From Cytospora piceicola (lineage: Eukaryota; Ascomycota; Sordariomycetes; Diaporthales; Cytosporaceae), in contig JALQBC010000030.1 of assembly GCA_023375675.1 (NCBI GenBank), forward strand, positions 310,001-374,000: a DNA stretch of 64,000 nucleotides. Direction: 5' to 3'. Under the pieces are notes generated by a model. The model worked only from the letters and a program-made list of their open reading frames with translations, did no database searches and had not been told where the DNA came from. Positions 1 to 64,000 of the stretch are shown piece after piece (position 1 is the stretch's first letter; every line of letters starts with the position of its first letter). The position numbers and the translations under genes were made by a program.

Positions 1-995
1 TCGGCGCAAAAATCCCGGCACACCTGCAGGTTCTCGACGTGGAGAAGAAACGTCTAGATCGAAAAGGCAGGCCGGCCGGGTGGGCATCCCAGCCGGCCTC
101 ACGAACAGTCCCCCCCCCCCCCAAAGGGAAATAAACCTTCGGTGTTTATTATCCCATCCAGCCATTGCGCATGCGTCTCGTGCTAGACTTCTTTCTTCTT
201 CGACGCTGACAAATGGTTCATTCTCACCTGAGCATTGCATATGGGCCATCCACATTGCCGAAGTAAGTAATGTGTTGCGGCACATGCTATACATATGGAG
301 TAGCGCTGCTTTTTCCCAGAGCTAAGCAGCTGGGACCCCGGAGGTCTAGATGTCCGCAGGAGGGAGAGATCGTTGCTGGCCACGTAGGTAAGGATGTATT
401 AGGTACTAAATGCATGCTTCATGTTGAGGGCACCCGTATAAGCCTTCCGTCGTTTCGTGTGGTGTAGTACATGTGTTGGGACGCAATCAAGCTGGATACG
501 GGACGCTGGCTCGAGTTTCAGGTGCAGAATATTGTTAATCTATGAGAGGGGGCCCTGAGGGGTTGCCAATCGAGAGAAACGAAAATACGAAACAAGGAAG
601 GCTGCAGGCCTAGCCGTAAGTATATAAGTGCAGGCGATAAGAAGAAGCTTATCAGTAAGGCTGTAGTGGGTTAGGTATCACCCTAACCCTGATTGAAGGC
701 CCACTATACCAATTACTAACATGCCCGATCCAATCACAAAGAGGCAGTTTCAGCCTGGCCTTACCGTGTATGGGATTGAGGTCCCACCCAACATTCAATG
801 TTCTAGGCGCGCCAGAGAAGCCGCTAAATGGGTTGTGTTCTTCTTCTCCTCGGAGTGGACTGGGGCTAATGACTGATCGTCAAGATTAAAACTCTAAATA
901 ATGTCGGCCTTTCTCCGCACCTGTTGAGTTATTGTAGATACGTCATGAAGCTATACTGTTGAGCGAACCCAGAAGAAGAATCTCGCAGATATCCA
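1..995. other. gene-poor region, no supported gene
   Basis: No reading frame here looks like a fungal gene. The short frames at 80-467 overlap one another on both strands, lack conserved-looking segments and have no intron logic joining them. A 13-bp poly-C run lies at 110-122 and a telomere-like inverted repeat at 664-707. Base composition is ordinary, without the RIP signature seen after 8.4 kb. Confidence 0.6.
664..707. repeat. telomere-like imperfect inverted repeat
   Basis: GGGTTAGG at 668-675 is followed 5 bases later by CCCTAACCC at 681-689, and the wider sequence adds TAGTGGG (664-670) facing CCCACTA (701-707). The TTAGGG/CCCTAA core matches the usual filamentous-fungal telomere unit, but only one unit is present on each arm. 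It could be an interstitial relic or a chance hairpin. Confidence 0.35.
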
Positions 996-1556
996 TCAAC
1001 GTCTCCAATCCAGGGCTAATAATTCAAACATGTTGAGGCTCGGCCTCTTCTTGCCGTCCAGGAAGAGCTTTGTATGGTCGAGTCGCTTTTCTGGAATGAA
1101 CTTTGAATGGGATCCAGCGTGAGTTCTTGCGGGCCCAGTCAAGCCGTTAGTCATGGAAGACAATAGGTGACTCTTCCTCTGAATCCATATGTGCCTCCAA
1201 TCAATATCAGCGTCGTGATGTGTCTTGAAGTTGCTGGGTATCTCATGCACAGATTCTAAGCATAAGCCCATGGTCGGTTGTTGCGCATTTCCACTCACAT
1301 AAAGTTCAGTCGTGTGTGGGCAAGCCTGCTCCAAACCCCTATATAAACACCACTCACGTAACATCCAACACATGCGACCATACCCAGTGGAAAATTCGGG
1401 ATCCCGTCCGCTCTCCCATAGACAAGCCGCTGAGGGCTGGATTAGTAGTTGGGTCGGTGACGACCAGCGAATACCCGGTGTTGCATGTCTTCTTTTTGCC
1501 CTTTGCTCCTTTGCTCCATTTTTGCCCCCCCCCCCCCGTCTCTCTGAGTCAGTCAC
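996..1556 (-). CDS. doubtful ORF, 186 codons
   Basis: A minus-strand open frame of 186 codons begins beside a 13-bp poly-C run (1,525-1,537), which supplies its Gly-rich N-terminus. I recognise no domain, signal peptide or repeat. Trp, Cys and His are scattered without pattern, and overlapping plus-strand frames (1,312-1,600) are equally open. A good TATA box (TATATAAA, about 1,339-1,346) points to the plus strand, where only a 75-codon frame starting at 1,370 follows. The most likely reading is a chance ORF or a fragment of a degraded gene. Confidence 0.15.
   Translation of the reverse strand: MTDSERRGGGGKNGAKEQRAKRRHATPGIRWSSPTQLLIQPSAACLWESGRDPEFSTGYGRMCWMLREWCLYRGLEQACPHTTELYVSGNAQQPTMGLCLESVHEIPSNFKTHHDADIDWRHIWIQRKSHLLSSMTNGLTGPARTHAGSHSKFIPEKRLDHTKLFLDGKKRPSLNMFELLALDWRR
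1339..1346 (+). promoter_or_regulatory. TATA-box-like element
   Basis: TATATAAA followed by a CAC/ACATCCAACAC stretch resembles a fungal core promoter. The first downstream ATG (1,370) opens only a 75-codon frame of no recognised family, so its target is uncertain. Confidence 0.3.
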
Positions 1557-1798
1557 GCAACTTCATGTTGTCGCCGAGAGACGGCTCTCCTTCTGACTAG
1601 ACGGTATACAAGTGCGCGAGGCAGCGTCGTGAAGCTCTCTTGAGGTTTCCGAGGGTGGTTGCGACGTGTAATTTGCCGAATTGCTGTCTGATGGCCGCTT
1701 GCTCTCATGTGTCGGACAGCCCCTGAGTTCAGGCCCATGCGTCATCCGTCATTTCGTTCTCGACGGAGTCCATTGGTGGTGTGGAACTTGGGGTCGTC

Positions 1799-2065
1799 TC
1801 AGTTTAGCCGCCGGGGCCCGGAGATGGTGGTGTTCTCTTTGAGGGCTCGCGTGGCTGCGGTCTCGTTTGGGGGGGTCGAGAAGGCTGCCTTCGTCATCAG
1901 TGTTGATGCCGAGGTCTTGATCACCCCGTCGTCGTAAACAGATGAACCACCAGCTCTGAACTGTTCTACTGAAGCGACTGTTCTGGAGATATTCTCAACT
2001 TTGGCGGTTTTAAATCTTGGAGCGTGCCGGATAGCCATGCCCTCTTGGCTACCTGTTGCTGTCAT
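1799..2065 (-). CDS. doubtful small ORF, 88 codons
   Basis: An 88-codon minus-strand frame rich in Ser, Thr and Ala, with balanced composition in its C-terminal half. No signal peptide or known motif is visible. The overlapping plus-strand frame 1,707-1,937 is about equally open. It may be one exon of a small unknown gene, but I cannot join it to a neighbouring exon. Confidence 0.2.
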   Translation of the reverse strand: MTATGSQEGMAIRHAPRFKTAKVENISRTVASVEQFRAGGSSVYDDGVIKTSASTLMTKAAFSTPPNETAATRALKENTTISGPRRLN

Positions 2066-2958
2066 GCCAGTATTGGTTTTGGGGCAAGTCTACAATTCAC
2101 TCTCGCTCCTCAATCAATTAGTTGTATATAATTTGTCAGGTAACCCAAGACACAAAATCCACCCCATCAAGCTGTGGCAGGAGCAGCCTGATGATTAGCA
2201 GACCTCTATGAAATTAAGCAGAAGGTAATAGAGGCAGACCAAAGACAATGAACCCCGGGTATTGAGTGTATCGTTCATAGCATGTGGCAGTTTTGTTTTA
2301 GTCCTCTCGTCTCTCAATCTCAATTTCTCAGTCTCCCTATACATGTAGGTTTTTGTTACCATTTGTCTTTCTCTTTCTCTCTTGCTTCAGATCATAGCAG
2401 AGCTCGCTATAAAATCTTCAGCGTTTCTGATAATCAATCAAGCTAGCCCTACGGTCTATAACATGGATATTCTTGCCTATTTCTTTTTGCGGCAGATATT
2501 TAGTCTTGAATAACTCAGGAACCTACAGAATAATACTATTAAGTGCCTACAAGCAGTTGGGGGGCACGGTACCTAAGTAGGTATACATATGAATAAGTCT
2601 CGTTAGATTAGAATCTTACGTTTTTACTTATATTACTACGGCCTACTAAGTTCATCGCAGCCATAACCCTTCTGCTTCAGTATCCCGGAACTGTAAGTAC
2701 AAGCAACCTTATCGCTGCAAGCAACGGTATCGCTGCCGCCACCAGCGTTACTATTATCACAAGCACTTGAGCCAGAAGAGTATCGATATCATATTGCCAA
2801 GACCCGAAGGATGCCCAGACATGCCCAGGGCATAGGTACGCTGCCGCTCATCAACGGCACCATGTATAAGTCTTTGAACAGCCTAACCAGTTGACACCCG
2901 CCAGGAGGGCTCAGTCCTCCTCACTAGGTTATAGAGACCTAGTTGCTGGAATTGTATG
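2066..2958. other. intergenic, no gene seen
   Basis: Pyrimidine-rich tracts (about 2,300-2,390, repeated TCTCTC/TTTCTC) and an imperfect palindrome TACCTAAGTAGGTA near 2,571 are the only structure I see. No reading frame of note occurs. It leads up to the left end of the small TIR element at 2,959. Confidence 0.5.
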
Positions 2959-3117
2959 CCTCGACAACGAGAGGTAAATATTTCCAATTTTGGTAGGTTT
3001 TAACTCCTGAGATACTGTTTCGGGAGTGAATCCTCGAGGTTAAGACATGTTTTTTAAAGCTAAGATCCTTAGTTCTCGAGTCAAGATTTTGTCTCGTGAG
3101 CAACTCCTTAAGGACTT

Positions 3118-3230
3118 GAGGAGAGGTTTGTTTTGTGTCTCTCGAGGAGAGGTTTATTTAGTGTCTCTCGAGGAGAGGTTTATTTAGTTTATCTCGAGGA
3201 GAGGTTCTCTCTCGAAAAGAGGTTTACTTT
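3118..3230. repeat. 26-27-bp tandem array in the small element
   Basis: About four units of GAGGAGAGGTTTATTTAG followed by TGTCTCTC or a variant occur in a row, ending in a degenerate unit GAAAAGAGGTTTACTTT. The array lies inside the MITE-like element and has no open frame. Confidence 0.75.
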
Positions 3231-3404
3231 ACTCAGCTCGCTTTTCGTAAGGTTTACATAGTAAAGCTACCTCTTTCTTTAGGTTTCTAGAACTTCGAAG
3301 TGTTTCGGAAGCCTTATTAGATATTAGGCAGAATGTCTAAAGCTGTAATAAAGGCCCTTTAGCCTTTATATCGAAAGAACGACTTTGGAAATAAATGTCT
3401 TAAC

Positions 3405-3515
3405 TCACGATATATATACCAGACTCGAAGATGTACTCTAAAAACTGTATCAGACTCGAAATTGCACTCTAGAAACCCGTATGAGATAGTGTCTCAGGAG
3501 TTAAGACCTGCCGAA
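3405..3515. repeat. subterminal repeats shared with the giant element
   Basis: GATATATATACCAGACTCGA, then TGTACTCTAAAAACTGTATC, AGACTCGAAATTGCACTCTA and GAAACC closely parallel the right end of the giant copy (37,970-38,045). Such subterminal boxes are commonly where a transposase binds. That role is inferred here. Confidence 0.6.
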
Positions 3516-3956
3516 AATGGTAAAAACTCGCTCTCGGTTGACAAGGGCCGGCTCCATGATCTCAACGAGAGTGGTGAGGCCGTCGTGCTTCACAGAAACA
3601 TCGTACGTAGACTTCTCGATCTCGACTAGCGAGGTCAGATCGTCCGAGTCGGGGAAGACAAGGGCGAGGGCGACAGTGGCAAGGGGGAGGAGGAGTGCTG
3701 TCTTGAAGGATGGGCAGCTTGATGCACCTGGCTCTAGTGGTGCGATACACTCGGAAGGGGAGTATTTCTTGGCCGTGTGAGAAGGAGGGAGGGTTTGTGG
3801 AGCACACTGGGGGGCTTGAGAGGTGAAGCGGCAGAGAAGATCAACTTGGCGTGCCCGTTTCATACTCGTGCGAGGTGGGAGATGAGGCTTTGTAACTTGG
3901 TAAACCATAATAGAAAATAACGGTCCTGTCTGGGCCGTGTACTGGCCTGCATTCAC
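3501..3956 (-). pseudogene. small membrane/secreted-type protein gene cut by TIR element
   Basis: A 151-codon minus-strand frame. Residues 86-101 form a hydrophobic segment (TALLLPLATVALALVF) like a signal-peptide core, and the part after it holds a near-repeat (LTSLVEIE at 107-114, LTTLVEIM at 127-134). Roughly the last 15 codons, with the stop, lie inside the terminal repeat of the 588-bp element, so the original C-terminus has probably been lost to the insertion. The 85 residues before the hydrophobic core look unnatural. The true start may be in an upstream exon, or an ATG just before the core may have been lost. I recognise no family. Whether it is expressed is unknown. Confidence 0.4.
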
Positions 3957-4825
3957 TCTGCATAATCTTCAGTCTGGTCTCGTTGGCACCCTATGGGACC
4001 TGTTCGGACGTCTGTGGGCGCCTTGCACATGGGTATCGACTTCCTCAACTGCCGATGATCAAAACGGGGCCTCCGGATGGATGCGACTTGTTCTTCCCAC
4101 GCTTCATGTTGAACCTGCAGCTGCGAGCACAGAAGCTAGCGTCCGAGGATACTATCATTGGGACTAGTTGTCAGCAGGATCGTCATTGTGTATAGAGAAT
4201 GAAATTTTTGAATATTTGGAACTTATGCGGGTTCCCTCGTTTATATTGAGCGGACTGACAGGATCTACCTTGAGTTTATTAAAATTGTTTTTACTACAGA
4301 CTATATATCTGATTCGAGTTCCTCCTAGTGCTGGGCGTGATGAACCGTGATATCCACGCTATCAGAATCTCTCGATGTAATTTTGGGGGCCTCACGCAAT
4401 GCAGCACCTATTCGTACTTTCGGGACAATACGAATCTGTTTATATAAGTACTTAGGACTAGTCGCTAATATCAACAAGAACTTCTATTATTGATGGTTAT
4501 TAGATGAAATTCCTTATTCTATACGGTAGATACAAAGATTGGGCCAGCCAAATAATAAATATTGATATACTAAGCGAGTGAAAGTTCTATATATGCCCTG
4601 CTAGACTTAATGACAGACTAACCGGACAGTATGCAAAAACGCCAAAGTATTTAAAACGAATCCTCTATACTCCAAACCACGCAATCCCAAATCCAATATG
4701 CGCCGCCACGTGCAATCCTCTCGCTTCTCATCGTTCCATAACCGGACCCAATGTTTCATCGAACTTCGAAGTCTCTGGAGGAGACATATGCCCGGTCGTG
4801 AGTAACGAAACCACGTGATAGCGTT
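3957..4825. other. intergenic, no gene seen
   Basis: Short frames at 3,937-4,350 on the plus strand have no recognisable features and overlap in different phases. From about 4,200 the sequence becomes moderately A+T rich, with CpA and TpG still present, so there is no RIP. It contains the 3' flank of the gene at 4,826-5,542 and nothing else I can support. Confidence 0.5.
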
Positions 4826-5542
4826 TCAGTCTGCCTTTCCAGGAAGAACATCGATGTTCTTCCACGAAGCATTGTTCTGGATAACCTCCCTGCAACCAGC
4901 CTTTGCATGATTGCCCTGAGTGCACGGGTTGACCCAACGGCCAGTTTTGAGAGGGTCACCATAGTTGCCATAGCAAGCCATCTTCGCCCCGGTGGTCGGT
5001 ATCGACCACCCGTTATTCTGCATTATGGCCAAAGCGTTCATCTCGGCGCAATTGGCAGCACTCTTGTGATTCCCATCCGTCACCACTCTGCACGTCTGGG
5101 CAGATTGCGTGTCGAGTTCTTTAGCGACCTTCTTGAGAGAGGTGTCGAGAACCCAGCCTTTTTTGGGGATGAAAAGGGCGCAACCGATGGAGGCCTCGGG
5201 TTTTCCTGCCTTTTTGGCTTGGGCTACGGCATTGGTCCAGCCTGTCTTGGCGGCGGTGTAGACCTCGTCGTCGGTGACGGTGGTGTCTTTGCTATTAGTG
5301 ACCTCTTCGTACCAGAATCCACCGCCGTATTTGTCAAATCCCTTGATGGTGGCGTAGGTCATCTTGTCTCCGAGGCCTGTCCGAGGCAGCAGCAGGGCTG
5401 TGTTGAAGTCATCGCGCTCGAGAACTTCCGGTTGGAGGAGCTCTGAGTCTTTCTCGAGGATGCTTCGGTCGACCGCAGCACCCCAGACCTGTGCCAGGGC
5501 GGCAACAAGAACAGCAACTTTCGAAAGACTAAGGAAGACCAT
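4826..5542 (-). CDS. secreted deaminase-like protein, 238 aa
   Basis: Predicted extracellular protein of 238 residues with a classical signal peptide (about 1-22, ending near QVWGAA). A likely propeptide-like stretch runs to about residue 43. The mature part carries GCALFIPKKGW (120-130), CAEMNAL (165-171) and PC (206-207) followed by Cys217. A Cys/His-Ala-Glu motif followed by Pro-Cys...Cys is the zinc-site arrangement of the cytidine-deaminase fold, in which Glu is the proton shuttle and three Cys/His hold zinc. Here the last two cysteines are ten positions apart rather than the common PCxxC, so the match is partial. Six cysteines in all could form disulfides instead. The gene is intronless and has a TATA-like box at about 5,748-5,757. 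The nucleic-acid or nucleoside target, and even the enzyme activity, are inference. A cysteine-rich effector-like protein is the alternative. Confidence 0.8.
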   Translation of the reverse strand: MVFLSLSKVAVLVAALAQVWGAAVDRSILEKDSELLQPEVLERDDFNTALLLPRTGLGDKMTYATIKGFDKYGGGFWYEEVTNSKDTTVTDDEVYTAAKTGWTNAVAQAKKAGKPEASIGCALFIPKKGWVLDTSLKKVAKELDTQSAQTCRVVTDGNHKSAANCAEMNALAIMQNNGWSIPTTGAKMACYGNYGDPLKTGRWVNPCTQGNHAKAGCREVIQNNASWKNIDVLPGKAD

Positions 5543-5747
5543 TTTGGATATGATACAAAATGAATCAGGGGATGGTAAAGGCTAGTTGCGTTTGGATATT
5601 GTGAAGGAAATGTCTGATAACCAGATCAGAGCAGAACTCAAATGGAAGCTGGGAAACTGAAGACGAAAGAGAAGACGAATAAGGAAATGAGGATGTTGAT
5701 GATGATGCAAACAAATCCAATCCAGCTCAGTCGATGTCGAAGCCTCC

Positions 5748-5757
5748 CTTTATAGTA
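5748..5757 (-). promoter_or_regulatory. TATA-like box of the deaminase-like gene
   Basis: On the minus strand the sequence reads TACTATAAAGG, about 205 bases before the ATG at 5,542. The position fits a fungal core promoter with a leader of average length. There is no direct evidence for the start of transcription. Confidence 0.4.
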
Positions 5758-6339
5758 GATTCTCTACCGGGGACTTCGCAAGGCCTTCACACGATGAGAC
5801 GTCGAGATAGCTTCCTTTCCTTCCTGGCCCAGCCTCGTATACCGGTATCCACAGGCCAGAAGTGCTATTCCGGCCATACAGGCCATCGAAGGCCCAATAC
5901 AAAACATCTGCATGATGACCGCCAGGCCCAACCAACTTTCTACAGTTGTAGCAATTCATCAACGGTACAGAACTCCACAAGGCACGGAGAGAAATGAAAA
6001 TAGCTGAAATATCACACCATTTTCTCTCAACTCCACCAGGAACACTACCAAACCACCAGCGTCTTCCGCTCTTCCCAGTACCAACATCTGGGACCGTTTG
6101 CCTAGGCTCTAACGGGAATGTTTCATTTCTGTGCGGTTATGTTGGTTGAGGCAGACTGGAGTTTGTTGGCCGGCTAAACACCTAAGTATAGACATGAAGT
6201 GCCGCACTCGGTCGCAGAGGAGGTCTAATCTTACATAAGCTTGTCTAAGTTCAGTGGAGAAGGGGCCAACCAACTGCATAAGTCACAGTCTACTTAAATC
6301 ACCTACTCAAATGTAACGCTGTCCCAGCCTCCCGCATGA

Positions 6340-6347
6340 TATATAAA
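6340..6347 (+). promoter_or_regulatory. TATA box of the F-box-like gene
   Basis: TATATAAA followed by AAACC lies 117 bases before the ATG at 6,464, with a pyrimidine-rich stretch (CTTCCATCTTCTG) nearer the start. This arrangement is typical for a filamentous-fungal promoter. Confidence 0.5.
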
Positions 6348-6463
6348 AAACCAGACCACGCACAACACTTGATCTTTGACTCCTAACCTTAATCTATTTC
6401 ATCCATGGACACTTCCATCTTCTGAAGCTCTTCTCGCCTACCCTGGACACCAGCCTCCTCACA

Positions 6464-7549
6464 ATGGCCAAACCGCCCGCCAAAACCTGGGGCTTCCTCT
6501 CCCTTCCAGCAGAAATCCGCCTCCAGATACTCGCCAACACCCACCTAGGTCCTCCCTCAACAGGTGACTACGATCCCAGATTGAGTATCCTGCAAGTTAA
6601 AGATGGGCGCATTGTCCCACGCAAACGGCCTCCGTGCGTGCTAACGGATGACCCTGAACCGTGGACGAAATGGTGAGTCAGCCCTCCCCCTTCCCTCTCA
6701 CATTCACTCATTACCTACCTACTGTGGTACACTCATATGCTGATATAACTCAGCACCTCTCCCAGAACACACGGCACAACCCAGCCTGAATGCCAATGCC
6801 GGATCCTTCCCACCCAGCTGTTTACAGTCTCCCGCCAGACATCTGCCGAAGCCCTCGAGGTATTCTACACAAACCTGCACCTCGACCTAGACCCAGACCC
6901 TACTTCAGCCACCCTCCTCCGCTCCATCTCCCCGCAGAGCATCCACCGTCTCCGCCGTCTCACCTTCACCATGATGCCCGTGCAAATGGAAGGTTGGTGC
7001 GATGGTGCCCTCGCGTCAGGTTACCACGGGCAACTGGAAAGCATCGCCAGATGTAGTTGGGGCGGCGGACCCGCAAAGCCGCCGGGTGACGATGAATTCT
7101 ACCGTCGAGGCTGGCGCGAGGCCATCGCTGTCCTCGCCGCGCACGCAGACCTGCCCCGGCTGGCGCTGACGGTCGATATGTGCGGGGCTTCGCACGAGTT
7201 CTTCGAAGACGCGGTCCTTTGGGACGAGCTTTATCCGACCGAAGAGATCCTTCCATGGTTCAGGTTTCTTTACGACGCGTACATCGACGTCGCCACCGCT
7301 CTCTGCGAGCTCAGAGGGCTAGGGGCGCTGGTGATTGAGGTGGGAATATTCAACCAGATGAAACCGTGGTTGGAGCGGGAGGTGCTTGGGCGGGAGCCCC
7401 CAGAGCCGGATTTCAAGAATTCACCGAATGAGGAACATAGTCGGAGGCGCTGGGAGCAATTGTGGAGGCGCCCGGTGTGGTATGAAGTTATACCACCGTG
7501 GCATGATGTAGAGAGGAGGCTGGAGGGGTCCAATTACCGACCAAATTAG
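6464..7549 (+). CDS. F-box-like / 2EXR-type hypothetical protein, 334 aa, one intron
   Basis: Exon 1 is 6,464-6,672 and exon 2 is 6,754-7,549. The 81-bp intron starts GTGAGT, has a GCTGAT branch-like site and ends ACTCAG. Splicing joins TG to C (Cys70) and gives 334 residues in one frame to TAG. A second acceptor (CCCAG at 6,765) would remove four residues without a shift. The N-terminus, GFLSLPAEIRLQIL (10-23), is an F-box-like helix. SRQTSAEALEVFY (96-108) is the hallmark found after it in the large family of Pezizomycotina F-box/2EXR-like proteins. The C-terminal half is acidic and Trp-rich without a known domain. F-box proteins usually link SCF ubiquitin ligases to substrates, but for this family the role is not known. 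The ATG at 6,464 was chosen because it directly precedes the F-box-like helix. Confidence 0.85.
6673..6753 (+). other. spliceosomal intron of the F-box-like gene
   Basis: It has a GTGAGT donor, a GCTGAT branch-like sequence 12 bases before the acceptor, and a CAG acceptor. Its length of 81 bp is typical for ascomycetes. The reading frame stops at once if it is not removed (TGG TGA), and removal joins two frames that together give the family's expected order of motifs. Confidence 0.8.
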
Positions 7550-8387
7550 TGACAGTAAATCGAGTGAGAGAATGGAAATTATATCTTGGAAAATTTGAAT
7601 CCTTTCAGTTGCGGCGCCATCGCGACCTCTTATTTAAGCCCTTTTAAATGAAGGGTATATGTATATAAATGAGACGGTTCTAACAGTTACAAATAACAAA
7701 GTTATTATAAATGTTAGCTTATAGCTAACCATTAGAAGGAAACGAGAGATGCGTCCTTAAAAGCAGTAGATTTATACTTCTTATAGTAAGTATAAGGGCA
7801 TACTTTCATTCTTTTAGGTTCAAAAACATAATGCTTCATTTTGATCAGACGTAAACAATCAGTGTTTAAATAGCCTATCATTTTGCCCCAAATGTTTTGG
7901 AGGTATTTCTTGTATGCTTTAGGCAAGATTAACTACTGAGATCTTCAAGGGTAAACAACCACCATTTACATGCCAAGGTAGTGCATGCATGAGGACTCAG
8001 ACTGGTGGTAGCTTCGAAGCGAGTTGACCATTTAACCACCGTCTCCAAGAAAGAGTTATTCCATCTTGAATAGAGGTCGTCAGTAGCAGGCAGTTGATAA
8101 TGGACCGCGGAGGTAGCCTCAGTACAAAGTTCAGGGACGGCCACACCATTGGAGTGAGTAGATACTCAAGTAGGTTCCGGCGAACCGTAGCATACATGTG
8201 ATATGGTAGATTGTCCCTGCTCCCGCATATATCCGAACAAGTATCGTGCTATCACACGCTCTCTGTTTAGCTCCCGTCAGATCTTGTATCCAAATCAGGC
8301 AGGTCGGGACAGAATCATCAGGCTTGATAGATATATAGTGCATCTTGTACTGGCGTCATAACATGTCGAACACATCTCCTTATAGCA
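7550..8387. other. A+T-rich flank of the giant element
   Basis: This holds a small palindrome (GTTAGCTTATAGCTAAC, 7,713-7,729) and a Lys/Tyr-rich minus-strand frame (7,732-7,926). The frames at 7,929-8,343 on the minus strand have no coding look. CpA and TpG are common, so RIP has not spread into this flank. The change of composition at 8,390 is abrupt. Confidence 0.5.
7732..7926 (-). pseudogene. possible fragment of an old mobile-element ORF
   Basis: A 64-codon minus-strand frame with clustered Lys/Tyr and a natural-looking mix (for example IGYLNTDCLRLIK and VCPYTYYKKYKSTAF). It lies 0.5 kb outside the giant element and has no upstream partner in frame. Its A+T content is higher than that of the neighbouring genes. 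It could be the C-terminal remnant of a transposon protein, but I cannot name a family, and chance is a real alternative. Confidence 0.25.
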
Positions 8388-8389
8388 TA

Positions 8390-8545
8390 CCTCGATAACG
8401 TAAAGCGATAATTTCCGATTTTAGCAGGTCTCGGCTCTTAAGACATTATCTTATATATATTTCTAAAGTATATTTTCGAGTATAATATATATTTCTAAAG
8501 TGTATTTTCGAGTATAATATATATTTTTAAAGTATATTTCGAGGT
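8390..8545. repeat. left terminal inverted repeat, copy 1
   Basis: The terminal 45 bases match the inverted right end almost base for base apart from transitions. After these come three 33-34-bp subterminal units (ATATATTTCTAAAGTATATT, then TTCGAGTATA), starting near 8,453, 8,486 and 8,519. Confidence 0.85.
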
Positions 8546-8884
8546 TAAAACTTAATTTTAAAGTAATTTCGATATCTAGATTAAGTTTCTAAAGTATATA
8601 TAACTCGAGTTCGAAGTAAAACCTTTTATTAGTCTTTTCCTTCCTTCCCTCTTATTAGAGTTAAAGGTTCTATAGCTTATATAGCTTTAACGCTTATCTT
8701 AGTAATCGGGCCTATTCCGAAGTTTTATTAAACGACGTGTTTACGTTAAACCTTTAGCTATATAAACTTACTTTCTTACCTTTTCGTTTTTAATTCTATT
8801 CTTTTTTCTTATAACTAACTTTTTTAACCTTTTAGCTATTAACTTATATTAATAAGTATTAACTTAAAATTAAAGGTTAAAACT

Positions 8885-10880
8885 ATAAAGTAGATTTAAA
8901 AGCTAAATCGAAAATACTGTTTAAAAAAAGAAAGGCTAAAGTAAAGTTAAAAGCCTCGGCTAAACTAAAAGCCTTAACTAAATTAAAAGCTTCGGCCGAG
9001 CCTTTTACTTTATCTTACTATTTAAGTAAAAAAAGGCTAAATAATACTATTACTTTAAGTAGTAATAATAAGTAGCTTAAACTTAATACGTTTACTAATA
9101 TCGTATCTAATAATATATATAAGGCTTAAAAGACCGGAGCTATTAATATTATTACGATTTAGTTTCTATAAAACTATTTTAAACTAAACCGGGACTTAAA
9201 GATATTACTTACTTTCCCGAACTTAAAATAATTCTTAAAGGTTATTAATAAAATAACGTTTAAAGCTATTGCTAATACCTCGAGTATATTGTAAAAGTAT
9301 AAGCTCTTTATAAATTTCGGATTCTTACCTATATATAAAATCTATATTAAAGAAAATAAAAATAACTATTTAGTTTTAGATTAGTAAAACCCGGTACTAA
9401 ATACTTTTACCTTCCGAGAGAAATAGCTTTAAAGCCTTTTTAAAGATAAAGTAAAAAATAACCTTAACTTTATCGGCCGTAAGTATAATAAAGTTATATT
9501 ATTCTACTCGCTTATAGCTATTAAAAAGAGTATAGAAATTATTAGCGAAATCTTTAGCTTTAATAAGGTAAAATATATATATATATATTAAACTTATATC
9601 GGTAAGTAAATAACCTTTTTCTTTTATATCCGGTTAATATTAAATAGTATTAACGAACTTTAATAATTTTAATATTATTTAGTACTAATAGACTTCGATA
9701 ATTTTATACTATTTAATACTAACGATTTAAATAACTTAATATTATTTAGTATTAATAAACCTCGATAATTTTAATATTATTTAATACTAACTATTTATAA
9801 ATAATATTAATAACCTTATAGTATATATATTTTATAACTCTTTAATTAAAGCTAAACTATATAAGTTTTAGTTATACTTATATACCTTAACAGACGTATA
9901 TAAATAATATATCGAACTAGTCGAAAGGTTTTAAAACCTTAGCTTAAAGCGGATCTATAAGTCGGTACTTAATAACCTAAAATAGCCGGTTCGCTTAATT
10001 AAAAATAATAACATCAGAATACTTTAACTTAAAAAGATTAATATAAATATAACTATAAATATAACGATCTTATAATATCTTACTTATTATTTTATAGGTA
10101 TTTATTTAAATACGGAAAGTATTAAGCAGTATAAACGTTATAAACCGAGTAAAGAATTTCTATAAAGCTTTTCGTATAATAATTTATTTTATAGCCTTAT
10201 ATTATACTTAGTATATATCCGATAACAGTATACCTTCGAGTTTATTATTATTAAAAAGTCTAGTAAGTTAAACTTAAATAAAAAGCCTTTTAATAGCGAA
10301 AATACTATTTAAACTTATATACGTACTACCGCCGTATAATATAAACGATTTATAAGCGATAACGTCGAAAGTATCCTGGATAATATAGCTTTTTAATCGG
10401 TTATAAATATATCTGCGGTATTCTGTTAACTACGTAATAAAATAAAGAACGTCTTTATTAAAGCTTTAAAAGGCGTTTATTAAAACTTTTAGCGTTATAT
10501 AAGATTCTTAGTTAAAGCGTTTTAATATAGCCGGCTAAACCGCGGCTATATAAAAAGCTGTTAGTAGAACTATAAAGCTAAGGTTTTCGACGTTATAGCT
10601 AATATTCTTTTTATAAACTATTAGACAGTATTAACTATAATCGAAAAGATTTATACCTAAGGTTTTTTAAAAAAGCTATATATTACGTTTATTTAAAACG
10701 AAAATATTTTTTAAAACTTTAAAATTCTACTACTTAAAACTTTTAATATCGAGTAGTATATTACCGGCTTTAATATAAACGTCGTCGTACTTACTATAAG
10801 TATTAAAAAAAATAATAAAAAGGTCGATAAAGACGATAGCGGCGCTTTTATATAAAGCGAGTATTAAAACAGACTAAAAT
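8885..10880 (+). pseudogene. RIP-broken exons, N-terminal part of SNF2-like gene (copy 1)
   Basis: If ATA is read as ATG and in-frame TAA/TAG as Gln or Trp, a Lys-rich start (8,885; copy 2 repeats PAKLKA) opens a frame running to about 9,590. After a repeat-filled intron-like spacer (9,600-9,830) another frame runs to about 10,880, ending in an acidic KKVDKDDSGAF segment. Copy 2 has the same frames at about 38,593-40,590. I recognise no domain. The same strand, order and spacing suggest these are the N-terminal exons of the SNF2-like gene that follows, but they could be a separate upstream gene. Confidence 0.45.
9600..9830 (+). repeat. intron-like spacer with repeated TACTAAC-type units
   Basis: Four to five imperfect units of AATATTATTTAGTACTAATA with GACTTCGATAATTTT between them. 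Each carries a TACTAA(C)-like branch-site motif, and the run ends with CTTATAG just before a new open frame. Copy 2 has the same array at 39,343-39,530. Similar units recur at 11,090-11,165, 13,495-13,640 and 14,795-14,850. Confidence 0.5.
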
Positions 10881-10904
10881 AATATTATATAGTATTAAAT
10901 CTCT

Positions 10905-13900
10905 TACTTTTTCAACTCCCGATTAATATTAATTTTATAACCGTACTCGATAAACTTAATATATATAATAAAAAGGCTAAAAGCAACGTTAAGTATTAAA
11001 ACCTTTATATAAACCGATAAAACAATAAAGATAAAAAGCCTTTAGACTTATATAGTATTAAACTTAAAGAGTTTTAAGTTATCGGTAAGCTTTATTTTTT
11101 AGTTAATATTTATTAGTACTAATATTAACGCTTTCCGTATCTTTTAATATTAACTTATTTTAATATAGTTTATATACTAACTAGCTAACTAAATATATAC
11201 TATTTATAACTTATAGTAAATAATACGATACGTAACGTCTTACTTATTAATAAAGTCGGTATAAGTAAAACCTTTATCTTTTTAATAAAACGTAAAGTAA
11301 CTATTAATAACTATTTAATTATTTTAACTAAGCTAAACCTTACCGAAAATAAAAATACCGAAAGGTATATAAAGTTATATATACTTATAATACTTATATT
11401 ACCTGTTGTTATTATTAAGTAATACTTCGACGAGATTTACCGGTTTTTTTTATTAAAAACCTTTTATATCCGGTTTTACTATAATTCGAAAAATAATACT
11501 AGCTATAACCTCGATCTTTAGTAAGCTATAATAACGACTAACTAACTTTATACCGAAATAAAACTTATCGTTTAAAAGAAAAATACTTTAAAAATAAGAT
11601 TTAAGCTTTAAAGTTAATATTAAATAATATTAATATTCTCTTTTTTATCGGTACTATTTAATATTAACTGCTTTAGTTAACTATTAACGGTTAAATATAA
11701 AATAAAATATATATAAGATTTAACTCTTCTTTTACTTTACTTCGGTATTCCGGATATTAAAGAAGACTTAAAGCTTTAACTTTATTAAAAAGAAAAGTAA
11801 TCTACTATTCGACTATAGCTTATAAGAATACGATATATAAGACTTAATTTAAAAGTTTAACGAAAAAAAAATAGCCTATATTTATAAAATAGTATTAAAC
11901 GTATATAAAAATAAGTCTTTTTAACGTAAAGTAGATATAGTATAAAAGCTAAACTTACCTTTTAATAAAAAGAAGGTAAACTTTAAGTTTTACGCTTTAA
12001 AAAACTAAAAGGCTTATAACGCCGACTATATTAGTAATAGTATTAACGATAAGCTACTTAAATAAAATAACTAAGTTAATAATAATAGTATAAAAGTTAA
12101 ATACTAAGTTAGTTTACTTAACGAAAAGCTTAAAATCTTTATTAATATTTATAATAAACTACTTTTTATATAAATAAATACCGGTAAGCCTTTAATATTT
12201 ATAAACGAAAAAATAAAGAAAGATAAACTTATAATACTTAAGTTCTTTAACTATTATTAAATAATATAATTCCTACTTAAGTTTTACTTTTAATATATTA
12301 TTCTTAATAAGTACTAAATAATATAAAACCCTTATACCGGATAGTCCCGGCTTATATATATAGTAATCTATATAGCTTATTAGCTAAACTACGAAAATAA
12401 AAAAACTAGTTTAGCCTTTTTAGTTATAATATCTATTATATTTACTATTAATAAAATTATAGACTATTACGGTTTTACCTTTCTGTTTTAATAAAATATA
12501 GACTTAAATAATATAGCCTTTTTTAAAAAAAAGCTTATAACAGATATTAAAAATAACGTTTTAAAGTTCTTATTAAAAGCTATATTTTAAAAATAAAAGG
12601 TAACGTTTACTTATACGTATACGTATTATAGTTAGTAGTAATAAACGTTATCTCCCGGCTTATAAGATATACGAAATACCGGTAAAAACTATAACAGCTA
12701 AAATATTGTAAAGGCGATACTTTAATATATCGGAATACGTTAAAAGATAAATATAATTACCTACTTCTTTAAGTATATTAATAGTAAGCTTTAACTAGTT
12801 TACCTTTATAACAGTATCTTTTTATATATAATAAAAATATATAAGCTAAAATACAGAATTAATAAGTATCTTATAAACGATTATATAAATAACTACTTTT
12901 AAAACTTTATATTAAACGATAATAATACCGATATAGTTAAAAATAAGATTAAACTACTTTTAAAAAAAGGCTAAGTCGAAGTAATCGTTAATAATAGTAA
13001 AAAAGTAGCGTTTTACTTAAACGCCGGTATCCTTTATATACTAATAATCGTATTAATAAATATACTTAGTTATAACGTTATATTAAGTAAAAACGTTATA
13101 AAAAACGTACTAAAAGAGGTTATTATAAACGACCTTATTAAGTTCGGAATCTAGTTAGTCCAGGCGAAAAGTAGTAAAAGGAAGAAAAAGAATACTTAAT
13201 AAGTCGTTAAAAAAATAACTAACTAAGATAACAGTCCGATTTCTTTTAACGTAAAGTATATAAACGCTATCTTTTATAGTACCGGGGATTTAAGCCTATC
13301 GTATCTTTAGCTTTTTATATACAGATTTAACTTATATAACTTTATTTTTACTAAACGGAAAGCCGTTTTTAATTATATTATCTATAAGTTACTAATTAAC
13401 TACCGTATACTAAAACTAGTTACGAAATAAGCCGTTAAATAAAAGAAAACCTTAATTATAATCGCTACTTTTTAAAAATAACTATAAATATAAATCCCTT
13501 TCTTATTAATACTATTTAATACCGATAACTTTTAATTTTATTCGTACTATTTAATATTAATAACCTTTTCTCTTATTAATACTAAATAATATTAATAGTC
13601 CTCTCTTTATTCGTATTATTTAGTATTAATAACTTTTATATTATAAGCTAACTATTTAACAGCCTTTTAGTTACTATTTTAAAAAAAGCTTTTCTGTCGG
13701 TTTTATCGATCCGCGCCGGTATAATTTCGTTAAAAAAAGCTATATATATTTCTAAGTTTAATAATAATATATTTAATATTAACGTTTTAGTACTAAACTA
13801 GTAATATAAATCTACCGGCCTAAACCTTTATTATTATTATTACTATAGTATCTAAGTTTAGTATTTTTAAAACTTCGGTACTACTATATAGTCTTTTAAA

Positions 13901-14645
13901 CATCTTATCTAAGTTAACTAATATACGAAAATAACGTAGGTTATACTATAGGTTAACGATACTGTTTATAACTACCTCGAGTATAAAGTATATATAAAAA
14001 AAGTATAAATATTTACCGCCGAGCTTATATTCCTTAACTAGTTAAAAAAGTATACTAAGTTTAAAACCTTTATAGTATATAAAGTACTACGTATTATTTA
14101 AAGTTAGCTTTTTAACCGTTACGTTTAAAATATTTATTACCTTAAAATTATCGAAAACTTTAACTCGATAGTTACTTACGATATTACCGAGTTTTATAAG
14201 TAGCTCGGGCTATTACTATTAAGCACTTTAAAAAAAGAACTCTTCGAGTAGAACTTTTTAAAAAAGCTCGATAATAAACTAAATATTTTTTTTAAGGTAT
14301 AGCTTACCGGTAATAACCTTAACTATAATCTTAGCTAAAAGGTTATAATCGAGCTTTTAACTATAACGGTTAATAAAGCTAATAAAACCGTAAGCTAAGT
14401 AAATAATATACAAAAGGAAATAGCCGATATAACCTTTAGTAATATAAAGAAAAAGAAAGTATTAGCGTTAAAATAAATCTTCGACAGTAATAGCCTTACG
14501 GTTAAGCGGCGGAAGCGAAAAAAGGCTAAAAAGGCTAAAAAGGTTAAAAAGGCTAAAAAGGCCGATAAGTCCGAAAAAGCCTAAAAGGCCGATAAGTCTA
14601 AAAAGGCTTAAAAGTTCGAATATCTAACTTTAATAAAATATAGGT
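10905..14645 (+). pseudogene. RIP-broken SNF2-family helicase-like gene (copy 1)
   Basis: After reversal of RIP stops this strand reads LLINKVGISKTF (about 11,245-11,285), the Walker A region of SNF2 proteins (xxVGxGKT), then a segment ending RFYYGSK (about 11,470-11,495; YYGSK is clear in copy 2), which fits the region after motif I. Far downstream are STGLNL (about 13,820) and an 11-residue QSFKRLIQVNQ-like motif (about 13,900) followed by VNDTVHNYLEYK. These are helicase motifs V and VI of the SNF2 C-terminal lobe. A convincing DEAH box was not located. The protein ends with a KKAKKAKK / KADKSKKA-type basic tail. SNF2 proteins are ATP-driven DNA translocases. Here the gene is certainly dead, with dozens of stops. 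Copy 2: about 40,612-44,350. Confidence 0.65.
14500..14620 (+). repeat. Lys-rich repeat tail of the SNF2-like frame
   Basis: AAAAAGGCT-type 9-bp units followed by GCCGATAAGTCTAAAAAGGC units encode KKA and KADKSKKA-type repeats in the frame of the helicase. Copy 2 has the same at about 44,215-44,330, with partly different unit numbers. The charge pattern resembles a nuclear or DNA-binding tail. Confidence 0.55.
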
Positions 14646-14649
14646 AAAG

Positions 14650-15049
14650 ATACGATTAAGTTAGATAAACCGGACTTTATACTTTATAAAATAGCTAAAC
14701 AGATAGTCGGAAATAAAGGCTTAAAAACTTAATAGTCTTTTATATTTAAGCTTTACTTAATAAATAACCTACTTTTTTAAAACGTTTTCCTAATTAATTA
14801 GTACTTATTAGTACTATTATTTACTACTCCTTTATACCTATTAGTACTAACTTATTATTTATAACTTATTAAAGATAAGTTTTCGGATTTTTATAACTAT
14901 TATTTTAAAGTATACTAATTAGGTAAATAATTACGTTTATATAACTATAGAATAATATAATCTATATAACTTTAGTTATCGAGCTAGTAATCGAAATATT
15001 ATTACTTATAATAGTTAGCCGACTTATATTACCCCTTTTTTCCGTTATT
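14650..15049. other. spacer between coding remnants
   Basis: A+T-rich sequence with AGTACTATTATTTACTAC and TTAGTACTAAC-like motifs at 14,795-14,850. No coherent frame is seen, so it is probably an intron or intergenic spacer. Confidence 0.35.
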
Positions 15050-15670
15050 ATAGTTTATAATATAGTATCTACCGAAACCTTTATAGTATAGAAAGTATAT
15101 AAAAACAGGCCGGTTAGATTAGTTTTAACTAAAGATATTAAGGCTTATACTTTTTAAAACTATTTCTGTAGTAAACTAAATAACGTCGAAAATATTTTAG
15201 TTTAGTTTATATATATTATATAAAATATATACCTTAAGCTTAACAGCCTTATATACGCCTTAATAAACCTTAAATTTAATAAAAAAAAGCGTTATATTTT
15301 AGCTTTTAAGGTTCGAGTAGTAAAGAAAGAGTAAAACGTTTTAAAGTAGGAACGTTTAACGAACGAAAAAAAAAAGCTTATAAAAGTTTCGGACTGTTAG
15401 CTTAAAAATAAAAACGTTAGTATATAAAAAAGTAAGTAGTATATTTAAAACTAAAAGGTATAAGTTAAAAATCAGGAATAATATATAAACGAATATATAT
15501 AGTTTATCTTTTAAGCCTTTATAAGGGTCGAGTTTTTAAACGTTTAGGCTAAGTAGGATATAAACGCCGCCGAGTAAGCCGTTTCGAAAAGTAAAGTAGA
15601 GATTTAACAGGTCCGGGAAGCTATAAAGAATTTAGTTAATATTTTAAAAGGTATAAAAGCTATAAATTAA
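15050..15670 (+). pseudogene. RIP-broken coiled-coil-type ORF (copy 1)
   Basis: A plus-strand frame of about 207 codons from an ATA (old ATG) at 15,050 to TAA at 15,668-15,670. The second half is rich in Lys, Glu, Gln and Val, with a heptad-like spacing that looks coiled-coil. The end (SKSKVEI, then VREAIKNLVNIL) is the clearest amphipathic stretch. The first part is more varied. No family is recognised. The same frame in copy 2 is at 44,757-45,378. The position just after the helicase suggests one gene cluster in the same direction. Confidence 0.45.
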
Positions 15671-16239
15671 AGATAACTATACCCTTTTATTAACCTAACT
15701 AAAAGCTTATTAAACTACGGTATAAAAAGGTAAACGCTTACCGATAAAAAGAATTTAAAATTTAAACTAAAAGGTAATATTTTATAAGGTATAAAGTAAG
15801 ATAGATAATATTACTATTTATATTACTACTTAAATAATAAATAATATAAGATTAATTACTATAAAAAGACAAGCTTTTAAGATATTTAAATAACTTATTA
15901 CTTTTCTTTATTATATTTATTATTATTATTAATACCGTTATTATTATTATCGCCTTAATAAATATTAATAATTATCTTTTTATTATAAAGTATTTAATAT
16001 ACTGTTATTATATTAATAGTAATGTTTATTAGTTTACGGAATAAAATATTTATTGATTTTACCGAGTTAACTAAACGTTTTAAGTTAGCCGGATTAAGCT
16101 TAGCTACTGTTTTCTTAATAGCTTTAAAAGGCCTATAGTCCGTTATAGCCTACCCTTTTAATATACCGCCTTCGGCCGGTTTAATAACGATGTTAAGTCT
16201 TTATATTTAATATACCGGCGTTTAATTTTATTAGTATCG

Positions 16240-17190
16240 GAATATTTAGTTATAAAAAAGACTTACTATATCGAACCGCGCTTTAATACCGGAAACTTTA
16301 GAAATATCGATAAGGTTATTTATAAGGAGGTTTATACTTGTTAACTATTTTTTATTAATAGTAAATAAACGCCGAAGCTTTATATCGAAAAGGCTAGCTT
16401 ATAAAGTAATTTTAACTTTACTAGCTATAGTCGAAAGCCGGGAAATAATATAGATTATAGCCGAAAGAATATCTTTCTTCTTAGTATTAAGTATATTAAC
16501 GCCGAGATAATTATAAACGTAATCGACTATACGGCTTTTTTAAAAGCCGGTAATAAGGTAAATAAAGGTAAAAGTATTATTAAAACGGCTTTTAAAAACG
16601 CTTAGGTTATATATAACCCGGTAGATAACGTTATTAAAGCGGCTATATTTATAGCTACCGGTAACGAAGGAAAAGTTATATATCTTATTCTTTTCTTTAA
16701 GGCTATAAAAAGACTTAAACTAGTAATTATAATAGTAGTTTAAAAAAGGTAAAGTAAGAGTATTTATTATAGAAAGTAAAGTACCGGTAAAAAGTTAATA
16801 TATAGCCGATAATAAAAAGCTTAAATTTTTCGGTAAATATATAACTAACGGTATATTAAAGTATTATAGGATATTCTAAATAGTAATAGCTTAGTTTAAA
16901 GTAATAAAAAGATAGGCCTACCGCTATACTTACCTTTAAAAAGATAAGCTTACCGTTTAAAGGCTTTATTTATAATAAACTATTATAGTTAGAAATAAAT
17001 ATAAGTTATAGTTAATAAAGTTATATTATACTCTTTTATTTAGCTAATACGTTATATTAATAATATTTAAACCTTAGAAAATAAAAGTAAGATATTATAA
17101 ACTTAAAGATAACTCTTCTGTAATTTAAACGTTAAAGAAAATAAAGTTATTTATAAGTATAATAGTATAGTAGAATAACTATAAGAACTA
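16240..17190 (+). pseudogene. RIP-broken ORF of unknown function (copy 1)
   Basis: A single plus-strand phase stays coherent for about 950 bp if TAA/TAG are read as old Gln/Trp. It includes EPRFNTGNFRNIDKV, then SRKPGNNIDYSRKN, VIDYTAFLKAGNK and, after a TAA at 16,741, TFKKISLPFKGFIYNKLL. Composition is natural and copy 2 keeps the same phase (about 45,948-46,898). Start and end are not certain. A different phase at 16,058-16,240 (FTELTKRFKLAGLS) may be an upstream exon. I recognise no domain. Confidence 0.4.
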
Positions 17191-17224
17191 AACTACTGCT
17201 TTTCTTATTTAAAAACTAATAACT

Positions 17225-17410
17225 ATACTACTATTTTTAGCCGAAAAGTACTATTCTTAAAAATAAAATAAAAATAAAAATAAAAAAACTACTTAAAACT
17301 AACCTTTAAACTAAAAAAAAAACTACTATAAAACTATAAAATAAAAACTATAAAAAAAACTACTATAAAACTATAAAATAAAAACTATAAAATAAAAATT
17401 ATAAAAAAAA
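17225..17410. repeat. A-rich minisatellite (copy 1)
   Basis: Repeats of AAATAAAAATAAAAATAAAA and then of CTACTATAAAACTATAAAAT / AAAAACTATAAAA units, all purine-A rich on this strand. Copy 2 holds the same array at 46,965-47,120 with slightly different unit sequence. Confidence 0.7.
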
Positions 17411-17599
17411 ACATTATTATTATAACTATTTAACCCGGTATTACCGTACTGTTAAAGATAAGTAACCGTTTAAGCCGTTACTCGGTATTACCTTTAAAAA
17501 CTAAAACCTGTTTTTCTTATAAAGTTTAAAGATTTATATCTTTAGTTTAAAATAAGTAATAAAACTATATTACGTTTAGTAATTACTACGTTAAAATAA

Positions 17600-17840
17600 A
17601 ATACTATAATAATCTAAAAGGTAAAGGTATTAACGAAATAAGTAGTAACTAATATCTTATAAAGGGTTTTAAGGTTAGCTACTTAAAACTTTTTTATAGG
17701 TTTTATAGTAACTACCGGGATTACGAAAAGTTCTATAAGAAGGTACGGATAAAGAAAAGAGGTAAAGCGTAATAAGAGCTATACGGCTTTTAACGTATAT
17801 CTTTAATAGCGACGGGTTTTATTAGTAATAGTATTCTAGT
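17600..17840 (+). pseudogene. short RIP-broken coding segment (copy 1)
   Basis: A plus-strand segment with coherent codons (SYLKLFYRF, then YRDYEKFYKKVRIKKRGKA), rich in Tyr and basic residues, flanked by repeats. It is kept in copy 2 at about 47,305-47,548. It is probably one exon of an unknown gene. No domain is recognised. Confidence 0.3.
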
Positions 17841-18021
17841 ATATAAATACTTAATATATAGATATTAAGGGGTTAACCGCCTTTAATACTTTAGTATCGG
17901 GTTTTTATAATACGAAATAGTATATTTAAAAGCGGTCTTAAAGTAGATAAGGACAGGAATAGTATAGGTTATTATTATTATTCCGGCGGTATATTCGCGA
18001 TTAGAACTGTTTAAAATATTT

Positions 18022-18083
18022 AAGCCTTTATTAAAAGAGCTACTTAAAGCTAGCCGTTTAAGTAGCTTTTTTAATAAAGGCTT
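18022..18083. repeat. 27-bp inverted repeat (strong hairpin), copy 1
   Basis: AAGCCTTTATTAAAAGAGCT plus ACTTAAA is followed, after 8 bases (GCTAGCCG), by its inverse complement with one mismatch of the C-to-T type. It sits about 200 bp before the start of the 826-codon frame. Copy 2 has a weaker version at 47,730-47,793, where extra transitions have broken some pairs. Confidence 0.8.
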
Positions 18084-18181
18084 AAGAAAAGTAACTAAAC
18101 TTAAAACTTTAGTAAAATACTTAAGGTAGGTAATATATTTTACTCTTAGTATTAAACTAAGTATAGCTTTTTATATAAAAC

Positions 18182-18205
18182 ACCTAGCTAAATATTAAGC
18201 TAGGT
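18182..18205. repeat. small inverted repeat ACCTAGCT/AGCTAGGT
   Basis: Eight-base arms are separated by AAATATTA. It lies between the 27-bp hairpin and the start of the 826-codon frame. It could be a leader structure or a protein-binding palindrome. Copy 2 has degraded arms (TTAGTTAA / TTAAGCTAAG) near 47,891. Confidence 0.4.
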
Positions 18206-18286
18206 ATTTAGATATAGTTTTATAAATCCTTATACTTTATACCGTTACTATTATATTATTAATTCCCTTTTATTTATTAAATAGCT

Positions 18287-20767
18287 ATAGATATTACTAA
18301 AACACTTATCGACTACTATATTAAAAAGCTTTTACGTTTTTAACCTGAAATCTTTTACCGGAGGTTTTTAACTCTTTATACTTTACCGTACTATAAAAAG
18401 TTATAAACGGCCGAAAAGTATATCGGCTTTTTAAAAAATAATATCGAAAAAGCTGTTAACCGTTTCCTCGATACCTTTAACCTTAACTACTTTAATAATT
18501 TATTTTATAATAAACTTTAAAAAAGTAAGTTAGCTATCGGTTAGTTTTATTACTTTAAAGTTATTAATACGATAAAAACTACTAATATCGATATCTTTAC
18601 TTACTTAACCTTTATTTAGCTTAGTACTGTTAATAATATTATAGCGATCTATTACTTTAAAAAGCAGGTAGAAAATCGCTAGCAGATAATTTATAAGTTC
18701 TTCCGAATTATAAAAAAAGGCTTAACGCTTAAGCTTAAGTAAATCTTTAACGTTATAAACTTCGAAGATCTAACAGATATTAACTACTTCCCGGACGGTA
18801 TTACGTAAAAGAATAATAAGTTTTTATAAGTATAGAATAATACTAAGGATAAAGATAGGGAAAAAGATAAAGAAAATAAAAAAAAAGAAGAAAAAGATAA
18901 AGATAAAGATAAGGACGGAGATAAAGATAAAGGTAAAGACGATAAGCTATAAAGTTTTATTAGTAAAATAAAGCTAACTAAAATAAATAAAAAAGCTAGT
19001 TTTATAACTTATTTATATAAAACGAGGATTATATAGGCTAAATAATATATAACCTTTATAAAATAGTAGCAGATATATAAAGAACTTTACTTTTAAAAAA
19101 AGGTTTATATAAAACTAGTAAATCTTATTAAAGTCTAATTTTATTTTCGAGATAGCCGTTAACTCTTATATTAATATAAATACCTTTTAAGTCTTTTAAA
19201 ACTATAGTACGATTAATACCTCTGTTTACGTTTTTATTATATTAGCCGCTCGGCTTAACTAATTTAATAAAGTAATATAAATAACGACTACTATATTATA
19301 CGTTATTACTGCGAAAAGCTAATAAACGGTATTATTTATAAAAAGACGTTTATACGATAGTAGAATCTTTACTATTATATATATATATAATATTAAAGAT
19401 AGCCGAAAGCCGTTAGTTATACTTTTATTATTATCGAGCTTAAAGTATTATACCGGATTACTTTATCGTTTATTATACCGCCTTATACCTTTATACCCTG
19501 CCTTTTACTCTTTATATTACCTTGCCCTTTATTTTAAACGTTACTTTATATCTCGATTAGTAGCTTACTTAACCGGCTAACTTAACCTTTTAACCCGGAC
19601 TTTTTAAAACGCTATTAAAACTACTATAGTAACTATTACGATACTTTACTTGCGTATAATACTAAAATCTTTAAAAAAGCTTATTAGTAGAAAGGTATCG
19701 CTTAGTTTATATATAAAGCTAAATAATAGCTAAACCGACGTATTACGAAACTTATAAACTTATAAAGCGTAGTAAACTGCTATATTAGTACTTACGTACT
19801 TTTAACCTTAAACTAAGCCGTTATACCGCCCGAAGTTTTAATATAAAAGTTTAAGCCGGCGGTATATATTAAGATCTTATCGTTATACGTTATTTATAAA
19901 AAAGGTAACTATATTATACTTTTATTTAAAACGTAAGCTTAGTTTTCGACTTAATCTTATAGCGGTATTTAGTTTAATAACTTTATCGAGTATAAACCGT
20001 TTATTAAATATAACAGGAGCTATACGTACTATAACTTACTATATATTAACTTAAACTATATTATATAGAAGCTATACGATATTAACTAATCTAAGATAAA
20101 GTATTATAACTATACCTTTATCTTCCGCCGGAGTAGTCTTTCTATTCCGGTAAAGTATTTAAAATATAGCTTACCTTGTTTTTTTTAAGTAAGTTTTATA
20201 CCTGTTTATATATTATAAGCCTTAGCTAACGTAATAGTATATATCTTTTATAATACTCGAACGCGTTTTACTTTAAATTTAAGTACTTAAAAACGCCTGT
20301 AAGCTATTAAAAGGTTCTACCCTTAAGCGCTTACAGTAGTATACCTTTTTTACGTTTAAAGCTACGTTACCTTTTTAGTTTTATAAAAGCTCTGCTATTA
20401 CGTTAAACCTGCGTTACGTCTACCGGGTTAAAGTATACGTAAAAGTCGATCGGTTTTAGCTTATTTATTTTTTCTGCTTTACGGTTAAGTCTTTTATATA
20501 GGTTATAGCCTATTAAAGGCACTTACTTTTCTGCTATACCGAATAGTTAAAGGCCGGCCGGCTATTAGAAATTTAACGCTCGACGGTTAACTAGTAAACG
20601 TATTTTAAAGTATAGCTTAAGCTGTCTTTAAATAAGCCGATGATAAAGAAGGTCCGATAAGCTTTATAGCCGGGGTTTTAATAACGTTATATAAAGGCGT
20701 AACGTTTAAAGAAGTAAAGGCTATAAATCCGAGGTTTCGAATTATAACGTTTCGAGGATTTAATTAA
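18287..20767 (+). pseudogene. RIP-broken 826-codon single-exon ORF (copy 1)
   Basis: From an ATA (old ATG, followed by GATATTACT) at 18,287 to TAA at 20,765-20,767, one phase stays coherent for 2,481 bp in both copies (copy 2: 47,995-50,475). Stops inside are nearly all TAA/TAG explicable as Gln or Trp. The N-terminal 185 residues are helical-looking (EKAVNRFLDTFNL, NVINFEDLTDI). A strongly charged Lys/Asp/Glu repeat (about 185-225, KDKDKDKDGDKDKGKDD) follows. The long C-terminal part includes VNCYISTYVLL, RLPG, SIRKSR and a Gly/Ala-rich end (FIAGVLIALYKSV). No catalytic motif is recognised. It is the longest intronless frame in the left half of the element and a candidate for an element-mobility protein, but that is inference. 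Confidence 0.55.
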
Positions 20768-20769
20768 TT

Positions 20770-22725
20770 AAGTATTATTATATTATTTAAAGTATTTTAT
20801 TTAAGTATTAATAAAACCTTTTTTATTAAATAGTACCTTTTAAGTTAATATACCGCTACTATCTGCCTGTTACTTATACTGTTACTTACGTCGCTACTTA
20901 TACTACTGTTTACTATCTACGCTTACGCTTACGCCTATTACCTACGTTATTACTATCGTTGTCGGTTAATCGCCTACTATTACCGTTATTTAATTATTAT
21001 TTAATACCTTATTTACTATCTACTATTTACTACCTACTACTTATTACTTATATTATTATTATTACTATTACTATCGCTGTCGCTGTTGTTATCGGTTAAT
21101 TACCTACTGTTACCGTTACTTAATACCGTTATCTATTACTATTACTACTACCGAATAATAATTACTATTAACTTAAAAATATATTATACTATTTAAGTAT
21201 ATATCTTAATTACCTCCTTTATAGTCCTTCCGACTTTAGTTTATCTCGTAATACGCTATAGTAAGCTTTATTATATAAATTATAATCCTGATAAATTTAT
21301 TTTATATAAGCGATTAAAAAATTAACTTACTGTTATTAAACTTATCTTTATAAACTATTATAAAAAGTATTTAATTACTTTAAAAATAAAGTAACCGACG
21401 TTACTATAATCTGTTTTATTTTAACTAAATAAAATCTATTTAATAATAAAGGTAGCTAATATACTACTATAGTTTTTTAATATTATAGCCTTATCCGTTC
21501 TTATTATTAAAAGCCGCGTCTTTATATAAGGTATTAAAACCGAAACGTTTTATTTAATCGGCTATTTTATTTATAATATTATATATCCGGTCGGCGTTAT
21601 ATATAATAATATTAAACTATTACCGGGCTATTTCTTAAACGATATTAAACGTTATTTCGGCTTTATTTTTAATTTAAGCCGTTTATTTATTAACCTTTAT
21701 AATAGTTTCGAAGAATATATATATAACCTCTTCTATATTTTAGTTTTTTCTGCTACCTTTTAAAATCGAAGCGACTTTAAGGTACTTTTCTTTAATTACC
21801 TTAATAAAGTTAACTAAAAGGTTTTAAGCTTAGCCCGGGTTTTTTATAATAAAGCTTATAAGGGTAGCGGGTGCCTTATCCCGCCTTTAAAGCCTTTAAG
21901 GCTGTATAAAGCCTTATATAATTTTACTTATAAGATTAAAAATAGTATATTTTAAGGTAAAGCTACGGCTAAAAACCGACGATATAAACTGTATAAAAAT
22001 ATCTTTTATATTTAATATTAGCGAAGATAATATAAGCTCGCTTACTTATCTTTAATACGAATTCTAATATACGAATAAAAGGCTTAGTAGTATAGTAGTT
22101 AGCTCGTTAAAAGTAAAGATACCGGTATTATAAAAGGTAAAGGTATCGTCTTTTTTTTATAGCTAGGTTTTAACGACGGTATTTAGCTAACGTTTAGTAA
22201 TTTCGAGAATAATACCTTAAAAGACTTATACTTTAATAATATTACTATCGAGCTATAGGCTGTATTCTTCTCTTTTATATATATATATAAGCTTTACGTT
22301 TATCTCCGAAGCCTTACTTATATTTTTATATACCGTTTTAAAAAAGCTATACGGTATTCTTACGTTATATATAACGGTATATAGTAGTAGCTTTTTCTTA
22401 GTTTATTTATCTTAGCTAGTTTTAAGCTTCGGAAATATATACTTTTTATAGTACGAGTATAGGTTAAGGAAGTTTTAGTAGTTAAAGTAAGCCTTTATCG
22501 AAAGTAATATAATATATTTTTAACTAAAAAATATATTAAGCTAAAAACAGGTATATTTAAAACGGTAGTATATAAACGTTATTAGCTAAAACCTAAGTTA
22601 GTATACGTAAACGCTATAAATAATAAGCGGAATAGCTTTTTACGTTATTTATTTACTCGGTCTTCGGCTTATAAGCGTTTAGTTTTTAGTTAACGTTAAG
22701 TAGTAATATATATATATAAGGTAAT
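20770..22725 (-). pseudogene. RIP-broken minus-strand ORF with poly-Gln tail (copy 1)
   Basis: Read on the minus strand, one phase is coherent from an ATA (old ATG) near 22,720 to near 20,770, about 650 codons. It passes through RKKLFRLLFIAFTYTNLGF, then KDDTFTFYNTGIFTFNEL and KVIKEKYLKVASILKGSRKN. The final 100 or so codons become a run of CAG/CAA-derived TAG/TAA, that is, a Gln-rich tail (QRQ, QQQ blocks) that on the plus strand looks like a TTACTA microsatellite. Copy 2 keeps the frame at about 50,478-52,415. It is convergent with the 826-codon gene, tail to tail within a few bases. The exact stop cannot be told from RIP stops. No family is recognised. Confidence 0.5.
20860..21135. repeat. 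TTACTA-type low-complexity tract (poly-Gln codons on minus strand)
   Basis: Irregular CTACTTATACTGTTACTTAC units appear in two similar halves. In the phase of the minus-strand gene they are mutated CAG/CAA codons, so the tract is probably coding in origin. Copy 2: about 50,565-50,865. Confidence 0.6.
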
Positions 22726-23389
22726 ATATATATATAAGGTAACGGTAATAGTAATAGTATCGGTATCGGCTCGGGTTTATCTTTATACTACAGCTATAGT
22801 AGTAATAATATTAGTATCGACGGTTTAGTAAAAAGGCAGCTTTACGTTTTTAAGCTAGGATTTCGTGTTTATATAAACGATTATTACCTCCGATAGATAA
22901 TTTTAGTTTTATATCCGATAAGTCGGAGGGGCTATATACTTATTTCGGATATATACTTAGATAATATATCTTATACCGTTATAATTCGTCTAAATTAGGT
23001 TTTAAAAAATATTAGTAGTAAACTTAGTTTTTTTTATTAGATATTGCTTTTTTAGCTATTACTTTAGTATTTAATAAATATACTTACAGCCTTTTTTATT
23101 TCCTTTTTTCTATAATATTATTTAAGCAGGTTATCTTACTTTAATAGTATAAGGACAGAAGCTTTTTATAATTTATACTTTTGCTTTTTAGTTATTTAGC
23201 TTTTAAAAAGGAGCTTTCGTTTTAGTTAATATTAAAAAGTATAAACGAAATTAGTATATAAACTATTAACACCTTTTAGTATTAACTACTATTAGTTATT
23301 AACTAGTAATTTTAATCTGTTCTTAAGGTTTATTATTATAGTTTTTAAGGTTATTAATTATACCTGTTAAATTTTAAATAAACGTTGTG
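22726..23389. other. coding-like region, strand unresolved
   Basis: Both strands of 22,730-23,000 give fairly coherent frames after RIP reversal. An example on the plus strand is DGLVKRQLYVFKLGFRVYIN. I could not decide between them. Two units of TAATATATATATATAAGG lie at 22,706-22,742. The rest to 23,389 shows AGTATTAACTACTATTAG-type motifs like the putative introns. Confidence 0.3.
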
Positions 23390-25150
23390 TTAACGCGGTT
23401 AAAAACCGTATTAAATATAATATAGTCTTTTTTCGTATTTACTATTAGATATAAATAGTATAGCTACCCGAAATTAAACTTTAATTCTTATAGTCGTTTA
23501 TTATTACCGATATATAGTAGAAGTCTGTTAAACGACTTTATAACTGTCTGCTAGCTTTTTATAAAAGGCCTGCTATTAAATATTAGCTTTCCTTTAAATA
23601 TAAAAAGGGAAGGGAAAGCTCTGATATTTATTATAGTTGTTTTTAATACCTTCTTATAATACGGTTAATTATATTATAAATTATATTCTTTATATTATAT
23701 ACGGCTTTTACGTTAAGTACCTTATAGCTTAAAAAGAAAAGAACTACCTTATACTATCGAGCTTAAAGACTACTTCCGATCCCTTTCTTTATAGTTATTA
23801 TACCGAGATTAAAAACCCTTTTAATAATAGCTACTATACTAAAACTAAAGACCTTTTTAGTAACAGCCTTTATATTAAAACCGAAGACCTTCTTAATAAT
23901 AGCCTTTATACTAAGACTAAAAACCTTTTTAATAATAGCTACTATATCGAAACTAAAGACCTTTTTAGTAATAGCCTTTATATTAAAACTAAAGACCTCC
24001 TTAATAACAGCCTTTATATTAAGACCGAAAACCTTTTTAATAATAGCCTTTATATTAAGACCGAAGACTTTAATAATAACCTTTATACCGAAACTAAAGA
24101 CTTCCTTAGTAACCTTTACTATAGTTTTTAGATAGTACCGGATAGTTAACTATTTATAAACGTTTACCTTTTATATAAAATCGTCGAAAAGATTACCGAG
24201 ATATTTATTTCGAGTAGGTTTTTCGATATATATTTAAAGGAATAGTTCTCTTTCTTACCTTTTACTTAAATAAGTAGCTCTTTCCGGTAGGCTTATATAC
24301 GAAAGGCCGAGTATATTTTCTTAACGGAAACGATAACTTATAAAAAAAACAGGTAGTAGGGTATATAAATATTAAATAATATATCTTTTATAAACTAATA
24401 ATTTTATAGTAAATATAGTAAACTTACGTTAGCTAACCGAGTACGATATATTTTTTATCGATATAAGTAAGTATTTATATTAAAGTAATACCTTTACGTT
24501 AGTTTTTTAAAATATAGCGGCTATTACTAAAATCGTCTTATATAAACTTATAGAATTATTTAACTAGTTTACTATACTTAAAAGCTTACTAAACTTAAAA
24601 GAGGTAATATTAGTATACTTTATAAAGCTTTACTTCGATATATATATAAGCCTTAAAGTAGATAATAAACTACTATATTTTATAGACGTAACCTTTTATA
24701 CCGAGTAATAAAGGTTTATAAGGTAGTTTTAAAACCTTTTCTTATTAAGTATTATAACGTTTAACGGCGAGAACTTTATTAGCTTTATACTTATACCTTA
24801 TAAAGATATCTAAAGTATTAAGTATAAGCTTAAGACGTAGTTTTTTAAAAACTAGCTTAGCTTAGCCTTTAAAGAAAAAAGGCTTCCTCGAGTTTATAGC
24901 TACGTTTTTTAGCTTATTAACCTCCCGGATTCTATTAAAATACGAAGGAATAAAATTACCCTTTTTTAAAGTTAAGGCAAGTATAACTAAGGTATATTAT
25001 TTTAAGCGTTTTAAACTTTTTATTATATTAAGTTAACGTTATATAACGTTTCGCTTTACTTAGGATTTAAAAGAACTAAAGAATTAAAGTAGTATAAATA
25101 GTACAGTACGAATAGAAAGTATATACCTAAATACTTAAATACTTAAAATA
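23390..25150 (+). pseudogene. RIP-broken gene with 12-residue repeats (copy 1)
   Basis: Plus-strand exons: a first part (23,390-23,810) with SVKRLYNCLLAFYKRPAIK; an array of at least eight 36-bp units (23,818-24,120) coding for LFSNSLYTKTED-like repeats; then VEKITEIFISSRFFDIYLKE. After a phase change near 24,340-24,430 (probable intron) a coherent frame follows: LTEYDIFFIDISKYLY, KEVILVYFIKLYFDIYISL, LPDSIKIRRNKITLF. Copy 2 has the same layout at about 53,095-54,850. The repeats may form a flexible Ser/Thr-rich linker. I recognise no catalytic motif. Confidence 0.45.
23818..24120 (+). repeat. 36-bp (12-codon) tandem repeat, copy 1
   Basis: Units of the type CTTTTTAGTAACAGCCTTTA plus TATTAAAACCGAAGAC recur eight or more times, with transitions only between units plus one shortened unit near 24,060. 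The period is a multiple of three and keeps the phase of the flanking frame. Copy 2: 53,500-53,800. Confidence 0.8.
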
Positions 25151-28100
25151 GATTTAATTATTTTTAAAAACTAATATAAACTAGTAAGCTAATTTAGTAC
25201 GATATAAAAGTTAGTATCTCTTATCTTAGTTAATACTAAAAGGTATTAATAGTCTATAGGTCGATTAAATATACTTTTTAATACTAATTATTAACTACCG
25301 TTAGTTAAAAGTTAATAGTTAATAGTTAAAAGCTAATAATTAGTAGTTAATAGTTAGTAGTTAATAGTTATAGCTTTTATTATTTTAACTGTTAATTAGC
25401 CTTTATATAAAAGATAATATACGATTTAGCCGTATACGTATAGTACTTTAGCTAAGCTTATTTATTAAGATAAACCTTCGTTCGATATTTCGTTTACTAT
25501 TAATTAAGCTATTTAGGCGAATTTAGTATTATATTTAAAGTCTTTTAATTACCGGTAAAATTACTAATTACTAATTATTAATTTCGACTACTAGCTAGTA
25601 TTAGCTATAGTTAGGTATTAGCTGTTAATTATTAGCCGTTATTACTAATATAATTACTAAAATACTAAAATACTACGATATCTAGTAAATATATACTATA
25701 TACTTATAAGGTTAGCTTTATTTATATAAGATCGCGATAAAGTAATATAGGTCTTAGCTTATAAATCTCGTTCGGTAAGCTTAATTCTACCTAATTTAAT
25801 AAAAGGTAGGCTTAAAGATTAAAACAAGTTAGTTCTTTATTATATACCTTATATACGGCTTTATAAGGCTATAGAGATAGCCGCCGAGCCTTAATTACTT
25901 AATAACCTGTAGCCGAAAACAACTATATTATAAATAGCCTTACTATTTACTCTTTTACCGCTAATTAGCTATATATTAATTATATAAAAACAGTACGAAT
26001 TAATCTGTTTAGCCGGTTGTTTTTATATATAAAAGTAGAGTATATATAGGTATAGGTTATTTAATATATACTTTCTAATCTTTATAATCTTATTAAAAAT
26101 ACCTTTACTTAACTATAGATTTTAATAGTAGTTAATATTAAAAAACGTAAACAGATTATACTATAAGTTCGAAAGTATACTTACTTTAAATATTTACCTT
26201 AAACTTATAAAGTTTACTTACTTTAAACGTTTTAAAGTATATACGCCTGCGTTAAAAGATAAGTTTAATAGCTATAAGTCGATTTATTACGTTTATTATA
26301 TAAATTAATTAGTCGGCTTACGTAAACGTATACCGGAGCTTACTATAACGTATATCGGAGTAAATATATATCGGAAAGACTATAAGAAAACCGATAAGAA
26401 AGTAAACTCGAATAACGGTATATAACACTTAAAGGCTTTAATATTTATACTATAAAGGGTTTAGTCGGCTAAATTAACTAACGGTAATAATATTAATAAT
26501 AATTCTTAATAGTATATAGTAGGTAATAACCTATAAGTAAAGCTATAGGTAGTAGGTAGTAGGTAGTAGGTAGTAAGTAGTAAGTAGTTAATACTAAATA
26601 ACGTTAATAAATTAATTAATAGTACTATATAGTACTATTAATTAGTTTATTCGTACCTTTTAATACTAATTAAGGCGAGAACTATATTATATAGTTTTAT
26701 TATAAGGATATTAGTAGTCTATAAAGCTATTTATAAGTTAGATTTAGGTAAATAGTTAGATAAATAACTATAAACCTATAAAAATAACTATTTTTTTTTA
26801 ATATATATATATTAAAAAATGAGTTTAGTATATATAAGTCGATTTTTTATAATCTTTATATAAAATAATTTATCGGTAATAGAAAAGTATATACTTAAGC
26901 CTACTGTAGTATATTATATTATAAACCTATATCGGAAAGACTATAAAAGGGCGTTCGAATTAAAAGAAAAATACCGGAGATAAAATTAAAAATAGTAACT
27001 TAAATAAAACTATTTAGCTTACTAAACACTCTGTTTTTAAGTATAACTTTCTATAAAACGTACCTTTTCTTAAGTAACGTATATACCTAAGTAGATATTT
27101 TATACGATAATAGCTTATCTCTTTTTAGCTTAACTAATAATACTCTCCGAGTATATAATTATAGTAGTAATAAAACCTTAAGCAGTATATAGTAGTAGTT
27201 AGTTAAAGTATATAGTTTATCTTTAAACTTTAAAAGTTCGTTTTTAAACCTTTTATATAAGATATAGGCTTATTTTTAAGTAAAAAACTATTTATATATA
27301 GTATAAACTTAATTCGTTAAAGTAAGTTATAGTAAGTTTATATTATCTTTTAAATAGTATTACCTAGGTATATTATATAAGTATAGCTTATCCTTTTTTA
27401 TCTTAACTATAGCTTAAATAATAGTACTCTTTAAATATATAATTATAGTAGTAATAAGAACTTAAGTAGGTTAACGGCGTAGTTTTAATAATAATCTAGG
27501 TTTTAAGCTTTTAAACGTATAATAGCTTTTTAAAAACTCTATTTATAAAATATTATAGTTATTTATTAAGCTAATTCTTTAAAAGATTCCGAAACAGCGC
27601 TTTAACGCGTAGCCTTTTAGCTATAAGAGTTACTAGTAGGTTTTTTATTTTATATAGTTCTTATTACGTAGTTTTTTAAATAGCTTAGTAGACTAAGAGT
27701 TTCGGTTATAAGGGATTTATAATAGGTTTTAACCTTATAAGTACAGCTACTCCGGTAACTTATATTAATAAAAAACGTTAGTTATATTAATATAAGCTTT
27801 TCTTCGGATAAGTAATAAATAATACCTGCTTTTAAAAAACGTTAAATAGTTATACTTAGAATATCGTAGCTGTTTTAATACTAAGAGAGCTAAAGTTAAT
27901 CGAATTTATAGCCGTACTTAAGGATATTTAAAGGTATAAGGGCTTATACGTTAAAAGTAGAATCCGTACTATATAAGCTTTTACTATAACGAAAGCTTAT
28001 ATTAAGGATATTTTCTTTAGTTATAGGTTTAATTAATAAAGTATATATAAACAGAATATACGACATATAAGAAAGCGTTAAAGGTAATACGACTTTATAA

Positions 28101-28389
28101 TAAGGTATATTAATAAAACCGTTTAAAGGGACTATACTATATCGATAGCTACTATTAAACCTAGATATAAAACCTTAATAATAACGCGGATATAAACAAA
28201 GACGGCTAATAAGTCTATAAGTAGTAATTCTGTTTCTTATAACAGCCTTTTACTTTAGATTTAAGATAAGGTTTTCGGCCGAAGAAGTTTAGTATATTTA
28301 CTAAATCTGTTATAGCTTATTAGTCTTTTAAAAACCTTTTATAAGATTATAAGTTTTACGTTTTATCTAGCTAGATAATATTATAGCGT
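25151..28389. other. weak coding-like region with internal duplications
   Basis: No single strand or phase stays coherent throughout. Notable points: a plus-strand segment at 26,320-26,430 (YIGVNIYRKDYKKTDKKV) and a related IYRKDYK segment near 26,928; GTTAATAGTTAGTAGTTAAT-like short repeats at 25,300-25,375; GGTAGTA repeats at 26,545-26,600; two related blocks with GAGTATATAATTATAGTAGT at 27,140 and 27,430; and a minus-strand frame at 27,200-27,860 (SLITETLSLLSYLKNYVIRT) that seems the better strand there. I cannot name a function. Confidence 0.3.
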
Positions 28390-28394
28390 AAAGT

Positions 28395-28597
28395 AGTTTC
28401 GAAAAACCTATAATAACAGATCGTTCTTTAATTTAAGTTTATATAGAAATTAAGTATAGACTTAAAAGCGAGTACTCGAAAAACCCGTAACGTAAATCGT
28501 TTTTTAATTTAAGCTAAAGATTAAGTATAAACTTAAGAGCAAGTATTCGAAGAACCTACGATATAAATCGTTTTTTAATTTAAGCTAAAGATTAAAA
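28395..28597. repeat. about 71-bp tandem repeat, three units, copy 1
   Basis: Three units contain GATCGTTCTTTAATTTAAG or variants, TTAAGTATAGACTTAAAAGC and GAGTACTCGAA. Copy 2 has three units at 58,067-58,270. Differences between units are transitions. Confidence 0.65.
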
Positions 28598-28984
28598 TAT
28601 ATATTATATTAATTAACCTTATAAACTTTTCCTGCTTATACGCTTATACTAGTATATTATACCTTTTACTTTTAAAGTAAAGACTTATAAACTAATATTT
28701 AAATATATAGTTTTACTATTTTTTAAATTTATAATTATTTTAAAGATATTTAAAGGTATAAAAACTTATACGTTAAAAGTAATATTTATTAAACCGTATA
28801 AATACTACTTACTATAAAAGTATTTATTAAAGATATTTTTATTAATTATAGGTTTAGTATAAGTTTATAATAATATAGCTGCTTATAAGTATAAAACTAA
28901 AGCGGTAATAAAGGCTTAAGTAGCTTAGTCTTTATATTAAAGGTTATTATAGACTTTATTATTATAAGCTGTTATTAATAGATT

Positions 28985-29440
28985 ATTACCTTATTAAATC
29001 TGTTCTTTTACTAAATTTGTTTCTTCGTTAGATCTATTCTTTTACTAGATCTATTACCTTATTAGATCTGTTACTTTACTAAATCTATTACCTTATTAAA
29101 TCTGTTACCTTACTAAATCTGTTACCTTATTAAATCTGTTACTTTATTAGATCTATTATTTTATTAAATCTGTTACTTCGTTAAATCTGTTTTCTTATTA
29201 AATCTGTTATCCTACTAGATTTATTACCTTATTAAATCTGTTACTCTACTAGATCTGTTACCTTATTAAATAATATCTGTTATATAATTAAAGGTATTAC
29301 TATATCTTATTACTATAAGTTCTATTACCTTATTAGGTCTGTCTTTTTATTAGATCTGTCTTTTAAATCTATCTTTTAAATCTATTACTTAGATCTGTTA
29401 CTTAAATCTATCTTTTAAATCTATTCTTTAAATCTATTAC
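28985..29440. repeat. 17-bp minisatellite, copy 1
   Basis: About twenty-five units of TTACCTTATTAAATCTG or variants occur, interrupted near 29,275-29,325, with shorter TTTAAATCTG units after 29,360. The unit is not a multiple of three. Copy 2 has a similar array at 58,655-59,128, with a different number and order of variants. Confidence 0.85.
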
Positions 29441-29519
29441 TATAGGCTATACTGTTATTCTGTTACTTTATTAGATTTATTACCGCAGGCTTTACTGTAA
29501 AATAATACTTTTACTATAT

Positions 29520-29990
29520 TTAAATCGAAATTATCTTACTTAAGCCGGTTTATAAAGAGATAGGTTAAAAAACGTTTAAAAATATATACTTATACTATAA
29601 TTTATCTTTATTATTAATTAGCTACTACTTTTAAAAAGTATTAGTAGATAGTAATTCTTACGATACCCTGTTAAGTAGTAAAGCTAAGGTTTAAGTTATT
29701 AATAATAAAAGAATAAAGATTATATAAGACTTTTCAGGTTCTTCGGAATTATCGATATTAATTTACAGTATAATAGCTTATTTATATTTTCTATTTAAAA
29801 TAACTTAAATAACCTTAAGTTTTATAAGTTAGTACCTATAGAATCGCGTTTATAAAAGGCTAAAACCGTTAAAAAGCTTTAAAGACTTATCGACGTTATA
29901 GTGTTTTCGGTAAGCTTTATTTAAAAGAAGTAAAACTTACTTTTAATATACTTTTATTTTTTAAGACTTTCTTCTTAAGTAAATAAGTTT
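29520..29990 (+). pseudogene. RIP-broken basic ORF (copy 1)
   Basis: A plus-strand phase coherent over about 470 bp after RIP reversal. It includes FKSKLSYLSRFIKR, then YRRYSVFGKLYLKEVKLTFNILLFFKTFFLSK. Arg/Lys and aromatic residues dominate. Copy 2 matches at about 59,200-59,675. Start and end are unknown and no family is recognised. Confidence 0.3.
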
Positions 29991-30279
29991 TTTAAGTCGA
30001 TTACTATTATTCTTAATACTATTACAGTAAATAGTTAATAAGCTAAAATTAATTAGTATAAGAGCTATACTTTATTTATTCGATACTCGGTAACTCGACT
30101 AATTAGTTAATTAATATCTTTCTTAGCTTAGACTTACCGATATTATAATTTTATTAATTAATATCTTTAAATGTTATTTACCTGTTATATTAACCGATTT
30201 ACGTTTTAAACGGATTTTCAACTTTCGACCTTTTTTTTAACCTTTTTTCCGATTATTTTACAGATATAGTATTTCTATT

Positions 30280-30504
30280 ATAACCTCGGATAATAGTACG
30301 GCTAAACGTATTAACGTATATAAAAAGCAATATTTTATTTCGAGCTTAAATAAAGCTTTATATTTAAAAGACGTTAAAGTCGAGTCTTTTAAGAAGAAGG
30401 TAGCTATCGCGTTAAAAGCAGTAAAAAAAAAGCTTAAAATTAAAGTTAAAACTTTAATAAAACGTAGAAAATATATCTTTTTATATAGAGTTAGTACTAT
30501 TTAG
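30280..30504 (+). pseudogene. RIP-broken small basic ORF, about 75 codons (copy 1)
   Basis: From an ATA (old ATG) at 30,280 to TAG at 30,502-30,504. In copy 1 this stretch has almost no in-frame stops (NSTAKRIN, ISSLNKALYLKDVKVES, KKKLKIKVKTLIKRRKYIF), and copy 2 (59,969-60,193) agrees with one stop. The C-terminus is strongly basic. The stop lies in a GTTAGTACTATTTAGTACTA motif like those in the putative introns, so the gene may have continued after splicing. No family is recognised. Confidence 0.45.
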
Positions 30505-31190
30505 TACTAAAATAATACTATTTAAATAATTCCTACTATTATAATTTACTTTAATTAAATACTAATTATAACGTATATAATATTTATTTATTACCTATAT
30601 ACCTACTAGAAAAGGAACGTAACTAGCACTCGAGTTAATACTTATAAGTATTAACTTTAAACTTAATTAATTAAACGTTTTAATACCTTTTAATACTAAC
30701 TAGCCTTATAACTTTTTAAAAGCTTATATTCGATACTTTATAAATCGGGCTACTGTTTAGTTTCGTTATTTAAAAACTAAGTATTTAAATACTTAGGTAT
30801 TACTAACTTATTTCTTAATCTAAATATTTTACTTAACGTTATATATTTTATTATATTTATAAAATAAATACTACTTTAATATATCGTATAGTTTTATTAT
30901 TAAACTAGTATTACTAACTTTCTTCTTTAAATTTAAACATTTTATTAAATATTATACTCTGTTATCTTTATAAATAATATATTAACTAGTATTATTAATT
31001 TTATTCTTTAATCTAAATATTTTATTAAATATTATACTTTATTATTTTTATAAATAATATATTAACTAATATTACTAACTTTATTCTTTAATCTAAATAC
31101 TTTACTAAATATTATACTCTGTTATATTTATAATTAAATACTTATTAATATATCGATATAGACTAAACTAGTATTTACCGTCGCTTATTA
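30505..31190. other. non-coding spacer with about 80-bp repeats
   Basis: No coherent frame is seen. At about 30,905-31,145 three units of TTACTAACTTTATTCTTTAA, then TAAATATTATACTCTGTTAT and AATAATATATTAACTAGTA follow one another. Copy 2 has the same at 60,590-60,835. Confidence 0.5.
30905..31145. repeat. about 80-bp tandem repeat, three units, copy 1
   Basis: The units share CTAAATATTTTATTAAATAT and end with AATAATATATTAACTAGTAT. Changes between units are mostly transitions. TACTAAC occurs once per unit, as in the other putative intron arrays. Confidence 0.65.
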
Positions 31191-32500
31191 TTTAGCCTAT
31201 TTAGCTATTACTTAGTTCTTTTTTTATAAGAAAGTCTGTCGGCGTAAGGTAGCCGGCTACCTGTTTAATTAAGTTATATTTAAACCGATAAAAGCTCGAG
31301 ATATATCGGGTTTATATATATCTTTAAAGGTTTTTTTTTATTTAGTAAAGGATAGTAAAATAAGCTAAAAAAGCGATAGCTTTATACCGATATTATATAT
31401 AATAAGCTTAACAAGACTTTACCGCTTTAAATATAAGCTTTAAATATTCTTACTTCGAGTATAAATTTCTATATTTTAATATTTTATCCCGGTTACGTTT
31501 AAAACCTTATATAATATTATTTTATATATATTCGGATTCTGTTATAGGCTATTATCGGTTATAACGTCGGCTACAACGTTTATAATCATTAAGTAAGCGA
31601 TTAGTAGTCCTCGCTACTATATCCTTTACTTATTATAAATTTAAAGGATATATTAATTAGTAAGTTTATTATAGAGCTCTGTAGTTATTATTTTAAATTA
31701 GTTCGGCTTATCGAGTAGCTGTTATAGCTATTACGGCTATTATATTTACTACAGCTATTATATTTATTATATCTGCTATAGCGAAAGTTACTTAACAGGT
31801 TATTATAAGGTTTTTTAATCTAGCTATTTTAAAGTTAGTTATTAAGCTACTACGTAACGTCGGAAGAGTTTACTTTAAGTAATAGTTAGTAATATACCTT
31901 TTAGAATTTAAATAATAAGAACAGACTTAAATATATATTTCGATAAGATTTACCTTAGTTAAGGTAGAATTTTACTTATCTGTTTACTTTCGGATTTTAT
32001 ATTTAGTTATATTTATAAAGGGAAGTAGCTCTAGCTCGAGTAAGTTATTTTACGATAGTTTAAATTCTTAAAGCGCGAAAAGGACTATAAGCTTTTTTTA
32101 TCTTTTTTAATCCTTAATCGAGATAGCTTGTTTTTTAACTTAGTTTTTAAAGTTATTTTATAAACCGTTATTTAATACGAATCTGCGATTTATTTAAACG
32201 GTTTACTATAAGAAGATACGTCGCGATAAGGTTAGCTATATACTATCTGCCGAGTTTATTATATTTATAAAAGGTAAAGTATATAGTGTTTTAAGGTTAA
32301 AATCTAATAGTTTTAAAAACGATATATATAGCTTAAATAGGTAGTAACGATTAAAGGGCTTAAAACTTAGGCTTAAAGTCGTTATTACGATTTCTTTTAG
32401 CTTAAAGCTATTACTTAACGCCTTTCTATTAATAGCTTTTAGCTTTTTATCGACTACTTAAAGCTATCTTAGTGTTATTCTTTTTACTTTTATTAGTATT
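31190..32500. other. coding-like region, strand unresolved
   Basis: Both strands give partly coherent frames after RIP reversal. The plus strand gives a hydrophobic stretch (VAVIAITAIIF-like, about 31,710-31,790). The minus strand gives a Ser/Asn/Tyr-rich segment ending QSLT. Copy 2 at about 60,880-62,190 does not settle it by eye. No function can be assigned. Confidence 0.3.
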
Positions 32501-32514
32501 ATTATTAGCTAAGT

Positions 32515-32765
32515 TACTTTATAGCCTTCCGATATTTTAAAGTATAAAGGAAAGCGGTTTAAGATTTTTAAAAGTTTACTATAGCCTTCTAATATTTTAA
32601 AGTATAAAAGAGACCGGTTTAAAGTTTTAGAGTTATTTCTATAAGCTACTAATATTATTAAAGTATAAAGGAAAGCGGTTTAAAACTTTTAAGAGTTTAC
32701 TATAGCTTTCCGATATTTTAAAGTATAAAAAAGACCGGTTTAAGATTTCGAAGTTATTTTTAAAG
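32515..32765. repeat. about 60-bp tandem repeat, four units, copy 1
   Basis: Four units contain GATATTTTAAAGTATAAAGG, then AAAGCGGTTTAAGATTTTTA and AAGTTTACTATAGCCTTC, with alternating AAAGCGG and GAGACCGG forms that suggest a two-unit higher-order repeat. Copy 2: 62,211-62,470. Confidence 0.75.
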
Positions 32766-32884
32766 GCTACCGATATACTTTAAGATCGTTTAAAGCTATA
32801 TTAACAGCTTTAAGCAGCTGTTAAGTAAGTAACTTAAGTATATAGATTTAAAGGCTTACCTCCTTTATACTAACTTTTTTAAAA

Positions 32885-33280
32885 TTTTTAGATCTTTATA
32901 AACCTTTTCTGTTAAACCTTATCTATTAAACCTTAATTTTTAAACTTTATTTATTAAACCTTTTTTATTAAACTTTATTTATTAAACCTTATCTTTTAAA
33001 CCTTATCTGTTAGATTTTAATTTTTAAACCTTAATTCTTAGACTTTATTTACTAGACTATATCTTTATAAACCTTATCTGCTAGACTTTATCCTTTAAAC
33101 TTTAATTTTTAAACCTTATCTGTTAAACCTTAATTCTTAGACCTTATCTGCTAGATTTTATCTACTAGACTTTAATTCCTAGACCTTAATTTCTAGACTT
33201 TATCTATTAAACCTTAATTCTTAAACCTTATCTATTAGACCTTATTCTTTAAACCTTATCCCTTATACTTTAATTTTTAG
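32885..33280. repeat. 14-15-bp minisatellite, copy 1
   Basis: About twenty-seven units of CTGTTAAACCTTAT or CTTAGACCTTAATT-type sequence. Copy 2 has the array at 62,581-62,968 with a different unit order, so the array has changed since the copies separated. Confidence 0.8.
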
Positions 33281-33499
33281 CTATATTTATAAAATAGTAA
33301 AAACCGGATACTATAAGTAAGGTAAGCTCGAAACCGTATACTATTTCTTATTTTATTACTAATATAAATAATTCGAAAGATAAGATATCGCTTTCGAAGA
33401 CTACTTTTACCGTTACCTCGGAAGCTATAAAAGGCTAGTAAACTATTAACAATCTTTATATTTATAATAAAATAATATAAGTTTAAACTCTTTAAATAT

Positions 33500-36400
33500 C
33501 TTAGTTTTTACCTTTATACTAATTAAATCTAAAAGAAGTCGACGTATAAAAGTAAGCCGTTACTACTACTACTACTATTACTATTACTACTACTGCTATT
33601 ACTAAATAGTCTTTTTATATCCGGGAAGACGATAAGCTAATCGATAGCCTTTTATAGTTTTAATAGTAGATAAGAGTATATATATTTAAAAACCTACTAT
33701 AGATAATATATATATATTACTTTAATAACGCCTTCCGGTTTATAAACCGGTAGGCTTAGCTTAATAACGATAAATTAAATAGGTTAGTCTAACTTACTTA
33801 ATAAGGATATAATATTAAATATTTACTTTTCGAAGTAATTTTATTATTAGTAGACGAACTAAAAGATATTATTACCCGGTTCGGCTAGAAAATTAAAAAT
33901 AATATTAAGTTAGCTTTTATTTATACCGCGATTATAAGCTTATTATCTGTCGGCTTATATTAAGCTTTAATCGTTATATATAAAAGTAAGCTCTTATACT
34001 TCGATATATCGGCTTCGCGATACGTATTTACTCCTTATACTTAAAAACTCTTTATACTTATTTTAACTTTAGCTAGTATCGATATTTATTTTTTACTTAC
34101 TATAATTATTAACATACTTTAGTAATTAAACAGGTAAGAGTATAGACTTTTTATTATTAAGATATAACGTAAAATCGTTTATAAAAATAACCTGACGATA
34201 GTTACGAGTTAAAGTAAAAGTATTAAAGAAGTTATTAAGCTATAAAAGGCCGCGATTATCTAAAAGCTTAATAATACTAAAGATAAAAATAAGCCTAAAA
34301 AATCGTTTAAGCTTTATATTATTAAGAATAAGTATATAATTATCGTTAAAGTAGTTTCTAACTAAAAGGCTAATAATTAAATATTTTTAATTAGTTTTAA
34401 AAATATTTTTATTTTAAAACTAAAAAATTATATATTTCGGAAAAGTATTCGAAACGATAAACTTATACCCGGCCTCTCTTTAAAAGAGTATAATAAACGC
34501 TTTAAAGATATTATAAATAGCTTTCGGTATAACTTTTATTTAATCTTATTAGCTAAAATTATATTAGTAAAGGCTGATAATTTCTTAAACTTATAAGCTT
34601 TCGACTTTTTAACTAGCTAAAACACTCTCTTCTCGGCCTTATTATTTATACTATCTTTAAAGGCTTTTATACTATTTACTCGTTATTAAAGGGCTTTATA
34701 CTATTATATAAAAGCTAATATAATAGTTATAATAAGCTTTTTAAACTAAGTAAAAGGCTAGACTTAGTTTTTCTTTAACCTTATAATTAACGTATATTAG
34801 TAAAAAGTTTTATAAGATTTCGAAACTCTTTAAGTTTAATATCTTTTTATTTTTTAATAGCTTATTATAGCTATAAAGAACTTAGTAGTAGCTTAACGTT
34901 TATTAAAGTTCTTTAAGATATATTAAGCTCGGTATAAGTAATAAGTTAAGTAAATAAACGAAAACTTTAAAATAATATTTTAAACCGTATCGATAAAGAA
35001 AAAAATATAAATTATAAAGAGAAAGCTTATAAAAGCTAAATATTTACTTTTTATTTAATATTAAATAAACAGATTTTTTAATAAGGTATCGGTTTAAAAG
35101 ACGTTTCGGATCTAATAAAGCTACTTAGCTATTTTTAAAAGCTATAGCTTTAACGAAGTAAAGTTCGAAACCTATATACTTTTCGATAATACGTATATTT
35201 ATTTATTTTATATTTCTTATTATAGCTAGTTACGCTCTTTTAGCTATATAATCGGTATTTTATATACTATATTAGTATTTTTACCTTTTTATATATATTA
35301 TAATAAAGCTATAATACGCTTTAACTTTTATAAGCTTAAATTAAGTATTTATTAAAAGCAATTCTTTTTTTAAATTATTTATAACGTTTTATAATAAGTT
35401 ATTTAAGCTATTTAAAAAGTTAGTAACCGGTAGTTAAGTAAAGACCGCTATTTACTAGATTTTATACTTAAGGTTTAATAATCGATTATAAACTGTTAAG
35501 GCTTTCCGATTATACTATTCGAATATAGCCTTTTCCGTTATATACCTGTTATATAAAAACTTCCGAACTCGGTAATATTTTCGAAGTATTAAAGTCTTTT
35601 ATTACCGGTAGTTAAACTTATTAAGTACTTAGACTTATTCGATCCGGTCGAAAGCTTTTAAAATAAGTTTTATAACGTTACTTAAGATAGTAATATTATA
35701 AATAAGGTTATAAGCTTTTATAATCCTTTGTTTTAACTAGCTTAGTTTACTTACTTTTTATAAATCTTAATAAATAGTTTATTTTAATAGCTCGATTTTA
35801 AACTTAAAAAAGAGCGATAAGCTTTAAAAGAATATTTTAAAATAAAAGCCTTTAACTTTTCGTTTTCCGACTTTAACTTACCGAACTTTCTATATACTTA
35901 ACTTATAAATAGTTAAAACTAGCTATTTTCTTTCCGATACCTTAATTATAATACCGATAACTTTAACGCCGACTAGTTTTAATACTACTTTAACTACTTT
36001 TATAATAAATAAAGGTATAAATATAATAATTACTAAAGGTTATTTTTAAACTAAAAAACTTTAAAAGCTTATCGGAATATTAACTTTTATTTCGATATAA
36101 AAGGGGTATTCGATTAAGTATATAAGTTCTTTTAGAAATACCTCCGTTATAACTATATCGACTATACCGGGAAGCGAAAGAAATTCGATATAAAAAATAA
36201 CTTCGATCGATACCGTTAAAGTTATATACCTTTAAAAAAGTAATCGTTTCCGACGATAGTTTATAAATACGGCTTTTTTTAAGCGAATAGAATAAATAAT
36301 CTCGATAAATATTAATTTACTTAATTCTATTAACGATATATAAACGACTGCGATAAGCTTAATTAAAGGCTATTAAAAACGTTTTAATACTCGATTTATT

Positions 36401-37298
36401 ATATCGAAACTAATAGAAAAAGTAAGTAGTAAAAATATAAAAACTTAAAAACCTATAAAAAGGTTGTTTTTTACTTTAACCTTTATTTTAAAAGTAAAAT
36501 AAATATTATTAATAAGGCTACTATTTAAACGTAAAAGGCCGTTTAAAAGCCTTTTTTATTATAAATACTTTAAGATTTATAGAATAGATATAAGGTTATA
36601 TAAGATTACGGTTTATAAAAAAAGGGCTAAAGCGATAAATAGAAAAAAAAAACTTTTATATATTAAGCTTATAAATAAGGCTTTAAAAAAGTAAGTTATT
36701 ATAATAAACATTTTAAATTATTAAAATATAAATTCTAAAACTCGACTTTTATTCTATTATTACAGAAATATCGTTATTAACTTTATAACTTTAAGACTAA
36801 TATTTTTTACCGGTCGAAAAAGTATACCGTAGAGTATTATCTAGTATTTAAGATCGAGCTATTAAACCTTATAAGGAAGGTTAAAAACCTTTTTAAAAAG
36901 CTTTAAAATATCTTTTCGAGTAACGATAATATTCCTACCGATTTAAAGGAATATATATATTTTAAATACTTCGGTAGTTTTTAGTAGCTAAAAGACCTTC
37001 GAAAATATCGTTTAATAAGCAGCTACTATATAAACCGAGATACTTTTAAGCTAATCGATAATAACTTTTCGATCGCTTATACTAAAGTATAAGTATATTT
37101 TAAAAGAGAAAGTTAACCTTTTATTAAAAGCGATAGTTAAACTTTACAGCTATTACTTTAAAGTAAAGCTTCCGGGAAAGGGAAGACGTCCGGAAAGGGT
37201 AAGGCAGGTATCGCTATTAGAGGTATCGCTGTTAGAGGTGTTGCTGCTAGAGGTGTCGCTGCTAAAGGTATCGCTACTAGAGGTGTCGTTACTAGATA
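33500..37298 (+). pseudogene. RIP-broken ORF of about 1,260 codons with Arg-Gly tail (copy 1)
   Basis: One plus-strand phase stays coherent from about 33,500 to the TAA near 37,299, the longest frame in the element. It has a Thr-rich stretch (33,559-33,610), then SFYIREDDKLIDS, VDELKDIITRFG, a hydrophobic middle and FDNTYIYLFYIS. Lys/Tyr-rich regions and NFDRYR follow, then YFGSF and INRDTFKLIDNNFSIAY. The tail is SGKGKTSGKGKAG followed by five to six RGVAA/RGIA units. Stops are nearly all TAA/TAG from Gln/Trp. The last 130 bp are little mutated. Only the first 0.8 kb of the copy 2 version is in the window (from about 63,190). No catalytic motif is recognised. The size and RG-rich tail recall nucleic-acid-binding proteins, but that is inference. 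Confidence 0.55.
37207..37298 (+). repeat. 15-bp (5-codon) Arg-Gly-Val-Ala-Ala repeat
   Basis: Six units of AGAGGTGTCGCTGCT or close variants in the phase of the 1,260-codon frame, ending at the TAA. CpT/TpG codons are intact here, unlike the rest of the element. Confidence 0.75.
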
Positions 37299-37299
37299 A

Positions 37300-37888
37300 C
37301 AGCCGATTTCGAATCTAAGGTCGACTTTAAAACGCTAGAATTCTGATAATAGTTACTTTTCAGAAAGGTCTTTAAAGCGTTAGTCCCTAAAGGTAGAGGA
37401 TCCTATAATACGTCGACGATTATCACGGCTAGCCGCCCTTTAGCCGAGATCGAGTAGTATATCGCTATTAGTATAGGCGGTAGCGTTAGATAATGTTATA
37501 GACAAGGGTAAGGATAGTCTTAAGGACGATAGCGCTAAGGGTAACGGTATAGAGAGTAACGGTATTAAGAGTAACGACGGTAACGACAGTAATAATAGTT
37601 TTAAAGCTAACTATACCGACGATAGTAAATAGTTTTAAGGGTACGAGGTGATATAAGGAAATAAAGGCAAGGATATTCAGATTAAACATATGAATTTAGG
37701 CGTTAGGATACGAACGATTATGACTATTATAACTATTATAACCATTTTATCGCCTTTATCGCTTTTATCGCCTTCGGAATTTAATTAAATAGCCTTCCCT
37801 TTTATCCCGGGCCCTTTATAACTAACCTTTAAGCGACGATCAGTTATAGCTTCCAGTTATCGTATTCTCGGGTATACGAAGCATTATA
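37300..37888. other. lightly mutated 3' region of copy 1
   Basis: TG and CA dinucleotides reappear (for example TTCTGATAATAG, TTTTCAGAAAGG, CATATGAATTTAGG), so RIP was weaker here. A plus-strand phase with Lys/Ser/Asn/Gly repeats (37,500-37,640; NGIESNGIKSND) is visible, and its reverse gives the only long ATG-started frame of the element (37,486-37,689 minus). ATCGCC/TTATCG short repeats lie at 37,745-37,775. I see no definite gene. Confidence 0.4.
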
Positions 37889-37940
37889 GTTAAGGTCGAG
37901 GTTAGTAGTTAAGGTCGAGGTTAGTAGTTAAGGTCGAGGA
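37889..37940. repeat. 19-bp tandem repeat near the right end
   Basis: GTTAAGGTCGAGGTTAGTA occurs twice in full, followed by a partial third unit running into the terminal repeat. It is G-rich and unmutated. It may be a subterminal binding array. Confidence 0.8.
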
Positions 37941-38095
37941 TATACTCTAAAAACAAAGTTTCAACTTAAGATATATATATTACACTCGAAAATGCACTCT
38001 AGAAACTGTATTAGACTTAAGAATACACTCTAGAAACAGTGTCTTAAGAGTTAAGACCTACTAAAATCGGAAATTATCGCCTCTCGATATCGAGG
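37935..38095. repeat. right terminal inverted repeat, copy 1
   Basis: Ends TTATCGCCTCTCGATATCGA then GG. It holds two CACTCTAGAAAC boxes (near 37,997 and 38,028) matching both the inverted left subterminal units and the small element at 3,405-3,515. Confidence 0.85.
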
Positions 38096-38105
38096 TACCT
38101 CGATA
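38088..38105. other. junction of the two giant copies: 18-bp palindrome around one TA
   Basis: TATCGAGGTACCTCGATA is its own inverse complement. It consists of the right end of copy 1 (TATCGAGG), one shared TA, and the left end of copy 2 (CCTCGATA). This fixes the element ends and the TA target. Confidence 0.9.
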
Positions 38106-38253
38106 ACGTAAGGCGATAATTTCCGATTTTAGCAGGTCTCGGCTCTTAAGACATTATCTTATATATATTTTTAAAGTGTATTTTCGAGTATAATATATAT
38201 TTCTAAAGTATATTTTCGAGTATAATATATATTTTTAAAGTATATCTCGAAGT
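38098..38253. repeat. left terminal inverted repeat, copy 2
   Basis: Starts CCTCGATAACGTAAGGCGAT, then AATTTCCGATTTTAGCAGGT. It is identical to copy 1 in the first 45 bases except one A/G transition, and carries the same three subterminal units. Confidence 0.85.
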
Positions 38254-38592
38254 TAAAACTTAATTTTAAAGTAATTTCGATATTTAGATTAGGTTTTTAA
38301 AATATATATAACTCGAGTTCGAGGTAAAACCTTTTATTAGCCTCTTCTTTCCCTCCTTTTTATTAAAGTTAAAGGTTTTATAGCCTATATAGCTTTAACG
38401 CCCGCCTCGGTAGTTAAGCTCGTTTTAAGGTTTTACCGGGTAACGTACTTACGTTAAACCTTTAGCTATATAAACTTACTTTCTTACTTTTTCGTTTTTA
38501 ATTTTATTCTTTTTTTTTATAACTAACTTTCTTAACCTTTTAGCTATTAGCTTATATTAATAAGTATTAACTTAAAATTAAAGGTTAAAACT

Positions 38593-40590
38593 ATAAAGTA
38601 GATTTAAAAGCTAAATCGAAAATACCGCTTAAAAAAGGGAAGGCTAAAGTAAAGCTAAAGGCCTCGGCTAAGTTAAAAGCCCCGGCTAAGTTAAAAGCTC
38701 CGGCTAAGCTTTTTACCTTATTTTACCGCTCGGGCAGGAAAAGGTTAAGTAGTACTACCGCTTTAAATAGCGATAATAAGTAGCTCGGACTTAATACGCT
38801 TATTAATATTATATCTAGTAATACGTATAAAGTCTAAAAGACCGAAGCCGTTAATACTATTACGATTTAGTTTCTGTAAGACTATTTTAAATTAAACCGG
38901 GACTTAGAAATACTACCTGCTTTTTTAAACCTAAAATAATTCCTAGAGGTTATCGATAAAGTAACGCTTAAGGCTATCGCTAACACTTCGAATATATTAT
39001 AAAAGTATAGACTTTTTATAAATTTCGGATTTTTACTTATATATAAAATTTATATTAAAGAAGATAAAAGCAACCGTTTAGTCTTAAATTAATAAAACCT
39101 AATATTAAACGCCTTTACATTTCGGGAGAAGTAGTTTTAAAGCCTTTTTAAAAATAAGATAAAAAATAACTTTAACTTTATCGGCTATAAGTATAATAAA
39201 GTTACGTTATTCTATTCGTTTATAGCTATTAAAAAAAGTATAGAAATTATCGGTAAGATTTTTAGTTTTAATAAGATAAAATATATATATATATACTAAA
39301 CTTATATTAGTAAGTAAACAACCTTTTTCTTTTATATCCGGTTAATATTAAATAGTATTAACGGACTTTAATAATTTTAATATTATTTAGTATTAACAGA
39401 CCTTAATAATTTTATATTATTTAATACTAACGATTTAAATAACTTAATATTATTTAATATTAACAGACCTTAATAATTTTAATACTATTTAGTACTAACT
39501 ACCTATAAATAATACTAATAATCTTATAATATATACGTTTTACAGCCCTTTAATTAAAGCTAAACTATATAAGTTCTAGTTATACCTATATACTTTAATA
39601 AATATATATAGATAATATATCGAATTAGTTAAAGGGTTTTAAAACTTTAGTTTAAAGCGGATTTATAAGTTAATACTTAATAACCTGAAACAGCCGGTTT
39701 GTTTAATTAGAAATAATAACGTCGGGATACTTTAACTTAAGAAAATTAATATAAATATAACTATAAATATAACGATTTTATAATACCTTACTTATTACCT
39801 TATAAGCATTTACTTAAATACGGAAGGTATTAAGCGGTATAAACGTTATAAACCGAGTAAGGAATTTCTATAAAGCTTTTCGTATAATAACTTATTTCGC
39901 GGCCTTATATCGTACCTAGTATATATCTAATAGTAGTATACCTCTGAGTTTACTATTATTAAAAAGTCTAATAGGTTAAACTTAAATAAAAAGCCTTTTA
40001 ATAATAAGAATACTATTTAAACCTATATACGTATTACTGCTATATAATATAGATAATTTATAAGCGATAACGTCGAAAACATCTTAGATAATACGGCCTT
40101 TTAGTTAGTTATAAATATATCTACGGTATTCCGCTAACTATACAATAAGATAAAGAACGTTTTTATTAAAGCTTTAAAAAGCGCTTATTAAAACCTTTAG
40201 CGTTATATAAAATTTTTAGTTAAAGCGTTTTAGTATAACCGGCTAAACTATAGCTATATAAAAAGCCGTTAATAAAACTATAAAACCGAAGTCTTTAACG
40301 CTATAACTAATATTCCCTTTATAAACTACTAGACGGTATTAGCCGTAGTCGAAGAGATCTATACCCGAGGTCTTTTAAAAAAGCTATGTATTATATTTAT
40401 TTAAAACGAAGATATTTTTTAAAACTTTAAAATCTTACTATCCGAGATCTTTAGTATCGAGTAGTATATCGCCGGCTTTAATATAAACGCCGCTATACTT
40501 ATTATAAGTATTAAAGAAAACGACGAAAAGGTCGATAAAAACGATAGTAGCGCTTTTATATAAAGCGAGTATTAAAACAGATTAAAATAA
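38593..40590 (+). pseudogene. N-terminal exons of SNF2-like gene (copy 2)
   Basis: Counterpart of 8,885-10,880. The Lys-rich start shows clearer SAKLKAPAKLKAPAKL repeats, because several CC and GG pairs lost in copy 1 are intact. The intron-like repeat array lies at 39,343-39,530. Function unknown. Confidence 0.45.
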
Positions 40591-40611
40591 TACTACGTAA
40601 TATTAAGTCTT

Positions 40612-43600
40612 TTATTTTCTCGACTCTCGATTAATATCGATTTTATAACCGTACTTAATAAACTTAATATATACGATAAAAAGGTTAAAGGTAACGTTAA
40701 ATATTAAAACCTCTATATAAACCGGCGAAACGGTAAAAACAAAAAGCTTTTAAACCTATACGATATTAAACTTAAAAAGTTTTAAGTTATCGATAAGCTT
40801 TATTTCTTAGTTAGTATTTATTAATATTAATATTAACGTTTTCCGTACTTTTTAATACTAACTTACTTTAATATAGTTTATATACTAACTAGCTAACTAA
40901 ATGTATACTATTTATAATTTATAATAGATAATATAATATATAGCGTTCTACTTATTAATAAAGTCGGTATAAGTAAAACCTTTATCTTTTTAATAAAACG
41001 TAAAGTAGCTATTAATAACTACTTAACCGTTTTAGCTAAGTTAAATTTTACCGAAGATAAAAATACCGGAAAGCGTATAAAGTTATATATACTTACGATA
41101 TTTATACTACTTATTATTATTATTAAGTAATACTTCGACGAGATTTACCGGTTTTTTTTATTAAAGATCTTTTATATCCGGTTTTACTACGGTTCGAAAA
41201 GTAATATTAGCTATAACCCCGATTTCTAATAGGCTATAATAATAACCGACTAACTTTATACCGAGATAAAGCTTACCGTTTAAAAGAAGAATACCTTAAA
41301 GGTAAGATTCGGGCTTTAAAGTTAGTATTAAATAATACTAATATCCTTTTTCCTATCGGTATTATTTAATATTAACTACTTTAGTTAACTACTAACGGTT
41401 AAATATAAAATAGAATATATATAAGATCTAGCTTTTCTTTTACTTTACTTCGGTATTTTAAATACTAAAGAAGATTTAAAGCTTTAGCTTTATTAAAAAG
41501 AAAGGTAATCTGTTATTTAACTATAGCTTATAAAAATATAATATATAAAACTTAATCCGAAAGTTTAACGAAAAGAAAATAGTTTATATTTATAAGATAG
41601 TATCGGACGTATATAAAAACAAGTTTTTTTAACGTAAGGCAGATATAGTATAAAAGCTAAACTTACCTTTCGACGAAAAAGAGGTAAACTTTAAGTTTCG
41701 CGCTTTAAAAAACTAAAAGGCTTATAACGCCGACCGTATTAGTAATAATATTAACGATAAGCTACCCGAGTAAAACAACTAAGTTAACAATAATAATATA
41801 AAAGTTAAATATTAAGTTAGTTTACTCAGTAAAAAGCTTAAAATCTTTATTAATATCTATAATAAACTACTTTCTATATAAATAGATACCGGTAAGCTTT
41901 TAATATTTATAAACGAAAAAATAAAAAAGAATAAACTTATAATACTTAAGTTTTTTAACTATTATTAAATAATATAATTCCTATTTAAGTTTTACTTTTA
42001 ATATATTATCTTCGATAAGTATTAAATAATATAAAACCTTTATACCGGATAGTCCCGGCTTATACGTATAGTAATCTATATAGCTTATTAGTTAAACTAT
42101 AAAGATAAAAAAACTAGCTTAGCCTTTTTAATTATAATATCTACTACGTTTATTATTAATAAAATTATAGACTATTATAGTCTTACCTTTTTATTTTAAT
42201 AGAATATAAACCTAAATAACGTAGTCTTTTTTAAGAAAAAGCTTACGATAAATATTAAAAACAGCGTTTTAAAGTTCTTACCGGAAGCTATATCTTAAAA
42301 ATAAAAAGCAGCGTTTACTTATACGTATACGTATTATAGTTAGTAATAGTAAACGCTATCTCCCGGCTTATAAGGTATATAGAATATCGGCGAAGACTAT
42401 AACGGCCGAGATATTATAAAGGCGATACTTTAGTATATCGGAATACGCCGAAAGATAAATATAATTACTTACTTTTTTAAGTACGTTAACGGTAAGCTTT
42501 AATTAGTCTACTTTTATAATAATATCCCTTTATATATAGTAAAGATATATAAGTTAAAATACAGAATTAATAAGTACTTTATAAACGATTATATAAATAA
42601 TTACTTTTAAAACCTTACGTTAGGCGATAATAACGCTAACGTAGTTAAAGATAAAATCGAGCTACCTTTAAAGAAAAGCTAAGTCGAAGTAGTTATCGAT
42701 AACGGTAAAAAAGCAGCGTTTTACTTAAACGCTAATATCTTTTATATATTAATAATTATATCGATAAATATACTTAGTTATAACGTTATATTAAGTAAAG
42801 ACGTTATAAAGAACGTACCGGAAAAGATTATTATAAATAACCTTATCGAGTTTAAAATCTAACTAGTCCGGGCAAAAGGTAGTAAAAGAAAGAAAAAGAA
42901 TACCCGATAAGCTGTTAAAGAAATAGCTAACTAAAGTAACGGCCCGATCTCCTTTAACGTAAAGTATATAAACGCTATCCTTTATAGTACCGAGGATTTA
43001 AGCCTATTATACTTTTAGCTTTTTATATACAGATTTAACCTATATAATTTTATCTTTATTAAACGGAAAGCTATCTTTAACTATATTATCTATAAGTCGT
43101 TAATTAACTATTATATATTAAAGCTAGTTATAAAACGAGCTATTAAGTAAGAGAGAACTTTAGTTATAATCGTTATTTTTTAAAAGTAACTATAAGTATA
43201 AGTCCTTTTCTCGTTAGTACTATTTAGTACTAATAACTCTTAATCTTATTCGTACTATTTAATACTAATAACCTTTTCTTTTATTAGTATTAAATAGTAT
43301 TAACAGTCCTTTTTCTATTTATACTATTTAGTGTTAATAACTCTTATATTATAAGCTAACTATTTAATAGCCTTTTAGTTACTATTTTAGAAAAGACCTT
43401 TTTATCGGTCTTATCGATCTACGCCGGTATAATCTTATTAAAAAAAGCTATATATATTTTTAAGTTTAACGATAGTATATTTAATATTAACGTTTTAGTG
43501 TTAAACTAACGGTATAAATCTACCGGCTTAAACCTTTATTATTATTATTACTACGGTATTTAAGTTTAGTATTTTTAAAACTTTAGTATTACTATATAGT

Positions 43601-44350
43601 CTTTTAAGCGTTTTATCCGGGTTAACTAGTATATAAAGGTAACGTAGGTTATACTATAGGTTAACGATACCGTTTATAACTACTTCGAGTATAAAGTATA
43701 TATAAAAGAGGTATAGATATTCGCCGCCGAGCTTATATTCTTCGACTAGCTAAAGAAGTATATTAAGCTTAAAACCTTTATAGTATATAAAGTATTATAT
43801 ATTATTTAAAGCTAGCCTTTTAACTATTACGTTTAAGATATTTATTACTTTAAAGTTATCGAAGACTTTAACTTAATAGTTACTTACGATATTACCGAGT
43901 TTTATAAGTAGCTCGGGCTATTACTATTAAATACTTTAAAAAAAGAACCTTTCGAACAGGACTTTTTAAAAAAGCTCGACGATAAGCTAAATACCTTTTT
44001 TAAAACGTAGCTTACTAGTAGTAACCTTAACTATAATCTTAACTAAAGGGTTATAACTAAGCTTTTAGCTATAACGGTCGATAAGATTAATAAAACCGTA
44101 AGCTAAGTAAATAGTATACGGAAAGAGATAGCCGATATAACCTTCGGTAGTATAAGGAAAAAGAAGGTATCGGCGTTAAAGTAAATCTTCGACGGTAATA
44201 GCCTTATAGCTAAACGGTAAAAGTGAAAAAAGGTTAAAAAGGCTAAAAAGGCTAAAGAGGCCGAAGAGGCCGATAAGTTTAAAAAGGCTTAAAAGGCCGA
44301 TAAGTCCGAAAAGGCTTAAGAGTTCGGGTATTTAACCTTAATAAAATATA
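40612..44350 (+). pseudogene. SNF2-family helicase-like gene (copy 2)
   Basis: Counterpart of 10,905-14,645. The Walker A region (VGISKTF) lies near 40,960-40,990 and RFYYGSK is intact near 41,175-41,200. STGLNL and the motif-VI-like QSFKR segment lie near 43,510-43,610. The basic tail at 44,215-44,330 reads KADKSEKA-like. It carries many stops, as in copy 1. Confidence 0.65.
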
Positions 44351-44756
44351 AGTAAAAATATAATTAAGTTAAATAAACTAAACTTTATATTTTATATAAT
44401 AGTTAAATAGACAGTCGGAGGTAAAGGCTTAAAGACTTAATAGTCCCTTATATTTAAGCTTTACTTAATAAATAACCTACTTTCCCGGAACGTTTTCTTA
44501 ATTAATTAGTATTTATTAATACTATTATTTACTACTCCCTTATATTTATTAGTACTAACTCGTTATTTATAACTTATTAGAAATAAGTTTTCGGATCTTT
44601 ATAACTATTATTTTAAAGTATACTAATTAAGTAAATAATTACGCTTATATAATTATAAAATAATATAACTTATATAACTTTAGCCGTCGAGCTAATAATC
44701 GAAATATTACTACTTACGATAGTTAGCCGACCTATATTACCTTTCTTTTCTGTTAT

Positions 44757-45378
44757 TACAGTTTATAATATAGTATTTACCGAAACCTTTATAGTATAGA
44801 AAGTATATAAAAACAGGCCGGTTAAGTTAGTTTTAACTAAAGGTATTAAAACCTATACCTTTCGAAACTATTTCCGTAATAAACTAAATAACGCCGAAAA
44901 TATTTTAGTTTAGTTTATATACGTTATATAAGATATATACTTTAAGCTTAACGGCTTTATATACGCCTTAATAAACCTTAAGCTCGATAAAAAAAAACGT
45001 CGCGTTTTAGCTTTCGAAGTTTAAATAACAGAAAAGGAGTAAAGCGTTTTAAAGCGAGAGCGTTTAGTAAATAAGAGGGAAAGGCTTATAAAAGTCTTAG
45101 ACTATTAGCTTAAAGATAAAAACGTTAATATATAAAGAAACGAGTAGTATATTTAAAACTAAAAGGTATAAGTCGAAAGTTAAGAGTAATATATAAACGA
45201 ATATATATAATCTATCTTTTAAGCTTTTATAGAAGTCGAGTTTTCGAGCGTTTAAGCTAAGCAGGATATAAGCGTTACCGAGCAGGCCGTTTCGAAAGGT
45301 AAAGCAGGGATTTAGTAGGTCCGGGAAGCTATAAAGAATTTAGTTAACATTTTAAAAGGTATAAAAGCTATAAATTAA
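44757..45378 (+). pseudogene. coiled-coil-type ORF (copy 2)
   Basis: Counterpart of 15,050-15,670 with the same phase and length. The Lys/Glu/Gln-rich second half and the VREAIKNLVNIL end are conserved. Some codons are better preserved (for example KERLVNKRERLIKV). Confidence 0.45.
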
Positions 45379-45947
45379 AGGTAACTATACCTTTTTATTA
45401 ACCTAACTAAAAGCTTATTAAACTATAATACAGAAAGGCAGACGTTTATTAATAGAAAAGACTTAAAACTTAAACTAAAAGATAATATTTTATAAGGTAT
45501 AAGGTAAGATAAATAATATTACTACTTATATTACTACTTAGATAACAGATAGTATAAGATTAATCGCTATAAAGAGATAAACCTTCGAGATATTTAAATA
45601 ACTCGTTACTTCTTTTTATTATATTTATTATTACTATTAATACTATTATTATTATTATCGCTTTAATAAATATTAGTAATTATTTCTTTACTATAAAGTA
45701 CTTAATATACCGTTATTATATTAATAGTAACGTTTATTAGTTTATAAAGTAAAATACTTATTAACTCTACTAAGTTAATTAAACGCTTTAAGTTAGCCGG
45801 ATTAAGCTTAGCCGCTATTTTTTTAATAACTTTAAAAGGCCTATAGTCTATTATAGCCTACTTTTTTAATATACTGCCTTTAGCCGGTTTAATAGCGGTA
45901 TTAAGTCTTTATATCTAATATACCGATATTTAATTTTATTAGTATCG

Positions 45948-46898
45948 GAATATTTAGTTATAAAAAAGACTTATTATATCGAACTATATTTTAATACCGA
46001 AAACTTTAAAAATATCGATAAAGTTATTTATAAAAAGGTTTATACCTGTTAACTATCTTTTATTAATAGTAAATAAGCGTCGAAGCTTTATATTAAAGGG
46101 GCTAGTTTATAAAGTAATTTCGACTTCGTTAATTATAATCGAAAGCCGGGAAGTAGTATAGATTATAGCCGAAAGAATATCTTTCTTTTTAATATTAGAT
46201 ATACTAACGCCGAAACGATTATAAGCGTAGTCGACTATACAGCTTTTTTAAAGGCCGGCGGTAAAGCGAATAAAAGTAAAGGTATCGTTAAAACGACTTT
46301 TAAAAACGTTTAAGTTATATATAGCCTAGTAAATAACGTTATCGAGGCGGCTGTATTTATAGCTACCGGTAATAAAAAGGAGGTTATATACTTTATTTCT
46401 TTTTTTAAAGTTATAAAAGAACTTAAACTAGTAATTATAATAATAGCTTAAAAAAGGTAAAGTAAGAGTATTTATTATAAAAAGTAAGGTATTAATAAAA
46501 AGTTAATATATAACCGATAATAAAAAGCTTAAATTCTTCGGTAAATATATAATTAACGGTATATTAAAATATTATAAGATATTTTAAATAATAGTAGCTT
46601 AGTTTAAAGTAATAAAGAGATAGGTTTACTATTATACTTACCTTTAAAGAGATAGGCTTATTATTTAAAGGCTTTATTTATAGTAAACTATTATAGTTAA
46701 AAACAGATATAAGTTATAGTTAATAAAGTTATATTATACTTTTTTATTTAGCTAATACGTCGTATTAATAATATTTAAACTTTAAAAGATAAAAGTAAAA
46801 CGTTATAAACTTAAAGATAACTTCTTTATAATTTAAACATTAAAAAAAATAAAGTTATTTATAAGTATAATAATATAGTAAGATAACTATAAGAACTA
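45948..46898 (+). pseudogene. unknown ORF (copy 2 of 16,240-17,190)
   Basis: The same phase is kept, with NRKPGSSIDYSRKNIF-like sequence and TFKEIGLLFKGFIYSKLL. No domain is recognised. Confidence 0.4.
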
Positions 46899-46964
46899 AA
46901 CTACTACTTTTCTTATTTAAAAACTAGTAGTTATACTACTACTTTTAGCCGAAGAGTATTATTT

Positions 46965-47120
46965 TTAAAAATAAAATAAAAATAAAAATAAAAAAACTAC
47001 TTAAAACTAACCTTTAAACTAAAAAAAGAACTACTATAAAACTATAAAATAAAAACTATAAAAAGAACTACTATAAAACTATAAAATAAAAACTATAAAA
47101 TAAAAACTATAAAAAAAAAT
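46965..47120. repeat. A-rich minisatellite (copy 2)
   Basis: Counterpart of the array at 17,225-17,410. It is made of AAAATAAAAATAAAAATAAA and ACTACTATAAAACTATAAAA units. Confidence 0.7.
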
Positions 47121-47304
47121 ATTATTATTATAACTATTTAACTTAGTATTACTGTACTGTTAAAGATAAGTAACCGTTTAAGCTATTACTCGGTATTACC
47201 TTTAAAGACTAAAACCTGTTTCTCTTATAAGGTTTAAAGATCTGTATCTTTAGCTTAAAATAAGTAATAAAACTGTATTACGTTTAGCGATTATTACGTT
47301 AAAA

Positions 47305-47548
47305 TAAAATATTATAATAATTTAAAAAGTAAAGGTATTAATAAAATAAATAGTAACTAATACTTTATAAAAGGTTTTAAAGTTAGCTATTTAAAACTTC
47401 TTTATAAGTTTTATAATAACTACCGGGATTGTAAAGAGTTCTATAAAAAGGTATAGATAAAGAAAAGGGGTAAAATATAGTAAAAGCTATATAGCTTTTA
47501 ACGTATATCTTTAGCGGCGGTAGGTTTTATTAGTAATAGTATTTTAAT
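47305..47548 (+). pseudogene. short RIP-broken coding segment (copy 2)
   Basis: Counterpart of 17,600-17,840, with the same Tyr- and Lys-rich frame (FYKKV, IKKRGK). No domain is recognised. Confidence 0.3.
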
Positions 47549-47729
47549 ATATAGGTATTTAATACGTAAGTATTAAAGGGTTAGCCGCCCTTAATACTTT
47601 AATACCGGGTTTTTATAATACGAAATAGTATATTTAAAAGCGGTTTTAAAGCAGATAAAGACAGGGATAGTATAGGTTATTATTATTATTCCGGCGGTAT
47701 ATTTACGATTAAGATTATTTAAAATACTT

Positions 47730-47793
47730 AAGCTTTTATTAAAAGAGTTACTTAAGGCTAACTGTTTAAGTAGCTTTTTTAATAAAAACCTAA
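47730..47793. repeat. 27-bp inverted repeat (copy 2, partly degraded)
   Basis: Counterpart of the hairpin at 18,022-18,083. Several pairs are lost through transitions (for example GTTACTTAAGG against TTTAAGTAGCT), so the stem is no longer continuous. Confidence 0.6.
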
Positions 47794-47994
47794 GAAAGGT
47801 AGCTAAACTTAAAACTTTAATAAGGTATTTAAAGTAAGTAATATACTTTACTTTTAGTATTAAACTAAACGTAGCTTTTTATATAAAATACTTAGTTAAA
47901 TATTAAGCTAAGTATTTAAGTATAGTTCTATAAATCCCTATACTTTATACCGTTACTATTATACTATTAATTCCTTTTTATTTATTAAATAGCT

Positions 47995-50475
47995 ATAGAT
48001 ATTACTAAAATATTCGTTAATTACTACGTTAAAGAGTTTTTACGTTTTTAGTTTAAGATTTTTTATTAAAAGTTTTTAACTTTTTATATTTTATCGTATT
48101 ATAAAAAGTTATAAATAGCCGAAAAGTACGTCGGCCTTTTAAAGGATAATACCGAAAAGGCTATTAACCGCTTCTTTAATACCCTCGGCCTCGACTACTT
48201 TAACGACTTACTTTATAACAGACTTTAAAAAGGCAAGCTAGCTATCGACTAGTTTTACTACTTTAAAGTCGCCGACACGATAAAAACTATTAATATCGAT
48301 ATCCTTACTTACTTAACCTTTATTTAGCTTAATATCGTTAATAACGTTATAGCGATTTACTGTTTTAAAAAGTAAGTAAAAGACCGCCGGTAAATAATTT
48401 ATAAGTTCTTCCGAATTATAAAAAAAGGCTTAACGCTTAAGCTTAAGTAAATCTTTAACGTTATAAACCTTAAAGATTTAACAGATATCGACTACCTTTT
48501 AAACGGTATTATATAAGAGAATAGTAAGTTTTTATAGATATAAAATAATATTAAAAATAAAGATAAAGAAAAAAATAAAAAAAATAAAGAAAAAGAAAAA
48601 GAAGATAAAAACAAAGATAAAAACGGAAATAAAGATAAAGGTAAGAACGATAAGCTATAAAGCCTTACCGGTAAAATAAAGCTAACTAAAATAAGTAAAA
48701 AAGCTAGTTTTATAACCTGTTTATATAAAACGAGGATTATATAAGCTAAATAGTATATAACCTTTATAAAACGGTAGTAGATATATAAAGAACTTTACCT
48801 TTAAAAAAAAGCTTATATAAAACTAATAAATCTTATTAAAGTTTAATTCTATCTCCGGAATAGCCGTCGACTTTTATATTAATATAAACACTTTTTAAGT
48901 CTTTTAAAACTATAATATAATTAATACCCCCGCTTACGCTTTTATTATACTAACCGCTTAGCTTAACTAGTTTAATAAAGTAATATAAATAACGACTATC
49001 GTATTATACGTTACTACTATAAAAAGCTAGTAAACAGTACTACTTATAAGAGGACGTTTATATAGTAGTAGAATCTTTACTATTATATATACGTATAATA
49101 CTAAAGATAGCCGAAAGCCGTTAGTTATACCTTTATTATTATTAAGCTTAAAGTATTACGTCGGATTACTTTATCGTTTATTACGCCGCCTTATACTTTT
49201 ATACCCTGTCTCTTACCCTTTATACTACCCCGCTTTTTATTTTAAACGCTACTTTATATTTCGATTAATAGCTTATTTAACCGGCTAGCCTAATCCCTTA
49301 ACTTAAACCTTTTAAAACGTTATTAAAACTACCGTAGTAACTATTATAATACTTTACTTATATACGATATTAAGATTTTTAAGAAGGCTTATTAGCAGAA
49401 AGGTATTACTTAGCTTATATATAAAGCTAAGTAACAGCTAAACCGGTATACTATAAAGCTTATAAGCTTATAAGGCGTAGTAAACCGCTATGTTAGTATT
49501 TATATACTTTTAACTTTAGACTAAGCCGTTATACTACCCGAGGTTTTAACGTAAAAGTTTAAGCCGGTAGCGTATATTAAAATCTTATCGTTATACGTTA
49601 TTTATAAAGAAAGTAACTATATTACGCTTTTATTTAAAACGTAAGCTTAATTTTCGACTTAGCTTTATAACGGTATTTAATTTAATAACTTTATTAAGTA
49701 TAAGCCGTTTATTAGATATAACGGAAGTTATATATATTATAACTTATTATATATTAACCCGAACTATATTATATAGGAGTTATACGATATTAACTAATTT
49801 AAAATAAAGTATTATAATTATATTTTTATTTTCTACCGAAGCGGTTTTTCTATCTTAATAAAGTATTTAAAATATAACCTATCTTATCTTTTTTAAATAA
49901 GTTTTGTACTTATCTATATATTATAGGCTTTAGTTAACGTAATAGTATATATCTTTTATAATACTTAAGCGTGTTTCGTTTTAAATTTAAATACTTAAAA
50001 ACGCTTATAAGCTATTAAAAGGTTTCGCTTTTAAACGCCTATAGTAATATACCTTTTTTACGTTTAAAGCTATACTACCCTTTTAGTTTTATAAAAGCTC
50101 TGCCGTTACGTTAGACTTATATTACGTTTACCGGGCTAAAGTATACGTAAAAGTCGACCGGCTTTAGCTTATCTGCCTCTTTTACTCTACGGTTAAGTCC
50201 TTTACGTAAGTCGTAGCCTATTAAAAGCACCTGTTCTTTTACTATACCGAATAGCCGGAAGCCGGCCGGCTATTAAAAGTTTAACGTTCGGCAGTTAGTT
50301 AACAGGTATACTTTAAAGCGTAGTTTAAGCCGTTTTTAAATAAGCTAATAATAAAGAAGGTCTAATAAGCTTTATAGCCGGGGTTTTAATAGCGTTATAT
50401 AAAAGCGTAGCGTTTAAAGAAGTAGGGGCTATAGGTCCGAGGTTTCGAATTATAACGTTTTAAGGATTTAATTAA
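47995..50475 (+). pseudogene. 826-codon single-exon ORF (copy 2)
   Basis: Counterpart of 18,287-20,767 with exactly the same length. Better-kept residues include RLPG, SIRKSRPAL, RIAGSRPAIKSLTFGS and FIAGVLIALYKSVAFKEVGA. The conserved length and phase after heavy mutation argue that this was a real gene when the copies arose. Confidence 0.55.
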
Positions 50476-50477
50476 TT

Positions 50478-52415
50478 AAGTATTATTATATCGTTTAAAG
50501 TATTTTATTTAAATATTAATAAAACCTTTTTTATTAAATAATACCTTTTAAGTTAATATGTTACTACTATCTGCCTACTACTTATACCGTTACTTACGCC
50601 GTTACTTACGCTACTATCTACTACTTATATTTACGCTTACGCCTACTACTTACGTTATTACCGTCGTTATCGGTTAATCGCTTATTATTACTGTTATTTA
50701 ATTATTATTTAATATCTTATTTACTATTTACTATCTACTACCTATTATCTACTACCTATATTATTACCGTTACTGTTATTGTCGCTATTATTATCGCTAT
50801 TAGTTAATTACCTGCCGTTATTGTTATTTAATACTGTTATTTATTACTACTACTACTACCGAGTAGTAATTATTATCGACTTAAAAGTATATTATACTAT
50901 TTAAGTATATATTTTAATTACCTTTTTTATAGTTCTTCCGACTTTAGTTTACCTTATAGTACGCTATAATAAGCTTTATTATATAAATTATAATCCCGAT
51001 AAATTTATTTTATATAAGCGATTAAAAAATCGACTTATCGTTATTAAACTTATTTTTATAAACTATTATAAAAAGTGTTTAGTTACTTTAAAAATAAAGT
51101 AACCGACGCTACTATAATCCGTCCTATTTTAACTAAATAAAATCTATTTAATAATAAAGATAGCTAATATACTATTATAGTTCTTTAACGTTATAGCTTT
51201 ATTTATCTCCGCTACTAAAGGCCGCGCCTTTATATAGAGTATTAAAACCGAAACGTTTTATTTAGTCGGCTATTCTGTTTATAGTATTATATATCCGGTC
51301 GGCGTTATACGCGATAATACTAAACTATTACCGGGCCGTTTTTTAAATAATATTAAACGCTACCTTGGCTTTATCTTTAATTTAAGCTGCCTGTCTGTTA
51401 ACCTTTATAATAGCTTCGAAGAATATATATATAACCTCTTTTACGTTTTAGTTTTTTCCGTTATTTTTTAAAATCGAAGTAACTTTAGGGTACTTTTCTT
51501 TAATTACTTTAGCGAAGTCGATTAAGAAGTTTTAAGCTCGGCTTAAGTTCTTTATAATAAAACTTATAAAAATAGTAGGTGTTTTATCTTACCTTTAAGG
51601 CCTTTAAAGCCGTATAAAGCTTTATACGATTTTACCTATAAGGTTAAAAATAGTATATTTTAAAGTAAGGCTATAGCTAAAAACCGACGATATAAACCGT
51701 ATAAAAACATTTTTTATATTTAATACTAACGGGGATAATATAAGCTTATTTACTTATCTTTAATATAAATTCTAATATACGAATAAAAAGCCCGGCGACG
51801 TAGTAGTTAGTTTATTAAAAGTAAAGATACCGGTATTATAAAAAGTAAAAGTATTATCTTTCTTTTATAGTTAAGTTTTAACGATAGTACTTAGCTAACG
51901 TTTAATAATTTTAAAGATAATACTTTAAAAAACTTATACTTTAGTAACGTTACTATTAAGCTATAGGCTATACTTTTTCCTTTTATACGTACGTATAAAC
52001 TTTACGTTTATCTCCGAGGCTTTACTTACGTCTTTATATACCGTTTTAAAAAGGCTATACGGTATCTTTATATCGTATATAGCGGTATATAGTAGTAGCT
52101 CCCTTTTAGTTTACTTATTTTAGTTAGTTTTAAGCTCCGGAAGTATACGTTTCTTATAGTACGAGTATAGGTTAAAGAGGTTTTAGTAGTTAAAGTAAGC
52201 TTTTATTAAAAGTAGTATAATATATTTTTAGTTAAAAAATATATTAGGCCGAAAACAGGTATATTCGAGACGGCGGTATATAAACGTTACTAGCTAAGAC
52301 TTAAGTTAGTATATATAAACGCTATAAATAACAGGTAGAATAGCTTTTTATATTATTTATTTACTCGGTTTTCGGCCTATAAGCGTTTAGTTTTTAGCTA
52401 ACGTTAAGTAGTAAT
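50478..52415 (-). pseudogene. poly-Gln-tailed minus-strand ORF (copy 2)
   Basis: Counterpart of 20,770-22,725 in the same phase. The KVIKEKYPKVTSIL and FFEAIIKVNRQAA segments are clear. The Gln-rich tail corresponds to the tract at about 50,565-50,865. Confidence 0.5.
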
Positions 52416-53094
52416 ATATATATATAAGGTAATATATATATATAAGGCGGCGGTAATAATAGTAGTATCGGTATTAGCTCGGGTTTATTTTTATATTACG
52501 GCTACGGTAGTAGTAATATTAGTATCGACGGTTTAATAAAAAGGCAGCTTTACGCTTTTAAGCTAAAATTTCGCGTTTATATAAACGATTACTACCTCCG
52601 ACAGATAATCTTAGCCTTATATCTAATAAGTCGAGGAGGCTATATACTTATCTTAGATATATATTTAAATAGTATATTTTATACTGTTATAATCCGTTTA
52701 AATTAGGCTTTAAAAGATATTAGTAGTAAACCTAATCTTTTTTACTAAATATCGCCTCTTTAGCTACTACTTTAGTATTTAATAAATATACTTATAGCCT
52801 TCTTTATCTCCTTTTTTCTATAACGCTGTTTAAGTAGGTTACCTTACTTTAATAGTATAAAAACAGAAGCTTTTTATAATTTATACTTCCGCTTTTTAAT
52901 TATTTAGCTTTTAAAAAGGAGCTTTCGTTTTAGTTAGTATTAAAAAGTGTAAATAAAATTAATATATAAACTATTAGTACCTTTTAGTATTAACTGCTAT
53001 TAGCTGTTAATTAGTAATTTTAATCTGTTTTTAAGGTTTATTATTATAGTTTTTAAGGTTATTAATTATATCTGTTAAATTTTAAATAAACGTT

Positions 53095-54850
53095 ATATTA
53101 ACGCGGTTAAAGACTATATTAAGCGTAATACAGTCTTTTCTCGTATTTACTATTAGATATAAATAGCGTAGCTACTCGAAATTAGACCTTAATTTTTATA
53201 GTTGTTTATTATTACCGATATATAGTAAAAGTTTATTAAACGACCTTATAACTATCTGCTAGCTTTTTATAAAAGGCTTATTATTAGGTACTAGCTTTTT
53301 TTTAAATATAGAAAAGGAAAGGAAAGCCCCGATACTTATTATAGTTACTTTTAATACCTTCTTATAGTACGGTTAATTATATTATAAATTATATCTTTTA
53401 TATTATATACGGCCTTTACGTTAAATACCTTATAGCTTAAAAAGAAGAGAACTACTTTATATTATCGAGCTTAAAAACTACTTTTAATTCCCTTTTTTAT
53501 AGCTACTATACCGAAACTAAAGACCTTTTTAATAATAGCTATTATACTAAGATTAAAGACCTCCTTAATAATAGCCTTTATACTAAAACCGAAAACCTCT
53601 TTAGTAACAGCCTTTATACTAAAACTAAAAACCTTTTTAATAACAGCCTTTATACTAAAACTAAAGACCTCTTTAGTAATAGCCTTTATATTAAAACCGA
53701 GGACCTCTTTAATAATAGCCTTTATACTAAAACCGAAAACTTTAGTAATAACCTTTATACCGAAACTAAGGACCCTTTTAGTAACCTTTATTATAGCCTT
53801 TAAATAGTACCGGATAGTTAACTATTTATAAGCGTTTACTTTTTATACGAGATTATCGAAGAGATCGCCGAGATATTTATTTCGAGTAGGTTCTTCGATA
53901 TATATTTAAGGGAATAGTTCTTTTCTTTACTTTTTACTTAAACGAGTAGCTTTCTCCGATAAGCTTATATACGAAAGGCCGGGTACGCCTTTTTAACGAA
54001 AACGATAACTTATAAAAAAAACAGGTAATAAGGTATATAAATATTAAACGATATATCTCTTATAAACTAATAATTTTATAATAAATATAATAAACCTGTG
54101 TTAGCTAACCGAGTACGATATACTTTTTATCGATACGAACGAGTACTTATATTAAAGTAGTATCTTTACGTTAGTTTTTTAAAATATAACAGCTATTATT
54201 AAAATCGTTTTATATAAGTTTATAAAATTATTTAATTAGTCTATTATACTTAAAAGCTTATTAAACTTAAAAGAGGTAATATTAATATACCTTATAAAGC
54301 TTTATTTTAATATATATATAAGCCTTAAGGTAGATAATAAACTACTATATCTTATAGATATAACCTTTTATACCGAGTAGTAAGGGTTTATAAGGTAGTT
54401 TTAAAACCTTTTTTTATTAAGTATTATAACGTTTAACGGTAAAAACCTTATTAGCTTTATATTTATACTTTATAAAGATGTTTAAAGTATCGAGTATAAG
54501 CTTAAAATATAGTTTTTTAGAAACTAGCTTAACTTAGCCTTTAAAAAGGAAAGGCTTTTTTAAGTTTATAGCTATACCCTTTAGCTTATTAACCTCCCGG
54601 ATTTTATTAAGATATAAAAGAATAAAATTACTTTTTTTTAAAGTTAAAGTAAGTATAACTAAAGTATGTTATTTTAAACGTTTTAAACTCTTTATTATAT
54701 TAGGTTAACGTTATATAGCGTTTTACTTTACTTAAGATTTAAAGGAACTAAGGAATTAAAATAGTATAAATAATATAGTACGAATAGAAAGTATATACTT
54801 AAATACTTAAGTACTTAAAACAGATTTAATTATTTTTAAAAACTAATATA
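53095..54850 (+). pseudogene. 12-residue-repeat gene (copy 2)
   Basis: Counterpart of 23,390-25,150. The repeat array lies at 53,500-53,800, followed by the same conserved frames (IPDSIKI-like region near 54,600). The unit order in the array differs a little from copy 1. Confidence 0.45.
53500..53800 (+). repeat. 36-bp tandem repeat (copy 2)
   Basis: At least eight units of CTTTTTAATAATAGCCTTTA plus TACTAAAACCGAAAAC type, with the same period and phase as copy 1. Confidence 0.8.
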
Positions 54851-57800
54851 AACTAATAGGCTAATTTAATACGATACAAAAGTTAGTATCTTTTATCTTA
54901 GTTAGTATTAAAAAGTGCCGATAGTCTATAGGTCGATTAAATATACCTTTTAGTATTAACTATTAACTACCGTTAGTTAAAAGTTAATAGCTAATAGTTA
55001 AAAGCTAATAGTTAGTAGTTAGTAGTTAGTAGTTAGTAGTTATAGCTTTTATTATCTTAGTTATTAATTAGCCTTTATATAAAAGATAATATACGATTTA
55101 GCCGTATATATATAGTACTTTAGCTAAGCCTATTTATTAAGATAAACCTTTATTCGATATTTCGTTTACTATTAATTAGGCTACTTAAGCGAATTTAGTA
55201 CTATATTTAGAGTTTTTTAATTACCGGTAAAATTACTAATTATTAATTACTAATCTCGACTGTTAGCTAATATTAGCTATAGTTAAATATTAGCTATTAA
55301 TTACTAGCCGTTATTATTAATATAATTACTAAAATATTAAAATACTACGATATTTAGTAAATATATATTATATACTTATAAGGTTAGCCTTATTTACGTA
55401 AAATCGCAATAAAGTAGTATAGGTCTCGGCTTATAGATCCTGCTCGGTAAGCTTAATTTTACTTAATTTAGTAAAAGGTAGGCTTAAAAATTAAGGTAAG
55501 TTAGTTCCTTATTATATACCTTATATACGGCTTTATAAGACTACAGGGACAGCTATTAAGCTTTAATTATTTAATAACCTATAGCCGAAAACAGCTATAT
55601 TATAAATAGCTTTATTATTTACTTTTTTACTGCTAATTAGCTATATATTAATTATATAGAGATAGTATAAATTAATCTGTTTAGCCGGTCGTTTTTATAT
55701 ATAAAAGTAAAGTATATATAGGTATAGGTTATCTAATACATGCTTTCTAATCCTTATAATCTTATTAAAGATACCTTTATCTAATTATAGATTTTAGTAG
55801 TAGTTAATATTAAAAAGCGTAAACAGATCGTATCGTAGGTTCGAAAGTATACTTACCTTAAACATTTACCTTAAACTTATAAAGTTTATTTACTTTAAAC
55901 GTCTTAAAGTATATACGCTTACGTTAGAAAATAAGTTTAATAACTATAAATCGATTTATTACGTTTACTATATAAATTAATTAGTCGGCTTATATAAATA
56001 TATACTAGAGCTTACCGTAATATATATCGGGGTAAATATATATCGGAGAGACTATAAGGGGGCCGATAAGAAAGCAAACTCGAATAACAGTATATAATAC
56101 TTAAAGGCTTTAATACTTATATTATAAAAGGTTTAGTCGGCTAAATTAACTAACGGTAGTAATATTAATAATAATTCTTAATAGTATATAATAAGTAATA
56201 ACCTATAAGTAAAGCTATAAGTAGTAAGTAATAGGTAATAGGTAGTAGATAGTAGGCAGTTAATATTAAATAACGTTAATAGATTAATTAGTAGTATTAT
56301 ATAATATTATTAATTAGTTTATTCGTACTTTTTAATATTAACTAAAGCGAGAACTATATTATATAGTTTTATTATAAAGATATTAATAGTTCGTAAAGCT
56401 ATCTATAAGTTAAACTTAGGTAAATAGTTAAGTAAATAACTATAAACTTATAAAAATAACTATCTTCTTTTAATACGTATATACTAAGAGATAAGTTTAA
56501 TATATATAAGTTGATTTTTTATAATCCTTATATAAAATAATTTATCGGTAATAAAAAAGTATATATTTAAGCCTACTATAACGTATTATATTATAAACTT
56601 ATATCGAAGAGACTATAAAAAAACGTTCGAATTAAAAGAAAGATATCGGAAATAGAATTAAAAGTAGTAACTTAAGTAAGACTATTTAGCTTATTAAACA
56701 CTTCGTTCTTAAACGTAACTTTTTATAAAACGTACCTTTTTCTAAGTAACGTATATACTTAGGTAAATATTCTGTGTAATAACAGCTTATCTCTTTTTAG
56801 CTTAACTAGTAGTACTCTTCGAGTATATAATTATAGTAGTAATAAAACCTTAAACGGTATATAGTAGTAGCTAGTTAAAGTATATAGTTTATCTTTAAGC
56901 TTTAAGGGTTTATTTTTAAACCTTTTATATAAAATATAAGCTTGTTTTTAAGTAAAAGACTATTTATACGTAATATAGGCTTAATTCGTTAAAGTAAGTT
57001 ATAGTAAATTTATACTATCTTTTAAATAGTATTACCTAGGTATATTACGTAGATATAGCTTATTTCTTTCTATTTTAGCTATAGCTTAGATAGTAGTGCT
57101 TTCCGAATATATAATTATAATAATAATAAAAACCTAAATAGGTTAATAGCGTAGTTTTAATAATAATCCGGGTTTTAAGCTTTTAAACGTATAATAGCTT
57201 TTTAAAAACTCTATTTACAGAATATTATAGTTATTTACTAAGTTAGTTTTTTAAAAGATTCCGAAACGGCGTTTTAACGCGCGGCCTTTTAGCTATAAGA
57301 GTTACTAGTAAGTTTTTTATTTTATATAGTTTTTATTACGTAGTTCTTTAAATAGCCTAATAGACTAAGAGTTTCGGTTATAAGGAATTTATAGTAGGTT
57401 TTAACTTTATAAACGTAGCTACTCCGGTAACTTACGTTAATAGAAAGCGCTAGTTATACTAGTATAGGCTTTTCTTCGGATAAGTAATAGGTAATACTTA
57501 CCTTTAAAAAACGCTAAATAGCTATACCCGGAGTATTATAGCTATTTTAGTATTAAGGGAGTTAAAGTTAATCGAATCTATAGCCGTATTTAAAAATATT
57601 TAAAGGTATAAAGGCTTATACGTTAAAAGTAGAATCTATACTATATAAGCCTTTACTATAGCGAAAGCTTATATTAAAGATATTTTTTTTAGTTATAGGT
57701 TTAGTTAATAAGGTATATATAAACGGAATATATAACATATAAAAGGGCGTTAAAGGTAATACGACCTTATAATAAAATATATTAATAAGACCGCCCGAAG

Positions 57801-58066
57801 GGATTATACTATATCGATAGCTACTATTAAACCTAAATATAAAACCTTAATAATAATATAGATATAAACAGAGACAGTTAATAAGCTTATAAATAGTAAT
57901 TCTATTTTTTATAATAGCTTTTTACTTTAGATTTAAAATAAGGTTTCCGGCTAAAGGAGTTTAATACGTTTATTAGATCTGTTATAGCTTATTAGTCTTT
58001 TAAAAACCCTTTATAAGATTATAGATTTTATACCTTATTTAGCTAAATAATATTATAACGTAAAGT

Positions 58067-58270
58067 AGTTTCGAAGAACTTATAATAACGGATTATTCTT
58101 TAATTTAAGTTTATATAAAAATTAAATATAGACTTAAAAGTAAGTACTTAAAGAACTTACGATATAGATCGTTTTTTAATTTAAGCTAGAAATTAAGTAT
58201 AAACCTAAGAACAAGTACTCGAAGAACCTATAATATAGATCGTTCTTTAATTTAAGCTAAAGATTAAAAT
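58067..58270. repeat. about 71-bp tandem repeat, three units, copy 2
   Basis: Counterpart of 28,395-28,597. GATCGTTCTTTAATTTAAG-like cores recur three times. Confidence 0.65.
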
Positions 58271-58654
58271 ATATATTATATTAATTAACTCTATAAACTT
58301 TTCCTGTTTATACGCTTATACTAGTATATTATACCTTTTACTTTTAAAGTAAAGACTTATAAACTAATATTTAAATATATAGTTTTACTATCTTTTAAAT
58401 TTATAATTATTTTAAAGATATTTAAAGGTATAAAGACTTATACGTTAAAAGTAATATCTATTAAACCGTATAAGTACTACTTACTATAAAAGTATCTATT
58501 AAAGATATTTTTATTAATTATAGGTTTAATATAAGTTTATAATAATATAGCTACTTATAAATATAGGACTAAAGCGACGATAAAAGCTTAAGTAGCTTAG
58601 TCTTTATACTAGAAGTTACTATAGACTTTATTACCGTAAGCTATTATTAATAGA

Positions 58655-59128
58655 TTATTACCTTACTAGATCTATTCCCTTATTAGATTTATTCTTTTAT
58701 TAGATCTGTTCTTTTACTAGATCTGTTCTTTTACTAGATCTGTTACCTCGTTAGATCTATTGCCCTGTTAGATCTGTTACTTTATTAGATCTGTTACTTT
58801 ACTAGATCTGTTACCTTATTAAATCTGTTACTTTATTAAATTTATTACCTTATTAAATTTATTACCTCGTTAAATCTGTTCTCTTATTAGATCTGTTACC
58901 CTGCTAGATTTATTACCTTATTAGATTTATTACCTTACTAAATTTATTACCTTATTAAATAATATCTATTATATAATTAAAGGTATTACCGTGTTCTGTT
59001 ACTATAAGTTCTGTTACCTTATTAGATCTGTCCTCTTACTAAATCTATTCTTTAGATCTGTTTTTTAGATCTGTTATTTAAATCTATTACCTAAATCTGT
59101 TCTTTAAATCTGTCCTTTAAATCTGTTA
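58655..59128. repeat. 17-bp minisatellite, copy 2
   Basis: Counterpart of 28,985-29,440. Many units keep TAGATCTG, where copy 1 has TAAATCTG, so the un-mutated unit was probably TTACCTTGTTAGATCTG-like. Confidence 0.85.
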
Positions 59129-59199
59129 CTATAGGCTATATTATTATTCTATTACCTTATTAGATTTATTACCGTAAGCTTTACTATAAGATAATACTT

Positions 59200-59675
59200 T
59201 TACTATATTTAGATCGAGATCGCTTTACTTAAGCCGGTTTATAAAAAGATAAGTTAAAAAACGTTTAAAAATATATACTTATATTATAATTTATCTTTAT
59301 TATTAATTAGCTACTATTCTTAAAAAGTACTAGTAAATAGTAATTCTTACGATATTTTACTAAGTAGTAAGGCTAAGGTTTAAGTTATTAATAATAAAAA
59401 AATAAAGATTATATAAAACTTTCCGGGTTTTTCGAAATTATCGATATTAATTTATAGTATAGTAGCTTATCTGTATTTTCTATTTAAAATAACTTAAATA
59501 ACTCTAAGTTTTATAAGTTAATACTTATAGAATCGCGTTTATAAAAGGCTAAAACCGTTAAGAAGCTTTAAAAACTTATTAACGTTATAGTGTTTTCGGT
59601 AAGCTTTATTTAAAGGAAGTAAAACTTACTTTTAACGTATTCTTATTTTTCAGGACTTTCTTTTTAAATAAATAA
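59200..59675 (+). pseudogene. basic ORF (copy 2 of 29,520-29,990)
   Basis: The same phase is kept. The YSVFGKLYLKEVKLTF segment is present. No family is recognised. Confidence 0.3.
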
Positions 59676-59968
59676 GTCTTTTAAGTCGATTACTATTATT
59701 CTTAATACTATTACGACGAATAGTTAATAAGCTAAAATTAATTAATATAGAAGTCGTACTTTATTTACTCGATACTTAGTAACTCGACTAATTAGTTAAT
59801 TAATATCCTTTTCGGCTTAAACTTACTAATATTACGATTTTATTAATTAATATCTTTAAACGTTATTTACCTGCTATATTAACCGATTTACGCTTTAAAC
59901 GGACTTTTAACTTTTAACTTTTTTCTTAACCTTTCTTTTAATCGCCTTATAGATATAGTATTTCTACT

Positions 59969-60193
59969 ATAACCTTAGATAATAATACGGCTAAACGTAT
60001 TAACGTATATAAAGAATAACGTTTTATTTCGAGCTTAAATAAGGCTTTATATTTAAAAGACGTTAAAGTCGAGTCTTCCGAAAAAAAAACAGCTACCGCG
60101 TTAAAAACGGTAGAAGAAAAGCTTAAAATTAAGGTTAAGACTTTAGTAAAGCGTAAAAAATATATCTTTTTATATAAAGTTAATATTATTTAA
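59969..60193 (+). pseudogene. small basic ORF (copy 2 of 30,280-30,504)
   Basis: The same 75-codon frame, with one internal TAA. It is slightly more acidic in the middle (SSEKKTATALKTVEEKLKI), which is likely the older form because those codons keep G/C. Confidence 0.45.
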
Positions 60194-60589
60194 TACTAAA
60201 ATAATACTATTTAAATAATTTTTATTACTATAATTTACTTTAATTAAATACTAATTATAACGTATATAATATTTATTTATTATCTATATACTTATTAAAA
60301 AAAGAGCGTAACTAGCACCCGAGTTAATACTTATAAGTATTAACTTTAAACTTAATTAATTAAATGTTTTAACACCTTTTAGTATTAACTAGCCTTATAA
60401 CTTTTTAAAGGCTTATATTCGATACTTTATAGATCGGGCTATTATCTAATTTCGTTACTTAAAGACTAAGTACTTAAGTACTTAAGTATTACTAATTTAT
60501 TTTTTAATCTAAATACCCTACTTAACGTTATATATCCTATTATATTTATAAAATAAATACTATCTTAATATATCGTATAGTTTTATTAT

Positions 60590-60835
60590 TAAACTAATAT
60601 TACTAACTCTTTTTTTTAAATTTAAATACCTTATTAAATATTATACTCTGTTATCTTTATAAATAATATATTAACTAGTATTACTAACTCTATTCCTTAA
60701 TTTAAACACCTTACTAAACATTATACTCTGTTATCTCTATAAATAATATATTAACTAGTATTACTAACTTTATTCCTTAATTTAAACACTTTACTAAATA
60801 TTATACTTTATTATATTTATAATTAAATACTTATT
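60590..60835. repeat. about 80-bp tandem repeat, three units, copy 2
   Basis: Counterpart of 30,905-31,145 with the same unit count. Confidence 0.65.
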
Positions 60836-62210
60836 AATATATCGATATAAATTAGACTAGTACTTACCGTTACTTATTATTTAGCCTACTTAGCCGTTAC
60901 TTAGTCTTTTTTTTATAAAAAAGTCTGCTAATATAAAGTAGCCGGTTACCTACTTAGCTAAGCTATATCTAAGCCGATAAGAGCTCGGGGTATATCGGGT
61001 TTATATATATCTTTAAAGGTTTTTTTCTGTTTAGTAAAGAGTAGTAAAATAAGCCGGAAAAGCGATAGCTTTACGCCGATATTACGTATAATAAGCTTAA
61101 CGAGACTTTACCGCTTTAAATATAGGCTTTAGATATTTTTACTTTAAATATAAATTTTTATATTTTAGTATCTTATCCCGGCTATATTTAAAACCTTATA
61201 TAATATTATCTTATATATACTCGGATTTTATTATAAGCTATTATCGGTTATAACGTCGGCTATAACGTTTATAATTATTAGATAAGCGATTAGCGGTTTT
61301 TACTACTATATCTTTTACTCGTTATAAACTTAAAGGATACGTCGATTAGTAAGTTTACTATAAAGCTTTATAGCTATTATTTTAAACTAGTTCGGCTTAT
61401 CAGGTAGTTACTATAGCTATTACAGCTATTATATCTACTACGGCTATTACGTTTACTATATTTACTATAACGAAAGTTACTTAACAGGTTACTATAAGGT
61501 TTCTTAACTTAATTATTTTAAAGCTAGCTGTTAAGCTATTATATAACGTCGGAAAAGTTTACCTTAAGTAATAGTTAATAACGTACTTTTTAAGACTTAG
61601 ATAATAAAAACAGACTTAAATATATATTTCGATAAGATTTATTTTAGTTAAGGTAAGATCTTATTCGTCTGTTTACTCTCGGATTTCGTATTTAATTATA
61701 TTTATAAGAAAGAGTAGCTCCGGCCCGAGTAGGTTATCTTACGATAGCTTAAATTTTTAAAGCGTAAAAAGGATTATAAGCTTTTTTTATTCTTTTTAAT
61801 CTTCGATCGGGATAGCCTGCTTTTTAGTTTAGTTTTTAAAGTTATTTTATAAACCGTTACTTAATACAGATCTGCGATTTATTTAAACGGTCTGCTATAA
61901 GAGAATATATTACGATAAGGTTAGCTATATACTGTTTACCGAGTTTATTATATCTATAAAAAGTAAAGTATATAGTATTTCGAGGCTAAAATCTAGTAGT
62001 TTTAAAGGCAATATATATAACTTAAGTAGGTAGTAACAATTAAAGGGCTTAAAACTTAGGCTTAAAGCCGTTATTACGATTTCCTTTAATTTAAAACTGT
62101 TACTTAACGCCTTTCTATTAATAGCTTTTAGCTTTTTATCGACTACTTAAAGCTATTTTAATATTATCCCTTTTACTTTTATTAGTATTATTATTAGCTA
62201 AGTTATTTTA

Positions 62211-62470
62211 TAGCCTTCCGATATTCTAAGGTATAAAAGAAAGCGGTTTAAAACTTTTAAAAGCTTACTATAGCCTTTTAATATTCTAAGGTATAAAAGA
62301 AACCGGTTTAAGGTTTTAAAGTTATTTCTATAAGCTACTAATATTATTAAAGTATAAAAAAGAACGGTTTAAGACTTTTAAAAGTTTACTATAGCTTTCC
62401 GATATTTTAAGGTATAAAAGAGACCGGTTTAAGATTTCGGAGTTATTTTTAAAGGCTACCGATATACTTT
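62211..62470. repeat. about 60-bp tandem repeat, four units, copy 2
   Basis: Counterpart of 32,515-32,765 with the same alternation of AAAGCGG-like and GAGACCGG-like units. Confidence 0.75.
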
Positions 62471-62580
62471 AAGATTATTTAAAGCTATATTAATAGCCTT
62501 AAACAGCCGTTAAGTAAGTAACTTAAGTATATAGATTTAAAAGCTTACCTTTTTTATATTAACTTTCTTAGAATTTTTAG

Positions 62581-62968
62581 ATCTTTATAAACCTTTTCTA
62601 CTAGACCTTATTTACTAGACTTTAATTCTTAAACCTTATCTACTAAACCTTTTCTGCTAGACCTTATCTACTAGACTTTATCTTTTAAACCTTATCTATT
62701 AGACCTTAATTTTTAAACCTTAATTCTTAAACTTTATTTATTAAATTATATTTTTATAAACCTTATCTACTAGACTTTATCTTTTAGACTTTAATTCTTA
62801 AACCTTATTTATTAGACTTTAATTCTTAAACTTTATCTATTAGACTTTATTTATTAGACTTTAATTCTTAAACTTTAATTCTTAAACCTTATCTGTTAGA
62901 CTTTAATTTTTAAACTTTATCTACTAAACCTTATCTTTTAGACCTTATCTCTTATACTTTAATTCCTA
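62581..62968. repeat. 14-15-bp minisatellite, copy 2
   Basis: Counterpart of 32,885-33,280. Units such as CTACTAGACCTTAT keep more G than in copy 1. Confidence 0.8.
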
Positions 62969-63189
62969 GTTACATTTATAGGATAGCAGAAACCGGATAT
63001 TATAAGTAAGGTAAGCTTAAAACCGTATACTATTTCTTATCTTATTACTAATATAGATAATTCGAAAAATAAGATATTATTTTCGAAAGTTGCTTTTACT
63101 ACTACCTCGAAAGCTATAAAAGGCTAATAAACTATTAATAATCCTTATATTTATAATAAAGTAATATTAGTAGTAAGTTTAAACTTTTT

Positions 63190-64000
63190 AAATATTCTAG
63201 TTTTTACCTTTATATTAATTAAATCTAAAGAAAGTCGATGTATAAAAGTAAGCCGTTACTATTATTACTATTACTGTCGTTACTATTATTGTTATCGTTA
63301 AGTAGTCTTTTTATATTTAAAAAGATAACGAGTTAGCTAATAGCCTTTTATAGTCTTAATAGTAAACGGAAATATATATATTTAAAAACCTGCTATAAGT
63401 AATATATATACGTTACCTTAATAACGTCTTCCGGTTTATAAACCGACGGGCTTAGCTTAGTAACGATAAATTAAATAGGTTAGTTTAACTTATTTAGTAA
63501 AAATATAATACTAAATACTTACTTTTTAAGATAATTTTATTACTAGTAGGCGAACTAAAAGATATTATCGCCCGGTTTAGCTAAAAAACTAAAAATAATA
63601 TTAAGTCGGCTTCTGTCTATACTACGATTATAAACCTATTATTTATCGGCTTATACTAAACTTTAATCGTTATATATAAAGGTAAGCTTTTATACTTCGA
63701 TACGTCGGCTTTATAATATATATTTACTTTCTATACTTAAAAACTCTTTATACTTATCTTAACTTTAGCCGGTATCGATACTTATTTCTTACCTATTATA
63801 ATCGTCGACGTACTTTAGTAATTAAATAAGTAAGAGTATAAACTTCTTATTACCGAGATATAACGTAAGATTATTTATAAAAGTAACCCGACAGCGGTTA
63901 TAAGTTAAGACGAAAGTATTAAAAAGGTTATTAAGCTATAAAAGGCCGCGATTATTTAAAAGCTTAACGATATTAAAGATAAAGACAGGCCCGAAGGATC
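63190..64000 (+). pseudogene. 5' part of the 1,260-codon ORF (copy 2, cut by window end)
   Basis: Counterpart of 33,500-34,304. The phase is the same and more G/C is kept at the very end (KDRPEGS-like codons against KNKPKKS in copy 1). The rest lies beyond the window. Confidence 0.5.

What the first reader, a model, noticed from the sequence alone, without database searches (positions are those of the whole stretch)
8388..64000. Two head-to-tail copies of a 29.7-kb TIR element with TA target, not matching a giant element I can name
Seen: matching ends (CCTCGATA...TATCGAGG), about 150-bp inverted repeats and a flanking TA. A second copy follows at an offset of 29,708 bp, with at least eight coding remnants per copy on both strands. 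Known: elements with a 2-bp TA target duplication are usually small (Tc1/mariner, pogo-like), while Mavericks have 6-bp duplications and Starships use a tyrosine recombinase and different ends. Inference: this is a giant cargo-carrying TIR transposon, or a virus/plasmid-like element bounded by TIRs, possibly of an undescribed group.
Basis: partly seen in the sequence, partly recalled or inferred. Interest (0 to 1): 0.9.

Follow-up and report, generated by a model that had tools for sequence, protein, structure and literature searches.

The report
Dead giant transposon family, fungal-type genome
The window holds two neighbouring, mutation-riddled copies of a giant mobile DNA element that is scattered nearly fifty times through one genome that mutates its repeats as fungi do; its ends, insertion sites and genes do not fit the giant elements tested here, and the enzyme that moved it is still unknown.

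Summary
Copy 1 fills window 8390-38095; copy 2 starts at 38098, 29,708 bp on. Both are heavily RIP-mutated inside normal DNA. Three details change. (1) Copy 1 is atypical: the 13 other elements measured at both ends are 33-45 kb with one E1 and one E2 end (copy 2: 33.5 kb, leaving the window), whereas copy 1 has two E1 ends and looks recombinant. (2) TA is not the target: in 14 of 14 elements read at both ends exactly one flanking base (A or G) matches, never two; outside E1 lies a pyrimidine-purine step in 37 of 38. (3) A core gene piece lies at 48 loci, every one with stop codons. Core genes occur in three arrangements relative to the ends. One gene is probably a Snf2-type helicase (mainly through unmutated relics); another looks zinc-finger-like by eye. 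No transposase or recombinase was recognised; DUF3435, Plavaka and DNA_pol_B_2 profiles match no element, though RIP damage limits sensitivity. Best reading: a RIP-killed family of giant DNA transposons, with ends more like Starships than mariners, moved by an unidentified enzyme; possibly an undescribed superfamily.

The parts
2959..3546 (.). Short (588 bp) MITE-like element in the non-RIPped flank, with one E1-like and one E2-like end; G on both sides
8388..8389 (.). Left flanking TA of copy 1 (a pyrimidine-purine step)
8390..38095 (+). Copy 1, 29,706 bp: A-type body, A-type E1 left end, B-type E1 right end (probable recombinant)
8390..8533 (+). Left terminal repeat (E1, A-type) with subterminal repeats
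37964..38095 (-). Right terminal repeat of copy 1 (E1, B-type), unlike the E2 end of the other A-type copies read
9890..14488 (+). Remnants of a probable Snf2-type helicase gene (two registers, so probably several exons); helicase motif region at about 13733-13832 and just after
15200..15706 (+). Coding remnant also found in the B1-type copy (coordinates approximate)
   Evidence: 35% over 183 aa
16510..16914 (-). Tentative minus-strand coding remnant shared with the B1-type copy (approximate)
   Evidence: 34% over 135 aa
18089..19036 (+). Core gene remnant R7, in A-type and other copies
   Evidence: coordinates
19283..22540 (+). Core gene remnant(s); the first part (19283-20839) is found at 48 loci; right edge approximate
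23995..24957 (+). Core gene remnant preceded by a repeat array with 36-bp spacing; displaced in the B1-type copy
34294..37488 (+). Large gene remnant, zinc-finger-like by eye; 47 places genome-wide, un-RIPped fragment homologue in L029
38096..38097 (.). TA junction between the right E1 of copy 1 and the left E1 of copy 2
38098..64000 (+). Copy 2 (first 25.9 kb); the element continues to C26:381586, total 33,489 bp, ending in E2

Best explanation
A family of giant DNA transposons (33-45 kb in the 13 measured with both end types) that reached at least 47-48 places and was then killed by RIP. Shown: discrete boundaries in normal DNA, asymmetric inverted-repeat ends E1 and E2, one matching flanking base, a pyrimidine-purine step outside E1, heavy and largely separate RIP damage of the copies, shared core genes, a short derivative bounded by E1- and E2-like ends. 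Probable: one gene is a Snf2-type helicase. Inferred: an element-encoded recombinase or transposase, not recognised here, cut at E1 and E2 and joined the element into a pyrimidine-purine step, leaving at most one duplicated base; the helicase and the zinc-finger-like protein helped or regulated it. Members reshuffled: the same core genes stand in three arrangements relative to the ends. Copy 1 is probably a dead product of such exchange, an A-type body joined to a B-type end beside its closest relative, copy 2.
For: Copies and boundaries. Ends and flanks: (38 distinct E1 flanks among the loci fetched: 38 purine at -1, 37 pyrimidine at -2; 14 of 14 one-base match, 0 of 14 longer). RIP. Core genes in A-type and other copies. 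Arrangements. Helicase. Copies 1 and 2 closest: 1.67 transversions per kb against 6.3-11.5 for the other 20 pairs of seven copies. MITE-like element.
Against: No transposase or recombinase was recognised, so the mechanism rests on the ends alone. No empty site was available. The single matching base may belong to the target or the ends and not be a duplication: 12 of 14 are A/A and 2 are G/G. Helicase evidence from the A-type element itself is weak or negative. The fingers were read by eye; Pfam does not call them.
Confidence: 0.7

Rival explanations
1. It is a divergent Starship: a DUF3435 tyrosine recombinase was encoded but is too damaged or too divergent for the Pfam model.
For: Giant size and asymmetric inverted repeats are Starship features (passages of PMC12257634, and PMC12153272); captains can share as little as 15% identity; the lack of a fixed duplication of 2 bp or more suggests site-specific recombination (inference).
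Against: PF11917 finds one RIPped locus in the genome (C51) and none inside an element, so a RIPped DUF3435 can be seen. In one study 19 of 20 Starships had direct repeats, 2-12 bp long; here 1 bp.
Confidence: 0.2
2. It is a DDE-type DNA transposon carrying a Snf2 helicase, such as the groups named Inton and Enton.
For: A Mobile DNA paper names Snf2 helicases in Inton and Enton (passage of PMC3627910). A Snf2-type helicase is probable here.
Against: No description of those groups was found in the library, so ends, target and transposase cannot be compared; that they are DDE elements is my assumption. No DDE domain was seen in the Pfam scans.
Confidence: 0.2
3. It is an integrated virus-like or plasmid-like element with terminal inverted repeats.
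For: A multi-gene core conserved between diverged members.
Against: No DNA_pol_B_2 match, no capsid or packaging domain in the Pfam scans, no relative in viral contigs for three queries. All are weakened by RIP or by query quality.
Confidence: 0.08
4. The repeats are ordinary segmental duplications or an assembly artefact.
For: Two copies stand head to tail and are each other's closest relatives among the seven compared.
Against: Dozens of dispersed copies with the same end types and different flanks; 3,654 transitions between copies 1 and 2.
Confidence: 0.02

Closest known systems
Starships (DUF3435 tyrosine-recombinase giant transposons of Pezizomycotina)
   Same: Size range, asymmetric terminal inverted repeats, RIP-damaged copies reported
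   Different: No DUF3435 match inside an element; flanks match by one base and not 2-12; dozens of copies with a shared core of several genes
Inton and Enton (named only)
   Same: Snf2 helicase encoded by a transposon
   Different: Cannot be compared: no description found in the library
Tc1/mariner and pogo
   Same: Terminal inverted repeats
   Different: No TA duplication in 14 of 14; 30-45 kb; no DDE domain recognised
AcademH
   Same: DNA transposon that encodes a helicase
   Different: AcademH makes 9 or 10 bp duplications; the helicase of Academ is named as RecQ, here Snf2-type
Maverick/Polinton; KDZ/Plavaka
   Same: Large elements with inverted repeats (recalled)
   Different: No DNA_pol_B_2 match, no Plavaka match, no 6-bp duplication

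Membership tests
Starship | DUF3435 captain as first gene | tested here: not met
   PF11917: 2 matches, both at one RIPped locus on C51, none inside an element. RIP limits sensitivity.
Starship | Short direct repeats (2-12 bp in 19 of 20) | tested here: not met
   0 of 14 with 2-10 bp; 14 of 14 with 1 bp
Starship | Asymmetric terminal inverted repeats | tested here: met
   E1 and E2 differ but align
Tc1/mariner | 2-bp TA target duplication | tested here: not met
   0 of 14; copy 1, set aside, shows TA on both sides, one of them the junction with copy 2
Tc1/mariner | DDE/D transposase | tested here: inconclusive
   None in the Pfam six-frame scans; no dedicated search
Maverick/Polinton | Family-B DNA polymerase | tested here: not met
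   PF03175: 0 matches in the genome at E up to 1; RIP limits sensitivity
Maverick/Polinton | 6-bp duplication (from the finding; recalled) | tested here: not met
KDZ/Plavaka | Plavaka transposase profile | tested here: not met
   PF18759: 0 matches at E up to 1
KDZ/Plavaka | KDZ transposase profile | not tested
   PF18758 was not searched by itself over the genome
AcademH | 9 or 10 bp duplication | tested here: not met
Inton/Enton | Snf2 helicase | tested here: inconclusive
   Probable, through un-RIPped relics and one B1-type frame; A-type frames alone not significant
Inton/Enton | Ends, duplication, transposase | not testable with these tools
   No description found in the library

The most novel reading that the evidence does not exclude
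An undescribed superfamily of giant eukaryotic transposons: a conserved multi-gene core with a Snf2-type helicase and a zinc-finger-like protein, asymmetric E1/E2 ends, insertion into a pyrimidine-purine step with a one-base footprint, moved by a recombinase of a kind not yet recognised in giant elements.
Probability: 0.35. Interest if true: 0.8.

Novelty: new variant of a known kind. Interest (0 to 1): 0.55.

Why it matters
Starships, the best-known giant transposons of filamentous fungi, are recognised and classified through their DUF3435 captain (listing), so giant elements without one would be missed by captain-based surveys. A high-copy family with a shared gene core and a one-base footprint would be a second route to giant mobility. 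With 47-48 loci and measured lengths of 30-45 kb it may make up on the order of 1.5 Mb of this 43.6-Mb genome (rough estimate; many loci were not measured and may be truncated).

Tried and rejected
Stop-codon mapping first suggested a minus-strand gene at window 35.8-37.2 kb. The un-RIPped homologue L029 showed that coding is on the plus strand. The genome search had been made with that minus (antisense, in-register) frame: its 47 places stand, but its stop counts (29-49) are those of the antisense frame and are not used as evidence of damage; plus-frame stops are seen (seven copies). Low stop density does not locate genes in RIPped DNA.

A draft of this report said that the interiors of all non-A copies are inverted relative to their ends.

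Hits of core piece R7 to C34 and C46 proved to be an unrelated RIPped element, probably an LTR retrotransposon (by eye), matched through an acidic tract. Weak matches to ODV-E18 (E 0.029), Rv0428c_C, Actin_micro, DnaJ and DUF2774 were taken as chance.

A profile of host Snf2 domains degraded forwards by simulated RIP scored best at the expected place (20.0) but not above its null (mean 19.2, maximum 28.9, 120 shuffles): no support. Profile-profile comparison gave E 0.068 (probability 0.8%) at the right motif against 0.33-0.9 for four controls: weak. PDB searches with profiles A3, A4, A5 and A11 found nothing relevant, nor did the L030 piece. Pfam on the six members of A3 found nothing. Three protein searches found no homologue. 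Searches were given in the wrong frame and are void; replace them. The AcademH lead was dropped on duplication length. Genome contigs, phages and plasmids were not searched.
Full report
Where it lies. The window is C26:310001-374000 of an unnamed 43.6-Mb assembly in 99 contigs. A fungus is inferred from the RIP signature; no call names the organism.

Observation. Copy 1 spans 8390-38095 and copy 2 starts at 38098. GC is 0.45-0.52 in the left 8 kb and 0.22-0.29 inside. Six copies compared with copy 1 (one incompletely fetched) differ from it by 22,618 transitions and 1,028 transversions. At sites that still vary, C before A is mutated in 74% of cells, before T in 38%, before C in 5.5% and before G in 3.4%. 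RIP indices agree. The element is real and RIP-damaged.

Copies. The 2-kb left-end query finds internal sequence at 18 loci and terminal-repeat fragments at others (40 of 95 candidates scored). The 2.1-kb right-end query finds about 40 loci (40 of 116 scored). The right-end gene gives 49 rows: 47 RIPped places and two divergent ones (antisense frame, see Tried and rejected). The best-conserved core piece gives 80 rows at 48 loci, 18 of them A-type, and every row holds stop codons; the 18 A-type loci hold 32-41 stops each over about 520 codons. The helicase-region pieces find the same 18 A-type loci and no other family member of comparable similarity. The other loci share core genes at 27-59% identity. 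One of them, C21:414888-452403, was read whole.

Ends. The A-type copies read carry E1 (CCTCGATAACG...) at the helicase side and E2 (CCCTGTTAAGCG...) at the side of the zinc-finger-like gene. Copy 1 is the exception: two E1 ends, the right one B-type. Its last 3.8 kb matches C21:418657-414888 at 80.6% up to the end, whereas the A-type copies stop matching it at element position 28.7-28.9 kb. Its closest relative among the seven copies is copy 2: 48 transversions in 28.8 kb, against 178-268 for the other 20 pairs. I read copy 1 as a recombinant of an A body with a B end (inference).

Arrangements. From the coordinates, with ends where not read, 46 loci could be laid out (loci found by only one of the two gene queries were left out). 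A: 17 of 17 have the core piece reading away from E1 and the zinc-finger-like gene in the same orientation on the far side. B1: 9 loci have the two genes in the same orientation 11-12 kb apart; where E1 is known (7) the zinc-finger-like gene lies nearer E1 and the core reads towards E1, so the interior is inverted relative to the ends. B2: 20 loci have the two genes in opposite orientation 24-35 kb apart; where E1 is known (11) the zinc-finger-like gene lies nearer E1 and the core reads away from E1 as in A. The family has thus reshuffled its genes between the same ends; how is not known.

Target. One search lists 38 distinct E1 flanks among the loci fetched: purine at -1 in 38, pyrimidine at -2 in 37. 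It lists 17 distinct E2 flanks: T (14) or C (3) at -1. Fourteen elements have both ends read: 11 A-type including copy 2, two others (C21, B1; C47, B2) and the MITE-like element of the window. In all 14 one base matches across the element; in none do two or more (2-10 tested). Copy 1, with two E1 ends, was left out of this count; its flanks would match as TA. Whether the single base is a duplication, or part of the ends or the target, cannot be told without empty sites: 12 of the 14 are A/A and two are G/G.

Genes. Period-3 signal marks coding stretches at several places. Six-frame comparison of an A-type copy with the B1 copy gives conserved pieces whose best frame is plus (A coordinates): the zinc-finger-like gene (69% over 1,001 aa), 10.9-11.8 kb (41%), about 15.7 kb (38%), 12.9-14.2 kb (25%), 6.8-7.3 kb (35%), 11.8-12.5 kb (29%), and a tentative minus-strand piece at 8.1-8.5 kb (34%). 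In the B1 copy the pieces R7, 10.9 kb, 12.9 kb and the zinc-finger-like gene keep A order and orientation; the 15.7-kb piece is displaced.

Helicase. The piece at window 13589-14488 (searched as its C22 counterpart) matches two un-RIPped decayed places, C22:72.5 kb (E 8e-17, 35%) and C22:115 kb (E 0.0017, 20%, across the expected motif region). The latter carries a Helicase_C match (E 0.0078, below the curated cut-off); the C22:70-75 kb stretch carries another (E 3.6e-4, also below cut-off), which lies about 1 kb beyond the piece matched by the element and so may belong to a neighbouring relic. That second unit matches 43 PDB sequences at E up to 1, most of them named as Snf2-family helicases, best DDM1 at E 9e-4. 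In the B1 copy a raw frame matches a profile of six host Snf2 domains at E 8e-5 in a set of 72 frames, Pfam Helicase_C at E 0.11, and nine of ten PDB rows are helicases (best E 0.1). A-type frames alone are not significant. I hold the helicase as probable.

Zinc-finger-like gene. L029 (C1:445001-447500, GC 0.54) holds an un-RIPped homologue of about 1 kb. Three C/H patterns resembling C2H2 fingers are visible by eye; Pfam does not call them.

Known families. DUF3435, Plavaka and DNA_pol_B_2 profiles give no match inside an element. The DUF3435 search found a RIPped remnant elsewhere, which serves as a positive control for that one profile; the other two have none here. Pfam scans in six frames of one A-type copy and the B1 copy give only ODV-E18 at 0.029, taken as chance. 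These scans also did not call the helicase, so they miss damaged domains. Three protein-database searches and three scans of viral contigs find no relative; how many fungal proteins that database holds is not known to me.

Literature. Nine paper searches were made. In their listings I saw no giant element with these ends or genes; I read only passages of PMC3627910, PMC10045372, PMC12257634 and PMC12153272. This does not show that none is in print.

Verdict. A RIP-killed family of giant DNA transposons, or at least of elements that behave like them, with Starship-like size and ends but no recognised captain and a one-base footprint. The mechanism is inferred from the ends. Interest 0.55; the undescribed-superfamily reading stands at 0.35.

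Noticed in passing
window 2959-3546: MITE-like 588-bp element with E1- and E2-like ends in non-RIPped DNA; its copy number elsewhere was not searched.
   Followed up: partly
window 23733-24131 and 53441-53803: Repeat array with 36-bp spacing, open in several frames; the number of stop-free repeat matches differs between copies.
   Followed up: no
L030 and L031 (C22:112001-117000 and 70001-75000): Un-RIPped, decayed Snf2-like relics related to the element's helicase; L031 also holds a low-complexity repeat tract.
   Followed up: partly
C51:181911-182709 of G000: Single RIPped DUF3435 remnant, a possible old Starship captain.
   Followed up: no
L072 from about base 930 and L073 (minus strand) from about base 1180: Another RIPped repeat with a shared sharp edge, probably an LTR retrotransposon by eye.
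   Followed up: no
window 4826-5542: Minus-strand ORF of 238 aa with a weak cytidine-deaminase-like match (PF00383, E 9e-4, below the cut-off) and a signal-like N-terminus by eye.
   Followed up: no
G000, 29 non-A loci: Two further arrangements of the same genes between the same ends (B1, 9 loci; B2, 20 loci); what rearranged them is unexplained.
   Followed up: partly
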